DNA of 64,000 nt from positions 1 through 64,000 of the forward strand of contig JAUWLW010000002.1 of assembly GCA_030613505.1 (NCBI GenBank), written 5' to 3'. The notes beneath the pieces are model-generated. The model saw only the letters and a program-made list of their open reading frames with translations, had not been told where the DNA came from and made no database searches. Below, one piece after another: positions 1-64,000 of the stretch. This stretch comes from Candidatus Zixiibacteriota bacterium (GTDB lineage: Bacteria; RBG-13-66-14; B26-G2; WVWN01). Made by a program: the position numbers and the translations under genes. Positions within the stretch are counted from its first letter, which is position 1. Every line of letters starts with the position of its first letter.

Positions 1-2
1 GC

Positions 3-1121
3 GACCCTTGGCGCACTATTACGTATGCCCTGTCGCGCGTGAGCGGCGAGAATACGTTTATGTGCCGGGGGACGTTCGAGGAAAAAGTTACTATTGAAGG
101 GTACGGGATCCGGCCCACTTTCGTCGCCAACCCCGAAGCCGAACTAAAGGGTTACATTAGATCCCGATCTTATGTTTACAAGTTGAAGATAAACGGTTTC
201 CGCGTTTATGGCTATGCTGGCGTAGTAGCGAACGAGACCCTGGTCGTAGCGGATTGTTATTTCAATAATCCCGCGGGGCCCGCGTTGACGGCGCACGGTT
301 GTGCTACCTCCGCCCGGGTTTACCGGTGCGTTATTGAGAATTGTTCCGTAGTTACCTCGACGCACATCGAGCTCGGAACTCTATTTTTCAGGGATTGTGT
401 CGTAAAGAAGTGCGAGAAAGGGATATCGGCGGACCTCTCGGCGGATTTATCGGTGTATAATAGTAGTTTCGAGCTTATCCGCGGAACGGCGATCTCAGCG
501 CCGGGCACTGTAGCAGGTTGCGAATTTTATAATAATGGGCTAGGCGTAGAAGCATGCGTACACGACGACGCCGTGTGGTGTTCCGTTTACGACTCGATTT
601 TTATCAATAACGGTTCCGGTATATACGCTTCGTATTGGAGAGAGATATACGGCGGCGTTAAAATCGATAATAACTTAGTAACTATGAATCAGGTATACGG
701 GATTAAAACCGCCGGTCCGCGCGTTTATTTAAACGGCAATGTGGTCAAAGAAAACTACGGCCACGGCGTCTACATAGAGGACGGGTTACCCGGCCTCGGC
801 ACGCCCGCCGACCCGGGCGGCAACACTTTCGCCGGCAACAAATCGGGCTATGACGTTTACAACGCCTCGAGCGAGGATATCCCGGCCTACGGCAACTACT
901 GGGACCCGCGGTCCGAAGCGGAGATGAAGGGCAAGACCTGGCGGGAGGTCAACGTTACGCGCATCTACGACCACTGGGACGACCCTAAGGTCGGGTACGT
1001 TATGTGGAGCAAACCTATTTTTGGCGTCGCGCCGGCGTCGCTGGGGCGGATAAAGGCGGCGTTCCAAGGCGGGTCAGCGTCGGGGTTATTGACGCCGAGT
1101 CCAAGTTCCGCCGTTCGTTAG
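3..1121 (+). CDS. Right-handed beta-helix repeat protein with C-terminal SLGRIK tag (5' end outside window)
   Basis: The frame is open to the left edge and reads a DPWRTITYAL stretch before the first possible start (GTG at 39), so the gene begins outside the window. The rest is a series of short beta-strand rungs rich in Asn, Gly and Val, typical of secreted right-handed parallel beta-helix (DUF1565/pectate-lyase-like) proteins. Near the end is VAPASLGRIKAAF, followed by a further Gly/Ser-rich tail. This matches the tag of otherwise unrelated secreted proteins in the window. Function is unknown; extracellular polysaccharide or surface binding is plausible. A strong terminator follows directly. 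Confidence 0.75.
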   Translation, partial: DPWRTITYALSRVSGENTFMCRGTFEEKVTIEGYGIRPTFVANPEAELKGYIRSRSYVYKLKINGFRVYGYAGVVANETLVVADCYFNNPAGPALTAHGCATSARVYRCVIENCSVVTSTHIELGTLFFRDCVVKKCEKGISADLSADLSVYNSSFELIRGTAISAPGTVAGCEFYNNGLGVEACVHDDAVWCSVYDSIFINNGSGIYASYWREIYGGVKIDNNLVTMNQVYGIKTAGPRVYLNGNVVKENYGHGVYIEDGLPGLGTPADPGGNTFAGNKSGYDVYNASSEDIPAYGNYWDPRSEAEMKGKTWREVNVTRIYDHWDDPKVGYVMWSKPIFGVAPASLGRIKAAFQGGSASGLLTPSPSSAVR

Positions 1122-1138
1122 ACGCTCTAAAAAGATAA

Positions 1139-1163
1139 GGCCGGCCCGCGGGCCGGCCTTTTT
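1139..1163. terminator. Intrinsic terminator (GGCCGGCC hairpin plus T5)
   Basis: A perfect GC hairpin of GGCCGGCC arms around CGCG is followed by five T. It can serve the beta-helix gene. The same hairpin core recurs at 33.41 kb. Confidence 0.8.
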
Positions 1164-1183
1164 ATTTCTAGTTCCGGAGGGTT

Positions 1184-1957
1184 CTATTCCAAATAATACC
1201 CGCCCACGTTCGCCAGCGCCCACCGCGGCTCCCCCGTCTCCAATTCCGTAACGACGTACACGTCCAGATAGCGAAAGAGGACGTCGCTGTCGAGGGGCGG
1301 CAGCCGCTCCAGGCGCGCGAAGGCGACGGCCAGGCCGCGCTCGTAGTCCGCGGCTTCCAGCTCGAGCTCGGCCGATTCGACGTCGGCCACGATCTTGTAT
1401 TTTTTATTGTACTCGTGATGCGCCTCGCCGGTTATACGGTCGAGCTTTATCTTTTTTATTTTTTTGCGGAGGAAGGCCAGAGCGCGCCGGACTGCCTCCT
1501 CGTCGAAGGCCGGCGCCGGTAGCGTTTCCAGTTTCTCGGGGCGGAGGATATAGGCGTATTCGTACAGGTCGTCGGCGGCGACGAGGCCCCGCGCCCGGGC
1601 AAAGCCGCCGGGTTCGTCCGTCGGCGCGTCAGGAGGCAAAACGTCCATGTAGAAATAACGCACGTCGAACGGCGCCTCCGCCAGGACGTTTTTTTCGCGG
1701 GCGTCGGGTTCTTTTATCGAACATAGGAGGATGGCGCCGCCGGCAAGGCCGCCGCGTCGCCACTTTCCGGCGACGACGGCCAATTCGCCCGGGCGATATG
1801 CGTCGTCCGTCGCTGCTTCCACCGTCTTGAAGGGGTACGGGTCCGGCCAGAGGTAGAGCGGGATTTCGCCGTCGCCGCGGGCGCGAACGGCGGCCGGGGC
1901 GGCCGCCAACGCGAGAGATACGGTTACGATTTTTACCAGCGATTTAAACGCGTTCAT
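1184..1957 (-). CDS. Secreted protein of unknown function
   Basis: I do not recognise a family. The 257-residue reading starts at the ATG overlapping the argF stop (ATGA), which implies translational coupling. The N-terminus MNAFKSLVKIVTVSLALAAAPAAVRARG is split here by description only: basic start, hydrophobic core, Ala-rich cleavage region, so it is a signal peptide. The mature part has no obvious repeats and carries a Lys-rich stretch (RKKIKKIK) near residue 170. The open frame continues upstream for 79 codons, but that part lies inside argF in another frame and is Arg-rich, so it was left out. It is the last gene of the minus-strand operon. Confidence 0.6.
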   Translation of the reverse strand: MNAFKSLVKIVTVSLALAAAPAAVRARGDGEIPLYLWPDPYPFKTVEAATDDAYRPGELAVVAGKWRRGGLAGGAILLCSIKEPDAREKNVLAEAPFDVRYFYMDVLPPDAPTDEPGGFARARGLVAADDLYEYAYILRPEKLETLPAPAFDEEAVRRALAFLRKKIKKIKLDRITGEAHHEYNKKYKIVADVESAELELEAADYERGLAVAFARLERLPPLDSDVLFRYLDVYVVTELETGEPRWALANVGGYYLE

Positions 1958-2883
1958 AACACCAAGGCCAGTAGCGCCTTTTGGGCGTGGAGGCGGTTTT
2001 CGGCTTCGTCCCATATCGCGCTCTGCGGCCCGCGCGCGACGTCTTCGGTTATCTCTTCGCCGTAGTGGGCGGGGAGGCAGTGCAGGACGATGGCGTGGGG
2101 GGCCGCCGCGGCGACCATATCCGCGTCGACGGTGAAGCCGGCGAAGGCTTGTTTTTTTTCGGCCGCTACGTCTTCTTCGCCCATGCTGGCCCATACGTCG
2201 GTGTAGAGTACGTCCGCGCCGTTCGCCGCGGCGAGGTCGTTGGTGACGGCGATTTTGGCGCGTGAGTTCGCGGCGAGCTTTTGCGCCCGCGACGTTACTC
2301 CCGCGTCGGCCTCGAAGCCGGCGGGGGTTACGATAGTGACGTTGAGGCCCGTTACGGCGCCGCCCAACATCAGCGAGTTGGCGACGTTGTTGCCGTCGCC
2401 GACGTAAACCAGCGTAAGCCCTTCGAGCTTGCCGAAGCGCTCGCGGACCGTCATAAGGTCGGCGAGGACCTGGCAGGGGTGCAGCAAGTCAGAAAGGCCG
2501 TTGATCACCGGGACGTCGCCGTATTCCACCAGCCCCTCGACGACGTCGTGGCCGAAGACCCGCGCCGCGACGCCGTGTACGTACCGCGAGAGAACCGTCG
2601 CCACGTCGGCCACGGACTCGCGCTTGCCGACGCCGACCTCGTCCGGCCCCAGGTACAGCGCGTCGCCGCCCAGCTCGTGCATGGCGACGTCGAAGGATAC
2701 GCGCGTCCTTAACGACGGCTTTTGGAAGAGGAGGGCGAGCGTTTTGCCGGCGTGGGTGTCGCGACGAGCGCCGGCGGCGCGCTCTCGCTTTAGCTCCTCC
2801 GCCAGCTCGAGCACTGCGGTTATTTCGTCGGCCGTGAAGTCGGCGAGCGACAAAAAAGACCGGCCACGTAAATCTACCTTCAT
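1954..2883 (-). CDS. argF: Ornithine carbamoyltransferase
   Basis: Catalyses carbamoyl phosphate + ornithine to citrulline in arginine synthesis, in the cytoplasm. The 309 residues match the usual family length. Visible motifs are SLRTR in the carbamoyl-phosphate loop (about residues 55-59), HPCQ (about 135), the nucleotide-fold stretch YVGDGNNVANS, and HCLPA near the C-terminus. These identify OTCase rather than aspartate transcarbamoylase. It lies between an MBL-fold hydrolase and a secreted protein whose start overlaps its stop. No other arginine genes are nearby. Confidence 0.95.
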   Translation of the reverse strand: MKVDLRGRSFLSLADFTADEITAVLELAEELKRERAAGARRDTHAGKTLALLFQKPSLRTRVSFDVAMHELGGDALYLGPDEVGVGKRESVADVATVLSRYVHGVAARVFGHDVVEGLVEYGDVPVINGLSDLLHPCQVLADLMTVRERFGKLEGLTLVYVGDGNNVANSLMLGGAVTGLNVTIVTPAGFEADAGVTSRAQKLAANSRAKIAVTNDLAAANGADVLYTDVWASMGEEDVAAEKKQAFAGFTVDADMVAAAAPHAIVLHCLPAHYGEEITEDVARGPQSAIWDEAENRLHAQKALLALVL

Positions 2884-2916
2884 TTTACGGAACTCCCCTG
2901 GGTGAGCGACTGCGCC

Positions 2917-3783
2917 CTATCCGTCCCTTACGCTCGGCCCTTCGGGCGCGAAGACGTACTTTTTCGTATCGTCCAGCGTTACTTTCCCGACCGGATCGTC
3001 TATTTCGTGGGGTAGGAAAAGGAGCGCCCGCCGCCGGACCGCTCGCCGGAGGAGCGTCTTCTTCGCCTCCAACGTCGTCAACGGGTGGAGGTCGTAGGCG
3101 GTGCCGTACGCCGGCGGGAAGTACGCCGCCGTCGGTATGATGTCTCCCGGGAAGTATCCCACCCGGCGGCGCGAGGCGACGCGGACAACCTGGTGCGCGG
3201 TGGTGTGGCCGCCGGTAACCACCAGCGAGACGTTTTTGGTTACGAATCGGTCGCCCTCCAGGAGCCTCAGGCGGCCGGTTTCTTTCAGCAATAGGAAGTC
3301 TTCCGGTTGGTACCCGCCGCGGGTCCTCTCGTTGGGGCGGGTGGCGTCGAGCCAGTCGCGGCGTTGCGCGAAGTACGTGGCCTTGGGGAACGTGATGCGG
3401 AGGACGCCGTCGTCGTCTACCGTCGTCGCGCCGCCGGCGTGGTCGAAGTGGAGGTGGGTCAGGATTACGACGTCGACGTCGACGGGGGAGACGCCGACCC
3501 TGGCCAGCTCCTCGAGCAGCGCGCCGTCCTTTTTGACGGCGTAGACGTCGCGCCACTTGGCGTTGAGCTTGTTGCCCAGGCCGGTGTCGACGAGGACGTT
3601 GCGCCGTTTGGATTGGATCAGATAGCAATTAACGGCCAGCGGGACCCGCCCCCGTCGGTCCGGTTTGGCGTGCTTTGACCATGTGGGTTTGGGGACGATG
3701 CCGAAGATGGCGCCGGCGTCGGTCCTATACACCCCGTCGCGCAATAGATAAACCTTTACGTCTCCTACTTGATAATAAGTCAC
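2917..3783 (-). CDS. MBL-fold metallo-hydrolase
   Basis: A 288-residue metallo-beta-lactamase-fold protein. It has the metal motif THLHFDHAGG (HxHxDH) near residue 110, a later His in VVTGGHTTAHQ, an Asp in YFPGDI and a His in FLPHE, which together supply the usual two-zinc site. The layout resembles lactonase/YtnP-like hydrolases, but the substrate cannot be assigned. There is no signal peptide, so it is probably cytoplasmic. It starts one base after the rlmN stop region on the same strand, so co-transcription is likely. Confidence 0.85.
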   Translation of the reverse strand: MTYYQVGDVKVYLLRDGVYRTDAGAIFGIVPKPTWSKHAKPDRRGRVPLAVNCYLIQSKRRNVLVDTGLGNKLNAKWRDVYAVKKDGALLEELARVGVSPVDVDVVILTHLHFDHAGGATTVDDDGVLRITFPKATYFAQRRDWLDATRPNERTRGGYQPEDFLLLKETGRLRLLEGDRFVTKNVSLVVTGGHTTAHQVVRVASRRRVGYFPGDIIPTAAYFPPAYGTAYDLHPLTTLEAKKTLLRRAVRRRALLFLPHEIDDPVGKVTLDDTKKYVFAPEGPSVRDG

Positions 3784-3784
3784 G

Positions 3785-4831
3785 TTAACCCTCTATCGCC
3801 GCCGGCGTCCGGTTGGCCAGCGTGCCGCACGCCGCGTGCACCGCGGCGCCGCGCGGCCGGCGGACCGTGAGCGCCATCGGGCCTAGTGCTACTTCCGTCA
3901 GGAAAGCGGCCAGCCTCTCTTCGGTCGGCGCTTTAAACGGCGCCCCCGGCCATTCGTTGAACGGGATTACGTTTATTTTGCACGGTATGTGCCGCGTGAA
4001 GGCGACGAGGGCGCGCGCGTGGCGGAGGTCGTCGTTTACGCCCCCGCACAGGACGTACTCGAAGGTAAGGCGGCGGCGCGTCCGCCGTGTATAATATTTA
4101 TAAGCCGCGGCCAAGTCGTCCAGCGGGTAGCGGGCGGCGCGCGGCATAAGGCGGTCGCGCGTCTTTTGAATCGCGCTGTTCAACGAGACGGCGAGCTTGA
4201 CGGCGGGGCCCTCGTCCGCCCATTTTACGATCCCCTCTGGTAGGCCGATGGTGGACGCCGTTATGCGCCGGCTACCCACGTCGAAATGTTCCCGCAAGAG
4301 GCCCAGGGCGTCGGCGACGTTTCTGAAGTTGGCCAGCGGCTCGCCCTGTCCCATAAGGACGGCGTTGCGGATGCGCGATTCGGGATGCCGGCCTTGGATG
4401 AGGGCGAATTGGACGAAGATCTCGTATGCGGTCAGGTTGCGATGGAAACGGAGGGCCCCCGTGGCGCATATGCGGCAATCGAACTGGCACCCCACCTGGC
4501 ACGATAAGCAGACGGCGTCGTGGTCGCCGCCGGGCATGTACACGGCCTCCACCAGGGCGCCGTCCCGTAATTCTAATAGATATTTGACGGTACCGTCGTC
4601 GTCGGTCGCTTCGTCGCGAACGGCGGGCCGGGGGATGAAGAAGACGCGGGCGAGTTCGTCGCGGAAGGCCGCCGGCAGGTCCGTCATCTCGTCGAACGTC
4701 GCCGCTGCCCGGGCGAACAACCACTGCTCGAGTTGACCCGCGCGGTAAGCGGGCTGTCCTAGGGCCTCGATTAAGTTTGCCCGCTTTGCCTTGTTCAACG
4801 CCGTTACGTCTTTCAAATTGTTCCCAACCAT
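3785..4831 (-). CDS. rlmN: 23S rRNA (adenine2503-C2)-methyltransferase, RlmN family
   Basis: Radical-SAM methylase of 23S rRNA A2503; the family also acts on tRNA A37. The cluster motif CQFDCRIC (CxxxCxxC) is near residue 115, followed by MGQGEPLANF and RRITASTIGL. The C-terminal HAACG holds the methyl-carrying Cys. Length (348) is normal. It sits in the housekeeping run, 19 bp downstream of the M29 aminopeptidase. Cfr is a possible alternative assignment, but the genomic setting favours RlmN. Confidence 0.93.
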   Translation of the reverse strand: MVGNNLKDVTALNKAKRANLIEALGQPAYRAGQLEQWLFARAAATFDEMTDLPAAFRDELARVFFIPRPAVRDEATDDDGTVKYLLELRDGALVEAVYMPGGDHDAVCLSCQVGCQFDCRICATGALRFHRNLTAYEIFVQFALIQGRHPESRIRNAVLMGQGEPLANFRNVADALGLLREHFDVGSRRITASTIGLPEGIVKWADEGPAVKLAVSLNSAIQKTRDRLMPRAARYPLDDLAAAYKYYTRRTRRRLTFEYVLCGGVNDDLRHARALVAFTRHIPCKINVIPFNEWPGAPFKAPTEERLAAFLTEVALGPMALTVRRPRGAAVHAACGTLANRTPAAIEG

Positions 4832-4850
4832 CGCGCTGCTGTTCGGCGGG

Positions 4851-5951
4851 TCAGATCAGCTCGCCCTTGTCCATGACGACCGTCCCGTCGGCCTCGACCG
4901 TCGGCTCGAAGACCAACATATCCTGGTGGTAGGAGCACGAGTTTGCGCCGTCCATGAACCGGTTTTCGCCCAGCGCCAGGTGTATGGTCCCGGTCATTTT
5001 CTCGTCCGTGAGGACGGAACCGTACGCCTCGACTACAGCGGGGTTGAGACCCACGCCGAATTCGCCCAACCGCAGGCAATCGCCGTGGCCCGCGTCGACG
5101 AATTCGACGAAGACGTCGAACCCCTCTTTGGCTTCTACAGGCTTTGCGTCGCCGTTTTCGAACTCGAGGACGAGGTCCCGTATGCGGTTGCCTTGGATGA
5201 AAGCGCGATCGAGGATTACGCGGCCGTTTACGCTGTCCTCCATCGGCGCGCAGTATACTTCGCCGGCCGGCACGTTGGCTATGAGGGGACCGTCGTCATC
5301 GCCGGGGTAACCCAGGATGCCGTCGTCGATAAACAATTTGCGGCCTGCGATCGAAAAGGTGAGGTCCGTTCCCTTCTTCGATTTTACCGATATGTCCTTT
5401 ACGTTTTCGAGCTTGTCGTAGATGTTGCGAGCGCGTTTCCTTATCGTCGCCGGCGGTACCTCCACCGCGCGCCAGAAGAGCAGGTGGTATTTTTGGAAGT
5501 CTATGCCGAAGAAGTTTGCCTGTTCGACCGTGGGGAAATCGGTCACTATGACGCGGCGTTCTTTGGTGAAGTACATCACGTCCATCACGGCCTTGGTCCG
5601 CTTTTGAACCAACGTCGCGCGTTCCGGCAAAAGCTGGCGGCTGAGGAGTGGATTGCGCCAGTTGGAGTCGACCTTTACGACGACGTCGGAATCGCGTATA
5701 AGCCCGATGAGGTGAGGGGGCGCTTCGGCCAGGATGTCGGGGGGCGTTTCGTTTTCGACCCGCAGCCGGAACTCGTCGTTGGCGGCGACGATGAGCGGGT
5801 GGGCGCCGGCGCGGGCGCACTCGGTACCGATGAGTTCGGCGTAGTATTGTGCGTCGGCGCGCGCGCGGATGAGCACCGTCTCGCCGGAGCGGACGCGGGC
5901 GTTGTCGCGTACTATATGGCGCGCTATAGCGGCGAAATCTGGTCTATACAT
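4851..5951 (-). CDS. M29-family aminopeptidase
   Basis: A 366-residue protein resembling thermophilic M29 aminopeptidases (AmpS/PepS). Recognisable segments are VPAGEVYCAPMED, LRLGEFGVGLNP, DEKMTGTIHLALGENR and a late YHQDM. These contain the Glu, His and Asp metal ligands expected for a two-metal aminopeptidase. No export signal is present. A 115-bp gap separates it from hslV upstream and 19 bp from rlmN downstream. Specificity cannot be read from sequence. Confidence 0.88.
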   Translation of the reverse strand: MYRPDFAAIARHIVRDNARVRSGETVLIRARADAQYYAELIGTECARAGAHPLIVAANDEFRLRVENETPPDILAEAPPHLIGLIRDSDVVVKVDSNWRNPLLSRQLLPERATLVQKRTKAVMDVMYFTKERRVIVTDFPTVEQANFFGIDFQKYHLLFWRAVEVPPATIRKRARNIYDKLENVKDISVKSKKGTDLTFSIAGRKLFIDDGILGYPGDDDGPLIANVPAGEVYCAPMEDSVNGRVILDRAFIQGNRIRDLVLEFENGDAKPVEAKEGFDVFVEFVDAGHGDCLRLGEFGVGLNPAVVEAYGSVLTDEKMTGTIHLALGENRFMDGANSCSYHQDMLVFEPTVEADGTVVMDKGELI

Positions 5952-6066
5952 ACCGTCTTTTCTCCGATCGACTTTCGATTAAAAGTTAACTGTCGCGTTA
6001 ATTTACGCGCGCGACGCAAGACCGCGGTTACCTAAATCCGTTCGCCCGGGGGCCGGGGCCGGCGTT

Positions 6067-6606
6067 TTACTTTTTAAGCTCGAGGACCGTTAGGCTGCCG
6101 TTGGAGTACAGGTCTATCGCTGCCGACGCGGCCATGCTTTCGCGGCATATTTGGGCCGCGGATAGTCCGGTGTGTTTGAGCAGGACGCGGGCCGCGGCGA
6201 GCGCGTACGGGCCGCCCGAGCCGAGCGCGATTATACCATCGTCCGGCTCGAGGACGTCGCCGGCGCCGGTTATGACGTACGAATGTTCCGCGTCCACCGC
6301 GGCGATCAGGGCGTCGAGTTGGCGGAGCATCTTGTCGGTGCGCCAGGTCTTCGCGAGCTCAACTGCGGCGCGCGGGAGATTGGCCGGGTAGGCTTTCAAC
6401 TTTTCCTCCAGCCGTTCGAACAGCGCCAGCGCGTCGGCGGTGGCCCCTGCGAAGCCGCAGAGAACCTGGCCGTCCAACATCTCGCGAACCTTCACCGCGC
6501 CCGTCTTGAGTATCGTGTCGCCGACCGTGATCTGGCCGTCCGCGCCCAACGCCACGGCGTTGTCGCGTCGGACCGAGAGAACCGTCGTGCCGTGTGGCTT
6601 ATGCAT
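6067..6606 (-). CDS. hslV: ATP-dependent protease subunit HslV (ClpQ)
   Basis: Threonine peptidase subunit of the HslUV protease. I chose the ATG giving MHKPHGTTVLSVRRDN: the N-terminal nucleophile Thr is then exposed by removing a short propeptide, as in other HslV proteins. A further-upstream ATG at 6663 only adds an unrelated Arg-rich stretch. ALGADGQ and IALGSGGPYALAAA are family motifs. xerC lies immediately upstream, as in the codV-clpQ-clpY order of Firmicutes, but the unfoldase gene hslU does not follow; the next gene is the aminopeptidase. HslU must lie elsewhere if HslV is active. Confidence 0.92.
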   Translation of the reverse strand: MHKPHGTTVLSVRRDNAVALGADGQITVGDTILKTGAVKVREMLDGQVLCGFAGATADALALFERLEEKLKAYPANLPRAAVELAKTWRTDKMLRQLDALIAAVDAEHSYVITGAGDVLEPDDGIIALGSGGPYALAAARVLLKHTGLSAAQICRESMAASAAIDLYSNGSLTVLELKK

Positions 6607-6690
6607 AGTTGACGATAACCTTTTTCCTTCTCGGGTGTATAAACTTCGCCGGGTATTATACATAAAACTACCCGCCGATAAAATATTTTT

Positions 6691-7653
6691 CTAGCTCTCT
6701 CGCCTTTTTTTGTTTTGCTTGCCCCGGGCGTGCGGGTGGTACCGGTCGTAGACGTCGCGCAGGCGGCTTGCCGTGACGTGGGTGTAAATGGCCGTCGTGG
6801 CGACGTTCTCGTGGCCCAGCAGCTCGCGAATCGTTTCGAGGTCGGCGCCGGCGTCGAGCATGTGCGTCGCGAAGGTGTGGCGCCAGGTATGGGGACTGAC
6901 GCCCGGGCCGCCGGCTCGAGCGACGACGCGGTGAACGCTCCGCTCGGAGAGCGGCTTGCCGCGGCGATTCAAAAACAACTTCCGTTCGCCGGCGGCCGGT
7001 TCCAGTTTGCCGCGGTTGGTAAGGTATTCCGCAACAGCCGCGGCGGCCTTCGCGCCCGTCGGTACCACCCGCATCTTGTCTCCCTTGCCGACGACGGTCA
7101 CCAATTCCCGTTTGACGTCGACGTCGCCCACCTCCAACGACGCGAGCTCGGCCACGCGGATACCCGCGCCGTAGAGGAGCTCCATTATAGCCCAATCGCG
7201 CACCGCGCGCGCCGCGGCATTTTCGCGCGCCCGCCCGTCCTTGAACCGGCTCGGGCCGGGTGTGCGGGCTCGTTCTTCGGCGTGGTCGAGGACGGCCGCA
7301 GCCTCGTCGACCTTGAGGTAGGTCGGCAGCGCACTCGGGAATTTGGGCGTTCGCAACGCCTCCGCCGGGTTGTCTTCAACGCGCCCCTGGTGCCGTAGGT
7401 ATTTATAAAAACGGCGGAGCGAGGCGAGTTTGCGCGCCAGCGATCGCGACGAGACGCCGGCCTCGCGGAGGTGAACGAGGAAGTGGCGGAGGTCCAGCAT
7501 CGTCAAGGCCGTTACGTCGCGGCCGGGGTCGTATTCCGCGGTGAACGCCGCCAGTTGTTTGAGGTCGCCGGCGTAGCTCCGCACGGTGTGCGGCGACGCG
7601 CGTTCGACGTCGGCGAGGTACGAGAGAAAGGCGGCGATTTCGTCTTCGGCCAT
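6691..7653 (-). CDS. xerC: Tyrosine recombinase XerC/XerD type
   Basis: A 320-residue site-specific recombinase for chromosome-dimer resolution. An N-terminal SAM-like core-binding domain precedes the catalytic domain with Arg in GAGIRVAEL, Lys in VGKGDKMRVVP, HTWRH, the His in LLGHENV and nucleophile Tyr in TTAIYTHV. Trp replaces the more common Leu in HxLRH. It is placed between a PHP hydrolase (4-bp gap) and hslV, an arrangement seen for housekeeping xerC, so I do not read it as an integrase. XerC versus XerD is uncertain. Confidence 0.9.
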   Translation of the reverse strand: MAEDEIAAFLSYLADVERASPHTVRSYAGDLKQLAAFTAEYDPGRDVTALTMLDLRHFLVHLREAGVSSRSLARKLASLRRFYKYLRHQGRVEDNPAEALRTPKFPSALPTYLKVDEAAAVLDHAEERARTPGPSRFKDGRARENAAARAVRDWAIMELLYGAGIRVAELASLEVGDVDVKRELVTVVGKGDKMRVVPTGAKAAAAVAEYLTNRGKLEPAAGERKLFLNRRGKPLSERSVHRVVARAGGPGVSPHTWRHTFATHMLDAGADLETIRELLGHENVATTAIYTHVTASRLRDVYDRYHPHARGKQNKKRRES

Positions 7654-7657
7654 AGCG

Positions 7658-8371
7658 TTAAGTCTTTTTACGTTGCGGTAGGAATATCCTTTCTTCGGGG
7701 ATGTTGAGACGCTCGATCATCTGCCGAGGGTACTCGACGGCGAAAAGTTCCGCGCGGCGGTGGGCGTCGGAACCGACCGCGAACGTGACGCCTGCTTCGA
7801 GCGCGAGCTTGATCTGTCTTTCCCCCGGTACCAACCAACGGCCGCTTATCTCGACGGCGACGCCGCGCTCGGCGGCCGCGGTCCAAAGCTCGCCGCACCG
7901 CCGTTCGTTCCAGACGTCGTCGTAGCGATGGTTTAAAGGGACCGGGAGGTACGTGGGGTGGGCGAGCACGTCGAGCGGGTCTTCCGCCAAGGCCTTGAGC
8001 ATTAACTCCAGGTACGCCGTCACGAACGCGTCCTCGTCGGTCGGAAGCTCCGTTCCCCAAAAGAAATGTTTCTTATCGTCGACGGAGACGGCGTGAACGC
8101 CGCCCATGAGGTAATCGAGCTCGGCCAAGCGGTCGTCGTCCACCGGTATCTCTTCGCCGACGCAATACTCGGCGCCCAGCAGGAGGCCGTGTTCGCGGAC
8201 GTCGGCGACGTAGGCGTCGAAGGCCGTGGCCTCGAACATCTTGTGGTAGGGGGACAGGTGGTCGCAGATGCCGGCGACAACTTTCGCCCGGCGGGCGCGC
8301 CGCGCGACGTCGGCGACGACGAGCGGGCTGTCGGAGTGTACGGTATGTATGTGCAGGTCGACCTTTAGCAT
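7658..8371 (-). CDS. PHP-domain hydrolase
   Basis: A 237-residue polymerase-and-histidinol-phosphatase domain. DLHIHTVHSD at the N-terminus, GICDHLSP, a central GAE, GGVHAV, VLAHPTY and GSDAHRR supply the multi-metal ligand set in the usual order. Histidinol-phosphatase-like or other phosphoesterase activity is possible; no histidine genes lie nearby. It heads the minus-strand run that continues into xerC. Confidence 0.85.
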   Translation of the reverse strand: MLKVDLHIHTVHSDSPLVVADVARRARRAKVVAGICDHLSPYHKMFEATAFDAYVADVREHGLLLGAEYCVGEEIPVDDDRLAELDYLMGGVHAVSVDDKKHFFWGTELPTDEDAFVTAYLELMLKALAEDPLDVLAHPTYLPVPLNHRYDDVWNERRCGELWTAAAERGVAVEISGRWLVPGERQIKLALEAGVTFAVGSDAHRRAELFAVEYPRQMIERLNIPEERIFLPQRKKT

Positions 8372-8415
8372 GGTTATTTAGAATCGCCGCGGGGGTTGTG
8401 GCCTGCGCGGGGACT

Positions 8416-9411
8416 TTACCTCATACCCGGGTCGGTGGATAGGGCGACGGCGTTTGCGAAGCCGGGGAGCGGCTGGTTTTCGGCCGATTCGCCGGTGCTC
8501 CCGTGTAATTTCTCGACGACGAAGCGGTAACCGTCCGCGACCCAGAGCGACATGTCGGCGGGATTGGCGGCGAGCGCGTTGGGCCGGCCGACGTTTTCCT
8601 TCTTCCAGCGTACGGTGCCGTCGCCTTTAAGCGATACGATTTCGCCGGCGTCCGCGTCGGCGGCGAAGCAGAAGCCGGTGCGGGGATTGACGGCCACGGC
8701 GCTGGGGGCCTCGAGTACGCCCGATTCGGCGACGACCACCCCGGAGGGTTTTAATTTAACGACGCGGCCGTTCCCGGTATCGGCGACCCACAGGAAGCCG
8801 TAGCCGGCGTCGAAGGCCAGCGATTGGGGATTTTTAAATCCGTAAAAGGTCAAGATAGGTTGCGCCCAGCGGTCGCAGCGAACGACCGAGTTCGCGCAAG
8901 CGACGTATACCTCGCCCCGCCGGCCGTCGACGGCCACGGCCGTCGGTTCTTTCAGGCCGCCGAGCTGGGCCTGGATATTTCCCCGCTCGGATATTTTATA
9001 GACCTTGCCTTGGGCGCGATCCGCAACCCAAACGGCGTTTTCCTTAGGCGAGTACGCGAGCGCGACGGGTTCGCCGAAGCCGTAGAGCGTCTTTTCGAGG
9101 ATGGCGCGGGAGCTCAAGCGGAAGATGCGGCCGCCGTCGGCGTCCGCGACCCAGCAGTAACCGTTGTAGGGGTCGAAGACGACGGCGACGGGACGGCCCA
9201 AGTCCGGCGAAGTAGCGATGGTTGCAGTGCACGCCTCGTTGATTTTAACGACGCGGCCGCTGCCTTCGTCCGCTACCCACATCGTACCGGGGTCGGAGGT
9301 TTCGGGACTGATGGTAACGGGAGCGCAAGCGACGTTCGTCAAAATAACCGCGGCCGCCGTTCCTACCGCGCGGCAAACGATTTTCGCGTTCATGTAGCGT
9401 AAAAATAACAT
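8416..9411 (-). CDS. Secreted NHL-repeat beta-propeller protein
   Basis: The N-terminus has a hydrophobic signal segment ending in NVACAPVT, which could be a weak lipobox, so a lipoprotein is possible. The rest consists of about six tandem NHL-type blades with the recurring pattern WVADxGxGRVxK...PxAVAxDP. Such propellers mediate binding and rarely carry activity. Start at 9411 was chosen because a G-rich Shine-Dalgarno-like stretch precedes it; an ATG six codons later is also possible. It lacks the C-terminal SLGRVK tag. Confidence 0.75.
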   Translation of the reverse strand: MLFLRYMNAKIVCRAVGTAAAVILTNVACAPVTISPETSDPGTMWVADEGSGRVVKINEACTATIATSPDLGRPVAVVFDPYNGYCWVADADGGRIFRLSSRAILEKTLYGFGEPVALAYSPKENAVWVADRAQGKVYKISERGNIQAQLGGLKEPTAVAVDGRRGEVYVACANSVVRCDRWAQPILTFYGFKNPQSLAFDAGYGFLWVADTGNGRVVKLKPSGVVVAESGVLEAPSAVAVNPRTGFCFAADADAGEIVSLKGDGTVRWKKENVGRPNALAANPADMSLWVADGYRFVVEKLHGSTGESAENQPLPGFANAVALSTDPGMR

Positions 9412-9622
9412 ACCCCGCTTCTTATATCAATTGAGAACGCCGGAGCGCGTTCAGCCGCCGGCTACCGCCCCGCGGCGCGGCGTTATTTTGCGGCGCGTTC
9501 GGCTTGCATCGCGAGCCGCGTCGTTGTATATTTACTACGTTGTGGCTGCGTCATTGACGCAGCGGCCCGGTTAGGTTTTTATCGGTATTGCAAACGCGAC
9601 GTTAAACCGAGGGGTGTCTATT
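9412..9622. other. Divergent intergenic region with perfect hairpin
   Basis: About 210 bp between two divergent genes, holding both promoters. A perfect 8-bp inverted repeat (GCTGCGTC-ATT-GACGCAGC) lies at 9545-9563. It has no adjacent T-run, so I do not call it a terminator. It may be an operator or an RNA hairpin. No tRNA or ORF was seen. Confidence 0.4.
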
Positions 9623-10222
9623 ATGTTTCGATTGGTTATTGCGGCCGTAGTGGCCGGCGCCTTTTGCTTGGCGTGCGGCGAAGACGTGAGCGGCCCGGGC
9701 GAGAGGCCGGGTTCGTATTGGCCCGCTCAAGACAAGACTTTCTGGCGCGGCGAAGGGCGGTGGCGCGACCTGTCTGGCAAAAGGGCGGGCGGCCCCATCG
9801 CGCTGGAGACCGTCGTCGCCGGGACCAATTACGACGCCCAGGGCAGGCCGGTGAAGATATGGCGTGCGTCCGAGACCGACGGCGATTATTACGTCCGCGT
9901 CGCGGGCGACGAGATTTGGGCTAACTGGACAGAGACTGATCCCAAAGCGGCCTATTATCTCTGGCTGAAGTTGCCGCCTGCCGACGGCCAATACTGGGAA
10001 GACGACAAATACCGCGTTTCGGTTAAGGGGCCCTTCGAGCTCAGCGTACCCTTCGGCGACTTCGGCGACGTTTACCGGGCCCGCTACGATTACGTCGAAG
10101 AGCCGGGGCATTACGAGGTCTGGTGGTACGCCCCCGGCGTCGGCTGCGTCAAGTACGAGCACTACTTCCCCGGGGAGAAACACGAGCTGGTAGATTTGGT
10201 GGATTTCAGGCCGGGGGGATAA
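9623..10222 (+). CDS. Secreted or lipid-anchored protein of unknown function
   Basis: A 199-residue product starting at the ATG 8 bp after a GAGGGG ribosome-binding site. An in-frame GTG three codons earlier is less well placed. The N-terminus MFRLVIAAVVAGAFCLACG ends in Cys-Gly and could be a lipoprotein signal, although -3 is Cys rather than Leu. The mature part is rich in Trp, Tyr and Asp and looks like a small beta-rich domain. I do not recognise a family. Confidence 0.6.
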   Translation: MFRLVIAAVVAGAFCLACGEDVSGPGERPGSYWPAQDKTFWRGEGRWRDLSGKRAGGPIALETVVAGTNYDAQGRPVKIWRASETDGDYYVRVAGDEIWANWTETDPKAAYYLWLKLPPADGQYWEDDKYRVSVKGPFELSVPFGDFGDVYRARYDYVEEPGHYEVWWYAPGVGCVKYEHYFPGEKHELVDLVDFRPGG

Positions 10223-10359
10223 AGCACGTCGCGGTTAACCTATAAGGCGGGCCCGCGGGCCGCCGGCCGGTACGGCTGCTTGAGATAAAAGTTAAAAAAC
10301 ATCTACCTTCGGCCGCAATTTGCCTCGTAATCGTCGCCGCGGCGGCGTTCGTAATTTTA

Positions 10360-11070
10360 GTGCACACGCGGCGCGTCCGAACGCAGTCCACGGAGGAAGT
10401 GGCCTTCCCTGCGGTCGGAAAATTTTGCGTGGTACCCATAGGCGAGGTCGCGGAGAGCGACCTCGCTTTCGCGCGCGACGTCGTCGAGGCGTCGTTCGGG
10501 CGGGAGACCTTGGTCTGCGAACCGCTCCCGCTCCAAGACGCGTACTATTATCCGGAGAGGGGGCAATACGGAGCCAACGGTTTCCTTCGCTACGCGGAAG
10601 CCAACGCGCCGCGGGGCGCGTATCGCACGGTGGCGATTACGGCGCAAGACATCTTCGCCGCCGATTTAAACTTTCTTTTCGGTATGGGTCGGTGCCCGGG
10701 TAAATGCGCCGTGGTCTCGACGTACCGCTTCGGCTTTTATTGCGCTACCCCCGAACGAAGGATGGTCCGCTTCGCGAAGCTGATCGTGCACGAGGCGGGC
10801 CACACATTCGGCCTGCTCCATTGCCGCCAGCGTTTGTGCATAATGAAGTTCGCGGAGGGGTACGAGACGTTGGACGGAACCAAGTTGGCGATGTGCGGGC
10901 GGTGCGAGCGGAGCCTTTGCGCCGTGACGGCCTTGGACGCCGACGAGCGCCGTAAAGATCTCGAGGAGGTTTTGAAGGAGCACGGCCTTTGGGAGGAGGT
11001 GGGGGGCGCCGAGGGCTTAGCGCCGCCGCCTGCGCCCGCCGACCTCACGCCGGAAAAATCGCTGCCGTAA
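10360..11070 (+). CDS. Archaemetzincin-like metalloprotease, probably membrane-anchored
   Basis: The active-site block HEAGHTFGLLHC (about residue 144) followed by CIM and CGRC matches the archaemetzincin (M54) signature HExxHxxGxxHC...CxM...CxxC, with catalytic Glu, three His ligands and a structural zinc site. GTG at 10360 is the first standard start, but the open frame extends upstream to 10246. In it, residues just before the GTG form a 17-residue hydrophobic helix (AAICLVIVAAAAFVILV) preceded by basic residues, a convincing membrane anchor. Only non-standard starts (for example CTG at 10276) are available there. The C-terminus is Pro-rich. Confidence 0.8.
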   Translation: MHTRRVRTQSTEEVAFPAVGKFCVVPIGEVAESDLAFARDVVEASFGRETLVCEPLPLQDAYYYPERGQYGANGFLRYAEANAPRGAYRTVAITAQDIFAADLNFLFGMGRCPGKCAVVSTYRFGFYCATPERRMVRFAKLIVHEAGHTFGLLHCRQRLCIMKFAEGYETLDGTKLAMCGRCERSLCAVTALDADERRKDLEEVLKEHGLWEEVGGAEGLAPPPAPADLTPEKSLP

Positions 11071-11154
11071 CCTCCTCTACGCGGCGGCGCAGGTCTTAAT
11101 AAAGCCGGTGTTTCGTACGACGGGGAAGAACGGCCGCGGCTATGCGCGGCGGGT

Positions 11155-11598
11155 TTAATAACGCAAATGAATGTGGATTACGAGGGTCTTTTGGTATAGC
11201 GCGAATTTGGCGTCGTCGAAACTTATGCGTTCCGCCGTGCCGGTCGGGTTGTTCGAGGCGCCGTACCCCTCCGTCGGGACCTTGAAGAAGTTGCGGTCCA
11301 ATATGTCGTTCGCGTTTTCGTCGTGGAGGACGGCGACGGCGTACGTACCGTACGGGACGTCCGTGAAATCGGCCCGAGCCTCGTAGCCCTTAATTTTTAC
11401 GTGGGCGACTTTGCGGGCCTTCGCGACCCCTTCCGGAAAGCCGTCGTCCGAGTCGAACAAGGCGACGCGAGCTTCGCCGGCCTCGCTATGGAAGCCCTCG
11501 ACGAAGACGGTGATCTCGCCCCGCGACGCCGTCAGCTGGCCGGACGTAACGCCGGCCACGGATAATAGGATGACGAAGGTCGGTATCGCGCGTTTCAT
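11155..11598 (-). CDS. Secreted DUF2141 protein
   Basis: A 147-residue protein with a clear N-terminal signal peptide (MKRAIPTFVILLSVAGVTSG). The mature part has the DUF2141 pattern: DFTDVPYGTYAVAVLHDENAND followed by EGYGASNNPTG. The family is widespread in Bacteroidetes and related lineages and adopts a beta-sandwich of unknown function. It is convergent with the archaemetzincin gene and divergent from the first selenoprotein gene. Confidence 0.85.
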   Translation of the reverse strand: MKRAIPTFVILLSVAGVTSGQLTASRGEITVFVEGFHSEAGEARVALFDSDDGFPEGVAKARKVAHVKIKGYEARADFTDVPYGTYAVAVLHDENANDILDRNFFKVPTEGYGASNNPTGTAERISFDDAKFALYQKTLVIHIHLRY

Positions 11599-11722
11599 TT
11601 ACGGCTGCCTCCCGTTTTCGACCCGGGCGGTCTGGCTTCAGCTTTAGCGTTTTCCCCTTTTATGGACCGGGAATTGATTATACAATAATATCGTTAGCGG
11701 AAAATATAAAGGAGGCGCGACC

Positions 11723-12349
11723 GTGAAAAAGTTTTTAGCCTTGGCCGCGGCCGTAGCGCTTTCCGCCGCGGCGTTCGGCGGCGAGGTGGTCGTCGGCAAG
11801 AAGGAGTTCAATTTAAACATCCCGTTTTGCGGGTCTTGAGGGCCGCAGTACCGGGTCCAGGTTTTGGTCCTTAAAAGCGAATTGAACTTCGCCGGTCCTA
11901 TCACGCGCGTCGATTACGAATCATACGGCACGTACGCCGCGGGCTACTTTTACGAATTTGAGATGAAGCTCTGCCATACGCCGCTCTCCGAGCTTACGAC
12001 GAACTACAGTCGGAATTACGGCGGCAACACGCCGACCCTGGTCGCTGCGTTAAACCCTTTCACGATCAACGCCAAGAAGGACGAGTGGTTCGGCGTAGCG
12101 TGTACCAAGTCGTTCGTCTACAACAATCGCGACAATTTAATCGTCGAGGTCCGGTGGCGCAACCGGACGCTCACGACGAAGATCGAGGTGTGGGGATACG
12201 TCGCCGGTTCGAACCGACTCCTCATACATAAAGAATATAGCGCGACCGAAGGCCAGCTCTCGACCAAGACGGACCGCCTGCGCATAACGTTCAGCGGCGT
12301 GCCGGTAGCGCCTACCTCTCTTGGGAGCGTTAAGGCGTTGCTCCGCTAA
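11723..12349 (+). CDS. Predicted secreted selenoprotein, CGSU type (in-frame UGA at residue 39)
   Basis: Start GTG follows AAAGGAGG. The frame runs through a signal peptide, then reaches TGA at 11837-11839 within PFCGS-U-GP and stays open to a TAA at 12349 (208 residues). Family features downstream are a WEW/VDYE-like strand, LCHTPLSELT, NYGGNTP, EWFGVA, YNNRDNLIVEV and the tag VAPTSLGSVKALLR. The LCHT...NTP...YNG-x-DNL pattern resembles extracellular beta-sandwich domains of Bacteroidetes-type surface proteins; that relation is inference. The Sec partner Cys is at -3 (C-x-x-U). A SECIS-like hairpin follows. This is the most divergent member and an isolated single copy. Redox function is inferred from Cys/Sec only. 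Confidence 0.8.
11854..11870 (+). promoter_or_regulatory. Predicted bacterial SECIS hairpin
   Basis: Stem GGUCCAG/UUGGUCC with loop GUU, loop starting 22 nt after the UGA. Six of seven positions pair; one U-U mismatch. Confidence 0.65.
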
Positions 12350-12355
12350 GGGCTC

Positions 12356-14608
12356 TCAGAACAGCTCGTAGGGGTCGACGTCGACCTTAACCGTCGTCGG
12401 GCCCTTACGTCGCGCCAGCGCGGCGAGTTCCTCGGCCGCGCTTTCTATTTCCCCCAACTCCGCTTTTACCAATATTTGCCAGCGGCATTCGCCCCGGGCG
12501 CGGGCCACGGGCGCCGGCACCGGGCCCAGAACCGTCACCGGAGGACCGAACATTCCCCGAAGTCGCGCCGCGATTTCGTCGGCCTTCGCGCTTCCGGCCG
12601 CCTTGCGCTCGACCACGACGACGTTGACGAGGTGCGTGTACGGCGGGAGCTCGAGCCGGCGTCGGAAAGCGAGTTCACGTTCCGCGAACGCCTCGTAATC
12701 GTCGGCCGCGGCGGCCGCGACGGCGTAATGGCCCGGGTGGAAGGTCTGGATTAGAACGCGACGGCTCGCGGCCGAAGGCTGCAGCATCCGCCGTATGGTG
12801 CGGTACGTCCGCTCGGAGGCGCGGAAGTCGGGGAGGTTCATGGCAGTGTCGGCGTTGGCGAGAGCGGCGAACGTGATGTCCGCGTAGTCGAGTGCCCGGA
12901 GCGCCATCTGCGTTCCCGCGACGACGTCGTACCCGCCGGCGGCGAAAACTTCCCAGAACGAGCGTACCCGGGCGGGCGTCCTTAACGCGTCCGAATCGAC
13001 GCGGCCCACGCGCGCGTCCCCGAGGAGCAGTCGGATTTCCGCGGCCAGTTTCTCGGTACCGAAGCCTACGCCCGCGAGCTTCTCCTTGCCGCAGTACGGG
13101 CACCGGCGGGGGAGTGGCTCCCGCCGCATGCAGTAGTGGCACCTTAGGACTTCTTCGTCCTTATGATATGTAAAAGCGACGTCGCACCGGTCGCAAGCCA
13201 GCGACCTACCGCACTCGTCGCAATATATGTACGGTACGTAGCCCCGCCGGTTGACGACTACTAACGCGCGGTTGCCGCCGGCGAGGGTATCCAGCAGGCC
13301 GCGGGCCAAGGCCCTCGATAGGATTACGGGGCCTTCCGTCGGAACTACTTTCGACATATCTACCAGCGTTAGTTCGGCTTTTCGGCCCTTCGCCGGCAGC
13401 CGGCGTCGGCGTACGTCGCCCGACAGTACGCGGGCGTGCGTCTCGAGTGAGGGCGCCGCGGCGGTCATCACGAGGGACGTACCGGCGGCCCGAATCGCGC
13501 TCACGTCGCGAGCGTTGTAGTAGGGTGCTCTCTCCCACTGCTTATACGCGTTATGGGCTTCGTCGGTTACGATTATGGCGGCGTCGCGCGGCAGCGGGAG
13601 GAAGAGCGCGGAGCGCGTGCCGACGACGCGCGCGACGGTCCCGCGTCGGCACCGCCGGAAGACCTCCCATCTCGCCGCGGCCGACATCTCCGAGTAGTAG
13701 GAGGCGAAGGGTTCTCCCCAGACATCCTCGCACCGCCGACGGGCCGCGGGGACGCGGTACATTTCCGGAACGAGGACGAGGACCGAGGTCGCGCCGGCCT
13801 CGCGCGTTACTTTGAGCGCTTCCTCCAGCCGTAGGTCGCCGTCCCCGCCCGTTATAATCGTGGCCCCGGCTTCGGGCGGTTTCTTGAGCGGCGATTTCGA
13901 GACCAGCCCCATCGCCACCCGGCGCGCCCGTAGAAGGCGGCGGAGAGCGTTTCGTTCTTTGGCTTTTCCCCAAAAGCGGGCCGCGGGCACGGGCCCGTTG
14001 GCGGCGGCGACGACGACGGCCGCGCCGAGCTTACCGAGCGTCTTGCCTTCTGTCGGCGCGGCGTAGACCAGGAGATCGTCTATGGCGGGTTTGACGGCGT
14101 ACGGCTCGACGGCGAGGATGTTTTGGCCGTGTAGTCGCGGGACGCCGCCGCCGCGGCCTGCCGCTTTGGCGCTGAGCCACCCGGCGCCCCACACGTCGGC
14201 GACCAGCTCCTGCTCCTCTTCGCTGAGCCCGCTCAAGTCGGGGGCGGCGGCGAATTCGGCCGTCAGCACGAGCGCGTTGTCGCGTTTGAAATCGAGCGGG
14301 ACCGGCAGCGCGACGGCGGCCGTTTCGCCGACGGAGGCGGCGTAGCGCCGCGAAACGTACGCCAGCAATTCCCACAGGAAAGGCGGGAAAACGGGCTCGT
14401 AATCTATTACCCTCGTGACGGGTTTGATTTTAACGTGGGGGGCGGGGCGGGTTGCGGTCCGGCCGGCGAGACCCACGGCCGGTTTGTTGCCCAATTCGAC
14501 TTCGACGCGGGTTCCGGGGGCCGGGGCGTCTTCTCCCTCGAGCCGGTACGTGAGGGGTCCGAAGGGAGGCCGTGTAAAGAGGACGTCGATAAAATTTTCG
14601 TGGGCCAA
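12356..14608 (-). CDS. priA: PriA-like primosomal protein with degenerate helicase motifs
   Basis: A 750-residue replication-restart protein. The N-terminal DNA-binding domain (FTRPPFGPLTY), a DEAH-type motif II (VTDEAHNAYKQ, about residue 350), the eight-Cys zinc region (CDECGRSLACDRC...CPYCGK), GFGTEKLA and PDFRASER are all recognisable. The Walker A position (about 250), normally GxTGSGKT, reads ITGGDGDL without the Lys or Ser/Thr, and the motif VI arginine-finger region (usually QxxGRAGR) reads LQPSAASRRV. ATP hydrolysis is therefore probably lost, as in actinobacterial PriA-like proteins. A structural role in loading DnaB is the likely remaining function. Confidence 0.9.
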   Translation of the reverse strand: MAHENFIDVLFTRPPFGPLTYRLEGEDAPAPGTRVEVELGNKPAVGLAGRTATRPAPHVKIKPVTRVIDYEPVFPPFLWELLAYVSRRYAASVGETAAVALPVPLDFKRDNALVLTAEFAAAPDLSGLSEEEQELVADVWGAGWLSAKAAGRGGGVPRLHGQNILAVEPYAVKPAIDDLLVYAAPTEGKTLGKLGAAVVVAAANGPVPAARFWGKAKERNALRRLLRARRVAMGLVSKSPLKKPPEAGATIITGGDGDLRLEEALKVTREAGATSVLVLVPEMYRVPAARRRCEDVWGEPFASYYSEMSAAARWEVFRRCRRGTVARVVGTRSALFLPLPRDAAIIVTDEAHNAYKQWERAPYYNARDVSAIRAAGTSLVMTAAAPSLETHARVLSGDVRRRRLPAKGRKAELTLVDMSKVVPTEGPVILSRALARGLLDTLAGGNRALVVVNRRGYVPYIYCDECGRSLACDRCDVAFTYHKDEEVLRCHYCMRREPLPRRCPYCGKEKLAGVGFGTEKLAAEIRLLLGDARVGRVDSDALRTPARVRSFWEVFAAGGYDVVAGTQMALRALDYADITFAALANADTAMNLPDFRASERTYRTIRRMLQPSAASRRVLIQTFHPGHYAVAAAAADDYEAFAERELAFRRRLELPPYTHLVNVVVVERKAAGSAKADEIAARLRGMFGPPVTVLGPVPAPVARARGECRWQILVKAELGEIESAAEELAALARRKGPTTVKVDVDPYELF

Positions 14609-14624
14609 CGGTTAATAATAACAT

Positions 14625-14659
14625 AAAGCCGGGCGGCATGTCGTCAACCGCCCGGCTTT
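14625..14659. terminator. Bidirectional-looking intrinsic terminator
   Basis: Twelve-base arms AAAGCCGGGCGG / CCGCCCGGCTTT around an 11-nt loop, between rpoZ and priA. It probably reduces read-through from rpoZ into priA. Confidence 0.75.
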
Positions 14660-14677
14660 GCGACCGCTTACTTAAAC

Positions 14678-14908
14678 TTAATCTTCGTCGTCCTCGGCTT
14701 CCAGGATGTCGGCTTTGAACGTGAAGCTTCCCCCGACGAATTCTTCCAGGGCTATCATGGTAGCTTTCTCTTCCTCGAGCTTATCCTCGTATTTTGCGTA
14801 TTCGTCGAGTATTTGACGGGCCCGACGTGCGATAGCGAGGACCGTCGCGAAGTCGTTGGGGGAATTCACGAATACTTTCTCGATTACGTCTTGTTCGTCC
14901 GCTTCCAT
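14678..14908 (-). CDS. rpoZ: RNA polymerase omega subunit-like protein
   Basis: A 76-residue acidic protein. The stretch FATVLAIARRARQILDEY followed by an acidic helix and EKATMIALEEFVGGSF matches the omega-subunit pattern (helix with A-x-RAR-Q, then a conserved loop before the C-terminal strand). The start follows a GGAGG-containing leader. It lies 48 bp after the foldase gene stop, probably the end of that operon. Confidence 0.8.
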   Translation of the reverse strand: MEADEQDVIEKVFVNSPNDFATVLAIARRARQILDEYAKYEDKLEEEKATMIALEEFVGGSFTFKADILEAEDDED

Positions 14909-14956
14909 CGCAGGATAACCTCCGCCTCCTACATGGGTTGACCGCGGGGCGATGGA

Positions 14957-16627
14957 CTATTCCTGTTCCTCGCCGGCGGGTGGCGCGGCCTCTTCCGGCG
15001 GCGGCGTTTCGCTTCCGCTCTCTTCGCCGCGTTCGGGCCCCGGCAAGTCGGCCGGCCAGGTAACGTCTTCTTCGCCCATGTGTTCTATCATCCACCGGGC
15101 CGACGACGCGTAGTCGGAATCGGGGTACGAGGCCAGCAGGGCCCGGAATTTATCTTTGGCGGTGGCGTAGTCATTCAGCTCTTCGGAGTACAGGAAACCG
15201 GCCATGAATAGCGCTTTGTCGGCGCCGTCGCGCTCCGGGAAGCGCTCCACGAACTTCTCGTATCCCTGGATCGCTACGACGGGAGTAGCGGCCCCCTCGG
15301 CCTTGGCCATCAGTTCGTCCGGGCCCATGTCGTCGTACGTCCGGGCCCAGTCGAAGCGCTCCATTTTGTATTTACGTTCCAAGTCGACGAAGGCCTGCTC
15401 GAAGTATTCGCGACGTCGTTCGTCGAGGAGTTTGGAGAATATGCGGTCTCGCACCTCGTCGAATTCCATCTGCCGGAAATCGCGGCGCCGGTCTACTTTG
15501 AATAAGTGGAAGCCGTCGTCCAGTTCGAACGAGCCCACGACGTCGTTCTCCGCCGCGGCGAAGAGGGCCTTCTCGACCTCCTCGTTTTGACCTATCCCTT
15601 GGATATAACCTCCGGGACGGATCCAGCCGAGCAAGCCGCCGTTATTCTTCGTAGCCAGGTCGGTGGAATACAGTTTAACCAGCGACTCGAAGTCTTCGCC
15701 CGCTCGCGCCCGCCTAAGCATTTCGCGCGCCTCGGCTGCCGTCTTCACGACGATCTGGCGGGCGAGGACGCCCTCCTCGATGACGTATTCGTCGCGGTGG
15801 GAGTTGAAGTAATCGCGGGCGTCGCTCTCGGGCAGGAGTATCCGGTCCCGTATGCGGTAGCTCACTTGCTCCAACGGCGTATACGTTTCTTCGCTGCGTT
15901 CGTCCACCCGGAAGATATGGTAGCCGCGGTCGCTGGGCGTCACGGCGGAGGGTTTTCCGGGCTCAAGGCCGAAGGCGATTTCACGGAAGTTCTCGCAGTT
16001 GCCTACCTGGAAAGGCGTCTGGCCTTCCTTGACTTCGCCTATAAGGCCCCCCTGGTGCGCCGTATATTCATCCTTAGATACCTCGGCCGCCACGGCGCCG
16101 AAGTCTTCGCCGGCCGCCAAACGCGCGAGCACTTCTTCGGCTTCCGCGGGGCTCTCCACTAGGATGTGGCGCAGCCTTACGCGCGCGGGCTCCATGAAGT
16201 CGCTTTTGTGCGCCTCGTAGTAGCGCGCGACCTCTTCGTCCGGGACGCCGAGCGTGTCCGCGATGTAGCGTTGGAAATAAGTCGACGCCAAGATGCGGAT
16301 GCGCGCGTCCTCGATGTCGCGTTTGACGCCCGGATCTTTGTGGAGCTTGACGCGTTCGGCCTCGGCGACGAGTAATTTGTTCTTTATCCAGATGTCCAAG
16401 AGCATCTTCCGGCCTTCCGGCCCCTGGTAGGAGCGACGTTCCATCGGGTCCATCAGCTCGATCATCCCGTCGAGGTCGCCCTCGGTAATTCTCTCGCCGC
16501 CCACGACGGCCACCACCGCGTCGGGCGACCGCTCTTCGTCGTCGCCGCCCATTTTACTTGCGGCTATCGTCGCGAAAGCGGCCAAAGCGAACACAAGAAG
16601 CCTCTTCCAATTTTTCGCGCGCGCCAT
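14957..16627 (-). CDS. Periplasmic parvulin-type peptidyl-prolyl isomerase (SurA/PpiC-like)
   Basis: Start set at MARAKNWKRL, preceded by AGGTGG at 8 nt; an upstream ATG adds only a Pro/Arg-rich shadow of fmdB. A 556-residue protein with a hydrophobic N-terminal segment, a SurA-N-like helical region, and two parvulin domains (ARVRLRHILVES... about residues 150-245; GVLARQIVVKT... about 285-390). A C-terminal TPR-like helical region (AIQGYEKFVERFP...AKDKFRALLASYPDSDYA) resembles YfiO/BamD repeats. An acidic Pro-rich tail follows. It probably assists folding of exported proteins. Confidence 0.88.
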   Translation of the reverse strand: MARAKNWKRLLVFALAAFATIAASKMGGDDEERSPDAVVAVVGGERITEGDLDGMIELMDPMERRSYQGPEGRKMLLDIWIKNKLLVAEAERVKLHKDPGVKRDIEDARIRILASTYFQRYIADTLGVPDEEVARYYEAHKSDFMEPARVRLRHILVESPAEAEEVLARLAAGEDFGAVAAEVSKDEYTAHQGGLIGEVKEGQTPFQVGNCENFREIAFGLEPGKPSAVTPSDRGYHIFRVDERSEETYTPLEQVSYRIRDRILLPESDARDYFNSHRDEYVIEEGVLARQIVVKTAAEAREMLRRARAGEDFESLVKLYSTDLATKNNGGLLGWIRPGGYIQGIGQNEEVEKALFAAAENDVVGSFELDDGFHLFKVDRRRDFRQMEFDEVRDRIFSKLLDERRREYFEQAFVDLERKYKMERFDWARTYDDMGPDELMAKAEGAATPVVAIQGYEKFVERFPERDGADKALFMAGFLYSEELNDYATAKDKFRALLASYPDSDYASSARWMIEHMGEEDVTWPADLPGPERGEESGSETPPPEEAAPPAGEEQE

Positions 16628-16655
16628 ATTCGCACCACCTATTAGCCGTAAAGGC

Positions 16656-16922
16656 TTAGTCTTTTTCGTCGCTCTTGGTTTTTTTACCGCCGCCGGTGCC
16701 CGCGGCCTCGCGGTCCTTTTTCGCGGCCTTCTTGTAGGATTCGCTGCGGTAATCGGTGGTATAAAAGCCGGAGCCTTTGTAGATGACGCCGGCGCCCGCG
16801 CCGATAAGGCGGCGGCACCGGGCACCGCATTCCGGGCACTTGGCCTTCGGCTTGGCGGTAATCGATTCGAACTTCTCGAACCGGCAGCCGCACTCGGGAC
16901 ATTCGTATTCGTACGTCGGCAT
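16656..16922 (-). CDS. FmdB-family zinc ribbon protein
   Basis: An 88-residue protein starting MPTYEYECPECGCRFEKF, the hallmark of FmdB/Zn-ribbon-8 regulators, with CxxC pairs at about 8/11 and 29/32. The C-terminus is Lys/Asp-rich. The ATG at 16922 was chosen because it gives the canonical MPTYEY start; the longer open frame overlaps the small membrane protein gene in a different frame. It sits 15 bp after that gene and 28 bp before the foldase gene, so it is likely part of one operon. Confidence 0.9.
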   Translation of the reverse strand: MPTYEYECPECGCRFEKFESITAKPKAKCPECGARCRRLIGAGAGVIYKGSGFYTTDYRSESYKKAAKKDREAAGTGGGKKTKSDEKD

Positions 16923-16936
16923 GGTTTTAAATAGGT

Positions 16937-17101
16937 TTAACCCCAGGGGTTGGGTCGGGTCGATTCGGCCAGTTTTTCGGGGGGTACTAGTTTCTTCGAG
17001 GCCGCGACCCAGTAACGGTTGGGGATTAGTATGAGGGCCGCGGTCAGCAACAACAGTACCGCGACGACGAGGCGGTAAACGATCTTCGATTCGTTCGCCA
17101 T
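16937..17101 (-). CDS. Small single-span membrane protein (54 residues)
   Basis: The frame on the minus strand reads MANESKIVYR, then a hydrophobic helix LVVAVLLLLTAALILI, then PNRYWVAASKK and a Pro-rich end NPWG before TAA. Position, strand and the 14-bp gap to the FmdB gene suggest it is the first gene of that operon. No clear Shine-Dalgarno is visible. Function is unknown; the anchor followed by a short basic segment suggests an accessory membrane protein. Confidence 0.55.
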   Translation of the reverse strand: MANESKIVYRLVVAVLLLLTAALILIPNRYWVAASKKLVPPEKLAESTRPNPWG

Positions 17102-17346
17102 AAATACGGTAAATTTTTAGTGGGTTAGCCGATATTGTAACATATTTATCTTTGCGAAGCAACAATATATACCGGCTCGTTTAACGGTATCTAGCAGTCC
17201 TTCTAGCCTAAATTATTGGTATTTAATGGTTTGTGGTGCCACAATATAGTACGGGTCGGTCGGGTAGTTAGCTTTACGATTTAGTGGTATATATTTTATT
17301 GTCGCCCTTATAATGTTAAGACGTAATTTTACTTAATTAAGACGAA
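17102..17346. other. A+T-rich intergenic stretch
   Basis: About 245 bp with much lower G+C than the flanks and many TTTA/ATTT runs. It probably contains the promoter of the small membrane protein/fmdB operon (minus strand). No ORF, tRNA or repeat was recognised. Confidence 0.4.
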
Positions 17347-17379
17347 TTAAAAATAAGCCGGCCTACTGGCCGGCTTTTT
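17347..17379. terminator. Intrinsic terminator after the minus-strand selenoprotein pair
   Basis: AAGCCGGCC-TACT-GGCCGGCTT flanked by A and T runs; on the minus strand it follows the 17401 gene. Confidence 0.8.
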
Positions 17380-17400
17380 CGTTGGCGTTCCGAGGAGGGG

Positions 17401-18030
17401 TCAGCGATACAGCGTTTTGACGCGGCCGAGCGAGGTCGGCGCGACGCCGATGCCCTCGAGCGTTATGCGCATGTGGTGCCAGTAGTTGACGAGCGAGATC
17501 GAGCCGTTTACGTCGTAGTAGCCGCGGTTTGTTCCGGCCGTCGCGTACGTCGACGTCTGGCCGAGCTTATCCGAGTCCTTCCAATAAACCTCTATTATGA
17601 GATTGCGCCGGCCGTCGTATCGGAAGTCGGTATCGAAGGCCCAGCCGAACCAGGCGCCCCGTTCCGCGTAAATATACTGCTGACTCCGGCTGTAGATGTC
17701 GACCGGCGTGTTGCCGCCGTAGTTGGCCTCGAAGTTATACGTCAGCTGCGAGAGCGACGTGTGGCACAAGCGCAGTTTGAAGTTGTGATAGGTGCCCGCT
17801 TTGTTCTCGGCCCCCGAGAGGTGGCACCGCCACTCCCACTTCGTTATCGTACCCGCGGGGACGGCGTCGGTCGACAGAACCAGGTCCTGGTTCCGAACCC
17901 AGTTCTGCCCTCAACAACACCGGAAGGGGTACAGCGATTGGAGCTCGGTCCCGCCGACCGTTACGGTATCGCCTCGGGCGAGCGGCACGACGGCGGCTAG
18001 CGCGCACGCTATTATCAACGCTCTGGACAT
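17401..18030 (-). CDS. Predicted secreted selenoprotein, CCU type (in-frame UGA at residue 40)
   Basis: Start ATG at 18030 gives a signal peptide (MSRALIIACALAAVVPLARG). TGA at 17913-17911 lies in YPFRCC-U-GQ, with two Cys just before it. The frame then continues through AGTITKWEW, LRLCHTSLSQLT, NYGGNTPVDIY, GAWFGWAFD, YDGRRNLIIEV, HHMRITLE and the tag VAPTSLGRVKTLYR to 17401 (209 residues). It begins 19 bp after the stop of the 18050 gene and so is the second gene of a two-gene unit. An extra Cys (WRCHLSG) follows the WEW strand. The SECIS-like hairpin here has a full 7-bp stem. Confidence 0.85.
17877..17893 (-). promoter_or_regulatory. Predicted bacterial SECIS hairpin
   Basis: Perfect stem GAACCAG/CUGGUUC, loop GAC, loop starting 25 nt after the UGA. 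Confidence 0.75.
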
Positions 18031-18049
18031 AGAGGTTTCCCCTTTTCCG

Positions 18050-18697
18050 CTACCGGTGCAGCGTTTTGACGCGGCCGAGCGAGGTCGGCGCGACGCCGAC
18101 GACGCTGATCGTAAGGCGCATATGGTGCAGGTAATTCATTAACTCGCCCTGGTTCGGGTAGCCGTGTTGGGGGTTGCCGTACCGAATCGACGAGTATAGG
18201 CCGCGGGACATGATCTTGGTAATGTACGTGGGAGCCGCCCCCTCGCCGGCGTCCTCCTCCCACCAAACTTCTATTATAAAGTTATCGCGGCCGTTGTACG
18301 CGAAGGGCGTGCCGAAGGGCCAGCCGAACCACGACTCGGCGGGCGGGTTGACGTTGTGCGAGCTGCGATAGAACACGCGTACCGGCGTGTTGCCGGCGTA
18401 ATTGGTTTGAAAGGTATTCGTAAGCGCGTTGAGGTTCGTGTGGCATAGTTTTATCCTGAAATCTTTATAGGTCCCCCCGACTATACTACCGTTCGCGTGC
18501 CACTCCAACTTCGTAATCGAACCGGCGGGCACGGCGTCGCTCTGAAGAACCAGGTCCTGGATCCTCACGGCGCTGTAGTCTCAACACCCGTAGAACGGGA
18601 ACCCCTCGGTGCTTTGGGTTCCGCCGACGACGACCTGTACCGCGAAAACCGGGGCGGCGGTCAGAAAGGCGGCGGTAAAAATCGCAAACGTCTTCAT
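18050..18697 (-). CDS. Predicted secreted selenoprotein, GCU type (in-frame UGA at residue 39)
   Basis: ATG at 18697 follows AGGGAGA. Signal peptide MKTFAIFTAAFLTAAPVFA, then VQVVVGGTQ and FPFYGC-U-DY with TGA at 18583-18581. After it come SDAVPAGSITKLEW, IKLCHTNLNALT, NYAGNTPVRVFY, ESWFGWPFG, YNGRDNFIIEVWW, HHMRLTI and the tag VAPTSLGRVKTLHR (215 residues). The KLEW in place of KWEW is unusual in the family. It is first in a two-gene unit behind a TTGACG-N17-TATCAT promoter. Confidence 0.85.
18547..18563 (-). promoter_or_regulatory. Predicted bacterial SECIS hairpin
   Basis: Stem GAUCCAG/CUGGUUC with one U-U mismatch, loop GAC, loop 25 nt after the UGA. Confidence 0.68.
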
Positions 18698-18747
18698 TTC
18701 GAATCTCCCTGTTGGCGCTACGGCCATGAATTCAAATTCACGATAAT

Positions 18748-18776
18748 ATGATATCTGAGGTTTGAATACGCGTCAA
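18748..18776 (-). promoter_or_regulatory. Sigma-70-type promoter for the minus-strand selenoprotein pair
   Basis: Minus strand TTGACG, 17-nt spacer, TATCAT, about 50 bp upstream of the 18697 start. Confidence 0.65.
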
Positions 18777-18789
18777 GTTAATTACTCGT

Positions 18790-18814
18790 GACAAAACCGG
18801 CGTTCCGGCCGGTT
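18790..18814 (-). terminator. Terminator of the nickel/cobalt transport operon
   Basis: Minus strand AACCGGC-CGGAAC-GCCGGTT followed by TTGT, 30 bp after the cbiO stop. Confidence 0.6.
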
Positions 18815-18845
18815 CTCTGGACGCGGGTTCTTTCGGGGAAAATGG

Positions 18846-19550
18846 CTACGAGAGGCCGTATTCGCGCAGTAGACCCTCGTCCGTAAGGATTTCGCGCGCC
18901 GGCCCGGCCGCGACGACACGTCCTCGCGCGAGGACTGCAACGTCGGCGCAAAGCTGCGCGACGAACGCCAGGTCGTGGCTCGCGATTACCTTGGTGCCGC
19001 CGAGTGAACCCAGCAGTCCGGCCAGCTCGCGACGGCCTCGGCCGTCGAGGTTCGCCGTCGGCTCGTCGAGCGCGAGTACGTCCGGTTTCAAGGCCAGCGC
19101 CGCGGCGAGCGAAGCGCGCCGCCGTTCCCCCAGCGACATGTGGTGGGGGGAGCGCTTCTCGTAGCCTTGCAGGCTCGTTGCGGCCAGGGCCTCCCGGACG
19201 CGCGCGGTCACTGCTTCGTCCGGCAGACCTAAGTTCCGCGGGCCGAAGGCGACGTCGTCCTCCAGGCGCGGCATGAAGAGCATATCGTCCGGGTTCTGGA
19301 AGACGAGGCCGACGCGGCGCCGTATATCTTTAACGTTCCGCTTCGTTATCGGTTCGCCGAATATCTCCACCGCGCCGTCGCCGTTCAATATGCCGTTGAG
19401 GTGCAACAGCAGCGTCGATTTGCCGGCGCCGTTGGCGCCGACGACGCCGACGGTCGCGCCCGCTTCGACCGTGAGGTCTACGCCGTTCAACGCCGACGTA
19501 CCGTCAGGGTAGGCGTAGCTAAGGTTTTGTATTTTTATTGCGACGGTCAT
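18846..19550 (-). CDS. cbiO: ECF transporter ATP-binding protein, cobalt/nickel type
   Basis: A 234-residue ABC ATPase with Walker [10 protein letters not shown] (about 38), Q-loop [10 protein letters not shown], a signature region [10 protein letters not shown] (LSGGQ variant), Walker [13 protein letters not shown] and switch ASHD. The Q-loop NPDDMLF/QNPDDQLF pattern is typical of CbiO/EcfA. Its start overlaps the cbiQ stop by 4 bp. With CbiM, the PDGLE protein and CbiQ it forms a group I ECF uptake system for nickel or cobalt; NikR nearby favours nickel. Confidence 0.93.
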
Positions 19551-20227
19551 ATTTTATTTAAGTCGTAACCGCGGCTGAGCATCGCGGCCCAGATCCGCTC
19601 GGCGCGTTCGTAGCTGCGGACGAAGAGCGCGGCCACCGCGGGCCCGAGCGTCCGGAATTGGGCGAGCCGCCTGCGGCCGAAGTAGCGCGCCGCCCACGCC
19701 CGCTGTAGCCGCTCGATTTCTTCCACCAGCACGAATATATAGCGATAGGTAAACGAGAGCAGGGATAAAAGAAATACCGGAACGCGGAACCAGGCCAACC
19801 CTTTCAGTAAAGATTGGAACGGCGTTGTCGCGAGTAAAAGAACGACGTACGCGAGGGAAAGGTAAGCTTTAACGATTACCGTCGCGTATAACCGCAGGCC
19901 GGCGTCGGAAATTACCGCGGCGTGGCCGAAGGCAGGCAATTGCCATATGGCCCGGCCTTCCGTGGTAAAGGGGAGGAAAATCCCTATTATAATGGAGAAA
20001 GGGAGTACGGCTGCCGCGCGAGCGAACACGTACCGAAACGGCAACCGGGCCGCGGCGACGGCGGCCACGAGGAGGGCCGCGGCCGCGGCCGGCACGTACC
20101 AGGGGGGCGCGCGAAGGGCGTTTAGGGTAACGATTGCCGCCGCCGCGACTATTATTTTTACCCGGGCGTCGCGGCGGTGAAAGAAGCTGTCGCGTTCGCT
20201 GTACTTGTCGAGGAAGCTGTGGCGCAT
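19547..20227 (-). CDS. cbiQ: ECF transporter transmembrane protein CbiQ
   Basis: A 226-residue polytopic membrane protein starting [25 protein letters not shown], typical of CbiQ/EcfT. About five hydrophobic helices follow, then the coupling region with two Ala-Arg-Gly-like motifs near the end ([26 protein letters not shown]) that contact the ATPase. It directly abuts the PDGLE gene upstream. Confidence 0.92.
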
Positions 20228-20515
20228 CTAATTACGGCGTTTACGGAGCGTTGCCGCCAACGCGAAGGCTACGGCGAACGTCAGCGCCGTCCCTAAGCCG
20301 CCCGCTAAGGCGGTCGCGAGCCGTTCGCCCCTTACGCCGGGGAACGCGTAGTCCGGAACCGGCGACGAGACGAGGGGTTCGCCCTCGCCCCGGCCCAGGA
20401 AACCTTTGGCTTGTGCAACTCGCTCGAGGCCGTCGAGCCAGCTCGAGGCGAACGGCGAAACGATTACGCCGAGGAATAGCGCCGCGGCCAGCGCAACCCA
20501 GGTGAACTTTTTCAC
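20228..20515 (-). CDS. PDGLE-domain protein (CbiN-like accessory subunit)
   Basis: A 95-residue protein. The GTG start at 20515 overlaps the cbiM stop (GTGA). It has an N-terminal hydrophobic helix, the segment SPFASSWLDGLERVAQAKGF resembling the PDGLE motif (Trp-Leu here in place of the usual residues before DGLE), a loop with Pro and Gly, and a C-terminal helix with a basic end. This topology is that of the PDGLE subunits that replace CbiN/NikN in some nickel/cobalt ECF systems. Longer upstream frames are shadows within cbiM. Confidence 0.85.
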   Translation of the reverse strand: MKKFTWVALAAALFLGVIVSPFASSWLDGLERVAQAKGFLGRGEGEPLVSSPVPDYAFPGVRGERLATALAGGLGTALTFAVAFALAATLRKRRN

Positions 20516-21159
20516 CGCGCGCCACCCCCCGGCGCGAGCTCGAGCAGGTCGGGCCGTGTCGCCCGAAGCGCGCCCAGCGCCAGCGCCGTTATGAGCCCTT
20601 CGCCGACGCCGATGACGGCGTGTACGACCGTCATCGCCGGGAGGACCACGGCCAACGGTATCGTTCCCGATATGGCAAGCTCCACCGCGCACGTTGACGC
20701 CGCCGCCACTACGGCGAGCCAGGCCGCTGCGAAAGACGCGACGAACCTACCGGCCTCGTTCCGCCACAAGCGCCGTATCAAACGGTATAGGCCGTACCCG
20801 ACGAAAGGCGTGACGACGGCCATATTGAACACGTTGGCGCCCAGCGCCAGGACGCCGCCGTCGCCGAAGACCAGCGCTTGGATGACGAGGACGAGCGTCA
20901 TTACCAACGTGGCCGCCCAAGGCCCCAGGATGATGGCTGCCAGCGCGCCGCCGGCGAAGTGTCCCGACGTTCCGCCGGCGACGGGGAAATTCAACATCTG
21001 CGAGGCGAAGATGAAGGCCGCGAGCACCGCCATAAGCGGTACGGCGCGCTCGCTCAACGCGCGGCGGGCGCGCGCGGCCGCGACGGCGACGAAACCTGCT
21101 CCGACGACATCGAGTGCTACGAACGTCTTGGCGTCCAGGAAACCGTCGGGAATATGCAT
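20512..21159 (-). CDS. cbiM: ECF transporter substrate-specific component CbiM/NikM
   Basis: A 215-residue membrane protein beginning MHIPDGFLD. The N-terminal Met1-His2 ligate the metal ion in NikM structures. The core includes FPVAGGTSGHFAGGALAAIILGPWAA, which carries the conserved His of the binding site, and ANVFNMAVV. About seven membrane helices. Its neighbours complete the transporter. The metal is inferred as nickel from nikR. Confidence 0.94.
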   Translation of the reverse strand: MHIPDGFLDAKTFVALDVVGAGFVAVAAARARRALSERAVPLMAVLAAFIFASQMLNFPVAGGTSGHFAGGALAAIILGPWAATLVMTLVLVIQALVFGDGGVLALGANVFNMAVVTPFVGYGLYRLIRRLWRNEAGRFVASFAAAWLAVVAAASTCAVELAISGTIPLAVVLPAMTVVHAVIGVGEGLITALALGALRATRPDLLELAPGGGAR

Positions 21160-21169
21160 GCGCGCTCCT

Positions 21170-21907
21170 TTAGAACACGGCCCACGTCGCGCCTACGGTG
21201 GCGCCGAATTCACCTTCCGCGGCGCCGAAGCCGAACGAAACGCCGGCGTCCAAAACGAGGGCTTTTACGACGGCGTAACTAAACCCGCCGCCGGCCGACA
21301 TTGCGTACTTACCCGTCTCTTCATCTCGGGCGAAGTCGGCCAGTACCTCGGCCGCTACGCCGAGACGTTCCCCGGGGAAAACCTCGGCCGCAACAGCCGC
21401 GAATGCGCAACCCTTGGCTTCGCGGCTCTTAGGAAACGCGTGGCTGTAGCCCACGTTGCCGTGGAGCGTCGCTGCGCCGACGGCGAGACTCGCGGCCGCC
21501 AAGGCGGCGACGTCGTTCGAGCCGCTACCGAGGCCCCGGACCTCGTCCCCCGTGGCGAACTTTATCTCCGGGACGACGGCCAACGTCAGGAGCCTGACCT
21601 CCGCCAGCTTGAACTTGGCGCGCGCCGCGACGTCACCGAAGCCGAAGGCCTTTTCGCCTCCTTCGACCCTAGAGAGGACCACCGGGACTTCCATTGCGGC
21701 GTCGAAGACGTCCGCCACGCCGTACGTGACGACGAGGCCGTGGCCGTATTGCCGGCACTCTTTCGGCGCGTCGGCGTACTCGAGGCCGAATTCCAGTTCC
21801 AACGACCGGCGGCCGACGGTATAAGCGTCTTCGGTCGCCAGCGGCCGGCCCGCCCAGGAGGGGACGGCGGCCACGTAGAATATCAGTACCGCGTATAATA
21901 TCCTCAT
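21170..21907 (-). CDS. Predicted outer-membrane beta-barrel protein
   Basis: The ATG at 21907 gives MRILYAVLIFYVAAVPSWAGRPLATEDAY: a signal peptide then the RPLxTEDA start seen in MetA-pathway (Phenol_MetA_deg) barrel proteins. Alternating amphipathic strands follow and the chain ends in aromatic Phe (GATWAVF), as in many outer-membrane barrels. A GTG three codons upstream would also fit. Being the first gene behind the NikR-type operator, it may be an outer-membrane channel for nickel or a nickel chelate (inference). Confidence 0.7.
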   Translation of the reverse strand: MRILYAVLIFYVAAVPSWAGRPLATEDAYTVGRRSLELEFGLEYADAPKECRQYGHGLVVTYGVADVFDAAMEVPVVLSRVEGGEKAFGFGDVAARAKFKLAEVRLLTLAVVPEIKFATGDEVRGLGSGSNDVAALAAASLAVGAATLHGNVGYSHAFPKSREAKGCAFAAVAAEVFPGERLGVAAEVLADFARDEETGKYAMSAGGGFSYAVVKALVLDAGVSFGFGAAEGEFGATVGATWAVF

Positions 21908-21916
21908 ATAACCCAC

Positions 21917-21943
21917 GTAACACTATTATAAAATATGTGTTAC
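21917..21943 (-). promoter_or_regulatory. Palindromic operator, probable NikR site, overlapping a -10 box
   Basis: GTAACAC-N13-GTGTTAC, a perfect 7-bp inverted repeat. On the minus strand its spacer contains TATAAT, so binding would block RNA polymerase. The start codon lies only about 10 bp further on. The divided two-half-site geometry and the adjacent nikR gene make NikR the likely ligand. Confidence 0.7.
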
Positions 21944-21971
21944 TAGAATCTAATAAAAAAAGGCGCTCGTG

Positions 21972-22391
21972 TCAAGGTAATTCTTTACCCGCGGCTACGA
22001 GGGTGAGCTTGCCGTGCTTGACGCCGCGGGCGCCGATAAGGTGGTCCGCCAGGGCTCGGATCTCGCTTGCTTTCCCCCTGACGACGAGGACTTCGAGGCA
22101 GCGGTGGCGCTCGAGGTGGACGTGAAGGGTGGAGACGACGACGCCGGCGTGTTCGTGCTGAATGTCGGTGAGTTTCTCCTGGAGGTCGGGGACGTGGTGG
22201 TCGTAAACCAGCGTAACGGTCCCGACCGCGGGGCCGCGCCCCGCCTTCCACGCCTCCTCCGCCAGGTAGTCCCGGAGGAGGTCGCGAATGGCCTCCGAAC
22301 GGGAGGCGTAGCCCTTGCGATCTATCAACCGGTCGAACTCGCGCAGGAGCTCTTCCGCCAGCGAAACGCCGAAACGACTCGTTTTTGACAT
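21972..22391 (-). CDS. nikR: Nickel-responsive transcriptional regulator NikR
   Basis: A 139-residue protein: N-terminal ribbon-helix-helix (SRFGVSLAEELLREFDRLI...SRSEAIRDLLRDYL) and C-terminal ACT-like metal domain. The nickel ligands are visible as the His in QHEHAG, the two His in LHVHLERHRC and its Cys. Length is typical. It would repress the downstream transport operon through the palindrome at 21917-21943 when nickel is plentiful. Confidence 0.94.
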   Translation of the reverse strand: MSKTSRFGVSLAEELLREFDRLIDRKGYASRSEAIRDLLRDYLAEEAWKAGRGPAVGTVTLVYDHHVPDLQEKLTDIQHEHAGVVVSTLHVHLERHRCLEVLVVRGKASEIRALADHLIGARGVKHGKLTLVAAGKELP

Positions 22392-22425
22392 ATCTAAGAA
22401 ATAGTCGTATTGAAAGGTTGCTGCT

Positions 22426-23928
22426 TCAGAATTTACTCCAGAACAATAGATTATACAACAGGGCTTGTCCTACGTTCAAGACGATGAATATCAACGGCAT
22501 CGCCGCCGTCCCCCGTTCGCGGCTAAGACGCGTAAGCTCCGCCGCCGCGGGAACGACGAACATCGGGACGAGGAACGCGCCCACCCGCTCCATTTCGCCC
22601 AATACGAGTCCCGAGAAGTTAAACGCCAAAAACGCCGCCGCGAACGACAGCGTAATAGCGCCGTAGATAGACCGGCGGACTTCCTTTACGGTGATCGCCC
22701 TGAATAATCCCCGCGCATACAGTACCGCGGTGGGGATGCCCATCGAGGCCGCCAGCGTGAATAAGTTGGCGAATACGTAGACGCCGTACTGCCGGTGCCC
22801 CGAGCCCGGCGCTTCGAATCCGGGTAGGCCGAGGGTCCTTCCGATGAATTTAACTACGTCGTCGCCGGCGGCGTGTATTCTTTGGGCTTCGGCGAAGCAC
22901 CGCTTGAAGACGGCGACGTGGTCGTAGCCGGTTACGAGCTGGAAGGCGGCGAGCGCCGCGAAGGCGACGGCGACCGCCGTAACCCACCATCCGAACGAGC
23001 GGAGCCAACCGCGGCCCTTTATCGCCGCGGCCAGCGCGAACGCTCCCAGGATGGGCACGAGCGCCGCCAGCACGTACGACGTCGTCAGCGCTACCGCCAG
23101 GGCGACGCCCGCCGCTACCGCCCAGGGCCAGGGCCTTTTGGTCGTGGCCGCCAAGAGGCCGAAGGTCATTATCGCTGCCGCGAGCAGGCAGTTAAGGCCG
23201 TCGGGTTCCGAGCCGAAAATCAATAATATTGGCGCGGTGGCCAGTAGGGCCGCGGCCCAAAGGGCCCGGCGTTTGTCCGTTATGGCTCGCGCGCCGTAGT
23301 AGAGGACCGGTACGCTGGCGGCGGCGATTACCATAAATGCGAGAGCGAGGGCGTACGTATTGCCGCCGAGCAAACGGTCGAGGCCGCCGAGCAGCCAATA
23401 GACGAAGGCGGGACGGACGCGGCAATGGGCGTGGACGTATACGAGCTCCGTAACGCGTGCGATGTCAACGAGCGGATGGGGTAGGCCGAGTATATTGCGG
23501 GCGTCTTCGACGAAGCGCTCGACCCAGACGAGCGGTAGGTTGCGGCCTACGCCGGGGGCGAAGCTGACGGCGATTATTCCCGCCAAGCCGCCGGCCCCGA
23601 TAATGAGGGGCTTCCCGGACCGCGCGCCGTAGAATATCGCCCAGGCCCCGGCCGCGGCGGCCGCGGCGGTCGGCAGCAGGAGCCAAGATACCCTCGGGTC
23701 GGAATAAGCGTTGAATGGTAAAAACCAGGTCCGCCCTTCGTAGCTCGAAAATTCGAAAATTACGTTCAGGATGAAGACGAGGACCACGGCGGCGTAAGCG
23801 GCCGTTATTTGGACGTAGACGTTGCCGCATATCCGGCGCCATGGCTTCTTCGCCTTGAGGCCGGCTTCCTGGTCGTCGCGCCCCGGACGTGTGCTTTTGC
23901 CGTCGGCGTTAGATTTCAACGTCTCCAC
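22426..23928 (-). CDS. Polytopic membrane protein, GT-C (GT39)-like, copy 2
   Basis: A 500-residue protein with a charged N-terminus and about 11-12 predicted membrane helices. It is a tandem paralogue of the next gene upstream: both share TGYDHVAVFK, the NFSGLVLGE-ER segment, a closing LLYNLLF/FVYKIFLF end and the same spacing. Topology and the luminal loop after helix 1 resemble dolichyl-phosphate-mannose-type glycosyltransferases, but the canonical acidic pair is not clear (DIARVTELVY may correspond). Function is not assigned. Confidence 0.7.
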   Translation of the reverse strand: METLKSNADGKSTRPGRDDQEAGLKAKKPWRRICGNVYVQITAAYAAVVLVFILNVIFEFSSYEGRTWFLPFNAYSDPRVSWLLLPTAAAAAAGAWAIFYGARSGKPLIIGAGGLAGIIAVSFAPGVGRNLPLVWVERFVEDARNILGLPHPLVDIARVTELVYVHAHCRVRPAFVYWLLGGLDRLLGGNTYALALAFMVIAAASVPVLYYGARAITDKRRALWAAALLATAPILLIFGSEPDGLNCLLAAAIMTFGLLAATTKRPWPWAVAAGVALAVALTTSYVLAALVPILGAFALAAAIKGRGWLRSFGWWVTAVAVAFAALAAFQLVTGYDHVAVFKRCFAEAQRIHAAGDDVVKFIGRTLGLPGFEAPGSGHRQYGVYVFANLFTLAASMGIPTAVLYARGLFRAITVKEVRRSIYGAITLSFAAAFLAFNFSGLVLGEMERVGAFLVPMFVVPAAAELTRLSRERGTAAMPLIFIVLNVGQALLYNLLFWSKF

Positions 23929-23957
23929 GGATTTGCCTTCAACGTAGTCGCCGCGTT

Positions 23958-25397
23958 TTAGAACAAGAAGATCTTGTAAACGAAAGATTGAATCATCATG
24001 AGCGCGAAAATACCGGCTACCAACTTACCGCCGCCTCGCCGCTTCGCAAGGTCCGCTAACGCCACTCCCGCGGCGACGAAGAACGCCGGATACAGGAAAA
24101 GCCACACGCGTTCGACTTCGCCCAGGACCAATCCGGAAAAGTTGAAGGCCAGAAACACCAGCAAGAAGCCGATAGTAGTCGCGCCGTAAAACGAGCGGCG
24201 GGTGCGCTTTTGCCGGATTACCCGGAATACTTCGCGTACGAATAGGACGCCGACCGGGACGCCGACCGCGACGAAGGCCGTGAAGAGGTTGCCGAACGCG
24301 TAGAACCAGTATGGCCGCGCGGCGGCCTTGCTCGCCGTATCGGCGTGGCGCCCGAATAGCTTGCCTATTAACGCTAATACGTTAGTCCCCGCCGAGGGGA
24401 GCTGCTGGTTGGCCCAGCACGCCTTTTTGAAGACGGCCACGTGGTCGTAGCCGGTGGCGAGCTGGAACGCCGCGAGCGCCGCGGCCGCCACCGCGGGAAT
24501 GAGCAGCCACGCCAGGCCCGCTCTCGTCCACCGCCGGCCCGAAACCGCTGCGGCTATGGCGAACGTCACGAAAACGGCCACGTATATCCCGAGCGGGAAG
24601 TACGTCAGTAGCGCGACGGCGAGGACGACGCCGGCCGCGGCGGCCCAGCGCCAGGGCGTCGCGGAGGAGGCGGCCTTCAATCCCAGCGCCAACAGCGCCG
24701 TGCCCAAAAGGCAGTACAGCCCGACGGGCCCGGCGCCAAAGAATAGGAGCGATGGCGAGCACGCGAACAACGCCGCCGCTAGTAGCGCCTCCTCCCGTCC
24801 GGTTACGACGCGCGCCGCGGCGTACAATACCCACACGCAGGCCGCGGCGACCGCGACGTACACGAGCAAGATGGCGTAAATGTTGCTTTCGCACAAACGG
24901 TCGACCAGACCGAGGGACCAAAAAGTGAGGCCCGGGCGCGTGCGGCCCAACGAGCTGAGGTTTTTCATAGCCTCGACGTAACCCGCGAAGACGTTGGGTA
25001 CGTCGAAGGCCGCGCGCGTATTGAGGAGGTACCTGTTGAGCGCGAGAAGAGGGTACGTTCGACCGAAGGCGGGGCCGAGGCTTATGGCGGCGACATTTAC
25101 GAACGCGCCCAGCGGAAGGACCCAGTGCTTGCGCGCGCGAACGCCCCATACGAGGAGCGCGGTGGCGCCGACGACGGCCGCGGCCGCGGGGAGGAGGCGC
25201 CACGAGAAGCGGGGGTCCCAATACGTAAAAAGCGGCGAGAGCCAGATTTTGCCCAGATATTCCGAGCGGAAGAGGAAGGCCCGGGCGGCCAAAACCGCGG
25301 CGACGAAGCCGTAAGCGACGGCTAGGTAGACGTAAAAATTCGACGCCCGGCGCGCGGGCGCGGTTTTACCGGCGGCTTCCGGCTGTGGCGCTTCCAC
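23958..25397 (-). CDS. Polytopic membrane protein, GT-C (GT39)-like, copy 1
   Basis: A 479-residue paralogue of the following gene, 29 bp apart, so one transcript is likely. After a short cytoplasmic tail come about 11 hydrophobic helices. Shared blocks include TRPGLTFWSLGLVDRL, LATGYDHVAVFKKACW and FNFSGLVLGEVERVWLF. It is probably a lipid-linked sugar transferase, but that rests on topology alone. Confidence 0.7.
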   Translation of the reverse strand: MEAPQPEAAGKTAPARRASNFYVYLAVAYGFVAAVLAARAFLFRSEYLGKIWLSPLFTYWDPRFSWRLLPAAAAVVGATALLVWGVRARKHWVLPLGAFVNVAAISLGPAFGRTYPLLALNRYLLNTRAAFDVPNVFAGYVEAMKNLSSLGRTRPGLTFWSLGLVDRLCESNIYAILLVYVAVAAACVWVLYAAARVVTGREEALLAAALFACSPSLLFFGAGPVGLYCLLGTALLALGLKAASSATPWRWAAAAGVVLAVALLTYFPLGIYVAVFVTFAIAAAVSGRRWTRAGLAWLLIPAVAAAALAAFQLATGYDHVAVFKKACWANQQLPSAGTNVLALIGKLFGRHADTASKAAARPYWFYAFGNLFTAFVAVGVPVGVLFVREVFRVIRQKRTRRSFYGATTIGFLLVFLAFNFSGLVLGEVERVWLFLYPAFFVAAGVALADLAKRRGGGKLVAGIFALMMIQSFVYKIFLF

Positions 25398-25432
25398 GTC
25401 GAAACTATAATTGATTACCCTTGGAGCCGCAA

Positions 25433-25456
25433 TAAAAAAACCCGCCGGGCGGGCCT
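25433..25456 (-). terminator. Terminator of the dehydratase/activase operon
   Basis: Minus strand GGCCCGCC-CGGCGGG followed by seven T, downstream of the activase gene. Confidence 0.75.
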
Positions 25457-25478
25457 TCGAGTCGGCGGCGGTTAATTC

Positions 25479-26246
25479 CTAGCCGCGGGCGAGCAGCGCC
25501 GCGCCGAGGGCGCCGACGAACTGGGGCTCCGGCAGGACCTCCACGTCGCGGCCGAGCGCGGCGGCCAACGCCCGGGCGAAACCCCTGTTTAGCGCTACGC
25601 CCCCCGAGAGGACGTAGCGGCTCCCGCCCAACCGGGAGGCGAGCGACGATACGCGTTCCGCCACCGCGCGCAATACCCCCGCGCCGATGGCGGCCGGTTC
25701 TACGTCCTCGTGCAGCAGGCCGACGACTTCCGATTCGGCGAAGACGGTGCACATATTGTTGACCTTGGCCGCGTCGGGCCGGGACGCGTCGAGGGCCGCC
25801 AGCTCGAGCAGATCCATTTCCAGCGCCCGGGCCATGATCTCGAGAAAGCGGCCCGTCCCGGCGGCGCAGCGGTCGTTCATCGCGAACTCAGCCACGCCGC
25901 CGCGGCCGTTTACTCGTATAGCTTTAACGTCCTGGCCGCCGACGTCGACGACGGTGACGTCGCCGCCGACGTGTTCGAAGGCGCCGCGGGCGTGGCACAT
26001 TATTTCGGTTACGGCGCGGTCCGCGAAAGGTACGCGCGCGCGGCCGTAACCCGTACCGACGACGCGAGCCACCTCCGGTTCGGTTGCCCTTAATTCGGCC
26101 AAAGCCTCGTCGAAGGCTTTACGCGCCGCGACGGCGCCGGCGACGCCGGTGGGGAGGGCCGCTTTGGCGGCGGCCCTCCCGTCGTCGTTAATAACCACGC
26201 ACTTGGTCGCCAGCGACCCTACGTCTATGCCGGCGTAATAAGCCAT
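25479..26246 (-). CDS. 2-hydroxyacyl-CoA dehydratase-type activase (BcrAD/BadFG/HgdC family)
   Basis: A 255-residue ASKHA-fold ATPase that injects electrons into a partner iron-sulfur protein. Motifs: GIDVGSLATK (phosphate 1), VDVGGQDVKAI, NDRCAAGTGRF and NMCTVFAESEV. The two Cys of CAAG and CTVF bridge the subunit-interface [4Fe-4S] cluster of the dimer. It starts directly after the partner gene (26247). The pair resembles the double-cubane cluster protein and its reductase as well as HgdC/HgdB. Confidence 0.93.
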   Translation of the reverse strand: MAYYAGIDVGSLATKCVVINDDGRAAAKAALPTGVAGAVAARKAFDEALAELRATEPEVARVVGTGYGRARVPFADRAVTEIMCHARGAFEHVGGDVTVVDVGGQDVKAIRVNGRGGVAEFAMNDRCAAGTGRFLEIMARALEMDLLELAALDASRPDAAKVNNMCTVFAESEVVGLLHEDVEPAAIGAGVLRAVAERVSSLASRLGGSRYVLSGGVALNRGFARALAAALGRDVEVLPEPQFVGALGAALLARG

Positions 26247-27524
26247 TTACGAGCTCACTTGCTCGAGGAGCGCCTCGACGCGCGTTTTGAGCTGTCCCAC
26301 GTCGCCGTCGGAGTAGTCGGTCTCCAGAGCGAGCATCGGGATGCCGAGGTCGTCGGTGAACTTCTTGACGTTACCTTGTTCGACGAGGTACGGTGTGCAG
26401 AACGACAGCGTCGCGTGTATTATACCCTGGGCGCGGGAATTTTTGTACAGGTAATCGATGTCCTCGAGCCGTTGCTCGTTGGGCGTAAAGCAAGCGCAGT
26501 TGATCCCCATGTAGTGGTCGAGCAACGCCTCCTTCATCTCCTTCAGCGTCTTGGCGTCCTCGGCGACCGTATTCTTGTAATAACGGAAGCCGGTGCACAT
26601 CTCCTCGGCGACGACAGCGGCGCCGGAGGTTTCGACGACCTGGTGGACCTTCCAGTTGGGGATGGCCATCGGCGTCCCGGAGATCATTAGGCGGGGCGTC
26701 CCCTTGTCGAAGACGCCCTCGCCGACGGCGACCCGTTTCTCGAGCTCGTCCGCGACCTCGTTGGTCTTTTGCGTGAAGCGGTCCATGTCGTCGTAGAAAG
26801 ATATTTGCATAATGAGCAACGCGTCCTTACCAGAGATGGGAGCCGGGTCGTTCCAGCGGAGCTCGTGCACCCGCCTTATGGCGCGGCGTTTAGCGTTGAC
26901 CTTTTTGACGGCCGCGGCGAGGTTTTCCTCGGTGAGCTTATTGCCCGTAGTCTTCTCCATGGCGGCGATGAAGTCGTCGAGTTCGGCGCGCCACAGCTCG
27001 CGGTCCGCGGGGCCCTTTTTGTTGGGTACTTCCATCACGTATACGGGATGGATCTTGCCGAGCAGCTCGTACGCTTTCTTCTTGCCGTCGCACGTCGTCT
27101 CGCCCACCACGACGTCGGCGGACTCGAAGTAGGGGCAGATCTTACCGAGCTTGAAGCCGTAGAACGACTTGATGAGCGGGCACAGGTTGCGCGGTAGCTC
27201 GGCCTCGGCTATGGGAACCGAGAAGTCCGCGCCGGCGCATAGCCCAACGGCGACGCCGTCCAACGCGACGATGACCTCCTCCGGCACGAACAGGCAGAAC
27301 GTCCCGACCACCGTGCCGCCCTTCTCTTTATGGTCCAGGAGTTCCTTGATGCGGAGGCCGTGGACTTGCGAGATTACGAAGTCGTAGTACGCCATAGTTT
27401 CGGGGCGGTTGGGTTGGTCCGTGAACCACTCTAAGTAGAGTGACCCCAGCGCGCCCATAAGTACGTCGTGCTTTTCCAAGTCGAGCCCCAGGTCTTTCCA
27501 CATGTCGGTCCAGTCTTCGGCCAT
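26247..27524 (-). CDS. 2-hydroxyacyl-CoA dehydratase family / double-cubane cluster protein
   Basis: A 425-residue protein starting at MAEDWTDMWK, preceded by AGGAGG; the longer frame runs into the leader terminator. Cys residues lie in VGTFCLFVPEE, GKICPYFE, GETTCDGKK, EEMCTGFRYYK, GINCACFTPN and LSFCTPYL. The single-gene-plus-activase arrangement and the CxC in GINCACFTPN fit the double-cubane cluster proteins (YjiM/DCCP) better than two-subunit dehydratases. The reaction catalysed is unknown; low-potential reduction of a small substrate is the family theme. Expression is probably attenuated through the leader. Confidence 0.85.
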   Translation of the reverse strand: MAEDWTDMWKDLGLDLEKHDVLMGALGSLYLEWFTDQPNRPETMAYYDFVISQVHGLRIKELLDHKEKGGTVVGTFCLFVPEEVIVALDGVAVGLCAGADFSVPIAEAELPRNLCPLIKSFYGFKLGKICPYFESADVVVGETTCDGKKKAYELLGKIHPVYVMEVPNKKGPADRELWRAELDDFIAAMEKTTGNKLTEENLAAAVKKVNAKRRAIRRVHELRWNDPAPISGKDALLIMQISFYDDMDRFTQKTNEVADELEKRVAVGEGVFDKGTPRLMISGTPMAIPNWKVHQVVETSGAAVVAEEMCTGFRYYKNTVAEDAKTLKEMKEALLDHYMGINCACFTPNEQRLEDIDYLYKNSRAQGIIHATLSFCTPYLVEQGNVKKFTDDLGIPMLALETDYSDGDVGQLKTRVEALLEQVSS

Positions 27525-27540
27525 GATCGTCCTCCTATAT

Positions 27541-27575
27541 AAAAAACCAGCGTCCTTTTCCAACGGCGACGCTGG
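27541..27575 (-). terminator. Intrinsic terminator inside the leader of the dehydratase operon (attenuator)
   Basis: Minus strand CCAGCGTC-N13-GACGCTGG followed by six T, ending just before the AGGAGG of the dehydratase gene. Its position between promoter and gene implies conditional termination. Confidence 0.75.
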
Positions 27576-27762
27576 GCGAACATGGCCGAACGCGGTTCGG
27601 CACGTACGGGTGTTATGGATTACGCAACGCCCACGCGTCGTCTCCGTTTAAACGTCGTTGCGGACCCGAACCGGGTCTCGCGGCGCTTTTCGCGCCTCGT
27701 ACCTCACGTTTTCCAGAACGCGTGGGCCTTCACGAAGATCACCACCTTGAAAGAAATTTAGT
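27576..27762 (-). ncRNA. Structured 5' leader RNA, candidate riboswitch or peptide attenuator
   Basis: From the predicted transcription start, the leader folds into a long-range 10-bp stem GCCCACGCGU/ACGCGUGGGC (27718-27727 with 27629-27638). Within it are hairpins GGCGC-GAAAA-GCGCC and GACCCG-GUU-CGGGUC. A further hairpin with arms GCCGAAC/GUUCGGC lies between this stem and the terminator. A segment GGGCG at the end of the long stem could instead pair with CGCCC at the terminator foot. A short ORF near the 5' end (VIFVKAHAFWKT after AAGGTGG) is also possible. I could not match it to a known riboswitch class. Confidence 0.5.
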
Positions 27763-27767
27763 ACGGA

Positions 27768-27796
27768 ATCCTAAAAGAAATATCGGCGTTTGTCAA
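27768..27796 (-). promoter_or_regulatory. Sigma-70-type promoter of the dehydratase operon
   Basis: Minus strand TTGACA, 17-nt spacer, TAGGAT; the start falls near 27762, about 237 nt before the ATG. Confidence 0.7.
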
Positions 27797-27941
27797 TAAA
27801 AAAGGGTACCGGGGCGGCGGCCGCGCGGTTGTCAGGCCGCAGCCGCGTGACGTTTGAAGCAGCCGGGCACGCCGGAATGAGCGCGAGAAAACGGCGAAAT
27901 ATTATAGATGACCAATTGCGTTACATAAGGATATTTAATGC

Positions 27942-27970
27942 TTGACATGGTAAACGTGCTGTGTTAATTA
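27942..27970 (+). promoter_or_regulatory. Sigma-70-type promoter of the 28018 selenoprotein gene
   Basis: TTGACA, 17-nt spacer, TAATTA. The 27797-27941 stretch upstream of it contains no recognisable gene. Confidence 0.65.
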
Positions 27971-28017
27971 ATTACCAAAGTAATAGAAATGAAAATAACT
28001 TATAAGGAGGCAGCGCG

Positions 28018-28635
28018 ATGAGGATTTTAGGGATCATATCTTTATGTGCTTTAGCTGCCGGCGCCGCGTTCGCGGGTTCCGTTACGGTCGGTAGCCCGAG
28101 CATAACGGCCGCGTACCCGTTCCGGGGGTGTTGAGGCGTCGATTCCGTACGGAGCCAGGACCTGGTTCTGAGCACTGACGCCGTCCCGGCGGGGACCGTT
28201 GTGAAGTGGGAGTGGTTCGCCAGCTCGACGGTAAGTGCCGGTACTTTCAACAATTTTAGCCTTAAACTCTGCCACACCAATAAGACGGCGCTCACGACCG
28301 ATTTCACCGGCAACTACGGCGGCAACACGCCGGTACAGGTCTATTACAAGAGCTCCGAGTACATCGCCGCCACGCCGAACACCTGGTTCGGCTTCGCGTT
28401 CGCTACCGGTTTCAACTACAACGGCAAAGACAACCTGATCGTCGAGGTCGAGTGGAGCGGCGACTCCGGCGGCTACGCGTACAACTACTGGAGCTCGGCC
28501 ACCGCGCGATGCATGTACAAGTACAACAGTTACTCGCCGCGGGTATATAATTACCTGCATTACATGCGTATTACGACCGGGTATTTGGGCGTTACGCCGA
28601 CGTCGCTGGGACGCGTGAAGTCGTTGTACCACTAA
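28018..28635 (+). CDS. Predicted secreted selenoprotein, GCUG type (in-frame UGA at residue 39)
   Basis: ATG at 28018 follows TAAGGAGG. Signal peptide MRILGIISLCALAAGAAFAG, then YPFRGC-U-GV with TGA at 28132-28134. The open frame continues through DAVPAGTVVKWEW, LKLCHTNKTALT, NYGGNTPVQVYY, NTWFGFAFA, YNGKDNLIVEV, LHYMRITT and the tag VTPTSLGRVKSLYH (205 residues). It has its own promoter and terminator, so it is a single-gene unit. The tag ends in His rather than Arg. The motif G-C-U-G is identical to the C-terminal redox centre of mammalian thioredoxin reductase, though here it is N-terminal. Confidence 0.87.
28152..28168 (+). promoter_or_regulatory. Predicted bacterial SECIS hairpin
   Basis: Stem GAGCCAG/CUGGUUC (7 bp, one G-U), loop GAC, loop 25 nt after the UGA. 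Confidence 0.75.
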
Positions 28636-28657
28636 TTTTCGACCATCCTCGGAAACG

Positions 28658-28686
28658 AAAAGGCCGGCCGCGAGGCCGGCTTTTTT
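28658..28686 (+). terminator. Intrinsic terminator
   Basis: AAGGCCGGC hairpin with GCCGGC arm and six T, after the 28018 gene. Confidence 0.85.
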
Positions 28687-28735
28687 CGTAGCGTCGCCGC
28701 CCGAGGCTGCGTTTCCCCCTTAAAGGCGTTTTTGC

Positions 28736-28764
28736 TTGACAACCGGCGGCTTACCGTTTAAAAT
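28736..28764 (+). promoter_or_regulatory. Sigma-70-type promoter of the 28831 selenoprotein gene
   Basis: TTGACA, 17-nt spacer, TAAAAT, near consensus. Confidence 0.75.
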
Positions 28765-28830
28765 ATTATAAGGAGAAAGGTTTTACTCAGCACATAAATA
28801 TTCCGGCTATATAATTTAGGAGGTACCGTG

Positions 28831-29445
28831 ATGAGAGTATTAGTCGTCGGTTGTCTGTGCGCTATGGCGGTGGGCGCGGCGTTCGCGGACCACTTCGTCA
28901 TCGGCAGCAAGGGCAGTATGGCGTACTACCCGTGGCGGGGCTGTTGAGGCGTCGACTCGGCACGGAGCCAGGACCTGGTTCTTAGTACGGACGCCATCCC
29001 GGGCGGCACCATCGAGAAATGGGAGTGGTGCTGTTATTCCAGCGACCCGGGGACGTACAACAACCTCTCCGTTAAGTTGTGTCACACCAAGGTCACCAAG
29101 CTCGTGACCAACTTCGCCGCCAACTTCGACGGCAACACGCCCCTCGAGGTATTTAAGAAGAGCTCCTACTACCTCAGCGGCAGCGCCGGTAACTGGTTCG
29201 GCTTCGCCTTCGATAAGAAATTCGAGTACAACGGCAAGGATAACCTGGTCGTCGACGTCTCCTGGAACGGCGACAGCGGCGGCACCTGCTACACCTATTG
29301 GAGCCCGGGGACGGCCCGCTGCGTCTACAACTATAACGGCGGTACGGTGTATTTGACCAACTACGTGCACTACATGCGCATTACGCTCGAGCCGAACGCC
29401 GTCGCGCCGACGTCGCTCGGTCGCGTCAAGTCGTTTTATAGGTAG
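28831..29445 (+). CDS. Predicted secreted selenoprotein, GCUG type (in-frame UGA at residue 39)
   Basis: ATG at 28831 follows TTTAGGAGG; a GTG one codon earlier is possible. Signal peptide MRVLVVGCLCAMAVGAAFAD, then YPWRGC-U-GV with TGA at 28945-28947. Continuation: DAIPGGTIEKWEW, a Cys-Cys pair directly after WEW, VKLCHTKVTKLV, NFDGNTPLEVF, GNWFGFAFD, YNGKDNLVVDV, VHYMRITLE and the tag VAPTSLGRVKSFYR (204 residues). It is closest to the 28018 gene, sharing the exact GVDS-x-RSQDLVLSTDA stretch after Sec, so the two look like a recent duplication. Own promoter and terminator. Confidence 0.87.
28965..28981 (+). promoter_or_regulatory. Predicted bacterial SECIS hairpin
   Basis: Stem GAGCCAG/CUGGUUC, loop GAC, loop 25 nt after the UGA. 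Confidence 0.75.
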
Positions 29446-29469
29446 GTTTTCGCGGGCGTGGCGAAAAGA

Positions 29470-29496
29470 ACGGGGCCCGGCGGGCCCCGTTTTTTA
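29470..29496 (+). terminator. Intrinsic terminator
   Basis: ACGGGGCCC-GGC-GGGCCCCGT with T-run after the 28831 gene. Confidence 0.85.
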
Positions 29497-29538
29497 TTCC
29501 GGCATGGCCGGTATTTCGCCGGCCGAGAGGGGTTGCGA

Positions 29539-29567
29539 TTGATTTTATAGGATAAATTTGGTAAACT
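29539..29567 (+). promoter_or_regulatory. Sigma-70-type promoter of the 29613 gene
   Basis: TTGATT, 17-nt spacer, TAAACT. Confidence 0.55.
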
Positions 29568-29612
29568 TTAGCGCGCGCGCGGGTAAGCCGTTAGCGCCGC
29601 CCGAGGGGAAGT

Positions 29613-30245
29613 ATGAAGACGAAAATTTTTGCAGCGATATGTTTCGTGACTTTGGCCGTCGGCGCCGCCTCGGCCGAAAAGGTCGTGATCGGCTACCGTA
29701 CGTACATGTCATCGTTCCCGTTTTACGGCTGTTGAAATACTCGAACGTCGCGGTGCCAGGACCTGGCGCTGAAAGAGGAAGGGCTGACGGCGGGGACCGT
29801 CACGCGGTGGGAGTGGTACGCGAGCTCGATGATTACCGTCGGCGGCTTCAAGGATTTCTGGGTCAAGTTGTGTCACACCTCGCGCGACAAGCTCGTCGCC
29901 GATTTCCAGAAGAACTACGACGGCAATAAACCGGTCCAGGTTTTCGCCGACGAAGAGCTGCGCATAAAGCCGCCGGCGTATACCTGGTTCGGCTTCGACT
30001 TCTCGCCCACGTTCGAGTACAACGGCGAGGACAACCTGATCGTCGAAGTGCACTGGAAGGAGCGGAGCGGCGCGCCGGGGGTCGTCACGTACTGGACGCC
30101 GAAGGAGGGCCGGTGCTGCATGTACGCCGGGCCGGTGCCGTGCGCACCGGCGGTCTTCGACTTCGTACACTACATGCGGGTGACGATATCGCCCGTCGCC
30201 GTGGCGCCGACGTCGCTGGGCCGCGTCAAGGCGGTATACCGTTAA
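29613..30245 (+). CDS. Predicted secreted selenoprotein, GCU type (in-frame UGA at residue 41)
   Basis: ATG at 29613 follows GAGGGGAAGT. Signal peptide MKTKIFAAICFVTLAVGAASA, then FPFYGC-U-NT with TGA at 29733-29735. Continuation: an extra Cys in SRCQDL, GLTAGTVTRWEW, VKLCHTSRDKLV, NYDGNKPVQVF, YTWFGFDFS, YNGEDNLIVEV, VHYMRVTI and the tag VAPTSLGRVKAVYR (210 residues). No terminator separates it from the Sec-less paralogue 31 bp downstream, so the two are probably co-transcribed and might form a mixed complex (inference). Confidence 0.85.
29753..29769 (+). promoter_or_regulatory. Predicted bacterial SECIS hairpin with compensatory changes
   Basis: Stem GUGCCAG/CUGGCGC, loop GAC. Both arms differ from the 28 kb copies yet still pair over 7 bp. 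Confidence 0.75.
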
Positions 30246-30276
30246 GGCCGCGCTTAAAGGCCGGGGGCAAACCGAT

Positions 30277-30924
30277 TTGCGGACGATATTGATATTAACC
30301 GTTTGCTTCGTCGCGGCCGCCGGCGCCGACCGTATCCTGGTGGGCGACCCGGCGCAGCGCATCAACTTCCCGTACTACGGCGGCGGCGGGTACGAGGCGA
30401 TGAGGTGTATGGAGGTCGTCCGCAAGACCGACGGCCTCGTCGCCGGCGAGATTAGGCGGTGGGAGTGGCAGTCCGGCGAGCTGGACCCAACGACGGGAAA
30501 GTTTTATAAGTTCAAGTTGCGGCTCTGCCACACCACGCGTGCGGACCTGGCGCCTCCCTTCAACGCCAACTACGAGGGCCGCACCCCCGCGGAAGTCTTC
30601 AACGCCGACCCCGCGACCATCTCGACGCGGATTCGGGAGTGGTTCGGCTTCGATTGCAAGCCCGCTTTTCGGTACAACGGCTCGGACAACTTGCTGGTCG
30701 AGGTTTGGTGGGAGGGCGACGACGACGGCGGCGGCCTTGTCTTCACCGCCGACGTGCGCGAACAACAACGCTGCCTGCTCGCCTACCGGAAGGACGGCGT
30801 CGCGGAGTACGGCTATCCCAACCAGGGCAAGGCCTTCAACTGGCTCCACTTCATGCGAATAACGCTCGAGCCCGACGCCGTGTGGCCGACGTCGCTCGGG
30901 CGCGTTAAGGCCGTCTACCGGTAA
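30277..30924 (+). CDS. Sec-less paralogue of the secreted selenoprotein family (GGGG in place of GCU)
   Basis: Start TTG at 30277 (after GGGGG) gives signal peptide (M)RTILILTVCFVAAAGAD and 215 residues without an internal stop. Where relatives have F-P-F-Y-G-C-U, this reads FPYYGGGGYE: both Cys and Sec are replaced by Gly. The rest is intact: RRWEW, LRLCHTTRADLA, NYEGRTPAEVF, REWFGFDCK, YNGSDNLLVEVWW, LHFMRITLE and tag VWPTSLGRVKAVYR. The nucleotides corresponding to the SECIS hairpin no longer pair. It probably keeps the binding or structural role and has lost the redox centre. Confidence 0.85.
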   Translation: MRTILILTVCFVAAAGADRILVGDPAQRINFPYYGGGGYEAMRCMEVVRKTDGLVAGEIRRWEWQSGELDPTTGKFYKFKLRLCHTTRADLAPPFNANYEGRTPAEVFNADPATISTRIREWFGFDCKPAFRYNGSDNLLVEVWWEGDDDGGGLVFTADVREQQRCLLAYRKDGVAEYGYPNQGKAFNWLHFMRITLEPDAVWPTSLGRVKAVYR

Positions 30925-31044
30925 CCGGTTCTAAGACGGCGCGGTTATACGCTATCCGCGGGACGGATTATTTTTAACTTCAACCGACCCCCGGTACGCG
31001 TGAAAGACGTACCCGTTGTCGGCGAGAAGCGGCATAAGGTCCAC

Positions 31045-31073
31045 TTGACAAGTAACGTTGATTACCTTAAAAT
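31045..31073 (+). promoter_or_regulatory. Sigma-70-type promoter of the 31126 gene
   Basis: TTGACA, 17-nt spacer, TAAAAT. The rest of 30925-31125 shows no gene. Confidence 0.75.
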
Positions 31074-31125
31074 TTTTAACGGCTCGAACGTGACGAAAAA
31101 GGGTCAAACCCAAGGGGGTTGATTT

Positions 31126-31767
31126 ATGCGAAAAGTAGTAATAACGAGTCTCGGCGTCTTGGCCGCGGGCGCGGCCCTGGCGGGCCAAGTTATGGTCGGC
31201 GGCCAAGGGACCGCCGTGAATTACCCGTATTGCGGCAGTTGAGACAACGCTTATCGGGGCCAGGCGCTGGTCCTGAAAACGGACGCCGTTCCCGCGGGCG
31301 ATATTACCAAGTGGGAGTGGTACGCTTCCCAGAACCAACGGCCGGGCGATTTCAATAAATTCAGCCTTAAACTTTGCCACACCTCCCTGACGACCCTCAC
31401 CGATACCTACACCAAGAATTACGACGGCAAGACGCCGGTCCAGGTTTACTACCGCGACCCGGTGCGCATCGCCGCTACGCCTTTCCAGTGGTTCGGCTTC
31501 GCATTCGACAAGGCGTTCGCGTACAACGGCACCGACAACCTGCTCTTCGAGGTGTGGTGGGTGGGCGATAACAACGGCAACGCGTACACCTACTGGATGC
31601 CCAAGACAGGCCGGTACGTGTATTCGTATATCAAGGGGTCGACGCCTTATAACGGGTACCCCGACAAGGGGCTAGTGGTGAACTACCTTCACTACATGCG
31701 GATTACCATTTCCGCGAGCGCTGTCGAGGCATCGTCGCTGGGTCGCGTCAGGGCGCTTTATCGTTAG
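31126..31767 (+). CDS. Predicted secreted selenoprotein, CGSU type (in-frame UGA at residue 39)
   Basis: ATG at 31126 follows AAGGGGG. Signal peptide MRKVVITSLGVLAAGAALAG, then YPYCGS-U-DN with TGA at 31240-31242. The residue before Sec is Ser, but Cys stands at -3, giving C-x-x-U. One residue is deleted between Sec and the LVLKTDA strand. Continuation: LKLCHTSLTTLT, NYDGKTPVQVYY, FQWFGFAFD, YNGTDNLLFEVWW, LHYMRITI and the tag VEASSLGRVRALYR (213 residues). Own promoter and terminator. Confidence 0.86.
31257..31273 (+). promoter_or_regulatory. Predicted bacterial SECIS hairpin with compensatory changes
   Basis: Stem GGGCCAG/CUGGUCC, loop GCG, loop 22 nt after the UGA because of the one-codon deletion. 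Confidence 0.72.
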
Positions 31768-31797
31768 GCCGGAACTTAGGTTTAACTATGAGACTCA

Positions 31798-31821
31798 AGC
31801 CGGCCTATAGGCCGGTTTTTT
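31798..31821 (+). terminator. Intrinsic terminator
   Basis: AAGCCGGCC-TATA-GGCCGG followed by six T, after the 31126 gene. Confidence 0.8.
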
Positions 31822-31846
31822 CTCGCGGTAGCGCCGATATATCCGC

Positions 31847-31875
31847 TTGACACGCGCGCGAAGACGGTTTAGTAT
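31847..31875 (+). promoter_or_regulatory. Sigma-70-type promoter of the 31911-32586 unit
   Basis: TTGACA, 17-nt spacer, TAGTAT. Confidence 0.72.
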
Positions 31876-31910
31876 GAAAGGGCCTAAGGGCAACGTCGGG
31901 AGGTCGAGCT

Positions 31911-32567
31911 ATGCTACGGAAATTGGTAATCCTCTTATGTGCGGCCGCGGCCGGCGCCTCGGCGGCGCAGTTCGTCGTCGGCAGCGCGGAGACGGCCGTC
32001 AAGGCGCCGTTCTCGGCGTGTTGAGGCATCGAGGCCTACCGGTACCAGGGCCTGGTGCTGAAGACGGACGCCATCCCCGCCGGCACGATTACGCGGTGGG
32101 AGTGGTACGCCGCGTCGGGGACGGGCAGCGTACGGCATGCTCTACTTAGCAACTTCTCCATAAAAATCTGCCACACGTCGTTCAACGCTCTCACCACGCC
32201 GTTCGCGGCCAATTATGACGGCAATACGCCGGTGACGGTCTTCTCCGCCAACCCCGTAAGGGTCGACCCGGAGTACAATAACTGGTTCGGTTTCGACTGC
32301 AAGCCTACCTTCGCCTACAATGGGACCGACAATTTCCTCGTCGAGACGTGGTGGGACGGCGGCAACGACGGCGGCCCCAACTGTTGGATGAAGTACGTCC
32401 TGACCTCGAGCCGGGCGTGCATCGCCTCGCGGGTGCGCGGCGTCTCCCAGCACGGCTACCCGAACGGCGGCAAGGTCGAGGGCTACAACATGTACATGCG
32501 CATAACGATGGGCGGAGCGACCGTCGGCTCGAGCTCGCTGGGCCGAGTTAAAGCGCTCTATCGGTAA
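31911..32567 (+). CDS. Predicted secreted selenoprotein, ACUG type (in-frame UGA at residue 38)
   Basis: ATG at 31911 follows GGGAGGTCG. Signal peptide MLRKLVILLCAAAAGASA, then APFSAC-U-GI with TGA at 32022-32024. Continuation: LVLKTDAIPAGTITRWEW, IKICHTSFNALT, NYDGNTPVTVF, NNWFGFDCK, YNGTDNFLVETWW, MYMRITMG and the tag VGSSSLGRVKALYR (218 residues). The FDCK segment with an extra Cys is shared with the Sec-less paralogue. The next family gene starts 18 bp later, so the two are one transcript. Confidence 0.86.
32042..32058 (+). promoter_or_regulatory. Predicted bacterial SECIS hairpin with compensatory changes
   Basis: Stem GUACCAG/CUGGUGC, loop GGC, loop 25 nt after the UGA. Confidence 0.75.
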
Positions 32568-32585
32568 TTCGGAGGAGGCGGTTTT

Positions 32586-33245
32586 ATGATGAGGACGACC
32601 GCGATCGCGGCGCTGTTCCTTATGGCGGTGTCCTTTGCCGGCGCGGACCTGGTAATCATAGGGAAAGGCCTCGGGGCCCCCGGCGGCTCGACGCCCTGGT
32701 CCGGCTGTTGAGGCGTGTCGGCGCGTAGGCACCAGGTATTGGTGCTCAAATCGGACGGCCTTCCCGCGGGTACGATAACCAAATGGGAGTGGAACGCCGC
32801 CCGCGATTTGCTCGCCGGCGGTTTCTACAACTTCAAACTGACGTTCTGTCATACCTCCCTTACGGCGTTAACCGACACGTACGTCAATAATTACGACGGG
32901 AAAACGCCCGTTACGGTCTACAGCCGCAACCCGGTGAACATCCCTACGGTACCGTCGAACCAGTGGTTCGGCTTCGGCTTCGATAAACCGTTCGCCTACA
33001 ACGGCCGCGACAACCTCGTCGTCGAGGTATGGTGGGTAAATGACACCAACGGCGGCGGCAACACGCAGTGGAACTTCCCGGTGAACGGCCGCTGTTGCTT
33101 CTCGTATATCGTGAACGGTAACCCACAAAGCGGTTACCCGGACAAAGGCCGCGTCTCGTACTTCATGCACTACATGCGCGCGACGGTTTCGCCCTCGGCA
33201 GTGGCGCCGACGTCCTTGGGACGCGTTAAAGCTTTGTTCGGTTAA
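32586..33245 (+). CDS. Predicted secreted selenoprotein, GCUG type (in-frame UGA at residue 42)
   Basis: ATG at 32586 (a second ATG follows at once) comes after GGAGGAGG. Signal peptide MMRTTAIAALFLMAVSFAGA, a slightly longer linker, then TPWSGC-U-GV with TGA at 32709-32711. Continuation: DGLPAGTITKWEW, LTFCHTSLTALT, NYDGKTPVTVY, NQWFGFGFD, YNGRDNLVVEVWW, Cys-Cys in GRCCFSY, MHYMRATV and the tag VAPTSLGRVKALFG (219 residues). The tag ends in Gly. No terminator follows; the next hairpin lies after the decayed remnant. Confidence 0.86.
32729..32745 (+). promoter_or_regulatory. Predicted bacterial SECIS hairpin with compensatory changes
   Basis: Stem GCACCAG/UUGGUGC, loop GUA, loop 25 nt after the UGA. 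Two base pairs differ in both arms from the 28 kb copies. Confidence 0.75.
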
Positions 33246-33265
33246 TATTCAAAGGGATATCGACC

Positions 33266-33389
33266 GTAAGAACGACTGTATATCTTTTTACGGTCGTGCT
33301 GGGGACGGCGCCGGCCTGGGCCGTCCAGTACGTCGTCGGCGGTGGACGCCTCGTCGTTCGGCAAGGTCAAGGCGCTTTTAAATAGATAA
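33266..33389 (+). pseudogene. Collapsed remnant of a selenoprotein-family gene
   Basis: A signal-peptide-like stretch TVYLFTVVLGTAPAWA followed by VQYVVGGG matches the start of family members but has no start codon. After an internal deletion and frame change it joins VDASSFGKVKALLNR and a stop, the family C-terminal tag. The entire central domain is missing. The usual GGCCGG terminator still follows. Confidence 0.65.
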
Positions 33390-33407
33390 CGGGTATTTAG
33401 GGAAAAT

Positions 33408-33434
33408 AAGGCCGGCCCGCGGGCCGGCTTTTTC
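33408..33434 (+). terminator. Intrinsic terminator at the end of the selenoprotein cluster
   Basis: GGCCGGCCCGCGGGCCGGC plus T-run; the same hairpin core as at 1139. Confidence 0.8.
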
Positions 33435-33464
33435 TTTTGGAGGCGGTTATATATTTAAAATCCC

Positions 33465-33493
33465 TTGACGGCGATTGCCGGTTATTATAGTAT
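33465..33493 (+). promoter_or_regulatory. Sigma-70-type promoter of surE
   Basis: TTGACG, 17-nt spacer, TAGTAT. The predicted transcript starts near 33500, at or beside the first codon of surE. Confidence 0.65.
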
Positions 33494-33499
33494 ACGCTT

Positions 33500-34279
33500 A
33501 TTAGTAAGAAGGCCCTCATCCTGGTAACCAACGACGACGGCGTGAACGCGCCGGGGCTCGCCGCGCTGGCGTCGGCGCTCGACGCTATAGGGGAGGTTGC
33601 AGTCGTCGCGCCGGACCGCGAGCGCTCCGCGGTAGGCCATGCCGTTACGTTGACGGAGCCCTTGCGGGCCTGGCGCGAGACCTGGGCCGATGGCCGAGAG
33701 GTCTCCGTCGTCGACGGGACCCCCGCGGACTGCGTCAAGGTCGCCGTGAAGGCGCTGCTCGAGCGCCGGCCCGATGCCGTCGTCTCGGGTATAAATCTGG
33801 GCGGCAACGCCGGCGTCAACGTGATATACTCCGGGACCGTCTCCGCGGCGACGGAGGCGACTATTCTCGGCATCCCCGCGGCGGCGGTATCGCTCGACAC
33901 TTTTACGGACCCGGACTTCGGCCCGGCGGCGCGCGTCGCGGCGTGGGTGGCGGGGAAGATTCTCGAGAACGGCCTGCCGCCGCGGGTCATGCTTAACGTA
34001 AACGTGCCGGCGCTGCCGGAAAAAGAAATCGCCGGCCTGAAGATAACGCGCCAGAGCAGCGCCGTCCTTGAGGACCGCTACGAGGAGCGGCACGACCCGC
34101 GCGGCCGACGCTACTTCTGGCTCGCCGCGGAGCGCATGAGCGTGCCGGACCCGCGCGACGACGACGACATTGCGGCGCTCGAGGAAGGGTACGTTTCGGT
34201 TACGCCCATTCATTACGACCTGACTGACGAAGCGGCCCGGGCCGAGCTCGCGCGGTGGGCCGAGGAGTTGAAATTGTAA
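33500..34279 (+). CDS. surE: 5'/3'-nucleotidase SurE
   Basis: Dephosphorylates nucleoside monophosphates. The N-terminal KALILVTNDDGVNAPG holds the catalytic Asp pair, followed by SAVGHAVTLTEPL and SGINLGGNAGVNVIYSGTVSAA, all SurE hallmarks. The frame upstream of NDDG contains no ATG, GTG or TTG before a TAG at 33488; the first standard start (GTG 33542) would delete the active site. Translation probably begins at ATT (33500) or CTG (33521, 9 nt after AGAAGG). I set 33500 because it keeps the first beta strand. Length is then about 259. Confidence 0.85.
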   Translation: MSKKALILVTNDDGVNAPGLAALASALDAIGEVAVVAPDRERSAVGHAVTLTEPLRAWRETWADGREVSVVDGTPADCVKVAVKALLERRPDAVVSGINLGGNAGVNVIYSGTVSAATEATILGIPAAAVSLDTFTDPDFGPAARVAAWVAGKILENGLPPRVMLNVNVPALPEKEIAGLKITRQSSAVLEDRYEERHDPRGRRYFWLAAERMSVPDPRDDDDIAALEEGYVSVTPIHYDLTDEAARAELARWAEELKL

Positions 34280-34310
34280 TATAGGCCGCGGCTCAGGAGG
34301 GCCTACGACG

Positions 34311-35735
34311 ATGCGCCTATTTCAAGATACCAACTATAACTTCATAAGCCTGGGTCGGCCCGCGCTGATTTTTTCCGCGGCGTTGATGATAGCGAGCGCC
34401 GTGCTGTTGTTTACGAAGGGCCCCAACTTCGGCATCGACTTCACCGGCGGCGTTAAGATAGACGTTCTGACGAACCGCCGCGTTACGGTCTCGGACCTCG
34501 AGAAGATCCGCGGCGCGGCGCCGGTCGAGATCCACTCCGTAGGGCGCGCCGAGCGCGAGATGCTCATCTCGCAAAAGGGCCTCGAGAAGGCGGACGACTA
34601 CGCCGCCGCCGTGGTCAAGGCCCGCCGCCAGGTGGGGAGGTTCAAGAGCCTGGCCGAGGTCGCCGCCATACCGGGCGTGGACCTGACCGAGGATGACCTC
34701 GCGACCGTCTTCGCCGTCACGACGGAGGAGGCCGAGGGGGCAAAGGGCGCGCTCCGCATAGACATCAACAAAGCTGCGCCCGACAACATCCGCGAGCGCA
34801 TCCAGCAGATCATCGTCGACAAGACGGTCACCAACCTCAGCCGCGTGCTGGGCGAGGTCTTCGGCGTGCCGGCGGGCGCCGCGGGAAAGCTGGATATCAA
34901 CGGCATCGAGGACGCCGAACTTTTGGAAGAGGAGTTAGCACGCTACATGCCGCCGGCGGACGCCGCGGCTTTGGCGCGCAACGTGGCGCGCCAGCGTAAA
35001 CTCGGCGCGCAGGCCGAGGCCACGACGCTCCTGCCGTCGCTCGAGGCGGCGTACGAGGGCGTCAAGGTCTCCGCCGCGGCCAAGAAAGCGCTGGCGGATA
35101 ACTTCTACGCCGGGACCTTCGCCATCCGCGGTACCGAGAATATAGGCCCGCGCGTCAGCCGCCAGCTCATCGGCCTGGCGATGAAGGCGCTCGGCTTCGC
35201 GCTGTTGGCCATGCTGGCCTACATCGCCATAAGGTTTAAATTAACCAGCGGCGTCGTCGCCATCATAAGTCTTATCCACGACGTCCTCATTACCATGGGC
35301 CTCGCCGTCCTGGTCGGTATCGAGATCGACCTCACCGTCGTCGCGGCCTTCCTCACCGTCGTCGGCTACTCCATCAACGACACCGTCGTCACGTACGACC
35401 GCATCCGCGAGGACGCGCGCCAGGGCCGCAAGGAGACCTACCGCGGGCTTCTCAACCGCGCCATCAACGAGAACCTGTCGCGTACCCTCATAACGGGCAC
35501 GGGCTCGCTCGCCGCGTTGTTGATACTCTACTTCCTGGGCGGCGAGGCGCTGCGCGGTTTCGCGTTTATCCTGTGGGTCGGCATCGTCCTGGGGACCTAT
35601 TCGTCGATATACGTCTGCGCCGCGCTCCTCGACGAGATAGATAACTTCCGGACGCGCCGGCGCAAGGGCAAGCTGGAGGCCAAAGTCGCCCGGGTCCAGG
35701 TCACGAAGAAAGTCCGCAGGAGGAAGAAGAGGTAG
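34311..35735 (+). CDS. secF: Protein translocase subunit SecF with large periplasmic insertion
   Basis: Part of SecDF, which uses the proton gradient to pull exported proteins across the membrane. MRLFQDTNYNFISLGRPAL, then a first membrane helix and NFGIDFTGGVKI are typical of SecF. Helices 2-6 with VGYSINDTVVTYDRIRE, FAFILWVGIVLGTYSSIY and a basic tail complete the protein. At 474 residues it is about 150 longer than usual. The extra part (roughly 85-270) includes RFKSLAEVAAIPGVD and ALRIDINKA, which resemble helix-hairpin-helix segments. No secD is adjacent; surE is upstream. Confidence 0.9.
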   Translation: MRLFQDTNYNFISLGRPALIFSAALMIASAVLLFTKGPNFGIDFTGGVKIDVLTNRRVTVSDLEKIRGAAPVEIHSVGRAEREMLISQKGLEKADDYAAAVVKARRQVGRFKSLAEVAAIPGVDLTEDDLATVFAVTTEEAEGAKGALRIDINKAAPDNIRERIQQIIVDKTVTNLSRVLGEVFGVPAGAAGKLDINGIEDAELLEEELARYMPPADAAALARNVARQRKLGAQAEATTLLPSLEAAYEGVKVSAAAKKALADNFYAGTFAIRGTENIGPRVSRQLIGLAMKALGFALLAMLAYIAIRFKLTSGVVAIISLIHDVLITMGLAVLVGIEIDLTVVAAFLTVVGYSINDTVVTYDRIREDARQGRKETYRGLLNRAINENLSRTLITGTGSLAALLILYFLGGEALRGFAFILWVGIVLGTYSSIYVCAALLDEIDNFRTRRRKGKLEAKVARVQVTKKVRRRKKR

Positions 35736-35749
35736 GAAGGCTTCGCGTT

Positions 35750-36529
35750 ATGCTGAGCGCCGTTGACCAAGGTATATACATAGCCCTTATCCCGTTGTAC
35801 GGCTTCCTGGCCGTAACGCACGTGTTGCGTCGCAACGGCATCCCGCAGCTCAGCTGGGCCGTCCTGTTTCTCAACACGGCCCTCATCATATTGCGATGGG
35901 TGGAAGTGGGCCGGACGCCGTTCTCCACCCTCTACGAGTGTCTGTCGCTCTTCGCCTGGTCCGGCGCGCTGGCATACCTGCTGGTCCAGCGGTTCGGCGG
36001 CGAGAAAGTCCGCTGGTCCGGCGTCGTGCTCTTCGCCATGATGGCCGCGGCGATGGCCTACGGCGCGACGAGGGACCCCACCGTCAAACCCCTCTCGCCG
36101 GCGCTCGACTCCATCTGGTTCGAGGTCCACGTCATCCCGGCCTTCGCCTCCTACGCCCTCTTCGTCGCCGCCTTCGCCTACGCATTCGAGTACCTAGGGA
36201 CCGGGGCCCGGCGCGAGCGTCTCGACTTCTTCTCGCGCAAGCTCATCCTCTTCAGCTTTCCGCTGCTGTCTTTCGGCGTATTCTCCGGCGCCGGCTGGGC
36301 CGAGGAGGCGTGGGGGACGTACTGGTCGTGGGACCCGAAGGAGACGGCGTCGCTGGTGACGTGGTGCGTCTACCTGGCGTACATCCACGCCTCGAGGAGC
36401 CCGCGGTTCGCCCGGGTCCCGTCGCGGGTGCTGAACATCATCGGCTTCGTCTCGATGATGTTCACCTTCCTGGGCTTCAACGTCGTCGCGAAGCTCCTGG
36501 GCCTGCCGACCGCGCACGCGTATACGTAA
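35750..36529 (+). CDS. ccsA: Cytochrome c biogenesis protein CcsA/ResC family
   Basis: A 259-residue protein with about eight membrane helices and the tryptophan-rich haem-handling motif WGTYWSWDPKETASL (WWD domain, about residue 187). Conserved His residues lie in VTHVLRR and WFEVHVIPAFASY. With ResB it forms the system II haem lyase for c-type cytochromes. ResB lies 2.3 kb downstream, separated by two A+T-rich genes that appear inserted. It starts 15 bp after secF. Confidence 0.92.
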   Translation: MLSAVDQGIYIALIPLYGFLAVTHVLRRNGIPQLSWAVLFLNTALIILRWVEVGRTPFSTLYECLSLFAWSGALAYLLVQRFGGEKVRWSGVVLFAMMAAAMAYGATRDPTVKPLSPALDSIWFEVHVIPAFASYALFVAAFAYAFEYLGTGARRERLDFFSRKLILFSFPLLSFGVFSGAGWAEEAWGTYWSWDPKETASLVTWCVYLAYIHASRSPRFARVPSRVLNIIGFVSMMFTFLGFNVVAKLLGLPTAHAYT

Positions 36530-36550
36530 ACGAGGAAGGGTAGCGGGTGA

Positions 36551-37747
36551 ATGGCTAAAAACAAAAAAAGGCGCGAGGTAAAAACCCGGTCCGATTTGTT
36601 TGGGTTCCTCCAAAACCAAATGGAGGCGACGTACGACGACCTTTTAAAGAAGAAGAAACTTGAATACGAAGGTAATTTAGTAAAAACTTATTTATTTGAA
36701 GTAGACGAACCCGAAGACATGGGCGATAGCAAGGGGGAGAAAAGGTATGAGGAATATTTAAAATATCTATTTTCGGTCGAGAAAAAGGATAGACCAGAAT
36801 TAAGTATTTACCGCACCGAAGAGTTGGGTTTTTATGAAGTAGTTTTAAATGATAGAGGAAATGAGTTCGTAATTTATATAGATACGGCGACAAATCCTAG
36901 GTTTTGGATGGTGTTTTCTTTAAGTAAGTCGGAGGGTTTGGATTCGTGGTTTAATGCTATATTAAAGAATAAACCAGATTTCGATTTCGTATGGCTTTGG
37001 CCCGATTTCTTAGAATCTTTTCAAAAACGGGGGGTGGCCCGTGGTTTCGGCCTCGATTATGATTATAGGGTGTTCGAAAAATCGGAAGACGTCGATACTA
37101 CGCTTTATTTGAAGATGCAGTTATGGGGGGGGTCGGATACTGCTGATCTCTACGAACTATTAAGTAGTAGCGAAAAATTTTCTAGTAAAGTAGTTTTATC
37201 TAAAATCCGTTTTAAAGAATTCCGCGAAGATGGAATATTAGATAGGTTCGCTTTGGAAGACATTAAGTATAACGGGAAATTTACCACGCGAGGTACTGAT
37301 TTCAACACGCATTTGAGTATTGTGGAATCATTAAGGAAAAGTTACGAAAGAATTATCTTGCAAATAGAAGAAAAATATTCCTTAAAATGGGTTAGTGGTA
37401 CGGGTGAGGGTTATAATTTGGAAGGTTATGCCTTGCATTTCGAACCGGCAGAAGGTCAAATTATCCCTATAGATATTTTCTATAAACAAGTATTCAATGG
37501 GACGGAGCCTTTCCGGTTAATGGGGTTCGTTCGGCAAAAAAGTGAGACCAAAATCGTATCGGACGTAGTAGACTTGCACACCGGCGGCGAATTAACTTTC
37601 GAGTTATATCCAGATTTAATAACACTGTATCTGGGCGAAGGCACGTGCGGTAATAGTATCGCAAGGTTTTTTACTAATATCCAACATTATTTCGACAAAT
37701 CTTTCTCGGTTTACGCCGATAACGGTGACCGCCTATTCACTTTGTAG
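36551..37747 (+). CDS. Uncharacterised protein in A+T-rich insert (gene 1 of 2)
   Basis: A 398-residue cytoplasmic protein with no signal peptide or membrane helix. I recognise no family. The N-terminus is basic (MAKNKKRREVKTR); the rest is mixed alpha/beta, with a C-terminal stretch GQIIPIDIFYKQV and FTNIQHYFDKSFSV. G+C and codon use are far below those of flanking genes (many AAA, TTA and AAT codons). It starts 22 bp after ccsA and ends 6 bp before gene 2, so the two form a cassette. Such paired unknowns inside a housekeeping operon are often defence or mobile cargo; that is inference. Confidence 0.75.
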   Translation: MAKNKKRREVKTRSDLFGFLQNQMEATYDDLLKKKKLEYEGNLVKTYLFEVDEPEDMGDSKGEKRYEEYLKYLFSVEKKDRPELSIYRTEELGFYEVVLNDRGNEFVIYIDTATNPRFWMVFSLSKSEGLDSWFNAILKNKPDFDFVWLWPDFLESFQKRGVARGFGLDYDYRVFEKSEDVDTTLYLKMQLWGGSDTADLYELLSSSEKFSSKVVLSKIRFKEFREDGILDRFALEDIKYNGKFTTRGTDFNTHLSIVESLRKSYERIILQIEEKYSLKWVSGTGEGYNLEGYALHFEPAEGQIIPIDIFYKQVFNGTEPFRLMGFVRQKSETKIVSDVVDLHTGGELTFELYPDLITLYLGEGTCGNSIARFFTNIQHYFDKSFSVYADNGDRLFTL

Positions 37748-37753
37748 CCAACT

Positions 37754-38674
37754 ATGCCTATTAACTATTTTAGTTATTATCTACCAAACCTTATTATAGG
37801 ATTAGCAAAAGGGTCCCGCGTATTAGGTCCCTATTCCTCCGAGTTTAAAAAACTCGGGTACCAAACCCACAAAATCGAACCTTCTTTCAGGACTACGGGT
37901 GGTTACGAAGTAAACCCTGATGCGATTGTTATATCGGTTAAAATCGGTAATACGTTGATATTCGAATGGACAAGTTCGACTTCTTTAGGCGATGATAAAA
38001 GAAGGCAAATCGAAAGATATTCGAATATTACAGTTTCTGATTTAGCTACGCCCGCCGCGGTTCCGACTCGAGCTTTGAAGACATTTGATACGGTTTTAGT
38101 TTTAAAACAGGTTGCGATAAGTTCATTTGTAGAATATCTAGAACATTTGGGTACGGCTATGCCTATAGTTATATTCCGCAATTTCGAAGAAGACGGCGAA
38201 TACTCGTTAGAAAAAGAAGCCTTTGATTTCGCCGAAGCTAATACGGATTCGTTCTTTTCGAATAGAATGGTTTTTAGTAAAATACCAACGGGATATATAA
38301 GTTTCTGCATAGACGATATAAATCAAACGAGTCTCGTGTCTTCGGTAGTTAAACACCTAGTTTCAGCAATTATTAAAAATATTAGGTCTTTCGAAATAAC
38401 CGATTTTTGCGAACGGGTTATACCTGTATGGGGGGTTATAGATACGGACAAAAAGAGGGAAATAGCCCGAGTAATTACACAAATATTTAATCGCCTTTCG
38501 CGATATGACTACGGCGCGGAATTGATTAAAAGGCAAGCCGGGCCCCCTCCAAGGTGGGTAATAATTAGTAAAGAGGATTTTATTAGACGCAAGAGATATT
38601 TCCAAACTCGGCTAGATAGTTTTATAAGTAGTACGCGCGGTGAGCCTCTTACCGAAGAATTGTTTGGAAGTTAA
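37754..38674 (+). CDS. Uncharacterised protein in A+T-rich insert (gene 2 of 2), possible nuclease-like fold
   Basis: A 306-residue soluble protein of unknown family. Near residues 50-90, YEVNPDAIVISVKIGNTLIFEWTSS followed by DDKRRQIERY is described here in pieces: an Asp, a beta hairpin, then E-x-T and a Lys/Gln/Tyr helix. This resembles the PD-(D/E)xK nuclease core and its Q-x-x-R-Y helix, but the catalytic Lys is replaced by Thr, so activity is doubtful. Same low G+C as gene 1 and translationally adjacent. A 180-bp A+T-rich stretch without genes follows before resB. Confidence 0.75.
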   Translation: MPINYFSYYLPNLIIGLAKGSRVLGPYSSEFKKLGYQTHKIEPSFRTTGGYEVNPDAIVISVKIGNTLIFEWTSSTSLGDDKRRQIERYSNITVSDLATPAAVPTRALKTFDTVLVLKQVAISSFVEYLEHLGTAMPIVIFRNFEEDGEYSLEKEAFDFAEANTDSFFSNRMVFSKIPTGYISFCIDDINQTSLVSSVVKHLVSAIIKNIRSFEITDFCERVIPVWGVIDTDKKREIARVITQIFNRLSRYDYGAELIKRQAGPPPRWVIISKEDFIRRKRYFQTRLDSFISSTRGEPLTEELFGS

Positions 38675-38856
38675 ACTAAGGTTTCAATTACTTTTATTAT
38701 ATACGCGAATATCGTAATTATATCCGACCGTTTAGTGTTATTAACGAACGGTTAGGAAGTTTTCTTTTCCGTAGCCACGCGGTTCTGTTTAATACTTAAG
38801 CTTTCGGGGATGCTTAAAGTTTTACCGGATGCAGAATAGCAAAGCGTTTTAAAACT
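38675..38856 (+). other. A+T-rich tail of the insert
   Basis: Non-coding on both strands as far as I can see. Composition returns to G+C-rich at the resB start. No direct repeat with the 36.53 kb side was spotted. Confidence 0.35.
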
Positions 38857-39957
38857 ATGGCTGGTCGTGTATTAAACGGCATTTGGAAACTCTTCACCTC
38901 CCTCGAGCTCGGCGTGGTCCTCGTGGTCATCCTGACCGCGTTCATGGTCGTGGGGGCGCTCTTGCCGCAGGGTATGGACGACGAGTTCTACCTCAAGGCC
39001 TGGGACGAGGGGACGTATCACGCCCTCCGCGACCTGGGCTTCCTCGACATCTTCCACCGGCCCCTTTTCCTCATCCCCGCGGTCCTCCTGGGCCTAAACC
39101 TCCTTTGCTGCTCGATAGATATACTGCGGAATTTTTTACCGAAGACCATAACGGCGCGCTACGTCGTCTCGGCGCTCTACCATCTCGCGTTGGTGGGGAT
39201 GTTCGTCGGCTTCTTAGCCACGTACCTCTTCTCGTACGGCGGCGAGCTGATTATAAAGCCGGGCGAATCGGTCCACGTCCCGCTGAAGAAGGGCGAGACG
39301 GCGTGGGCGAGGCTCGCGCCGCGCCTCGGCCTTGCGGCGCCGGTCAACGAGGATACGCCCTACGAGCTGCATCTCAAGAGCTTCGAGACGACGTACGTCG
39401 AGAAGGACGGCCGGATATTCATTAAGGATTGGATAAGCGACCTCGAGGTCGTCGACGGCGGCGCCGTCGTCGCGGCCAAGCGCATAGAGGTCAACGACCC
39501 GCTGGTTTACGGCGGCATGAAGTACTACCAGGCGTTCTTCGACCAGAAGATGAAGTTCGACGTGGACGGGGAGGAACAGGAGCTAGGCCCGGGCGAGCCG
39601 CTCGCGGTCGGCGACGAGATGCTGATGGTTTCCACCGTCAAGAGCGGGACGCTGCTCGGCGACGACGGCCCGACGCCGCTGGGGCCGTACGTAGAGCTCA
39701 AGGAGATGTCCAAAGACAAGTGGCACCGCGTCACTAAGGACGTCCGGCCCGGGAGGCGGCTGGACCGCGGCCAACCGGTCGACGTCGGCACCTGCCGCGT
39801 CACGTTCGTCTCGTTCGAAGAATCGAGCGGCCTTACGTACAAGCGCGACCCGGCGGTGAAGTTCTTGTGGGTATTGTGGATCACCTTTACCGCTTTAATA
39901 GCCGTGCGGATATACGTCCAGGAATCGGTGCTTACGTGGTTCCGAAAGGAGGGTTAG
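38857..39957 (+). CDS. resB: Cytochrome c biogenesis protein ResB
   Basis: A 366-residue ResB-like protein: N-terminal helices (KLFTSLELGVVLVVILTAF; PLFLIPAVLLGLNLLCCSIDIL; LYHLALVGMFVGFLATYLF), a large periplasmic domain with INDP/VNDPLVYGGMKYYQAFFD, and a final helix near the C-terminus. It partners CcsA in haem delivery. The gene is separated from ccsA by the foreign-looking cassette. A terminator follows the stop. Confidence 0.9.
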   Translation: MAGRVLNGIWKLFTSLELGVVLVVILTAFMVVGALLPQGMDDEFYLKAWDEGTYHALRDLGFLDIFHRPLFLIPAVLLGLNLLCCSIDILRNFLPKTITARYVVSALYHLALVGMFVGFLATYLFSYGGELIIKPGESVHVPLKKGETAWARLAPRLGLAAPVNEDTPYELHLKSFETTYVEKDGRIFIKDWISDLEVVDGGAVVAAKRIEVNDPLVYGGMKYYQAFFDQKMKFDVDGEEQELGPGEPLAVGDEMLMVSTVKSGTLLGDDGPTPLGPYVELKEMSKDKWHRVTKDVRPGRRLDRGQPVDVGTCRVTFVSFEESSGLTYKRDPAVKFLWVLWITFTALIAVRIYVQESVLTWFRKEG

Positions 39958-39965
39958 GTAAGCGG

Positions 39966-39990
39966 CGGCCCGCGACGCGGGCTTTTTTTT
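39966..39990 (+). terminator. Intrinsic terminator after resB
   Basis: GCCCGCG-A-CGCGGGC followed by eight T. Confidence 0.9.
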
Positions 39991-40000
39991 CGATAAAACC

Positions 40001-40029
40001 TTGCATATTAGGGCCTAACGATATATTAT
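40001..40029 (+). promoter_or_regulatory. Sigma-70-type promoter of the chemotaxis-type operon
   Basis: TTGCAT, 17-nt spacer, TATTAT. Confidence 0.6.
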
Positions 40030-40065
40030 ATAAGGGGTTAGCTTATATGCCGTTGGAGGACCCGG

Positions 40066-40680
40066 GTGGCTCGGAAGAGGAAAATTGACGAGAAGATAGA
40101 GGCCCGCATCGTGGAGCTCGAGGACGAGCTGCTATCGTTGAAGGCGGATTACGTCGGCGCCGCCATCGACGAGCTGCGCCGGCCCAAGGGCCCGTTTGCG
40201 GTCGTTACTTTTCAAGTCGGCGGGAAAACCTTCGCGCTTCCGCTTTGGTCGGTGAAGAGTATTTCGCGCGCCGTGGCGATCGTCGATAAGGGCGAGCTCG
40301 GCCCCGGCTTTACCGGCGTCATAACTTACCACGGCGAGCTCGTCCCGGTTTTGGACGGGGCGGCGTTGGGGGTCGAAGGCCGCGAGATGGACGTTGGCGA
40401 CCACGTCATCTACTTCACCGCCGCCGGCCGTCGCGTAGCGCTCGTCGTCTCGGCGGTGTTCGACGTCGAGACCTTCGATAGCGAGAAGATCGTCTCGGCG
40501 GGCGACGCCGGGTTGCCGAGGCGGCCTTTTCTCGGCGTCTACGAAGAGAACGGGGGCCTTACGCGCATCCTCGAGCCCTCCGCCCTGCTCCCGGACGTCA
40601 CCGCGAAGGCCGGCGCAGACGACAGCGAAGCCGTACCGGACGTCACGCTGGAGGCCGAAGGCGACGAATCCGCGGAATGA
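40066..40680 (+). CDS. CheW-domain protein
   Basis: GTG start 6 bp after TTGGAGGA. A 204-residue protein: N-terminal coiled coil (KIDEKIEARIVELEDELLSL), then a CheW SH3-like domain (FAVVTFQVGGKTFALPLWSVKSISR...GVITYHGELVPVLDG, about 45-165) and a disordered acidic tail. CheW couples receptors to CheA, but no CheA or receptor is in the window. Its stop overlaps the cheR start (ATGA). The coiled coil suggests dimerisation. Confidence 0.85.
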   Translation: MARKRKIDEKIEARIVELEDELLSLKADYVGAAIDELRRPKGPFAVVTFQVGGKTFALPLWSVKSISRAVAIVDKGELGPGFTGVITYHGELVPVLDGAALGVEGREMDVGDHVIYFTAAGRRVALVVSAVFDVETFDSEKIVSAGDAGLPRRPFLGVYEENGGLTRILEPSALLPDVTAKAGADDSEAVPDVTLEAEGDESAE

Positions 40681-42062
40681 GTAAAGCGTTCGAATTAGGC
40701 GAGAGGGAATTCCAAACGCTGAGCGGCCTCCTTCGGGATCGCTTCGGCCTCGATTACCCGCTCCAGAAAAAGGTAGAGCTCGAGAAGGCGTGCGCTTCGG
40801 TGAGCGACGGCCTCGACGCCGCCGAGTTCTGCTGCGAGGTGGGTTCACCTTCGGGGGAAGGGTTGTTCCAACGGTTTATTAACCGGCTGACGGTGGGCGA
40901 GACGTATTTTTTCCGAATCCAGGCCCACTTCGACGCCCTCAAGAGCGTTATCCTGCCGGGCATATTTAAAAAGCGCGCGGGGGAGAAGCGTTTGCGTATA
41001 TGGAGCGCGGGATGCGCCACCGGGGAGGAGCCGTACTCCGTCGCGATGCTTATTTTAGAGACGCTGCCGGACCCGGGGGGCTGGGAAATCGAGTTCCTCG
41101 CTACCGACGTCAATACCGATTTTCTCTCGTCGGCGCGCAGGGGTCGTTACCGCGAGTGGTCGTTCCGCAAAGTGGACGATTATTGGCGGAAGAAGTATTT
41201 CGAGCCGGCCGACGGCGAGTGGCAAGTTGCGGCCGACGTCCGGGCGATGGTGAAGTTCGTACGCGCCAACCTCATCGACGAGCGAGATAACGTAGTAGCC
41301 GTAGGGCCGGGGTCTTTCGATCTTATTCTTTGCCGCAACGTGTTTATTTATTTTGGCGACGAGGGCATCGAACGGGCGTCGGCGTTATTCCGCCGGTACC
41401 TGGCGCCCGGCGGCTGGTTCGTCGGCGGCCACGCCGAGCCTTTCGTTTACGACGACGGTTTCGAGGCGGTGAATTTCCCGGGGGCGTTCGTCTACCGCAA
41501 GTTGACGGCGGAGGATGTCGCGGCCGCCAAGAAGCGGCGCCTTCCTGCGGAACGGCCGCGTAAGGCCGTACGCGTGCGGCCGGCCGCGGGCGGGGTCGAA
41601 CGGGCCGACCGTCTGGTGGCCGTCGGGAAGGACTCGCGGGCGCTGGAACAGCTCACCGAGCTCGTCGCGGCGCGCGAGGACGCCGAGTTGTATTGGCGTA
41701 TGGGGCGCGTACTCGGGAACCTGGGCCGGTACGAGGAGGGTCTCGAGTGGTGTCGCCGGGGCGCGGCGCTCGATAAAACGAACCCGTACTGCTACTACAT
41801 AGCGGCTCTCATCCAAGAGGAGATGGGAAAAAACGACGAGGCGTTCGACAATCTCCGCCGCTCGCTGTACGTAGAAAAAAGTTTCGTCCTGGGGCACTTT
41901 TCGATGGCGAGTTACCATCGCTGGCGGCGGGACGAGGAACGCGCGGCGCGGTCGTATCGTAACGTGCTCAAGTTGCTCGACGGTCGCGGGGAAGACGAGG
42001 AGATATCGGGCGACGGTTTAACCGTCGGACGTTTGCGGGAAATAGTGAATCAAATCTTATAA
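40677..42062 (+). CDS. cheR: CheR-type methyltransferase with C-terminal TPR repeats
   Basis: SAM-dependent glutamate methyltransferase acting on chemoreceptors. N-terminal helical domain, LTVGETYFFR, SAM site SAGCATGEEPYS (about 110), ATDVNTDFL and FDLILCRNVFIYF. Then a basic linker and at least three TPR-like repeats (about 310-440). CheR-TPR fusions occur in alternative systems such as Frz and Dif rather than flagellar chemotaxis. It overlaps the first CheW gene and is followed 10 bp later by a second. Confidence 0.92.
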   Translation: MSKAFELGEREFQTLSGLLRDRFGLDYPLQKKVELEKACASVSDGLDAAEFCCEVGSPSGEGLFQRFINRLTVGETYFFRIQAHFDALKSVILPGIFKKRAGEKRLRIWSAGCATGEEPYSVAMLILETLPDPGGWEIEFLATDVNTDFLSSARRGRYREWSFRKVDDYWRKKYFEPADGEWQVAADVRAMVKFVRANLIDERDNVVAVGPGSFDLILCRNVFIYFGDEGIERASALFRRYLAPGGWFVGGHAEPFVYDDGFEAVNFPGAFVYRKLTAEDVAAAKKRRLPAERPRKAVRVRPAAGGVERADRLVAVGKDSRALEQLTELVAAREDAELYWRMGRVLGNLGRYEEGLEWCRRGAALDKTNPYCYYIAALIQEEMGKNDEAFDNLRRSLYVEKSFVLGHFSMASYHRWRRDEERAARSYRNVLKLLDGRGEDEEISGDGLTVGRLREIVNQIL

Positions 42063-42072
42063 CCCGGTCGAT

Positions 42073-42675
42073 ATGAAAGAGGAGAAGTTCAAACTGCCGG
42101 AGCCCGAGGGGCAATCCCCTCAGGAACAGGTCGATTGGTCGGCGCTCTTCGACGCCATGGGGGATATGGTGGAAGATGAGAAGGTGGCCGACGTGTTATC
42201 GATCCGCGCCCGTGCCCTAGCCGAGGCCGAAGAAGACGTTGCCGCGGAAGCCGGCGACGTTTACACCTTGTTCTCGCTGGGTTCGGAGCGGTACGCTTTG
42301 TCGGCGGCCGCGGCGCGGGAAGTCATCGAGCTGCCGACGATAATGCCCGTGCCGAAGGCGCCCGACGTGATCGCGGGCCTGTTTCACCGCCGCGGCGGCA
42401 TATACGTAGCGTTGGACACGAAGAGACTCCTGGGGCTCGGAGAGGACGGCCGATACGGTAACGCCGTCGTGCTCACCGGCGAGCCGGCGCGCGTGGCCTT
42501 GCTCGTAGACGACGTGGAGGCGGCGCGAACCATACCGCCGGCCGAAATATACCCGGGCGACGTCGGCAGCCGCGCCATTGCCGGCATTACGCCCGGCCGT
42601 TATATCGTATTGGACGTCGAGGAGCTTCGGGCGGCGATCAGGGGGGCCGTGGGTACCGAACCGAGGGGTGTTTAG
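42073..42675 (+). CDS. CheW-domain protein (second copy)
   Basis: A 200-residue protein with an acidic N-terminal region of about 60 residues and a CheW domain (VYTLFSLGSERYALSAAAAREVIELPTIMPVPKAPDVIAGLFHRRGGIYVALD described only in part here). It is distinct from the first copy, suggesting two adaptors or a receiver-regulator pair. The following TTG start comes 2 bp after its stop, after GAGGGGTG. Confidence 0.85.
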   Translation: MKEEKFKLPEPEGQSPQEQVDWSALFDAMGDMVEDEKVADVLSIRARALAEAEEDVAAEAGDVYTLFSLGSERYALSAAAAREVIELPTIMPVPKAPDVIAGLFHRRGGIYVALDTKRLLGLGEDGRYGNAVVLTGEPARVALLVDDVEAARTIPPAEIYPGDVGSRAIAGITPGRYIVLDVEELRAAIRGAVGTEPRGV

Positions 42676-42677
42676 TA

Positions 42678-44294
42678 TTGGCGCTTAAGGGAAAACTGGA
42701 AGACATGCCGGTCGTGGACGTGTTGCAATTCATCTACGCCAGCCGGCGCAGCGGCACCCTTCACCTCGAGAGTCGGGACCGGCGGGGGTTCGTCGTTTTC
42801 CGCGACGGCAACATCGTCCAGGCGTTGACCAACGCCGCCGAAAACAACCTGGGTAACATTCTCCTCGCCCGAGGGCTTATCGAGGAAGGCGACCTGGCGC
42901 GGGCCGTCGAGACCCAGCGCTCGGAGTATAACGACGTGCCGCTGGGGCGGGTCCTGGTAAAGACGGGCCTTTTGAGCGAGGAAGATGCAAAGGCCGCCGT
43001 CGAGGAGCAAATCGAGGGGGCCATACGCGACTTCGTCCTCTGGCTCGACGGCGATTTCATCTTCGAGTTGGGGACGGCCGCTGAGCCGGCGGACGACGTA
43101 GCCGTACCGGTCGAAGGGATCTTGCCGGGCGTTAACGTCGATACCCAACATCTCCTCTTGGAATGCATAAGGATTTTCGACGAGCGCGATAGAGTATCCG
43201 CGGAAGCCGCCGCTGCGCCGGGCGCGGCCGAACGGGGAGAAGAAGTTACGCCGCCCGAAGAGGTGGAAGCGCCGGCGCCGCTCGCGCATACCCTTTACCT
43301 GTACTCGGACAACGAGTCCCTTTACGCGCTGCTCGCTTCGGTTGCCGCGAAGAAGAAGGTCGAGTGCCGCGCGTTTCAATCGTTCGCCGCGCTGACGTTG
43401 GCCGTAGAGGGAACGGTGCTCGCCGATCGCTTGCCGGTCGTCGTCCTCGACGTCGACTTCAGCGCCGGCGACCAGCAGCAAGGTCGCGCGCGGCGCGCCG
43501 CGGCGTTGATGGCCAAGTTGAAACGCGCCGCGAGCGCGATGGAGGTAATTTGCGTCTCGACGAGCGCCGGGTACGCGCTCCGCGTCGCACTCCTCGAGCG
43601 CCACGCCCGCGCCATCGTCGCTATGCCGCCGAAGATCCTTTTAAGCGAGTCGCCGCCCGGGGTCGAGGTTAGGCATTTCCTCCGCGAGCTTTGGACCGTC
43701 ATCGTCGAGGCGTTCCGCAACTACGAGAACGTCTACGTGAGGAGGAAGTGGCGGGAGCGGATCAGCTCCCTCGAAGCCTATCTGTTGAAGCTCAAGAGGT
43801 TCGTCCGCGAAGCCCAGAAATCGAGCTTCACGTTTATGGTCTCGCTCGATCTCCTCAACCTCATCTCCGAAAGCTACGAGCGGGCGCTGTTGTTCGTCGT
43901 GAGGGAAGGCGTGGCCGGCGGAATCGGCGGTTTCGGCGACGCCGGCGACGGCACGCCGCTGGGCATCATGGCCAAGAACGTCGAGGTCCCCCTCGACGAG
44001 CCTTCCGTCTTCCGGACGGTCGCGGACCGGAAGACGACGTACCGCGGCAAGCCGGACCCGGGCCAACCGGTCCACCGTCGCCTTTTCGAGCAGATAGGGA
44101 AGCCCAAGAGCGGCGAGGCGGTAGTGGTCCCGTTGCTGTCCGGCGGCCAAATGCTCGCCATGATATATTGCGACAACGGCGCCTCCGACGCGCCGCTCGT
44201 CTACGATGAGCTGTTGGACCTACTCTCCAACCAAACGAACATATTGTACGAGCGAATGTTGGCGGAGACGTTGCCCCAGGCCGCCGGCGATTAA
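42678..44294 (+). CDS. DUF4388 (PatA-N-like) protein with C-terminal GAF-like domain
   Basis: A 538-residue protein starting MALKGKLEDMPVVDVLQFIYASRRSGTLHL, the DUF4388/PATAN signature seen in gliding and signalling proteins of deltaproteobacteria and relatives. A second helical repeat (ILLARGLIEEGDL; VLVKTGLLSEEDA) resembles type II/IV secretion ATPase N-domains. Residues about 200-320 look like a degenerate receiver domain. The C-terminal 180 residues (VPLDEPSVFRTV...AVVVPLLSGGQMLAMIYCDN) look like GAF. It is probably the output or scaffold of the CheW/CheR genes before it. Confidence 0.8.
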   Translation: MALKGKLEDMPVVDVLQFIYASRRSGTLHLESRDRRGFVVFRDGNIVQALTNAAENNLGNILLARGLIEEGDLARAVETQRSEYNDVPLGRVLVKTGLLSEEDAKAAVEEQIEGAIRDFVLWLDGDFIFELGTAAEPADDVAVPVEGILPGVNVDTQHLLLECIRIFDERDRVSAEAAAAPGAAERGEEVTPPEEVEAPAPLAHTLYLYSDNESLYALLASVAAKKKVECRAFQSFAALTLAVEGTVLADRLPVVVLDVDFSAGDQQQGRARRAAALMAKLKRAASAMEVICVSTSAGYALRVALLERHARAIVAMPPKILLSESPPGVEVRHFLRELWTVIVEAFRNYENVYVRRKWRERISSLEAYLLKLKRFVREAQKSSFTFMVSLDLLNLISESYERALLFVVREGVAGGIGGFGDAGDGTPLGIMAKNVEVPLDEPSVFRTVADRKTTYRGKPDPGQPVHRRLFEQIGKPKSGEAVVVPLLSGGQMLAMIYCDNGASDAPLVYDELLDLLSNQTNILYERMLAETLPQAAGD

Positions 44295-44313
44295 AACCCC
44301 GGCCTCGAGACGC

Positions 44314-44342
44314 TTGCGGCCGCTCGAAAAATTTAGTATAAT
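44314..44342 (+). promoter_or_regulatory. Sigma-70-type promoter of the SPOR lipoprotein gene
   Basis: TTGCGG, 17-nt spacer, perfect TATAAT. Confidence 0.7.
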
Positions 44343-44415
44343 TGCCGCGTTAAACGAAAGGCCCGGGTAAAGGGTCGAAAGGTTGAATGCGCGAATTACG
44401 CGGGAGGTCCCTACT

Positions 44416-44934
44416 ATGTATAGATGGCTAGGAATTATCGTCGTAATAGTAACCGTCGCTTTCGCGGCCGGGTGCCGGCGAACCGGCGGCGGTCCGGCTT
44501 ACTACGGCGGCGGCGAGGAGGAGAACGTCGTCGAAGGGTCCGTCGTCGTGGGCGAGATCGTCCCGGCGGATAAGGACGTCGGCGAGGAGATAGACGAGTT
44601 CGCCGGCGGCGGCGAGTTCTCGACTACCGCGGCCGGCTCGGTCGAGGTCGCGGAGACGCCCGCCGGCGTCGCCGCCCCCTATACCGGCGCCGTAATAGAC
44701 GGTTACCGGGTCCAGGTCATCGCGAGCTCGTACCAGGATAACGCCAACGGCGTCGCGGACCAGGTCCGCGCGGCCTACCCGGGCACCGGCGTCTACGTCG
44801 AGCACATCCAGGGGTTGTACAAGGTCCGCGTGGGCGACTACGGCGACCGCGCCGGGGCGGAGGCCATGCGCGACCGCCTGCGCAACGCCGGCTACCCCGA
44901 CGCCTGGATCGTCAAGGAAGCGGTGAACCAGTAA
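44416..44934 (+). CDS. SPOR-domain lipoprotein
   Basis: ATG at 44416 follows GGGAGGTCC. N-terminus MYRWLGIIVVIVTVAFAAGC is a lipoprotein signal (AAGC lipobox). A low-complexity Gly/Glu/Val linker of about 85 residues leads to a C-terminal SPOR domain (YRVQVIASSYQDNANGVADQVR...YKVRVGDYGDRAGAEAMRDRLR given in part), which binds denuded peptidoglycan at division or lysis sites. 172 residues. A terminator follows. Confidence 0.88.
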   Translation: MYRWLGIIVVIVTVAFAAGCRRTGGGPAYYGGGEEENVVEGSVVVGEIVPADKDVGEEIDEFAGGGEFSTTAAGSVEVAETPAGVAAPYTGAVIDGYRVQVIASSYQDNANGVADQVRAAYPGTGVYVEHIQGLYKVRVGDYGDRAGAEAMRDRLRNAGYPDAWIVKEAVNQ

Positions 44935-44957
44935 CGGCTAAGTCTTCCGGAAATAAG

Positions 44958-44983
44958 AAACCCGCTCGAAAGGGCGGGTTTTT
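44958..44983 (+). terminator. Intrinsic terminator
   Basis: AAACCCGC / GCGGGTTT hairpin with T-run. Confidence 0.85.
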
Positions 44984-45017
44984 ACGTCGTTAACGCTAAG
45001 GTTTTAGGAGGCGCGGT

Positions 45018-45242
45018 ATGGATATCAATATCAAGTATTGACACGCGTCAGGCCAAGGGCCCCGCGCCGCCGGCCTGGCGGCCGCGATCAAAGAAGAGCT
45101 CGGCCTGGATGCGACGTTGATAGAGGGGAGCGGCGGCGCCTTCGACGTGGAGGTCGACGGCGACGTCGTGTTCTCGAAGGCCGGAGCGGGCCGTTTCCCG
45201 GAGGTGGGGGAGGTAATCGAACTGCTCAAGGGTTATGTCTGA
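45018..45242 (+). CDS. Rdx/SelW-like selenoprotein (in-frame UGA at residue 8)
   Basis: ATG at 45018 follows TAGGAGG. The 74-codon frame reads MDINIKY-U-HASGQGPRAAG, a helix, FDVEVDGDVVFSKAGAGRFPE and VGEVIELLKG, the full thioredoxin-like Rdx (SelW/SelT/SelH) fold at normal length. TGA at 45039-45041 falls where the first Cys of the Rdx CxxC/CxxU motif sits; Ser is at the second position, so the motif is U-x-x-S. The gene also ends in TGA (45240-45242), so UGA must be read in two ways in one message. A 6-bp stem CAGGCC/GGCCUG lies 8-36 nt after the UGA. Confidence 0.82.
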
Positions 45243-45265
45243 ACGTATCGACCCGAATAACATGA

Positions 45266-45397
45266 CGCGGTAAACGAAAAACGATTCCGCAGGGAACCGG
45301 CTTCTTTGTTAATGGCGGCGGCCGCTTTCCCGAAACCGAAGAGATCTTACAAAAGATTAAGGATAGTAAAATCGTTAAGTTGCCGTTTCCAGCGTAG
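45266..45397 (+). pseudogene. Fragment of a second Rdx/SelW-like gene
   Basis: The frame reads GTGFFVNGGGRFPETEEILQKIKDSKI, matching the C-terminal half of Rdx proteins (VVFSKAGAGRFPE in the intact gene) but with no start codon, no redox motif and no N-terminal half. Its lower G+C differs from the intact gene, so it is not a fresh copy of it. Confidence 0.5.
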
Positions 45398-45406
45398 TTA
45401 GATTCA

Positions 45407-46975
45407 TCATATCTTGTAGAGCAGGTCGATGTACCGTACGAGTACGTCGCTCAACACGCCTTTGATCGGGATAGTAGCGGCCAAACCGTATATAGGTGCC
45501 AGGCCGCCCTTTTCGTCGGGATTTCTTTTTACGTGCTCAATAGCTTCTTTGAGGTCGTTGACGAACTTGTCGACTACGCCGGGTTGGGTGTGCCTTAAAG
45601 TTACGCAGATGTGTACGGCGGGCGGGGCGAGCAGGCCGTTAAGGTTCCAGTTGCGCTTAGTCATGACATCCATAACCTTGTAGATGTCCAGGGAATCCGA
45701 AGTAAAAGCGATGCAGAATAGGGGGTCGCCGAGTATGTACAGCTCCGGGGTCGTGCGGATCGCCGCTTTTATGGCAGAAGCCGTATCGAGTATTTTCTCG
45801 CTGGCCTCTAAATAGCCCTTCTCGCCCATAGAGAGCATCGCGGCCCAGCACATGGCGCTCAGGGCCCCCGACCGGCTTCCGGCAAATGTGGGGGAGAAAT
45901 AGAGGCCACCCGGCCAGTCGGTTGCCGTGTAGTATTGATATCGGCGCAGCTCCAAACCGCGATATAGCACTACCGATGTACCCTTGGCCGCGTACCCGTA
46001 TTTGTGTGTATCAGCGGACATGGAAGTTACGCCCGGCAGTTGGAAATCAAATGGAGGGACGTCGTATCCAAGCTTCTTAGCAAAGGGGAGGATGAAACCG
46101 CCTAAACAGGCATCGGTGTGAAAGGCGACGCCTCTTCCCCTTGCCAGTTCGGACAGCTCTTCGACGGGATCGACAATGCCGTGAGGAAAGTCCGGCGCTG
46201 ATCCGACAATAACGATGGTGTTCTTGGTAATCGCCTTTTTAGTTTCAGCTACATCGGCCCTAAAATCGGGACCGACCGGCACGCGGATCATTTTGATGTT
46301 GAAATACTGAGATGCTTTGTCAAAGGCGGCGTGGACCGTGGAAGGCACTATCATCTCGGGTTTGGTAATCCCCTTCAAATCCCGAGCCCGGTCACGATAG
46401 GTCTTCATGGCGAGCAAAATACTTTCGGTACCGCCTGACGAAACGACGCCGCAGATCTGATTTTCGGGGTCTGAGTTTTTAGCGATCTCTGCTCCGCCCA
46501 GCATGGCTGCGGTCATCGACACTACCTCGGCTTCGTACTTGGTCGTGCTAGGCCAAATGTCAGAGTGCAGCGGGTTGCTCTGGGAGTTGATAGCGTACAC
46601 CTTGTTTAAAAAATTTATGTGGTCGTCATCGCCGTGGTACACAGCTCCGGAGGTAAAGCCGTCTTTCCATCTCGACTCCTCCCGGGACTTCAAATTAGCC
46701 ATCTCCTCGATAATATCATTTCTGGCGCGGCCGGCATTAGGAAGACAGGAAAAGGCCTCGAACTCATTCCGATACGGCTTAATCGAGTTCTCGAGATCCG
46801 CCAGCATCGAGTTGTATTCCCCTTCGAGTTTCTCCTTTACGAAAGGGATTGAGGTAACGCGCTTTTCTACAGCCGCAATAATCCGTGGATCGAATCGCTC
46901 AATAGTTTTTTTCATAACCGAAACAACGCGCGGATCCAGTCTTTTGACCAAATTTCGTAAGCTAGAGAGATCCAT
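45407..46975 (-). CDS. PLP-dependent decarboxylase/sphingosine-1-phosphate lyase family
   Basis: A 522-residue group II PLP enzyme. [39 protein letters not shown] and the Schiff-base region [17 protein letters not shown] (Lys about residue 315) match S1P lyase/glutamate decarboxylase, with the overall length and N-terminal helices closest to bacterial S1P lyases. Substrate is uncertain; a phosphorylated long-chain or sugar-like aldol substrate is possible. Codon use is less G+C-rich than the surroundings. It follows the FGGY kinase by 15 bp in the same operon, suggesting kinase then lyase. Confidence 0.85.
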
Positions 46976-46990
46976 CTTTTCCTCCCGGAA

Positions 46991-48601
46991 TCATCTTCGA
47001 CTATAGCGCTTAACCTTTTTAGGTCTGTTCAACCTCGCATGGTATCCTTTGGTGCTCGAGTATATTCTGGTAAATTCTTTGAATAGCTCGTCGTAGATAT
47101 CGCGATTTTCGGGTGTTGGCTCGAAGGTATTAGCGATGTGAGTACGTTCTGCGATTTCGTCGACAGTTACCCTTCCAAGCGCCATCGAAGCTAATAAAGC
47201 AGCGCCGCGCGCATTTGCCTGGATAGGGTGTTTTACTTGCCTGATGGGGCGATCGAAAACGTCAGCGCAAATCTGACACCATACTTTAGATTGGGCGCCG
47301 CCGCCGATTATATTGATTGCGTCTAGTTGCCGCTTGACGAATTTTTCCGCGTAGCCGAGTAGCCACCTGCCGTTGTATGCTACTCCTTCGAACACCGCTC
47401 TTATGAGATGCTCACGTGTTGTGTTGAGGGATAGGTTGTGAAATCCCCCTCGGATATGATGATCATCGACCGGGGTCCGCTCTCCTAAAAGCCACGGGGT
47501 GAAGATTACCTTGCCGCTGCCGGCAGGGACCCCTTGAGCGATCCGGTTTAAAACTTCAAAGACGTCTTGGGGCTCGGTTTCTTTTTGCAATTCGTCTTGG
47601 TGGTAAAAAATATTGTCCTTTAAGAAATTCAGGCAGGCACCTGCGCATTCCTGTTCGGTGGCGAGCAAGTACTTTCCCGGAAGTGCGGATGGAATTGATG
47701 CCATGTTGTGAAATAGATCTGTTTTCTTAAAAGGAACGTGACATATCAACCACGACGAGGTCCCTATGTAGAAATGACTCTCAAAATCCCTCACGGCGCC
47801 GGAACCGATAGCAGCTGATTGGATGTCAGGGGTCCCTATTACCACTGAAAGGTTCTCAGGGAGACCCCACTCGACGGCGACCTCCTTTTTGATAGGCCCG
47901 AGTATTTCGACAGTGGGCAAGAGGTCAGGAAGTTTTTGCCTGTCGATGGTAGAAATCTTGACCAACTTATCGTCGTATTTAACGTTGGAAATGTCCCGGT
48001 TGTCGGTCACCCAATGGAGTGTAATAGAATCGAACGAAGCGGCGAATCTGCCGGTTAGTTTTAAATTAATATAGTCTTTGGGTTCGAGGAATTTGTATGA
48101 CTTATTATAGATTTCCGGCAATTCGTTCTTTATGTAAAGGATATGGGCGATAGAATCTTTGCCCGAATGTGACGGAGCTCCGCCGGTAAGCCGAAGCCAT
48201 CTAATCAGTTTCGGGATGCTATAGCCTTTGAACATAATTGGCCCGGAGGTGATGCGCTTTATGTGCTCGGCGCCCCGGGAGTCCAACCAGATGACGCAAT
48301 TCATAAGATTATTACCGTCTTCGTCGACAGGGACGGTCCCGGACCATTGGGCGGTGCAGTTAATGGCGATTATCGCGTCGGTTGGAACAGTTCTCTTGGT
48401 CAATAGTCTCTTAGCGGCTTTCGTTATGGCGCTCCACCAGTCTTCCGGCCTTTGCTCGGCTCCGCCGTTGGGAAAGAGCAACAACGGCACGTTTTCAAAC
48501 TCGGAATCCACGAACTGTCCATTAGTGTCGAACAGCGACACCTTGGGGCCGGAAGTGCCCAAGTCTATGGCTATGATGTATTCGGTTTTACCGTACGGCA
48601 C
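46991..48601 (-). CDS. FGGY-family carbohydrate kinase
   Basis: A 536-residue sugar kinase related to xylulokinase/gluconokinase. IAIDLGTSGPKVSLFD (phosphate 1), CTAQWSGTVPVD, VIWLDSRG, GTPDIQSAAIGSGAV and INIIGGGAQSKVWCQICADVFDRP are the family landmarks. The actual sugar is unknown. With the S1P-lyase-like gene it forms a two-gene unit of lower G+C, downstream of the 3' end of the tmRNA gene, a common island position, though no integrase or att repeat was seen. Confidence 0.88.
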   Translation of the reverse strand: MPYGKTEYIIAIDLGTSGPKVSLFDTNGQFVDSEFENVPLLLFPNGGAEQRPEDWWSAITKAAKRLLTKRTVPTDAIIAINCTAQWSGTVPVDEDGNNLMNCVIWLDSRGAEHIKRITSGPIMFKGYSIPKLIRWLRLTGGAPSHSGKDSIAHILYIKNELPEIYNKSYKFLEPKDYINLKLTGRFAASFDSITLHWVTDNRDISNVKYDDKLVKISTIDRQKLPDLLPTVEILGPIKKEVAVEWGLPENLSVVIGTPDIQSAAIGSGAVRDFESHFYIGTSSWLICHVPFKKTDLFHNMASIPSALPGKYLLATEQECAGACLNFLKDNIFYHQDELQKETEPQDVFEVLNRIAQGVPAGSGKVIFTPWLLGERTPVDDHHIRGGFHNLSLNTTREHLIRAVFEGVAYNGRWLLGYAEKFVKRQLDAINIIGGGAQSKVWCQICADVFDRPIRQVKHPIQANARGAALLASMALGRVTVDEIAERTHIANTFEPTPENRDIYDELFKEFTRIYSSTKGYHARLNRPKKVKRYSRR

Positions 48602-48753
48602 TGCGGTGCTTTCTTCCGATGTCCGTAACGGACGGTTCGATGCTGACTGGGTTCAGTATCTTCTGGGAATATCATTCTACTTTGATCTTCGGGCGATTAC
48701 ATATCGAAAGGGCGTATCTAGCCGCGGGTGCAAAGATAGCGTTCGCGTTAAGC
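48602..48753. other. Intergenic region between tmRNA and FGGY kinase
   Basis: No gene recognised; presumably holds the promoter for the kinase/lyase pair on the minus strand. Confidence 0.3.
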
Positions 48754-48783
48754 AAAAGGCCGGTTCCTAAAGGAACCGGTCTT
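48754..48783 (-). terminator. Intrinsic terminator of the tmRNA gene
   Basis: Minus strand GACCGGTTCC-TTTA-GGAACCGGCC followed by TTTT, about 70 bp after the tmRNA 3' end. Confidence 0.75.
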
Positions 48784-48855
48784 CGAACTTTTAAACCACG
48801 GCAATCGTCGCTATTAGTTTATGCGTTGCCACTTCAAACTACTCCGTAAAATATT

Positions 48856-49209
48856 TGGAGGCGGCGGGAATCGAACCCGCGTCCGGAAGTGCGGCTGCCA
48901 GGCCTCTACACGCTTGTCCCGCGTATTAATCTCGCGTAAGGCTTGGCCCGCGGGCGGGTCGGCCTTACGCCAGCCCCCTTGAGAATTTTCGTCCTCGGCG
49001 GAAGGGGCCCCCGCTTTGGCTTATCCCGCTATTCCGACGGCCTACCGGGGCGCCGCGGGAAGGCTCCGCCGGCGGCCGGCTCGCTAACTAATTAGCAAGC
49101 GTACGCGTAGTTATCCGCGTTTATTTTTCCCCGCCTTTGTAACGCGGTGACGGGAAGCCGCGACGTGCCACCTGGTTACCGTCCACCCCCGTCGAAACCG
49201 ATCGCCCCC
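48856..49209 (-). ncRNA. ssrA: Transfer-messenger RNA (tmRNA)
   Basis: The 5' end GGGGGCG pairs with 3' CGCCUCC (discriminator A, CCA not encoded) as an acceptor stem. The 5' region GAUCGGUUUCGACGGGGGU and the 3' T-arm GGUUCGAUUCCCGCC are the conserved tRNA-like parts. Between them lie pseudoknot-like GC blocks and a tag ORF whose best frame reads NADNYAYAC then UAA, the usual DNYA core but ending in Cys instead of Ala-Ala. Length about 354 nt is normal. It rescues stalled ribosomes together with SmpB. Confidence 0.93.
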
Positions 49210-49231
49210 TACATTTATATTATAACATATT

Positions 49232-49831
49232 TTATCGGTATAGCGTCTTCACGCGCCCCAAACTGGTCGGTTCCACGCCCGGGAAGCTCGCGCCGTAATA
49301 GGCCCGTATCATCAGGTCGCCGTTGACGAGCTCGAAGGGGTACCACTTGGTTTTGAAGTAGCTCCAGTTGGGGTTGGGCTCGGTCCGCTTCGGGTCGCAA
49401 AAGATCGTATCGCATTTCGGGTACCCTTGCCGCTGCTTCGCCAAGATGACGAAGGGCTCGGTGTCTTTCCACCAGTAGTCGATGCCTTTGTAGCTCACCC
49501 AGCCGCCGTGGTCGTACGTGAATGTCTTGGGGCCCCATACGCGCTTGCCTGGGGCCGGCGGCGTCGAGGTGGCGTCCCAATTCCAGATCTCAAGATTGAA
49601 GCCTTCCCAGCCGGTATGCCCCGGGGGGTTGCCGACGTATAGCCTGACGCGCTGGATGTAGCCCGGCAGCGGCGGCACGAACTTCACCGCCCAGCCGTCG
49701 TTCGCGCTCTCGCGGTATACCGGCTGGTAGGGGGTGCCGTCGTCGTATTGGAGCCACGCCGGCGGCGGCGACGCCGCGGCCGTGCAGACGAATATTAGAA
49801 AAGCTACGGTCAAACCAAGCGGTCGCAACAT
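49232..49831 (-). CDS. Secreted tagged protein unrelated to the selenoprotein family
   Basis: ATG at 49831 follows GGAGGAAAGAGG; the longer frame upstream is a lexA shadow. Signal peptide MLRPLGLTVAFLIFVCTAAA, then an aromatic-rich beta-type domain of about 165 residues (WLQYDDGTPYQPVY; RLYVGNPPGHTGWEGFNLEIW). It ends in VEPTSLGRVKTLYR, identical in its core to the tag of the selenoproteins, although the domain before it is different. 199 residues. Function unknown. Confidence 0.8.
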   Translation of the reverse strand: MLRPLGLTVAFLIFVCTAAASPPPAWLQYDDGTPYQPVYRESANDGWAVKFVPPLPGYIQRVRLYVGNPPGHTGWEGFNLEIWNWDATSTPPAPGKRVWGPKTFTYDHGGWVSYKGIDYWWKDTEPFVILAKQRQGYPKCDTIFCDPKRTEPNPNWSYFKTKWYPFELVNGDLMIRAYYGASFPGVEPTSLGRVKTLYR

Positions 49832-49963
49832 GGCCTCTTTCCTCCATGGAAGGTTTGAAACCAAGGCTTTGACGGCAATATTATAATACTGGTTTAACGT
49901 ATCGTCAATAATTTTATGGAAAAAAGGGTTTTTGGGAGCTGGGGCCGGGGGTTCATTTTTTAC

Positions 49964-49992
49964 TTGACTACTCAACACCTGTTGAGTATAAT
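49964..49992 (+). promoter_or_regulatory. lexA promoter with overlapping LexA-type operator
   Basis: TTGACT, 17-nt spacer, TATAAT. A 9-bp perfect palindrome TACTCAACA-CC-TGTTGAGTA (49969-49988) fills the spacer exactly, so repressor and polymerase cannot both bind. Autoregulation is implied. Confidence 0.8.
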
Positions 49993-50030
49993 GGTAGCGG
50001 CGGCTCGAGCCGCCGGAAGAGGTGATGGCG

Positions 50031-50630
50031 ATGGAGAAGCTTACGAACAGGCAGCGCGAGGTTTTGGCCGCGGTGCGGGAGTTGACCGGCCGGCACGGCT
50101 TCCCGCCGACGGTGCGGGAGCTGGCGGAGTTTCTGGAGATAGGGCCCCGCGCGGCCTTCGAGCACCTGGCGGCGCTGGTCCGCAAGGGGCATCTGGAGAA
50201 GGAGGACGGCAGGCCGCGGGCGCTGGCGGTCGCGGGGTACGTGCCGGCGCTCGAGCTGCCGGTGGTGGGCCGGGTAGCCGCCGGGCCGCCCATCACGGCG
50301 CTGGAGGAGGCCGAGGAGACGATGGCGGTCGACCGCTCGCTGGGCGCCGCGGAGGGGGACTTCCTGCTGCGCGTCAAGGGCGACAGCATGGATGGCGAGC
50401 ACATCGTCGACGGCGACATGGTGATCGTGAGGCCGCAGCCGGTGGCGGAGAACGGCGCCGTCGTCGTGGTGTTGGTGGGCGACGAGGCCACGGTAAAGCG
50501 GATGTACCTGCGCGGCGACCGCGTCATCCTGCGCGCCGCCAACCCGGCCTATGCGGACCTGGTGCTGGGCGAAGAAGAGGACGTGGCGGTGATAGGCCGC
50601 GTCGTGGGCGTTATACGGCGTTATAAGTAG
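50031..50630 (+). CDS. lexA: SOS repressor LexA
   Basis: ATG at 50031 has AGAGG 8 nt upstream; earlier GTG/ATG codons (50022, 50025) are too close to it. A 199-residue protein: N-terminal winged helix (LTNRQREVLAAVRELTGRHGFPPTVRELAEFL, in part), cleavage site Ala-Gly in GRVAAGPP, catalytic Ser in KGDSMDGEHI and Lys in GDEATVKRMY. It represses DNA-damage genes until RecA-stimulated self-cleavage. A Y-family polymerase follows in the same operon. Confidence 0.95.
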   Translation: MEKLTNRQREVLAAVRELTGRHGFPPTVRELAEFLEIGPRAAFEHLAALVRKGHLEKEDGRPRALAVAGYVPALELPVVGRVAAGPPITALEEAEETMAVDRSLGAAEGDFLLRVKGDSMDGEHIVDGDMVIVRPQPVAENGAVVVVLVGDEATVKRMYLRGDRVILRAANPAYADLVLGEEEDVAVIGRVVGVIRRYK

Positions 50631-50638
50631 GAGCGGCC

Positions 50639-50890
50639 ATGGACGTCGTGGATTTGGGCGACAGCGTCCGCGTGGGCGCCATCTTCGAGGAGTCGGGCCG
50701 GCTGAAGCCGGTGTGGTTCGCCTACGACGGCCGGCGCCTCGCCGTGGAGCGCGTTACGTACAGCTGGCGCGACCGCGACGGCGACGTGAAAATTTTGCAC
50801 TACGCCGTGAAGGTGGGCGGGACCGTCTACGAGCTGGCGCTCGACACCTCCACCCTCAGCTGGCGCCTCGAGCGCAGCTACGTGGAGTAG
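50639..50890 (+). CDS. Small DUF6504-like protein in SOS operon
   Basis: An 83-residue protein (MDVVDLGDSVRV...VWFAYDGRRLAVERVTYSWRD) with the W-x-x-GR-Y-x-V-E pattern of short proteins that often sit beside Y-family polymerases. All beta by appearance; function unknown. It starts 8 bp after lexA and precedes dinB, so it is presumably SOS-induced. Confidence 0.7.
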   Translation: MDVVDLGDSVRVGAIFEESGRLKPVWFAYDGRRLAVERVTYSWRDRDGDVKILHYAVKVGGTVYELALDTSTLSWRLERSYVE

Positions 50891-50949
50891 GGAGGAGGGT
50901 TGTTAAGCCTCGGGGCCTGCGGGCCCCGTTCTAATCTCGGCCGATAAAA

Positions 50950-52257
50950 ATGTGGGCATCGACGACAGGACTGGCGCACGGCAGGCCGCTGTTGGGCGGC
51001 GAGCGGCCCGGGCCCGTGGGCCTGGGCCCCGGCGCCGAGGCCTACGGCGAGCGCTGGGAGCGCGTCGTCATCTTCCTGGACATGAACGCGTTCTTCGTCA
51101 ACGTCGAGGCGCGGGCCAAGCCGTGGCTCCGCGGCAAGCCGGTGTTGGTGGTCGGCTCGCGCAAGGCGCGCTCCGTCGTCGCGGCCTGCTCCTACGAGAC
51201 GCGCAAGTTCGGCGTCAAGTCCGGCATGCCCTCCGAGGAGGCGCGGCGCCTCTGCCGCGACGCCATAGTCGTCCCCGCCGACATTCCCAAGTACACCCAC
51301 GCCATCCGCGAGGTCGTCGCCCGCGCGCACAACTACACCCCCGTCGTCGAGATCACCTCCATCGACGAGCTGGCCCTCGACGCCACGACGACGTTCCGCC
51401 GGTGGGGGACGCCGCGCGACTGCGCCGCGGCCTTCGCCCGCGAGGTCCGCGAGGACCTTGGCCTCCCGTGTTCGCTGGGCGTGGCGCCCAACAAGATGAT
51501 GGCCAAGGTGGCCGCCGGCCTCGAGAAGCCCAACGGCCTCACGGTCCTCAGGCCCTCCCAGCTCGAGCCCTTCCTGGAGGAGCTGCCGGCGACGGAGCTG
51601 CCCGGCATCGGCGACAAGCTGGGCGAACACCTGCGGCGGCTGGGAGCGAGCACGTGCGGCCAGCTCGGCCGGCTGCCCTTGTCGCGCCTGAAGGCGCGCT
51701 TCGGCATCGTCGGCGACGTCTTACAAGACATGGGGCGGGGGATAGACCGCCGGCCGCTGATGGCGCACTACGACTACGAGGAGGCCAAGTCCGTCGGCAA
51801 CACCATCACGCTCAACCGCGACACCTACGACGCCGCGGAGCTCCGGCGGACGTTCCTGTGGCTGTGCGAGCGGGTGGCGCGGCGGCTACGCGGCGAGGGG
51901 TACTGCGGCCGGTGCGTCTACGCCGTCGCGCGCTACCCGGACTTCTACACCGTGGGCCGCTCGCACCGGTTGTCGCATTACGTGGACGAGGGGATGGACG
52001 TCTTCCGGGCGGCGTGGCCTCTCCTGCCGAAGGATTTAGGCGAGCGCGGCGTGCGGATGCTGGGGGTCTCGGTCTCGATGCTGCTGTACCACTGCAAGCC
52101 GGGCAACCTCTTCGAGATAAGGCGCGACCGCTTCACGGCGACGCTGGACGAGCTGAACCGGAGGTATGGCCGCGGCGCGCTCGAGCGGGCGGAGCTGCTG
52201 CCCGGCCTCCCCGGCGGCCTCTACGAGACCGTCAAGGCGGGCTGGCACCCGGGGTAG
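50950..52257 (+). CDS. dinB: Y-family DNA polymerase (Pol IV, DinB-like)
   Basis: A 435-residue translesion polymerase. Catalytic acids lie in VVIFLDMNAFFVNVE and SIDELALD; the tail after ELPGIGDKLGEHLRRLG (helix-hairpin-helix) and the little-finger region (SVGNTITLNRDTYD) are typical. The first 35 residues before the catalytic domain are unusual, Gly/Pro-rich and possibly unstructured; no Shine-Dalgarno precedes the ATG. A weak GC hairpin in the 50-bp gap before it has no T-run. It is in the lexA operon, so SOS control is likely. Confidence 0.93.
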   Translation: MWASTTGLAHGRPLLGGERPGPVGLGPGAEAYGERWERVVIFLDMNAFFVNVEARAKPWLRGKPVLVVGSRKARSVVAACSYETRKFGVKSGMPSEEARRLCRDAIVVPADIPKYTHAIREVVARAHNYTPVVEITSIDELALDATTTFRRWGTPRDCAAAFAREVREDLGLPCSLGVAPNKMMAKVAAGLEKPNGLTVLRPSQLEPFLEELPATELPGIGDKLGEHLRRLGASTCGQLGRLPLSRLKARFGIVGDVLQDMGRGIDRRPLMAHYDYEEAKSVGNTITLNRDTYDAAELRRTFLWLCERVARRLRGEGYCGRCVYAVARYPDFYTVGRSHRLSHYVDEGMDVFRAAWPLLPKDLGERGVRMLGVSVSMLLYHCKPGNLFEIRRDRFTATLDELNRRYGRGALERAELLPGLPGGLYETVKAGWHPG

Positions 52258-52265
52258 CTTTTCCA

Positions 52266-52299
52266 ATAAAAAAGCCGGGCTTTGCGCCCGGCGTTTTTT
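52266..52299. terminator. Bidirectional intrinsic terminator
   Basis: A-run, GCCGGGC-TTTG-CGCCCGGC, T-run between convergent dinB and an MFS gene. Confidence 0.9.
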
Positions 52300-53560
52300 A
52301 CCTCACCCCACGCAGGCGCGGGAAACGCCAGGCGACCAGGGCGGCCCAGACGAGCGAGGCCGAGGCGCCGATGAGCAGCGCCGCCTGAACGTCGACGTAC
52401 CGCGCGACGTACCCCGCCTGCAGCGAGCCCAACCGCATCGCCCCCATAAACGCCAGGAAGTAGATGCTCATCACGCGGCCGCGCAGCCGGTCCGGCACGT
52501 TTAGCTGGATAAGCGTGTTGGCGAGCGAGTTCTGGACGACGAAACAGAACCCGACCGCCGCCAACACCGCCGCCGCGAGCCAGAACGTCCGGATAAACGT
52601 GAACGAGAAGACGAGCGCCGCGAACGCGACGTTTGCCCCGGAGAGCAGCAGGCCCCGCGGGCTCTTCGGCCCCAGGCTCGCCACCGTGAGCGCGCCCACC
52701 AGCGCCCCCAGGCCGACGAACGTCATCAAGTAACCGTATACGTCGGCGCCGCCGCGGAAGACCTGCTTCGCGAATACCGGCAACAGTATCGAGTACGGCA
52801 TAACGAAGAACGCCGAGACGCCGACCAGCGAGATTACCACCCACACCAGCGTGTTCCGGCCGGCGTATTGGATCCCCTCGGCGATTTGGCGGTGAGCCGG
52901 GCCCTTCACCTCCCGGCGGGTGGAGGACGTTCGGATGGCCAGCAGCGCGGCGAGAGCGGGGAGGAACGTCGCCGCGTTGACGACGAAGGCGAGCCCCTCG
53001 CCGACGGCTACGATCAGCAGGCCGGCGACGGCCGGGCCCGCGCTCCGGGCTACGTTGAAAATTGTGGAGTTGAGCGCTATGGCGTTGGTGAGGTCTTCCT
53101 TGCCGACCATCTCGACGACGAACGCCTGCCGCGCCGGGACGTCGAGCGCGCGCCCTACGCCGAAGACGAAGGCCAGCGCCATTACGTGCCACACCTGGAC
53201 GAGGCCGGTGACGGTGAGGGTCGCGAGGATCGCGGCCTGGATGAACAGCAGCGTTTGCGCGATGAGGACGAGGCGCTTTTTATCGAAGCGGTCCGCGAGC
53301 GAACCGGCCCATAGGCCCATCGGCAGCGCCGGCACGAGCGCGACGAAGTTGACCAGGCCCAGCATCGCCGGCGAGCCGGTAAGGCGGTATATCAGCCAGT
53401 TCTGCGCGACGAACTGAATCCACGTGCCGACGAGCGACACCATCTGGCCGAACCACCACAGCCGGAAGTCGCGATGGCGGAGCGCGCTGAAAGTCCGCGG
53501 TAGCGTTACGCGGCGCCGCAGGTACTCGCCTACGGAGTTGCTTTTGGGGTGTTTACGCAT
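52298..53560 (-). CDS. MFS transporter (EntS-like)
   Basis: Start set at MRKHPKSNSV (53560), overlapping the stop of the upstream MFS gene by 8 bp; the longer frame lies inside that gene. About 420 residues and 12 membrane helices. ALRHRDFRLWWFGQMVSLVGTWIQFVAQNWL and GSLADRFDKKRLV are typical of the EntS/MFS_3 branch of drug or siderophore exporters. Substrate unknown. Last gene of a two-gene operon. Confidence 0.85.
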   Translation of the reverse strand: MRKHPKSNSVGEYLRRRVTLPRTFSALRHRDFRLWWFGQMVSLVGTWIQFVAQNWLIYRLTGSPAMLGLVNFVALVPALPMGLWAGSLADRFDKKRLVLIAQTLLFIQAAILATLTVTGLVQVWHVMALAFVFGVGRALDVPARQAFVVEMVGKEDLTNAIALNSTIFNVARSAGPAVAGLLIVAVGEGLAFVVNAATFLPALAALLAIRTSSTRREVKGPAHRQIAEGIQYAGRNTLVWVVISLVGVSAFFVMPYSILLPVFAKQVFRGGADVYGYLMTFVGLGALVGALTVASLGPKSPRGLLLSGANVAFAALVFSFTFIRTFWLAAAVLAAVGFCFVVQNSLANTLIQLNVPDRLRGRVMSIYFLAFMGAMRLGSLQAGYVARYVDVQAALLIGASASLVWAALVAWRFPRLRGVR

Positions 53561-54728
53561 TACGCAACTTACGGCCGGCGGGCTGTCGGGTCCGCGTGAA
53601 ATCGTAATAAAGGATGCCGACGGCGGCAAGAGCCGCGCACGCCGCGCCGAAGGCGAACGTCCCGGCGCCCTGCCAGCGGTCCCATATCAAACCGGCCACG
53701 ATAGAACCGGGCAAGATGGCGAGGCCGCTTGCCATATGGAGGAGGCCCAACGCGGCGCCGCGCCGTTCGGCCGGTACCGCGTTCGAGACGAAGGCCGGCG
53801 GCAGCGCCATGAAAGCTTGGTAGTAGAGAGCGTAGAGGGCGAAAAGGGGCCAAAGGGTCCACATGTGATCCAGAGTCCCGGCTACGATTAGGACCGCCGC
53901 CTGGAAGAAGTAAATGCCGGCGAGCACCGGTAGTATCCGTAACCGGTCCGCGAGCCAGCCGATCGGGAAAGGCCAGACGACTTGCGCGACGGTGAAGCTA
54001 AGGTAGACCAGCGGGAGCGTGGCCAGCGGCAAACCGAGTTCGTTTGCCCGGAGTATGTAGAACGCGTACGAGAGCATGCCGAAGGAGTATAAAGTATGGC
54101 ATATTAAAAACGGCCACCACGGCGCTGCCGCGGCCCGGTCGAATATCTTGGGGGGACTTTCCCGAGGCGCCCGTTTAGGTTGGCGGACGAGTAGCGCGAT
54201 GACCAAAGCTACCGCTATGCCCGGGACGATGGTCCACTTGAAGATACCGCGCGTCGTGAGGTCGGTGTAGTTTAATAGAAAGTATAATATCAGCACGCCG
54301 CCCACCGCTCCCGCGGAATCGAGCACGCGATGAAGGCCGAAGGCGCGGGCGCGTTGTTTTTCGGTAACGTAACCGGCCAGTAGCGCGTCTCGCGGCGACG
54401 TACGGACGCCTTTGCCGAGACGGTCGGCGACGCGGAGGGCGAGTACCGCGGGCCCCGAGCGGGCGAAGGCCATCAACGGTTTGCTGATTACCGACAGCGC
54501 GTACCCGGCGAACATGAGCCATTTGTGCCGGCCCGCCCGGTCGCAGATATACCCCGAGAGGTATTTAAAGACGGCGGCGGTCGCTTCGGCCGCCCCTTCG
54601 ATAAGGCCCAGGAAGGCGGCGGCCAGGCCGAGGTCTAGCGTTATGAAAATCGGCAGTAGGGGGAATATTATTTCGGATTGGAGGTCTGCGAAGAACGAGA
54701 CGACGCCGAGTAACAGTACGTTTAGCAT
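53553..54728 (-). CDS. MFS transporter
   Basis: A 391-residue, 12-helix transporter starting MLNVLLLGVVSFFADLQSEIIFPLLPIFIT. The SFF-D-xxSE motif and GYICDRAGRHKWLMFAGYALS, RVADRLGKGVRTSPRDALLA place it in the MFS_1 group with fosmidomycin-resistance-like and related permeases. The cargo is not known. It precedes and overlaps the other MFS gene. Confidence 0.85.
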   Translation of the reverse strand: MLNVLLLGVVSFFADLQSEIIFPLLPIFITLDLGLAAAFLGLIEGAAEATAAVFKYLSGYICDRAGRHKWLMFAGYALSVISKPLMAFARSGPAVLALRVADRLGKGVRTSPRDALLAGYVTEKQRARAFGLHRVLDSAGAVGGVLILYFLLNYTDLTTRGIFKWTIVPGIAVALVIALLVRQPKRAPRESPPKIFDRAAAAPWWPFLICHTLYSFGMLSYAFYILRANELGLPLATLPLVYLSFTVAQVVWPFPIGWLADRLRILPVLAGIYFFQAAVLIVAGTLDHMWTLWPLFALYALYYQAFMALPPAFVSNAVPAERRGAALGLLHMASGLAILPGSIVAGLIWDRWQGAGTFAFGAACAALAAVGILYYDFTRTRQPAGRKLRNA

Positions 54729-54780
54729 GTTAGTTTAACATTTTAAATGATTAACCTGCCGCGCGCAAGGCCGATATTCC

Positions 54781-54809
54781 TTGAAGGGTTGCCCGCCCGG
54801 ACTTATAAT
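54781..54809 (+). promoter_or_regulatory. Sigma-70-type promoter of the FMN-binding protein gene
   Basis: TTGAAG, 17-nt spacer, TATAAT. Confidence 0.6.
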
Positions 54810-54820
54810 ACGAATTAAAT

Positions 54821-56155
54821 ATGTCCGGTGGCGTGCCGAGGCGCCGGCGGGTATGGCTTCGCCGGTTAATATTTATAGTCGTCGTTGCGGCGACCCTTAC
54901 CGGCTCCTACTTTTGGGGTCGGCACGTCGAACCGCCGCCCAGGGAGCTCGACGCCGAACGCGTGGCGTTGCTCACCGGCGCGACCGAGCCTCCGGAGAGG
55001 GTCGACGGGGAGATTACCTATTGGCGCATAAGGCGCGGCGACGAGACGCTCTACGCCGCCGAGAGCGCATCGTCCGCGCCGGAGGTGGTCGGTTACGGCG
55101 GCCGATTCGACCTCCTGGTGGTCGTAGACGGCTCGGGGAACGTCGAACGCGTCGTCTTGGTGCGGCACGACGAAACGCCGTCGTACGTCGAGAACGTCGC
55201 CGATTTTCTCTCGTCTTTCGTCGGCCTTCCGGCGACCGCGCCGCTCGAACCCGGCCGCGACGTCGACGCCATAACGCGGGCGACGGTAACGAGCCAGGCC
55301 TTCGCCGCCGCTACGCGGGTAACGAGTAGGAAGATATTAAACGCGGCTCTCGGCCGCGACGTCGGGCTCGACGGCGAGCGAGAGGGTTGGGATTGGCGCT
55401 GGGCGTTAGTAGTGGCGGCGTTCTTCGGCGCCGCGATTTGGGTGAGGCGGCGGCCTGCGGAGTGGGTGCGCGTATTATTCGCGGCCGCGGCGTTCGGGGT
55501 ATTGGGTCTTTGGGCCGGTCGGTTCGTTTCCGTCGGCGACGTAGGCCGGCTGGTTTTGTGGAAGTTCCCGCCGTTCGGACCGCGCCTTTCGGTCTATTTA
55601 CTGTTGGGGGGCGGCGCGGCGCTGGCGCTGTTTTTCGGTAACGTATATTGCGGGTGGCTTTGTCCCTTTGGCGCGCTGACGGAACTGTTGTATAAAATAC
55701 CGATTCGGAAATTAAAAGTAGCACCTGAGTTCGCGCGGCGCCTTGGCGGCCTGCGGTTCATTATATTATGCGTCGTCGTAGCGGCCTTCGTGGCGAATTG
55801 GGACCTGGGCGTCGCGCGGTACGAACCTTTTGACGACTTGTTCGCGTACGCGGCGGCGGGGATATCGCTCCTGTTTCTGGTAGCAGTCTTGGCGGTTTCC
55901 GCGTTCCATTATCGGTTCTTTTGCCGATATCTGTGTGCGGCCGGCGCGTTATTGGGCGAGGTGGCCGCGGTGGGGCGGCCGCCGCCTAGGCTCGAGTGCC
56001 GGGAGTGCGGCGAGTGCGCGAAAGTTTGCCCGACGGCGGCGATAATCGTGAACCGTGAGGTCATAGACGCGGCGTTGTGCATAGAATGCGGCCGATGCCG
56101 GCGCGATTGCGAGGCCGAGAAACAAGCCGCGCAGGCGCGAAGCGGGAATATTTAG
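54821..56155 (+). CDS. FMN-binding and 4Fe-4S membrane protein (NosR/RnfG-NapH-like)
   Basis: A 444-residue protein combining: an N-terminal membrane anchor; an FMN_bind domain (FDLLVVVDGSGNVERVVLV...DAITRATVTSQAF, with the Thr of ATVTS as covalent FMN site); about five membrane helices; two CxxxCP-type segments (YCGWLCPFGALTE; FCRYLCAAGALLG); and a C-terminal double ferredoxin (CRECGECAKVCP; CIECGRCRRDC). This order matches NosR-like regulators and Rnf/NQR-type electron carriers. It likely moves electrons across the membrane to or from flavin. Partners are not nearby. Confidence 0.9.
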   Translation: MSGGVPRRRRVWLRRLIFIVVVAATLTGSYFWGRHVEPPPRELDAERVALLTGATEPPERVDGEITYWRIRRGDETLYAAESASSAPEVVGYGGRFDLLVVVDGSGNVERVVLVRHDETPSYVENVADFLSSFVGLPATAPLEPGRDVDAITRATVTSQAFAAATRVTSRKILNAALGRDVGLDGEREGWDWRWALVVAAFFGAAIWVRRRPAEWVRVLFAAAAFGVLGLWAGRFVSVGDVGRLVLWKFPPFGPRLSVYLLLGGGAALALFFGNVYCGWLCPFGALTELLYKIPIRKLKVAPEFARRLGGLRFIILCVVVAAFVANWDLGVARYEPFDDLFAYAAAGISLLFLVAVLAVSAFHYRFFCRYLCAAGALLGEVAAVGRPPPRLECRECGECAKVCPTAAIIVNREVIDAALCIECGRCRRDCEAEKQAAQARSGNI

Positions 56156-56156
56156 T

Positions 56157-56185
56157 TTGGCCGCGCGCCCTCCCTATGGTATAAG
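56157..56185 (+). promoter_or_regulatory. Sigma-70-type promoter of the AsmA-like gene
   Basis: TTGGCC, 17-nt spacer, TATAAG. Confidence 0.5.
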
Positions 56186-56203
56186 ATTGCCGATTTTCAC
56201 GTT

Positions 56204-58495
56204 ATGAAAAAACGCAGACTGCTTACTTTCGTATCCGTTTTCGCGCTAGTCGCGCTGGGCGTCTTCTACTACGCGGCGGTGGCGCCGGCGGTCGTGGGGA
56301 AAGAGCGCGTGGCGAAGGCGTTTGCGCAGGTCGTGAAGGACGGCCCCGGCCTCGACGTTAAATACGCGAAAGCGCGCTTCAAACTCTTACCCCGGCCGGC
56401 GGTTACGCTGGGCGACGTCGTCTTCGTTAATGGAGCCGGCAAAGAGGTCGTCCGCGCCGACGAGGTTAGCCTGGGGTTGTCGTACGTCGGCTTCGTAACC
56501 CTCAATCCGAGCGTCGCCGTTGTGGCGTTCGTCCGGCCGCGGGTCGACCTGGCGCCGGGCGACGTGGCGTTCGGCGAGGCGGGGGAGGGGTCGCCGTTCC
56601 GCGGGACCGTCGCCGTGGCGGAGGGGTTCGTCCGGTACGCCGGTAAAACGCGGACGGTGCTTGTAGACGGCCTTAGCGGCCGCCTCCGCTGCAGGGCTTT
56701 GTGGGGCGAGGAGTTCGACGTACGCGGCAAACTGCACGCCGACAAGTTCAGGTTTGCAGCGGGGGCGGGGGAGGCCGGCGGCGGGATGGCCGTCGCGGCC
56801 GAGGGCGGGATACGCTACCGGCCCGAGGCCCCGGGCGGTCGCGTCTTCTTCGAGGAGCTCGACTTTCTGTTCGGCAAAGCCCGCTTGACCGTCGCCGGCG
56901 AGCTGCAAACCGGCCCGGGCGAGAACGACGTCGACCTGGCCGTTAAAGGTAAACGGATGGCGCTCGACCAGGTCCTCCCGGCGCTCGCGCCGCGCTTCTG
57001 CGACGCCGACGTAGAAGGCGAGATGGACCTGAACCTGACGGTCAAAGGTAAATGGGGCGAGGGCCGTAACCCGGACGTGCGGGGCGAGCTCGAGGTGAGA
57101 AAGGGCGCGCTGAAACCGTTCGAGGGGAACGGAATATCGAGCGTTGCCGCCAAAGTACGTTTCGAGGGCGAGAAGTACGTGGTCGAGAACTTCCGGGGCC
57201 AGACTAAGAAGGGCGGTTTCAAAGGATACGCGACGATAAGACCCGACAGAAACTGGCCGTACCAACTCAGGTTCGAGGGCGCTATGCCTCTTGAGGTGGC
57301 GGCCGTCATGCTCGCCGTGCCCGACGCCTATATGCTCGCGGGCCCGGCGCGGCTAAACGTCGACGTCGACGGCGAATTATCTTCGCTTGGGCGGACGTCG
57401 GTCGACGGGACGGTCGAGCTCCTGGGTTGTCAGGTACGGCTTAAGCCGTTCGTATCCCCCTTCCAGGATCTCGCCGGCACGGCGTACTGCGAGGGTTATA
57501 AAATAAAGGTCGGCAAGTTGAAGGGGCAACTGGCGGGTCACGATTTCGAGATCGGCGGCAGTTGGCAAGGGTTCGAGACGCCGCGGCTGGACTTCGTCGC
57601 CGTCGCCGACGAGCTGGACCTCGACGCGGCGTTGCCCACCGGGGAGATGCGGCGCCGCCACGCCGAGCGCGGCTCGTCGCCGCTGGGCCTACCGGGCAAA
57701 GATATTACGGCGAAGGGCCGGGTACGCTTCAAGAAGTTCAAGCTCCTTTCCGTGACCGGTAAAAAATTGGAATCGGATTTCGAATACGGCGGCGGTATAC
57801 TAAACGTCAAAAAGCTCGACTTCGCGGCGTACGACGGCAAGGTGCGGGCGCAGCTAACGGTGTACCTCGGCGCCCGGCCGCGGTACACTTGTTCGGCGGC
57901 CGTTCGAGGCGCGCGGCTGGGCGTCTTCCTAACCGAAAACGAATACTCGGAGAACGTCCTTACCGGACGCTTCTCGGCCGACGTCACTTTCTCTGCCGAG
58001 GGGACGGCGTACGACGACGTAAAGCGGTCGTTCGGCGGCAAGGGCTCGCTCGAGTTGGAGGGAGGCCGCGTCGCCGAACTGGCCCTTCTTGCCGAATTGG
58101 TGAAGTGGTCGCGCATAGACTTATTCGAGCCGCTGCAGGTGTCCAAGTTATGGGTTATGTGTAACGCGCGGGACGGCGTGATCCGGACCGCCGACCTGAA
58201 GCTCGAGAACCCGGATATGGTTATCGAAGCAGCCGGAGAGGTCACGCTCGAGAAAAAGCTGGATTTCGTCGTACGAACGACTTTTAGTAAAAAGGCCGCC
58301 GAACGCCTGGCTCGGGACGGTAAAGCGCTCGCGCTCGTCCGGGACGAGGACGGCCGGGGCCGCTTCAACTTCGTCGTTACGGGCGAGGCCGCCACACCGG
58401 CGTTCCGGCTCGACGCCGGGTCCATGTTGAGAGCCGCGGGGGAGGGGCTGCCGGGCGGCGAGGAAGAATTCGGCGGCCCGGGCGACCTGTTTTAA
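56204..58495 (+). CDS. AsmA-family protein
   Basis: A 763-residue protein with an N-terminal anchor (MKKRRLLTFVSVFALVALGVFYYA) and the AsmA opening pattern (VAKAFAQVV...VKYAKARFKLLPRPAVTLGDVVF). The rest is long beta-groove repeats and the AsmA C-terminal region (KRSFGGKGSLELEGGRVAELALLAEL). Such proteins bridge the envelope and are linked to phospholipid transfer to the outer membrane. It supports a two-membrane cell. The DsrE gene follows 15 bp later. Confidence 0.88.
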   Translation: MKKRRLLTFVSVFALVALGVFYYAAVAPAVVGKERVAKAFAQVVKDGPGLDVKYAKARFKLLPRPAVTLGDVVFVNGAGKEVVRADEVSLGLSYVGFVTLNPSVAVVAFVRPRVDLAPGDVAFGEAGEGSPFRGTVAVAEGFVRYAGKTRTVLVDGLSGRLRCRALWGEEFDVRGKLHADKFRFAAGAGEAGGGMAVAAEGGIRYRPEAPGGRVFFEELDFLFGKARLTVAGELQTGPGENDVDLAVKGKRMALDQVLPALAPRFCDADVEGEMDLNLTVKGKWGEGRNPDVRGELEVRKGALKPFEGNGISSVAAKVRFEGEKYVVENFRGQTKKGGFKGYATIRPDRNWPYQLRFEGAMPLEVAAVMLAVPDAYMLAGPARLNVDVDGELSSLGRTSVDGTVELLGCQVRLKPFVSPFQDLAGTAYCEGYKIKVGKLKGQLAGHDFEIGGSWQGFETPRLDFVAVADELDLDAALPTGEMRRRHAERGSSPLGLPGKDITAKGRVRFKKFKLLSVTGKKLESDFEYGGGILNVKKLDFAAYDGKVRAQLTVYLGARPRYTCSAAVRGARLGVFLTENEYSENVLTGRFSADVTFSAEGTAYDDVKRSFGGKGSLELEGGRVAELALLAELVKWSRIDLFEPLQVSKLWVMCNARDGVIRTADLKLENPDMVIEAAGEVTLEKKLDFVVRTTFSKKAAERLARDGKALALVRDEDGRGRFNFVVTGEAATPAFRLDAGSMLRAAGEGLPGGEEEFGGPGDLF

Positions 58496-58510
58496 AGGAG
58501 GTCAATTGCT

Positions 58511-58864
58511 ATGAAGCTACTCGTCGTAACGTACCGCGACCCGTACGACGGCGGCGACGTCGTTTGGAACGCGCTACGGGTCGCCACGTTCCAAAAAGAA
58601 CTCGGCGACGAAGTGAACGTTTTTTTGATGTCGGACGCCGTAACGTTAGCGCACGAGAACACCCCTCAACCCGAGAATCCCGAGTACGACGCCGATACGG
58701 AGTTCGAGGTCGCCGTACACGCCGGCGCGACGTTTAAGACTTGCGGTACCTGTCTGAAGAACCGCGACCTTCCCGCGGACAAAGTACATACCCAGGCGCC
58801 GGCGGCGACGTTGAAGGACCTGGCCGATTGGCTCCACTGGGCGGATAAGGTGTTGACCTTTTAG
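58511..58864 (+). CDS. DsrE/DsrF-like protein
   Basis: A 117-residue protein of the DsrE/YchN fold: MKLLVVTYRDPYDGG, VNVFLMSDAVTLA and a Cys pair in FKTCGTCLKNR near residue 80, the position of the sulfur-relay Cys in DsrE. It may bind or move persulfide sulfur. Preceded by AAAGGAGG; 14 bp before ftsE. Confidence 0.85.
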   Translation: MKLLVVTYRDPYDGGDVVWNALRVATFQKELGDEVNVFLMSDAVTLAHENTPQPENPEYDADTEFEVAVHAGATFKTCGTCLKNRDLPADKVHTQAPAATLKDLADWLHWADKVLTF

Positions 58865-58878
58865 AGAAGCGGAAGGCT

Positions 58879-59556
58879 ATGGCGGCGCCTATGATAAAGA
58901 TGTTAAACGTCACCAAAGTTTTCGAGAACGGCGTCGTCGCGCTCGACGACGTCTCGGTGGAAATCGGCAAGGGCGAACTGGCTTTCCTCACCGGTCCTTC
59001 GGGAGCCGGCAAGTCGACGTTTCTCAAGTTGATAACCGTGGAGGAAAAGCCTACCGACGGGTTGGTGGAAGTCGCCGGGCACGACGTCGGCGCGCTCAGG
59101 AGGCGCGACATTCCGTACTTACGCCGGCGCATCGGCGTCGTCTTCCAGGATTTTCGGCTCTTGAGCGAACGGACCGTTTTGGAAAACGTAATGCTGCCGT
59201 TGACGATCCTGGGTTTGACGCCTTCGGAACAGCGACGCCGGGCGCTGCAAGTTCTTACGGTTGTCGGCCTGGCCCAGCGCAAGGACGCGAAGCCGCTCGA
59301 GCTTTCGGGGGGCGAGCAGCAGCGCGTCGCCATCGCCCGGGCCATAGCGCTCGACCCCGCTATATTGCTCGCCGACGAGCCTACCGGCAACCTCGACCCG
59401 GACATAACCTGGCACGTAATGAAGCTCTTCCGCGTCATCAACGCCCGAGGCACCGCGGTAATCATAGCGACCCACGACTACGACGTCGTCAAGAGGATGG
59501 ACGCCCGAATAATAAAGATCCTCGACGGGAAAGTACACCGGGAGACGGCGGAGTGA
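58879..59556 (+). CDS. ftsE: Cell division ATP-binding protein FtsE
   Basis: A 225-residue ABC ATPase with Walker A GPSGAGKST, Q-loop VFQDFRLL (a characteristic FtsE string), signature LSGGEQQRVAIARA, Walker B LLADEPTGNLD and THD. With FtsX it activates peptidoglycan hydrolases at the septum. Its stop overlaps the ftsX GTG by 4 bp. Confidence 0.95.
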   Translation: MAAPMIKMLNVTKVFENGVVALDDVSVEIGKGELAFLTGPSGAGKSTFLKLITVEEKPTDGLVEVAGHDVGALRRRDIPYLRRRIGVVFQDFRLLSERTVLENVMLPLTILGLTPSEQRRRALQVLTVVGLAQRKDAKPLELSGGEQQRVAIARAIALDPAILLADEPTGNLDPDITWHVMKLFRVINARGTAVIIATHDYDVVKRMDARIIKILDGKVHRETAE

Positions 59557-60416
59557 AAAACGTCGGCTTTTTCCTTCGAGAGGCTTTTAAAAATATAGGC
59601 CGCGGCGGGATCCTTACCGCGGCGGCGGTACTAGCGATAACGTTCGCGGCGCTCATCGCCGGGATATTCGCCACGGCGTATTATAATCTCCGGACGATAT
59701 ACGAGGAGGTTAGGAGCGAGCTTTACGTCGACGTTTATTTGAAATATGAGGTTGACGAGGAACGGGCCGGGGCCGTCGGCGAGCACCTCCGGAAGTTGCC
59801 GGGGGTAGTGCGCGTCGATTACATATCGCGCGAGAAGGCCGCGGAGGAATTCGTCGGCCTATTCCCCGAGGATAGCAACCTATTGGACGCGTTGGGCGAG
59901 AACCCTTTGCCGGCGTCGTACCGGGTGTACCTGGTCGGCGAAGAGGAGGCGTCCGAAGAGGTCGCGACGTTGGTAGAGGAAATGAAAACCGTAGACGGCG
60001 TGGACGACGCCGTATACGCCCAAGAGTGGCTATCCAATTTGGAGCGAGCGGGGCGCGTCGTCGGCGTTGTAGGGGCAGCGGTGGGTGTAGTGCTCGGCGC
60101 CGCGGCGATATTGGTCGTTATCAGTACTATAGGGCTGGCGGTGTACGCCCGTCGCGATACTATAACGATTATGAAGATGGTCGGCGCCACGGACGGGTTC
60201 GTACGGGCGCCCTTCGTTGTGGAGGGTTTTTTAATAGGCGTCTTCGGCGGCCTGCTCGCGTTGGCCGCGTTATACGGCGGCGTCCAGTTTTTACAAACGT
60301 ACGACGTGGTGGTCCGTTTTTTACCGGGGACGTACGTCGGCGCGGGCTTGGCCGTATTCGCTCTCGGCGGCGGGTTGGGCTCGAGCGTAGCGGTGCGACG
60401 TTTCTTGAAGGTTTAA
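59553..60416 (+). CDS. ftsX: Cell division protein FtsX
   Basis: A 287-residue membrane protein: helix 1 (LTAAAVLAITFAALIAGIF), extracellular PLD-type domain (SELYVDVYLKYEVDEERAG...REKAAEEF...ALGENPLPASY), then three C-terminal helices with the FtsX motif MKMVGATDGFVRAPFVVEGFLIG. Starts GTG. It completes the FtsEX complex. Confidence 0.94.
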   Translation: MKNVGFFLREAFKNIGRGGILTAAAVLAITFAALIAGIFATAYYNLRTIYEEVRSELYVDVYLKYEVDEERAGAVGEHLRKLPGVVRVDYISREKAAEEFVGLFPEDSNLLDALGENPLPASYRVYLVGEEEASEEVATLVEEMKTVDGVDDAVYAQEWLSNLERAGRVVGVVGAAVGVVLGAAAILVVISTIGLAVYARRDTITIMKMVGATDGFVRAPFVVEGFLIGVFGGLLALAALYGGVQFLQTYDVVVRFLPGTYVGAGLAVFALGGGLGSSVAVRRFLKV

Positions 60417-60505
60417 ATCCCCCGAAATAAAGGCGAATTAAGACGGCGGCAACCTAGCGGCCGGATTTACGTATTTATCTATACAAATTCACGTCGAGGT
60501 AGTTT

Positions 60506-62620
60506 GTGGCACGGGTTCAAATAGTTATTAATTTAATCCTGTTCGTCGCCGCGGCGGCCTGCGGGGCCGACGACGGCGAGTGGGTTATGCGCGCGCGCCG
60601 TGCCGAGACGCCGCCCGTAATCGACGGCGTGATGGAGGAATTATGGTTCGAGGCGGACCCGGGGAGCGGGTTCAAGCAATTCCGGCCTACGTCGAACCAA
60701 CCGGCTTTGAAGGACACCGAGGTCTACGTCCTGTACGACGACGAAGCGCTGTACGTGGGATGGGTATGTTACGAAGAAGACGTGTCCCGTTTGGTAGCGG
60801 GTGCGACGGTGCGCGATATGTTTATGAACGACGACGATTGCGTAGACCTCATGCTCGACGCCAACAACGACCGCCAATCGGCGTACGACTTCATGGTCAA
60901 TTGGCGGGGCGTGCGGTACGACGGGAGCATTGCGAAGGACGGTTCGGTAGGGGGGCCGGCGTGGGACGGGTACTGGGAGGCGGCGACGTCCGTCGGCGAC
61001 GACGCTTGGTATTGCGAGATGGCGATACCGTGGTCGACGCTGCGTTACGACCGGGACGCGGGTTACTTCGGCATCCAGTTCTTGAGGTTCCGCAAGCCGA
61101 CGTACGAGGAGACGTACTGGGCCGGCGACGGCAGCTTCATCAACCGCGTTTCGACCTTCGGCCGCGTCGAGGGTTTAGAAGACTTACCCCGGCCGCGGCG
61201 GTGGAAGTTTACGCCGTACGTAACGGGGCGCGGCGAAGAAAAATTCGATACGCCCGCCTACGACTTCGAGGCCACCGACGGGTGGGAATTCAAACCGCGC
61301 TACGGCCTGGATTTCGAGTACCGGGCCGGCGCTAAGGCGAGCGTCCTCGCTACGGTTTGGCCCGATTACGCGTACATCGAGGCCGACCCCGCCCAAATAA
61401 ACCTGGAGCCCACCGAAATATGGCTGGAGGAGAAGCGGCCTTTCTTCACCGAGGGATACGAGCTTTTCGATACTCACACCGACTTCGTGTACACGCGGCG
61501 TCTTACGGAAATCGCGGGCGGCGCGAAAGTAACGGGCCGCGCGGGTCCCATTAACTACGGCGTCCTGGACGCGGCGTTGACGGGCGACGACCCGCTTTAC
61601 CCCCACAACAATTTCGGCGTGGCCCGGGCGACGTACGATACGGCGGGCGGTTCGTCGTTAGGTATTATGGCCGTCGACCGGCGCGAGTTCGGCCGGGAGG
61701 CCTCCGCCGGGGAGGGGGGTAACGGTTTACCGCGGTACAACGACGTCGTCATGGCGGACGGCAGGGTGGTGTTACCGGCGAGGTTCGGTTTTAGTTTCGA
61801 GGGCGCCAGGTCCTATACCGCGGGCGAAGGGGGCGACGACTACGCGGTTCTCCTGGGCTTCGGCAGGTACGGCATAACGGAGAATTTCGACGTGTGGGGT
61901 TTTGGGATCGGCGAGGATTTCCGGGCGGATATGGGTTTCCTGCAGCCGGAAGATTTGGGTAAACGCGAGCTCGGCTGTTCGGCGTTGAAGGAGTTGCAGA
62001 TTAACCGGGGCGGCGTGCGTGCGCTCAGGATAAACGGGTATTACGAGCACGAGCGTAACCTAGCCGGCGAAACGGTGAGCAATTTCATGTCGTCCACGGC
62101 CAGGTTGGTTTCCGAGAACGATTATTACGTAACGTTGAATTACCGAGGCGGGAGGGATTTACGCTACGTCCCTTCCGGATACCCGGACTTCCACAACGGC
62201 ATCTTCGACTTGGCGGTAGGCCGCACCCCTGCGTCTTGGGGTAGCTTCCGCCTGGGTCACTGGCGCGGGATGTGGTACGGATACTTCTACCACTACTATA
62301 CGTTGGGGGGCAGCATAATACCGGTTCCCGTTCTAGTCATTAACGGCAACGTGGAGGTGGGCGACCGTCGGCCCGCGGACCGCTTTGTCGTGGGGAACTT
62401 GAAGGTTACGTACAATTTGACCGACGCCCTCTTCTGGAGGATTATCGTACAGGGCAATTCGGACGTCGAGATGAATTCCGTGAGTACGCTGTGGGGTTGG
62501 GACTTCCTCCCGGGCAGCACGGCCTACCTCGCGTACGAGCAACGCCGCGATTCCACCGGCCAGTTCCTATTGGCTGAACAGGTGGCGTTCCTGAAAGTAT
62601 CCTATATGATCCCGCTGTAA
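60506..62620 (+). CDS. Secreted CBM9-like/DUF5916-type protein
   Basis: A 704-residue protein with GTG start and signal peptide ending in AACGADD (possible lipobox). N-terminal CBM9-like sugar-binding domain (PPVIDGVMEELWFEADP...DTEVYVLYDDEALYVGWVCYEED, about 30-240) followed by a DUF5916-type region with repeated amphipathic strands (YEHERNLAGETVSNF; RLGHWRGMWYGYFYHY) and an aromatic end, consistent with an outer-membrane barrel. Role probably in glycan binding or uptake. Confidence 0.82.
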   Translation: MARVQIVINLILFVAAAACGADDGEWVMRARRAETPPVIDGVMEELWFEADPGSGFKQFRPTSNQPALKDTEVYVLYDDEALYVGWVCYEEDVSRLVAGATVRDMFMNDDDCVDLMLDANNDRQSAYDFMVNWRGVRYDGSIAKDGSVGGPAWDGYWEAATSVGDDAWYCEMAIPWSTLRYDRDAGYFGIQFLRFRKPTYEETYWAGDGSFINRVSTFGRVEGLEDLPRPRRWKFTPYVTGRGEEKFDTPAYDFEATDGWEFKPRYGLDFEYRAGAKASVLATVWPDYAYIEADPAQINLEPTEIWLEEKRPFFTEGYELFDTHTDFVYTRRLTEIAGGAKVTGRAGPINYGVLDAALTGDDPLYPHNNFGVARATYDTAGGSSLGIMAVDRREFGREASAGEGGNGLPRYNDVVMADGRVVLPARFGFSFEGARSYTAGEGGDDYAVLLGFGRYGITENFDVWGFGIGEDFRADMGFLQPEDLGKRELGCSALKELQINRGGVRALRINGYYEHERNLAGETVSNFMSSTARLVSENDYYVTLNYRGGRDLRYVPSGYPDFHNGIFDLAVGRTPASWGSFRLGHWRGMWYGYFYHYYTLGGSIIPVPVLVINGNVEVGDRRPADRFVVGNLKVTYNLTDALFWRIIVQGNSDVEMNSVSTLWGWDFLPGSTAYLAYEQRRDSTGQFLLAEQVAFLKVSYMIPL

Positions 62621-62641
62621 AGGAAGCGGTTGACCAAAAAG

Positions 62642-62667
62642 AAGCGGCCCCGGCGGGCCGCTTTTTT
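62642..62667. terminator. Intrinsic terminator between convergent genes
   Basis: AAGCGGCCC-CGGC-GGGCCGCTT plus T-run. Confidence 0.85.
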
Positions 62668-64000
62668 ATTCGTTTTCGGCGGGGGGTTCGGTCCGAAGCG
62701 GCAGGAAGATGGTAAAGGTCGAACCGACGCCTACTTCCGACGAGACGTCGATGCGGCCGCCGTGGGATTCGATAGCCCTTTTGGCGATGGTAAGGCCGAG
62801 GCCGGTTCCGCCTACCGCGCGCGTACTGGAGCCGTCTACTTGGTAGAACGTGGAGAAGATAGTATCCAGTTGGTCCTGGGAGATGCCGGGGCCGTCGTCG
62901 GCGACGGCGAGCGCTACGTCGCCGTCCTGGACCTTCGTCGATACGCGGACGCGCCCTCCCGCCGAGTTGAACTGGATGGCGTTCTTAATCAGGTTCGCGA
63001 GGGCGCTTTGCACCAGGTTCGGGTCGGCGTACGTACCGGGGATATCCGAACCCGCGTCGAATTCGAGCGAAATGCCGTTCCGGTCCGCCATTTGTTGGTA
63101 CTTGCGCGTCGTCTCCGCGGCCAGATCGTTGACGTCGACGGGCTCGAGTTTCAGCTCCAGCCGTCTCGTTTCCAAGAGGGAGAAATCGAGGATGCTGTCA
63201 ACCAGCTCGCGCAGCCGGCGCGCCTCTTTATCGATGATGCGTACGAATTGGGAGTAGGGAAAAGTGCCGGCTTTATCGTCGGCTATTATTAGCTCGGCGC
63301 TCCCGATTATCGAGGTGAGCGGCGTCCGCAACTCGTGGCTCACGTTGGCGATGAAGTTCTCCTTGAGGAACGTCAGCTCTTTGGATTCCGTAACGTCTCG
63401 GAACGTGGCGACGTATCCGACCCGTTCGCCGGCCGGGTTGGCGACGGCGTTGGCCAACACGCGATAATAACCCGTCTTGCCGGCCCCGCCGGGAGGATTA
63501 ACCGCGAGTTCGAATTCCGCCACGTCCTTGTCCTGGAGCATGTTGCTTGCTTTTTCGAACGTCTCGTGGAGCGTCGGGGTCTCGATTATAGAACGTACGT
63601 GGCGGTTGATAATGCTCTCCGCCTGCCGCCCCAACATTTTCTCGGCCGCGGGGTTGACTTCGACTACCCGTAGGCCCATATCGGTAACGACGATGGCGTC
63701 GGCGATGCTCGCGAAGATGGCGTCCAATTTGCGCCGGTGCTCTTCGGCAATCGATATCGACGACAGTACGCGGTCGAAGAGGCGGGCGTTCTCGATCGAA
63801 CCCGCCACCTGCCCCGCGAAGAGCGTGACGAGTTGTAGGTCGCGGTCGGTGAAGATCTCGCCCCTCAGACGGCCCAGCGTCATGACCCCTATGGCTTCTT
63901 CGCGGGCAATCAACGGTACGCACAACAGCGATTCCGATTCCTCGTACGGCGTCCCAGGGACTTCCAACGAGCGATGGTCCAGAACGGCGTCGTTGACGTA
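62666..64000 (-). CDS. Sensor histidine kinase, GAF-PAS-HisKA-HATPase (start outside window)
   Basis: The frame is open to the right edge (reading YVNDAVLDHRS before the first TTG), so the N-terminus is missing. Visible order: end of a GAF domain (LCVPLIAREEAIGVMTLGR), a PAS domain (IFASIADAIVVTDMGLRVVEVNPAAEKMLG), HisKA H-box FIANVSHELRTPL with phospho-acceptor His, then N-box NLIKNAIQF, G1 DDGPGI, F-box and G2 GGTGLGLTIAK. The protein ends in a short acidic tail. No response regulator is in the window. Signal unknown. Confidence 0.9.
   Translation of the reverse strand, partial: YVNDAVLDHRSLEVPGTPYEESESLLCVPLIAREEAIGVMTLGRLRGEIFTDRDLQLVTLFAGQVAGSIENARLFDRVLSSISIAEEHRRKLDAIFASIADAIVVTDMGLRVVEVNPAAEKMLGRQAESIINRHVRSIIETPTLHETFEKASNMLQDKDVAEFELAVNPPGGAGKTGYYRVLANAVANPAGERVGYVATFRDVTESKELTFLKENFIANVSHELRTPLTSIIGSAELIIADDKAGTFPYSQFVRIIDKEARRLRELVDSILDFSLLETRRLELKLEPVDVNDLAAETTRKYQQMADRNGISLEFDAGSDIPGTYADPNLVQSALANLIKNAIQFNSAGGRVRVSTKVQDGDVALAVADDGPGISQDQLDTIFSTFYQVDGSSTRAVGGTGLGLTIAKRAIESHGGRIDVSSEVGVGSTFTIFLPLRTEPPAENE

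Follow-up and report, generated by a model that had tools for sequence, protein, structure and literature searches.

Organization of the UGA-interrupted genes

The window, i.e., the whole analysed stretch of 64,000 nucleotides (contig C56), belongs to a 2.86 Mb draft genome (93% complete) of the phylum Candidatus Coatesbacteria (NCBI name Candidatus Coatesiibacteriota). It contains nine paralogous genes. When UGA is translated as U, each of them is interrupted by exactly one in-frame UGA (residue 38-42) and by neither of the other two stop codons, UAA and UAG (Table 1). In the alignment of the window paralogues all nine UGAs fall into one column, and all nine translations run on to a common PTSLGRVKxLYR-like C-terminal tail, exactly as the sequence-only reading had described. 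Its statement on the preceding codon is likewise correct: the residue before the UGA is Cys in seven genes and Ser in two (those starting at 11723 and 31126), both of which possess a Cys at -3. UGA also serves as an ordinary stop in other genes of the window, as had been claimed, and even terminates gene 17401-18030 (internal UGA at residue 40, terminal UGA at residue 210), such that the codon has two meanings inside one gene.

Upstream of each gene a purine-rich stretch is situated, in most cases compatible with a ribosome-binding site, and in several genes a terminator-like hairpin follows the distal stop, none being placed after the internal UGA. Standard gene calls contain only fragments of these genes, all of them truncated or missed, so that the selenoprotein counts of the phyla concerned are probably too low.

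Table 1. Putative selenoprotein genes of the window and associated features (positions refer to the whole stretch)
Feature	Position	Strand	UGA	Hairpin	Remarks
Gene 1, CGSU (CxxU)	11723-12349	+	11837-11839	11852-11872	
Gene 2, RCCU	17401-18030	-	17913-17911	about 17875-17895	own stop UGA
Gene 3, GCU	18050-18697	-	18583-18581	about 18545-18565	
Gene 4, GCUG	28018-28635	+	28132-28134	28150-28170	AAGGAGG ribosome-binding site upstream
Terminator-like hairpin of gene 4	28666-28681				after distal UAA
Promoter-like site of gene 5	28736-28764				TTGACA-17-TAAAAT
Gene 5, GCUG	28828-29445	+	28945-28947	28963-28983	
Gene 6, GCUN	29613-30245	+	29733-29735	29751-29771	
UGA-free paralogue, GGGG at site	30277-30924	+		none	GGGG state kept in four species of the genus
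Promoter-like site of gene 7	31045-31073				
Gene 7, CGSU (CxxU)	31126-31767	+	31240-31242	31255-31275	
Promoter-like site of gene 8	31847-31875				
Gene 8, ACUG	31911-32567	+	32022-32024	32040-32060	
Gene 9, GCUG	32586-33245	+	32709-32711	32727-32747	
Terminator-like hairpin of gene 9	33408-33431				

Three further observations concern other genes. The tmRNA at 48856-49209 (-) of the window has a predicted tag, ADNYAYAC, with a terminal Cys where Ala-Ala is usual. The product of 10360-11070 (+), also in the window, contains HEAGHTFGLLHC together with paired Cys motifs and, by eye, resembles metalloproteases of the archaemetzincin type. At locus L010, 641-2575 (+), the protein ends in what appears by eye to be a T9SS-like C-terminal domain (ALGQNYPNP ... 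LYDLAGRRV).

The hairpin downstream of the UGA

In the UGA-containing members, the codons of the motif R-x-Q-x-L-V-L form a hairpin of 7-9 bp, e.g., CGGAGCCAG-GAC-CUGGUUCUG, which in each UGA gene of the window starts 12-15 nt past the UGA. Because the residues of this motif are conserved, synonymous codons resampled from the same genes were used as a control. The mean z amounts to -2.35 in 61 UGA copies (70% at p < 0.05) compared with -0.11 in 57 UGA-free copies; the latter include one strong outlier, which is the truncated copy of a UGA gene. The stem is missing in two UGA-free paralogues whose peptide is the same RCQDLVL; hairpin and UGA are lost together, even with an unchanged peptide.

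Concerning the individual pairs, the first base after the Arg codon is matched by position 3 of the Val codon, both changing in step (AU, GC, UG, UA, CG). Across the whole hairpin 31 doubly changed cells were counted against 10.2 +/- 3.5 in shuffles, and the covariation score was 0.190 against 0.099 in shuffled alignments, with 0 of 500 shuffles as high (the aligned sequences being related, this number cannot be read as a probability). Rfam yielded no SECIS model at gathering score in the window. The feature by which bacterial selenoproteins are recognized, a SECIS hairpin shortly after the UGA, is thus found computationally, and this element within the coding sequence may direct the insertion of selenocysteine (Sec), the support for such a role being statistical.

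Distribution of the family

With a profile built from the window copies, the family was found in 11 of the 14 genomes of the phylum. All 61 UGAs aligned across the phylum, among them those of a few overlapping locus copies, occupy the same alignment column, which chance cannot account for. The genome of the window possesses 11 UGA copies and 16 UGA-free copies; beyond the window these are two UGA copies (C7:37352-37999 and C38:3862-4485) and 15 further UGA-free ones. Each of the four genomes in the genus of the window yields 25-30 matches, nearly half of them without UGA. Outside this genus, Coatesbacteria have one or two copies per genome; nearly all of their full-length matches contain the UGA, with the motif CGxU. 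Of the near full-length members (a few overlapping locus copies counted twice), 25 are non-CU forms, 24 of which have the partner Cys at -3, and 31 are CU forms, all with the partner at -1; among the full-length UGA proteins of the phylum a single one is devoid of such a Cys. Three Coatesbacteria genomes (G008, G010, G012) yielded no family member; SelB exceeds the cut-off in G008 and G012. No conserved gene neighbourhood was found across the phylum, and hence no pointer to a substrate, nor were relatives of the family found in the viral contigs scanned or by a sequence search of the PDB.

A sample of 386 genomes, beginning with relatives and extending outward, shows UGA forms in Coatesbacteria and one other phylum only. 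In this second phylum the family is present in 40 of 42 genomes; the copies number several per genome and most contain one UGA, and tRNA-Sec exceeds the family cut-off in all 15 genomes checked. The UGA is found in 56 of 60 members examined, with the hairpin at the same position (mean z -2.51 for the 52 members aligned at the main column). The four UGA-free members (L195, L198, L201, L208) read CGDC or CASC, i.e., CxxC, and have no hairpin; the Cys at the U position that had been proposed as a check in homologues therefore exists. Three members of this phylum (G259:C225:5587-6198, G270:C18:12827-13411, G269:C52:25097-25666) contain two UGA codons, the latter two also a UAA; they are possibly double-Sec proteins or run-ons beyond the true end. 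Beyond the two phyla the domain occurs without Cys or Sec, mostly within very large proteins.

A tree of 163 members (midpoint rooting, several branches weak) separates the two phyla, and both basal groups are of the UGA type. Within the genus of the window, Sec losses are confined to one clade of 49 members and two small clades. The UGA-free paralogues of the genus are likely to be derived losses in which the hairpin was lost as well, and in the second phylum Sec was likely changed to Cys; both directions are read from the tree. The ancestral motif was probably CxxU, with CU (Cys-Sec) derived from it. Gene duplication would have given rise to the multi-copy sets, after which three lineages of the genus would have lost Sec and hairpin together. 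Homologues lacking both Cys and Sec at the site, which the sequence-only reading had regarded as contrary evidence, do exist and make up about half of the paralogues of the genus, but they do not refute Sec because their position in the tree is that of derived losses, without hairpin.

Decoding of the UGA

The genome of the window contains the Sec machinery whose presence had been suggested as a check: a tRNA-Sec with the anticodon UCA (66.7 bits, contig C62), SelB (319 bits, contig C63), SelA (403 bits, contig C95), and SelD (344 bits, contig C23), the three proteins each exceeding their curated cut-offs and SelD carrying an internal UGA of its own. Past the UGA, dN/dS ranges from 0.12 to 0.20 in all 11 orthologous pairs; the downstream codons are under purifying selection.

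Judged from the sequences, Sec is almost certainly inserted at the internal UGA of the family, Sec-tRNA(UCA) and SelB presumably decoding this single codon. Open frames alone could not distinguish this from a readthrough with another amino acid (by a near-cognate or suppressor tRNA) or from a local reassignment of the code, both without selenium. Such decoding is, however, very improbable, given that UGA terminates other genes and one of the nine themselves, that the full Sec machinery accompanies a hairpin tied to the UGA, and that an exchange of Cys for Sec is observed in homologues. The source sequences are draft, mostly metagenome-assembled genomes, in which pseudogenes or assembly errors might be suspected; this explanation is refuted by the recurrence of the UGA in genomes that are independent of one another and represent at least eight families in two phyla, and by the low dN/dS downstream, and its probability is next to nil. 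The selenoprotein reading of the nine genes is supported jointly by machinery, hairpin, coding selection past the UGA, and Cys homologues.

Predicted fold, putative export and C-terminal tail

The AlphaFold model is all-beta (pLDDT 90.5), and its Foldseek matches in the PDB are weak (PHR, lectin-like, and CBM-like beta-sandwiches; best E 1e-4, TM about 0.4-0.5). The protein is predicted from this model to be a jelly-roll beta-sandwich; the thioredoxin-like fold of most characterised bacterial selenoproteins (PMC13188914) is not what the model exhibits. The N-termini are signal-peptide-like with AxA-like sites (by eye), and the model has a helix at residues 5-13. Together with a tail shared with other exported proteins, these N-termini suggest that the family is exported.

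The C-terminal tail, V-x-(P)-T/A-S-L/F/W-G-x-V/I-K-A-x-Y/F, is common to unrelated proteins with signal-peptide-like starts, e.g., at 49232-50542 (-) of the window and at many other loci (among them L049, L059, L068, L070, and L083), and ends 97 of the 768 ORFs scanned, family members included. A similar tail, TFGxIKAxF, is found in the second phylum. It looks like an undescribed signal, lineage-specific and probably used for sorting or anchoring.

Possible function

The product would be an exported single-domain jelly-roll beta-sandwich of about 200 residues, in which Sec is expected in a loop before the first long strand, with one nearby Cys partner at -3 (CxxU) or -1 (CU). This pair may form a reversible selenenylsulfide, by which the protein would act as a redox module, either periplasmic or at the cell surface; such a role is suggested by the conserved partner Cys and the CxxC forms. 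Against it stand a fold that does not belong to the known oxidoreductase folds and the persistence of many paralogues without Sec or Cys at the site, from which it follows that the domain has a use independent of Sec. Taken as a whole, the statement that these genes encode a new exported jelly-roll selenoprotein family with hairpin-directed Sec, the Cys/Sec pair of which is a thiol/selenol redox module, is considered rather probable. A wider proposition has about even chances: an exported beta-sandwich of lectin-like type would have acquired a Sec-Cys redox centre and multiplied to about 11 Sec copies in a genome, and would now make up a large, hitherto unlisted family of two candidate phyla and a cell-surface selenium-dependent redox system unlike any described.

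Sec might also be inserted for the binding of soft metals or metalloids, or the protein might serve selenium uptake as a sensor or sink. A gene for the selenium transporter YedE (seleno_YedE) adjoins one subfamily on the same strand in three genomes of one genus (G116, G250, G262), export and high copy number could suit scavenging, and a lectin-like sandwich is atypical of oxidoreductases; seleno_YedE is, however, absent from many family-bearing genomes, including that of the window, the partner Cys shifts between -3 and -1 yet is almost never lost, as is typical of redox pairs, and replacement of Sec by Cys yields CxxC, which is usual for such pairs. A role of this kind is possible but unlikely. 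Still more doubtful is a purely structural one, in which a Cys-Sec selenenylsulfide cross-link staples an exported adhesin-like domain: the predicted sandwich is without known active site and domain relatives without Cys or Sec lie inside very large proteins, but a pair as local as CxxU or CU hardly staples anything, Cys-Cys would suffice, and reactivity is suggested by the maintenance of Sec, a costly residue, in two phyla. The redox module remains the favoured function.

Comparison with known systems

No profile of NCBIfam or Pfam matches the family above cut-off, and a catalogue of 119 bacterial selenoprotein families (PMC13188914, 2026, Table 1), compared by name and motif, lists nothing alike, in agreement with the earlier assertion that the family is not a described one. 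The literature searched, i.e., that apart from the groundwater-MAG selenoproteome study (ref. 66 in PMC13188914) and Haft and Tolstoy 2025, contains no pairing of Coatesbacteria with selenoproteins or selenocysteine. The occurrence of Sec in an exported, multi-copy jelly-roll domain of two phyla, together with natural variants in which it is replaced by Cys or lost and with a SECIS that disappears along with the UGA, would provide a clean natural series for studying the contribution of Sec in proteins of other than thioredoxin fold, and raises the question why a cell would export selenium.

By profile match, the same domain is found as a generic exported beta-sandwich, unnamed in Pfam, in large multidomain proteins (L144-L150). 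It shares with the family the motifs P-F ... R-x-Q and hTs ... YNGxDNL, whereas it usually forms part of proteins that can reach thousands of residues and possesses neither Cys or Sec at the site nor the LCHT cysteine conserved in the family. The SelW-like, AhpD-like, and UshA-like CxxU selenoproteins (PMC13188914) also combine CxxU, Cys homologues, and a bacterial SECIS just past the UGA, but are unrelated in sequence (no NCBIfam match), and the predicted beta-sandwich is neither thioredoxin-like nor AhpD-like. Export is suggested by annotation for selenoproteins of the TonB-dependent receptor FCYXU type and the DUF1573 UGC type (PMC13188914) as well; these are different families with other motifs and without profile match. 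The adjacent Cys-Sec (GCUG) of some paralogues does recall mammalian thioredoxin reductase, as the sequence-only reading had noted; the likeness is nevertheless superficial, since the fold is a beta-sandwich and CGxU is widespread and probably ancestral. In the reductase, a flavoenzyme, GCUG is C-terminal, whereas in the present family, which is no flavoenzyme, it is situated near the N-terminus and CU is probably derived.

Follow-up and report, generated by a model that had tools for sequence, protein, structure and literature searches.

Genes and leader at the DCCP locus

The DNA analyzed here, referred to below as the window, is a 64,000-nt stretch (positions 1 to 64,000) of contig JAUWLW010000002.1 from a Candidatus Zixiibacteriota bacterium. 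Its minus strand carries a gene for a double-cubane cluster protein (DCCP), followed by the gene for an acyl-CoA dehydratase-type activase, the reductase partner of DCCP (Table 1). DCCP, a reductase that uses ATP, carries a double-cubane cluster; to our knowledge, its physiological substrate is not known.

A structured RNA leader lies upstream of the DCCP gene on the same strand. The initial annotation had described a promoter, about 237 nt of structured RNA with a long-range stem, internal hairpins (A and B below) and a 7-bp hairpin, and a terminator ending at the Shine-Dalgarno site, and each of these was found in place. The sigma-70-type promoter agrees with the consensus at 10 of 12 positions, and a −35 box of the TTGAC type is retained in the six aligned leader copies described below; the surrounding 16-kb region holds 12 promoter-like sites, compared with 3.4 expected. 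The 238-nt minus-strand transcript has a predicted folding energy of −96.2 kcal/mol (z = −3.25), and 1 of 200 shuffled sequences was equally stable. The plus strand folds more weakly (z = −1.86 and −1.80); the feature lies on the minus strand. The intrinsic terminator, which sits immediately 5′ of the AGGAGG preceding the DCCP gene, was not reported by a simple terminator scan because its loop exceeds the limit of 8 set in that scan.

Table 1. Features of the leader and its surroundings, in coordinates of the window
Feature	Position	Strand	Basis or detail
Sigma-70-type promoter TTGACA-N17-TAGGAT	27768..27796	−	TTGACA 27796-27791, 17-nt spacer, TAGGAT 27773-27768
Ribosome-binding site of leader ORF, AAGGTGG	27742..27748	−	AGGAGG elsewhere in the genus (five copies)
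Leader ORF GTG AAG GCC CAC GCG TTC TGG AAA ACG TGA (VKAHAFWKT-UGA)	27704..27733	−	Kept in 6/6 genus copies
Segment 1, part of the ORF and partner of segment 2	27718..27726	−	1:2 energy matched by 0/300 shuffles, window copy
Long-range stem (segment 1:segment 2)	27726-27718 with 27638-27630	−	Predicted fold
Proposed selenocysteine (Sec) codon UGA	27706-27704	−	End of leader ORF
Hairpin A, GGCGC-GAAAA-GCGCC	27682..27696	−	Fold and genus alignment
Hairpin B, SECIS-like, GACCC-GGUUC-GGGUC	27663..27677	−	Loop begins after 31 nt from UGA
Segment 2, partner of segment 1 or (antiterminator) segment 3	27628..27645	−	Duplex energies, masked folding
TAA closing the UGA read-through frame	27620..27622	−	Just beyond segment 2
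7-bp hairpin between segments 2 and 3	27585..27601	−	Fold
Segment 3, terminator 5′ arm or segment 2 partner	27565..27578	−	Fold, duplex energies
Intrinsic terminator CCAGCGUC...GACGCUGG-U6	27541..27575	−	8 pairs, 97.9% paired in 6 copies
AGGAGG after the terminator	27536-27531	−	
DCCP gene	26247..27524	−	NF040772 481 bits, cut-off 350; PDB 7yyl/6eno E about 1e-144
Acyl-CoA dehydratase-type activase gene	25479..26246	−	TIGR00241 241 bits; PF01869
Apparent selenoprotein UGAs	28132, 28945, 29733, 31240, 32022, 32709 (within 28006-33245)	+	In-frame UGA and hairpin
Apparent selenoprotein UGAs	18583, 17913	−	In-frame UGA and hairpin

The leader precedes DCCP genes and selenium transport operons

When 98 relatives were searched at the DNA level, the leader turned up in the genus's three other genomes, two of which, G002 (CP070633.1) and G003 (WVWN01), carry a second copy. 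The first copies stand ahead of DCCP, and the second ahead of a different operon with a porin-like gene and a seleno_YedE transporter gene (490.8 bits in G002 and 486.0 bits in the other genome; cut-off, 200), and that of G002 also contains a cysteine-desulfurase family gene (TIGR01977) and a PF11823 Se/S carrier gene. Across the phylum (Coatesbacteria, going by the title of one record), covered here by 14 genomes, there are 11 leader copies, which lie before all eight DCCP genes and all three seleno-YedE loci found; the YedE operon of family f2 is among the latter.

The stems are kept in these relatives. Within the genus, 98.2% of alignment cells are paired over 28 pairs, four of them with two-sided changes, a level that 3 of 500 shuffles reached. 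The helix between segments 1 and 2 (nine pairs) is 100% paired in the six sequences and has one pair with a two-sided change, and an intrinsic terminator stands ahead of the gene in all six. The 7-bp hairpin is not kept in the second copies; at its place, the second copy of G003 (L013:2321-2531) has an extra terminator-like hairpin, GCCGAC-GCTT-GTCGGC, followed by six T residues. Between families, the sequence outside the GG-loop hairpin (hairpin B) and the end of the leader ORF turns over, and a pairing between the ORF and a downstream stretch persists. The f5 DCCP genes are 54 to 64% identical, and their leaders share parts but little overall similarity; from one f5b leader to the other, the pairing GAUGUACC:GGUACGUC is replaced by GAUGCACC:GGUGCGUC.

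Wider searches with the leader itself added no copy that convinced us. A covariance model of the 5′ domain, run against 41 relatives, returned the six genus copies and three matches with E values of 0.2 to 0.4 that we took as chance; a pattern scan of genome contigs gave four stretches, all in two genomes already covered; and a joined query of the f5a, f5b and f2 leaders recovered from the phylum the known copies and one chance-level match (G007; E = 0.006). The initial annotation could match the leader to no known class, and Rfam likewise gave no match at the gathering score. A permissive Rfam search yielded two chance-level matches (E = 0.63 and 2.5), and it also misses the coding SECIS hairpins nearby, so the absence of an Rfam match carries little weight.

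According to PMC10418091, DCCP is provisionally linked to selenium metabolism, and two gene neighborhoods agree with such a link. The yjiM-yjiL-ytiA operon of E. coli K-12 (L144) encodes a DCCP, an activase and a PF11823 Se/S carrier (YjiM, at 531 bits, is above the double-cubane equivalog cut-off; YtiA matches PF11823 Se_S_carrier), which suggests that this operon is selenium related, and in G271 the DCCP and seleno_YedE genes lie about 3 kb apart. At L091 (G259), a YedE-family match has one internal in-frame TGA and is possibly a selenoprotein transporter or a pseudogene.

A short leader ORF ends in Thr-UGA, and its frame stays open beyond the UGA

A short ORF had been named in the initial annotation as an alternative sensor. 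The ORF proved to be conserved, with another start: it begins at the GTG at 27733 (VKAHAFWKT). The earlier GTG, which would give VIFVKAHAFWKT, was rejected because a single base between the two GTGs is missing from each of the five remaining genus copies, so that the longer frame is broken there. The Shine-Dalgarno sequence, start, stop and overlap with segment 1 are all conserved at the sequence level in the six genus copies.

Each of the 11 phylum leaders has a ribosome-binding site and an ORF of 5 to 10 codons with threonine as the last codon and UGA as the stop. Together with two leaders from outside the phylum (G064 and G337, described below), Thr-UGA ends the ORF in 13 of 13 leaders, and in none of them does a TAA or TAG occur in frame from the first UGA to hairpin B. 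A second in-frame UGA is present in 7 of the 13, those with the longest distance from UGA to hairpin B. In the window, read-through would yield VKAHAFWKTUGTRREKRRETRFGSATTFKRRRRVGVA*. The read-through stop lies 5 to 11 nt beyond segment 2 in all six genus copies (6 to 9% of shuffles per copy), and this position holds although a 1-nt indel shifts the frame there in two of them.

Hairpin B resembles a bacterial SECIS element

In an alignment of 12 leaders, one of which (G064) had been picked by a rule requiring such a hairpin, 98.3% of the cells of hairpin B are paired, four of its five pairs show two-sided changes, and 0 of 500 shuffles scored as high. Its loop starts with GG in all 12 aligned leaders and in 13 of 13 overall, the G064 and G337 hairpins having been found with a rule that demanded GG. 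The bacterial SECIS criteria given in PMC13188914 are a loop of 3 to 9 nt, an upper stem of 4 to 16 bp, a G in the first two loop positions, 16 to 37 nt from the UGA to the apical loop and a minimum free energy (MFE) of −7.5 kcal/mol or lower. The predicted GG-loop hairpin fits most of these. Loop and stem agree with them in all 13 leaders, with the loop taken as 4 to 5 nt and the stem as at least 4 bp (the G004 stem has 4 bp, a bulge and 3 bp). Measured from the nearer UGA, the spacing to the loop is 20 to 31 nt in 11 of 13 leaders, within the published range: 31 nt in the six genus copies and 20 to 24 nt in five others. In the two f5a leaders it is 38 nt, one above the range, and the first UGAs of the seven two-UGA leaders lie 47 to 68 nt from the loop. 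The 14- to 15-nt core alone reaches the MFE limit in 7 of 13 leaders and, with 8-nt flanks, in 13 of 13 (−9.1 kcal/mol or lower).

The phylum, judged from its gene content, decodes selenocysteine. tRNA-Sec scored above the cut-off in 11 of the 14 genomes, SelB was found in 13 of the 14, and SelD, recovered from 13 genomes, carries a single in-frame UGA in each of them. With this machinery present in almost every one of the 14 genomes, testing the leader against the presence or absence of SelB, SelC and SelD was uninformative. The SelD hairpins of G000 to G004 have GG at 20 to 22 nt after the UGA; for SelD of f5, G005 and G006, our simple hairpin rule gave no comparable hairpin.

The most telling observation comes from the window itself, which encodes eight members of a secreted-protein family with an in-frame UGA, mostly after Cys (...GC-UGA...), followed by a stable hairpin, for example CGGAGCCA[GGACC]TGGTTCTG; they are apparently extracellular selenoproteins. 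The simple rule places a loop starting with GG after 20 to 23 nt in six of the eight, compared with the 31 nt of the genus leaders, in which hairpin A lies in between. Six of the eight genes adjoin the leader and DCCP operon, in the divergent direction.

A fixed rule sets the leader apart from control regions

We applied a strict rule that asked for a Shine-Dalgarno-led ORF of 4 to 25 codons ending in Thr-UGA, at least 12 codons of read-through, and a hairpin with a GG loop and five contiguous pairs 12 to 45 nt after an in-frame UGA. Among 182 control regions (the 320 nt before every ORF of at least 150 codons in the window and in SelB, SelD and tRNA-Sec loci), it gave one match, the target leader itself. 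With 720 nt, it was passed by 10 of 30 DCCP loci (all 8 in the phylum and 2 of 22 others, G064 and G337, which belong to one genus) and by 1 of 30 YedE loci (L079; 1 of 27 outside the phylum); because the rule was written after the leaders had been seen and the region lengths differ, this comparison is a guide rather than a formal test. L079, which lies before YedE, is a single case. Both second copies pass the strict rule; a bulge in the stem makes the f2 leader fail it. A search for SelB at an E value of 1e-50 was positive in G064 and negative in G337. Looser scans also returned L102, L112 and L120 before DCCP; these were discounted, as 1 to 5 of 40 shuffles matched in this GC-rich DNA.

Predicted folding of the leader as a switch

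Calculated duplex energies in the window copy are −23.6 kcal/mol for segment 1 with segment 2, −23.4 kcal/mol for segment 2 with segment 3, and −15.7 kcal/mol for segment 3 with segment 4. The pairing of GGGCG with CGCCC that had been noted earlier as a possible switch turned out to be the outer end of the longer 2:3 duplex. These predicted pairings and the placement of the stop are the arrangement of a classical attenuator. With a wide mask, in which ribosomes are taken to cover everything from the 5′ end to 12 nt past the UGA, the computed probability of the terminator was 0.99 for the free RNA, 0.03 with a ribosome at the UGA, and 0.99 with a ribosome past segment 2. When only a single ribosome footprint was masked, the corresponding values were 0.99, 0.24 and 0.89, and of 200 shuffles of the middle of the window copy none switched fully and 7 did so loosely.

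None of the five remaining genus copies switches with the single-footprint mask. G003a switches with the wide mask only; in G001, G002a and G003b the terminator probability stays at 0.76 to 0.97 with a wide-masked ribosome at the UGA; and in G002b it is 0.05 in that series even when the RNA is free. Before segment 4 exists, the 2:3 duplex forms in all six copies with a ribosome at the UGA and in none with a ribosome past segment 2, and in G002a and G003b this pairing is no better than in shuffled sequences. The mutual exclusion of 2:3 and 3:4 is clear in the window copy and G003a and partial or absent elsewhere. The modeled folding supports a switch clearly for the window copy and less so for the others.

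Leaders of other families are built differently. The f5 DCCP ribosome-binding site sits in a hairpin, and the f5 leader seems to end in this hairpin instead of a terminator; thermodynamic modeling of translational switching gave at most a change from 0.23 to 0.53, in one leader, and little or none in the others. For the f2 leader, folding identified no expression platform. In G064 and G337, the GG-loop hairpin lies directly 5′ of the DCCP ribosome-binding site, and a ribosome reading through with Sec would, we infer, pass over the start of DCCP. We regard the f5, f2 and G064/G337 forms as weaker cases and gave them less weight.

A proposed selenocysteine attenuator and its alternatives

Since the leader stands before selenium-uptake genes in relatives, it probably senses selenium, through stopping versus read-through at the UGA. 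We consider it likely that the leader is a selenocysteine attenuator, on when ribosomes stop at the UGA and off when they insert Sec. Ribosomes would load at the strong binding site and translate the very short ORF. With charged Sec-tRNA and SelB scarce, they would stop at the UGA and, with further ribosomes loading behind them, occupy segment 1. This would leave segment 2 free to pair with segment 3, no terminator would form, and the operon would be on. With Sec plentiful, SelB would dock on hairpin B, Sec would be inserted, and the ribosome would reach the stop beside segment 2; segment 2 would be blocked, segment 3 would fold into the terminator, and the operon would be off. Without translation, the 1:2 stem and the terminator would both form, also leaving it off. 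The genes under control, those for DCCP and its activase in the window and the seleno-YedE operons of relatives, would serve to acquire or mobilize selenium, and the polarity that we infer, on when selenium is poor and off on Sec insertion, fits genes for selenium uptake. What counts against the selenocysteine attenuator is the long spacing, the unconserved peptide after the UGA, the uneven 2:3 pairing and the small number of qualifying loci outside the phylum.

The long spacing (31 nt in the genus and 38 nt in f5a) would pose no difficulty if, in the manner described for the E. coli selAB leader, SelB bound hairpin B, the best covarying part of the leader, as a regulatory SECIS-like element. 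The leader UGA would then never be decoded as Sec, and control of the operon would lie with the bound complex instead of a moving ribosome. We think this rather unlikely, as it does not explain why the ribosome-binding site and ORF are kept, why all 13 leaders have Thr-UGA, why second UGAs fall in frame, why the frame is open and its stop follows segment 2, or why the ORF pairs with segment 2.

Alternatively, the UGA might be a plain stop in an ordinary leader-peptide attenuator whose short peptide, HA[FY]WKT, lets the ribosome respond to a drug, to an amino acid or to the activity of a release factor. This peptide is retained within the genus with some synonymous changes, and the 1:2, 2:3 and 3:4 layout is the classical one. 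Between families, however, the peptides are wholly different (VKAHAFWKT, MLRLRRLGHT, MYHRT and MLFLWRKGKT), whereas the UGA and the GG-loop hairpin are constant, and the leader tracks selenium genes; we judge this reading unlikely.

The initial annotation had seen a riboswitch or attenuator layout. Of that reading the attenuator layout stands, as do the terminator, the switch pairing and the short ORF in the role of sensor; a ligand riboswitch is not supported, given the lack of an Rfam match and the sequence turnover between families. A small-molecule riboswitch of an undescribed class would account for a compact structured leader with a terminator but not for a conserved core that consists of an ORF end and one hairpin, and with no Rfam match above chance level (a weak point, for the reason given above) we hold it to be very unlikely. 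That the read-through ORF encodes a small functional selenoprotein, with regulation secondary, is hardly credible: the frame is open past the UGA to hairpin B in 13 of 13 leaders, but conservation of the post-UGA peptide at the protein level was looked for in the leader copies and not found, indels shift the frame within the genus, and the ORF lies directly before a terminator in all six genus copies.

The trp and his leaders are ribosome-mediated transcription attenuators of amino-acid operons. The window leader shares with them a short leader ORF, 1:2, 2:3 and 3:4 segments, an intrinsic terminator and a stop by segment 2. It differs in that the codon doing the sensing would be a UGA decoded as selenocysteine, which needs a SECIS-like hairpin, and in that the alternative to reading would be stopping, not stalling. 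The E. coli selAB leader is said, from the work of Thanbichler and Boeck, to have a SECIS-like element that is bound by SelB and used for control. In both cases the Sec machinery would exert control through a SECIS-like hairpin of the 5′ leader; unlike the selAB element, the window hairpin follows a UGA within a leader ORF, is combined with a predicted terminator switch and stands before DCCP or YedE operons. Like the SECIS elements of selenoprotein genes, it is a GG-loop hairpin downstream of an in-frame UGA, with the loop type of the window's own selenoproteins, but it lies outside a protein gene and, in the genus, at a longer spacing. The first reading did not recognize the UGA stop with its SECIS-like hairpin, the placement of the leader before selenium transport operons, or selenocysteine decoding as the likely signal.

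On balance, we lean slightly toward a broader proposal, that these leaders form an undescribed class of switch in which charged Sec-tRNA is measured by stopping versus read-through at leader UGAs, the SECIS lying at more than the usual distance, which would restrict read-through to times of plentiful Sec. In Coatesbacteria the class would control DCCP and the import of selenium; in at least one other phylum it would act on DCCP in a translational form, with the read-through frame running over the DCCP start. It would place DCCP in selenium acquisition. Literature searches, mostly of open-access papers judged by their titles and the openings of their abstracts, together with passages of PMC10418091, PMC13188914 and PMC1088965, turned up no description of a selenocysteine attenuator or leader, and those on DCCP with selenium turned up none of such a leader. 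If the proposal is true, the recoding of UGA as selenocysteine also serves as a sensor, a direct cis-acting readout of selenium status, and DCCP gains a testable physiological setting in selenium metabolism.

Other features of the window

Two proteins in the window lack the in-frame UGA: one paralogue of the secreted family (30274-30924) and one minus-strand protein near 50548. Many secreted proteins, in the window family and at L033 in G002, share the C-terminal motif SLGRVK(A/S/T)(L/F/V)(Y/F/H)R, perhaps a protein-sorting tag. The window also carries a tmRNA gene on the minus strand (48856-49209) with the tag peptide ADNYAYAC.
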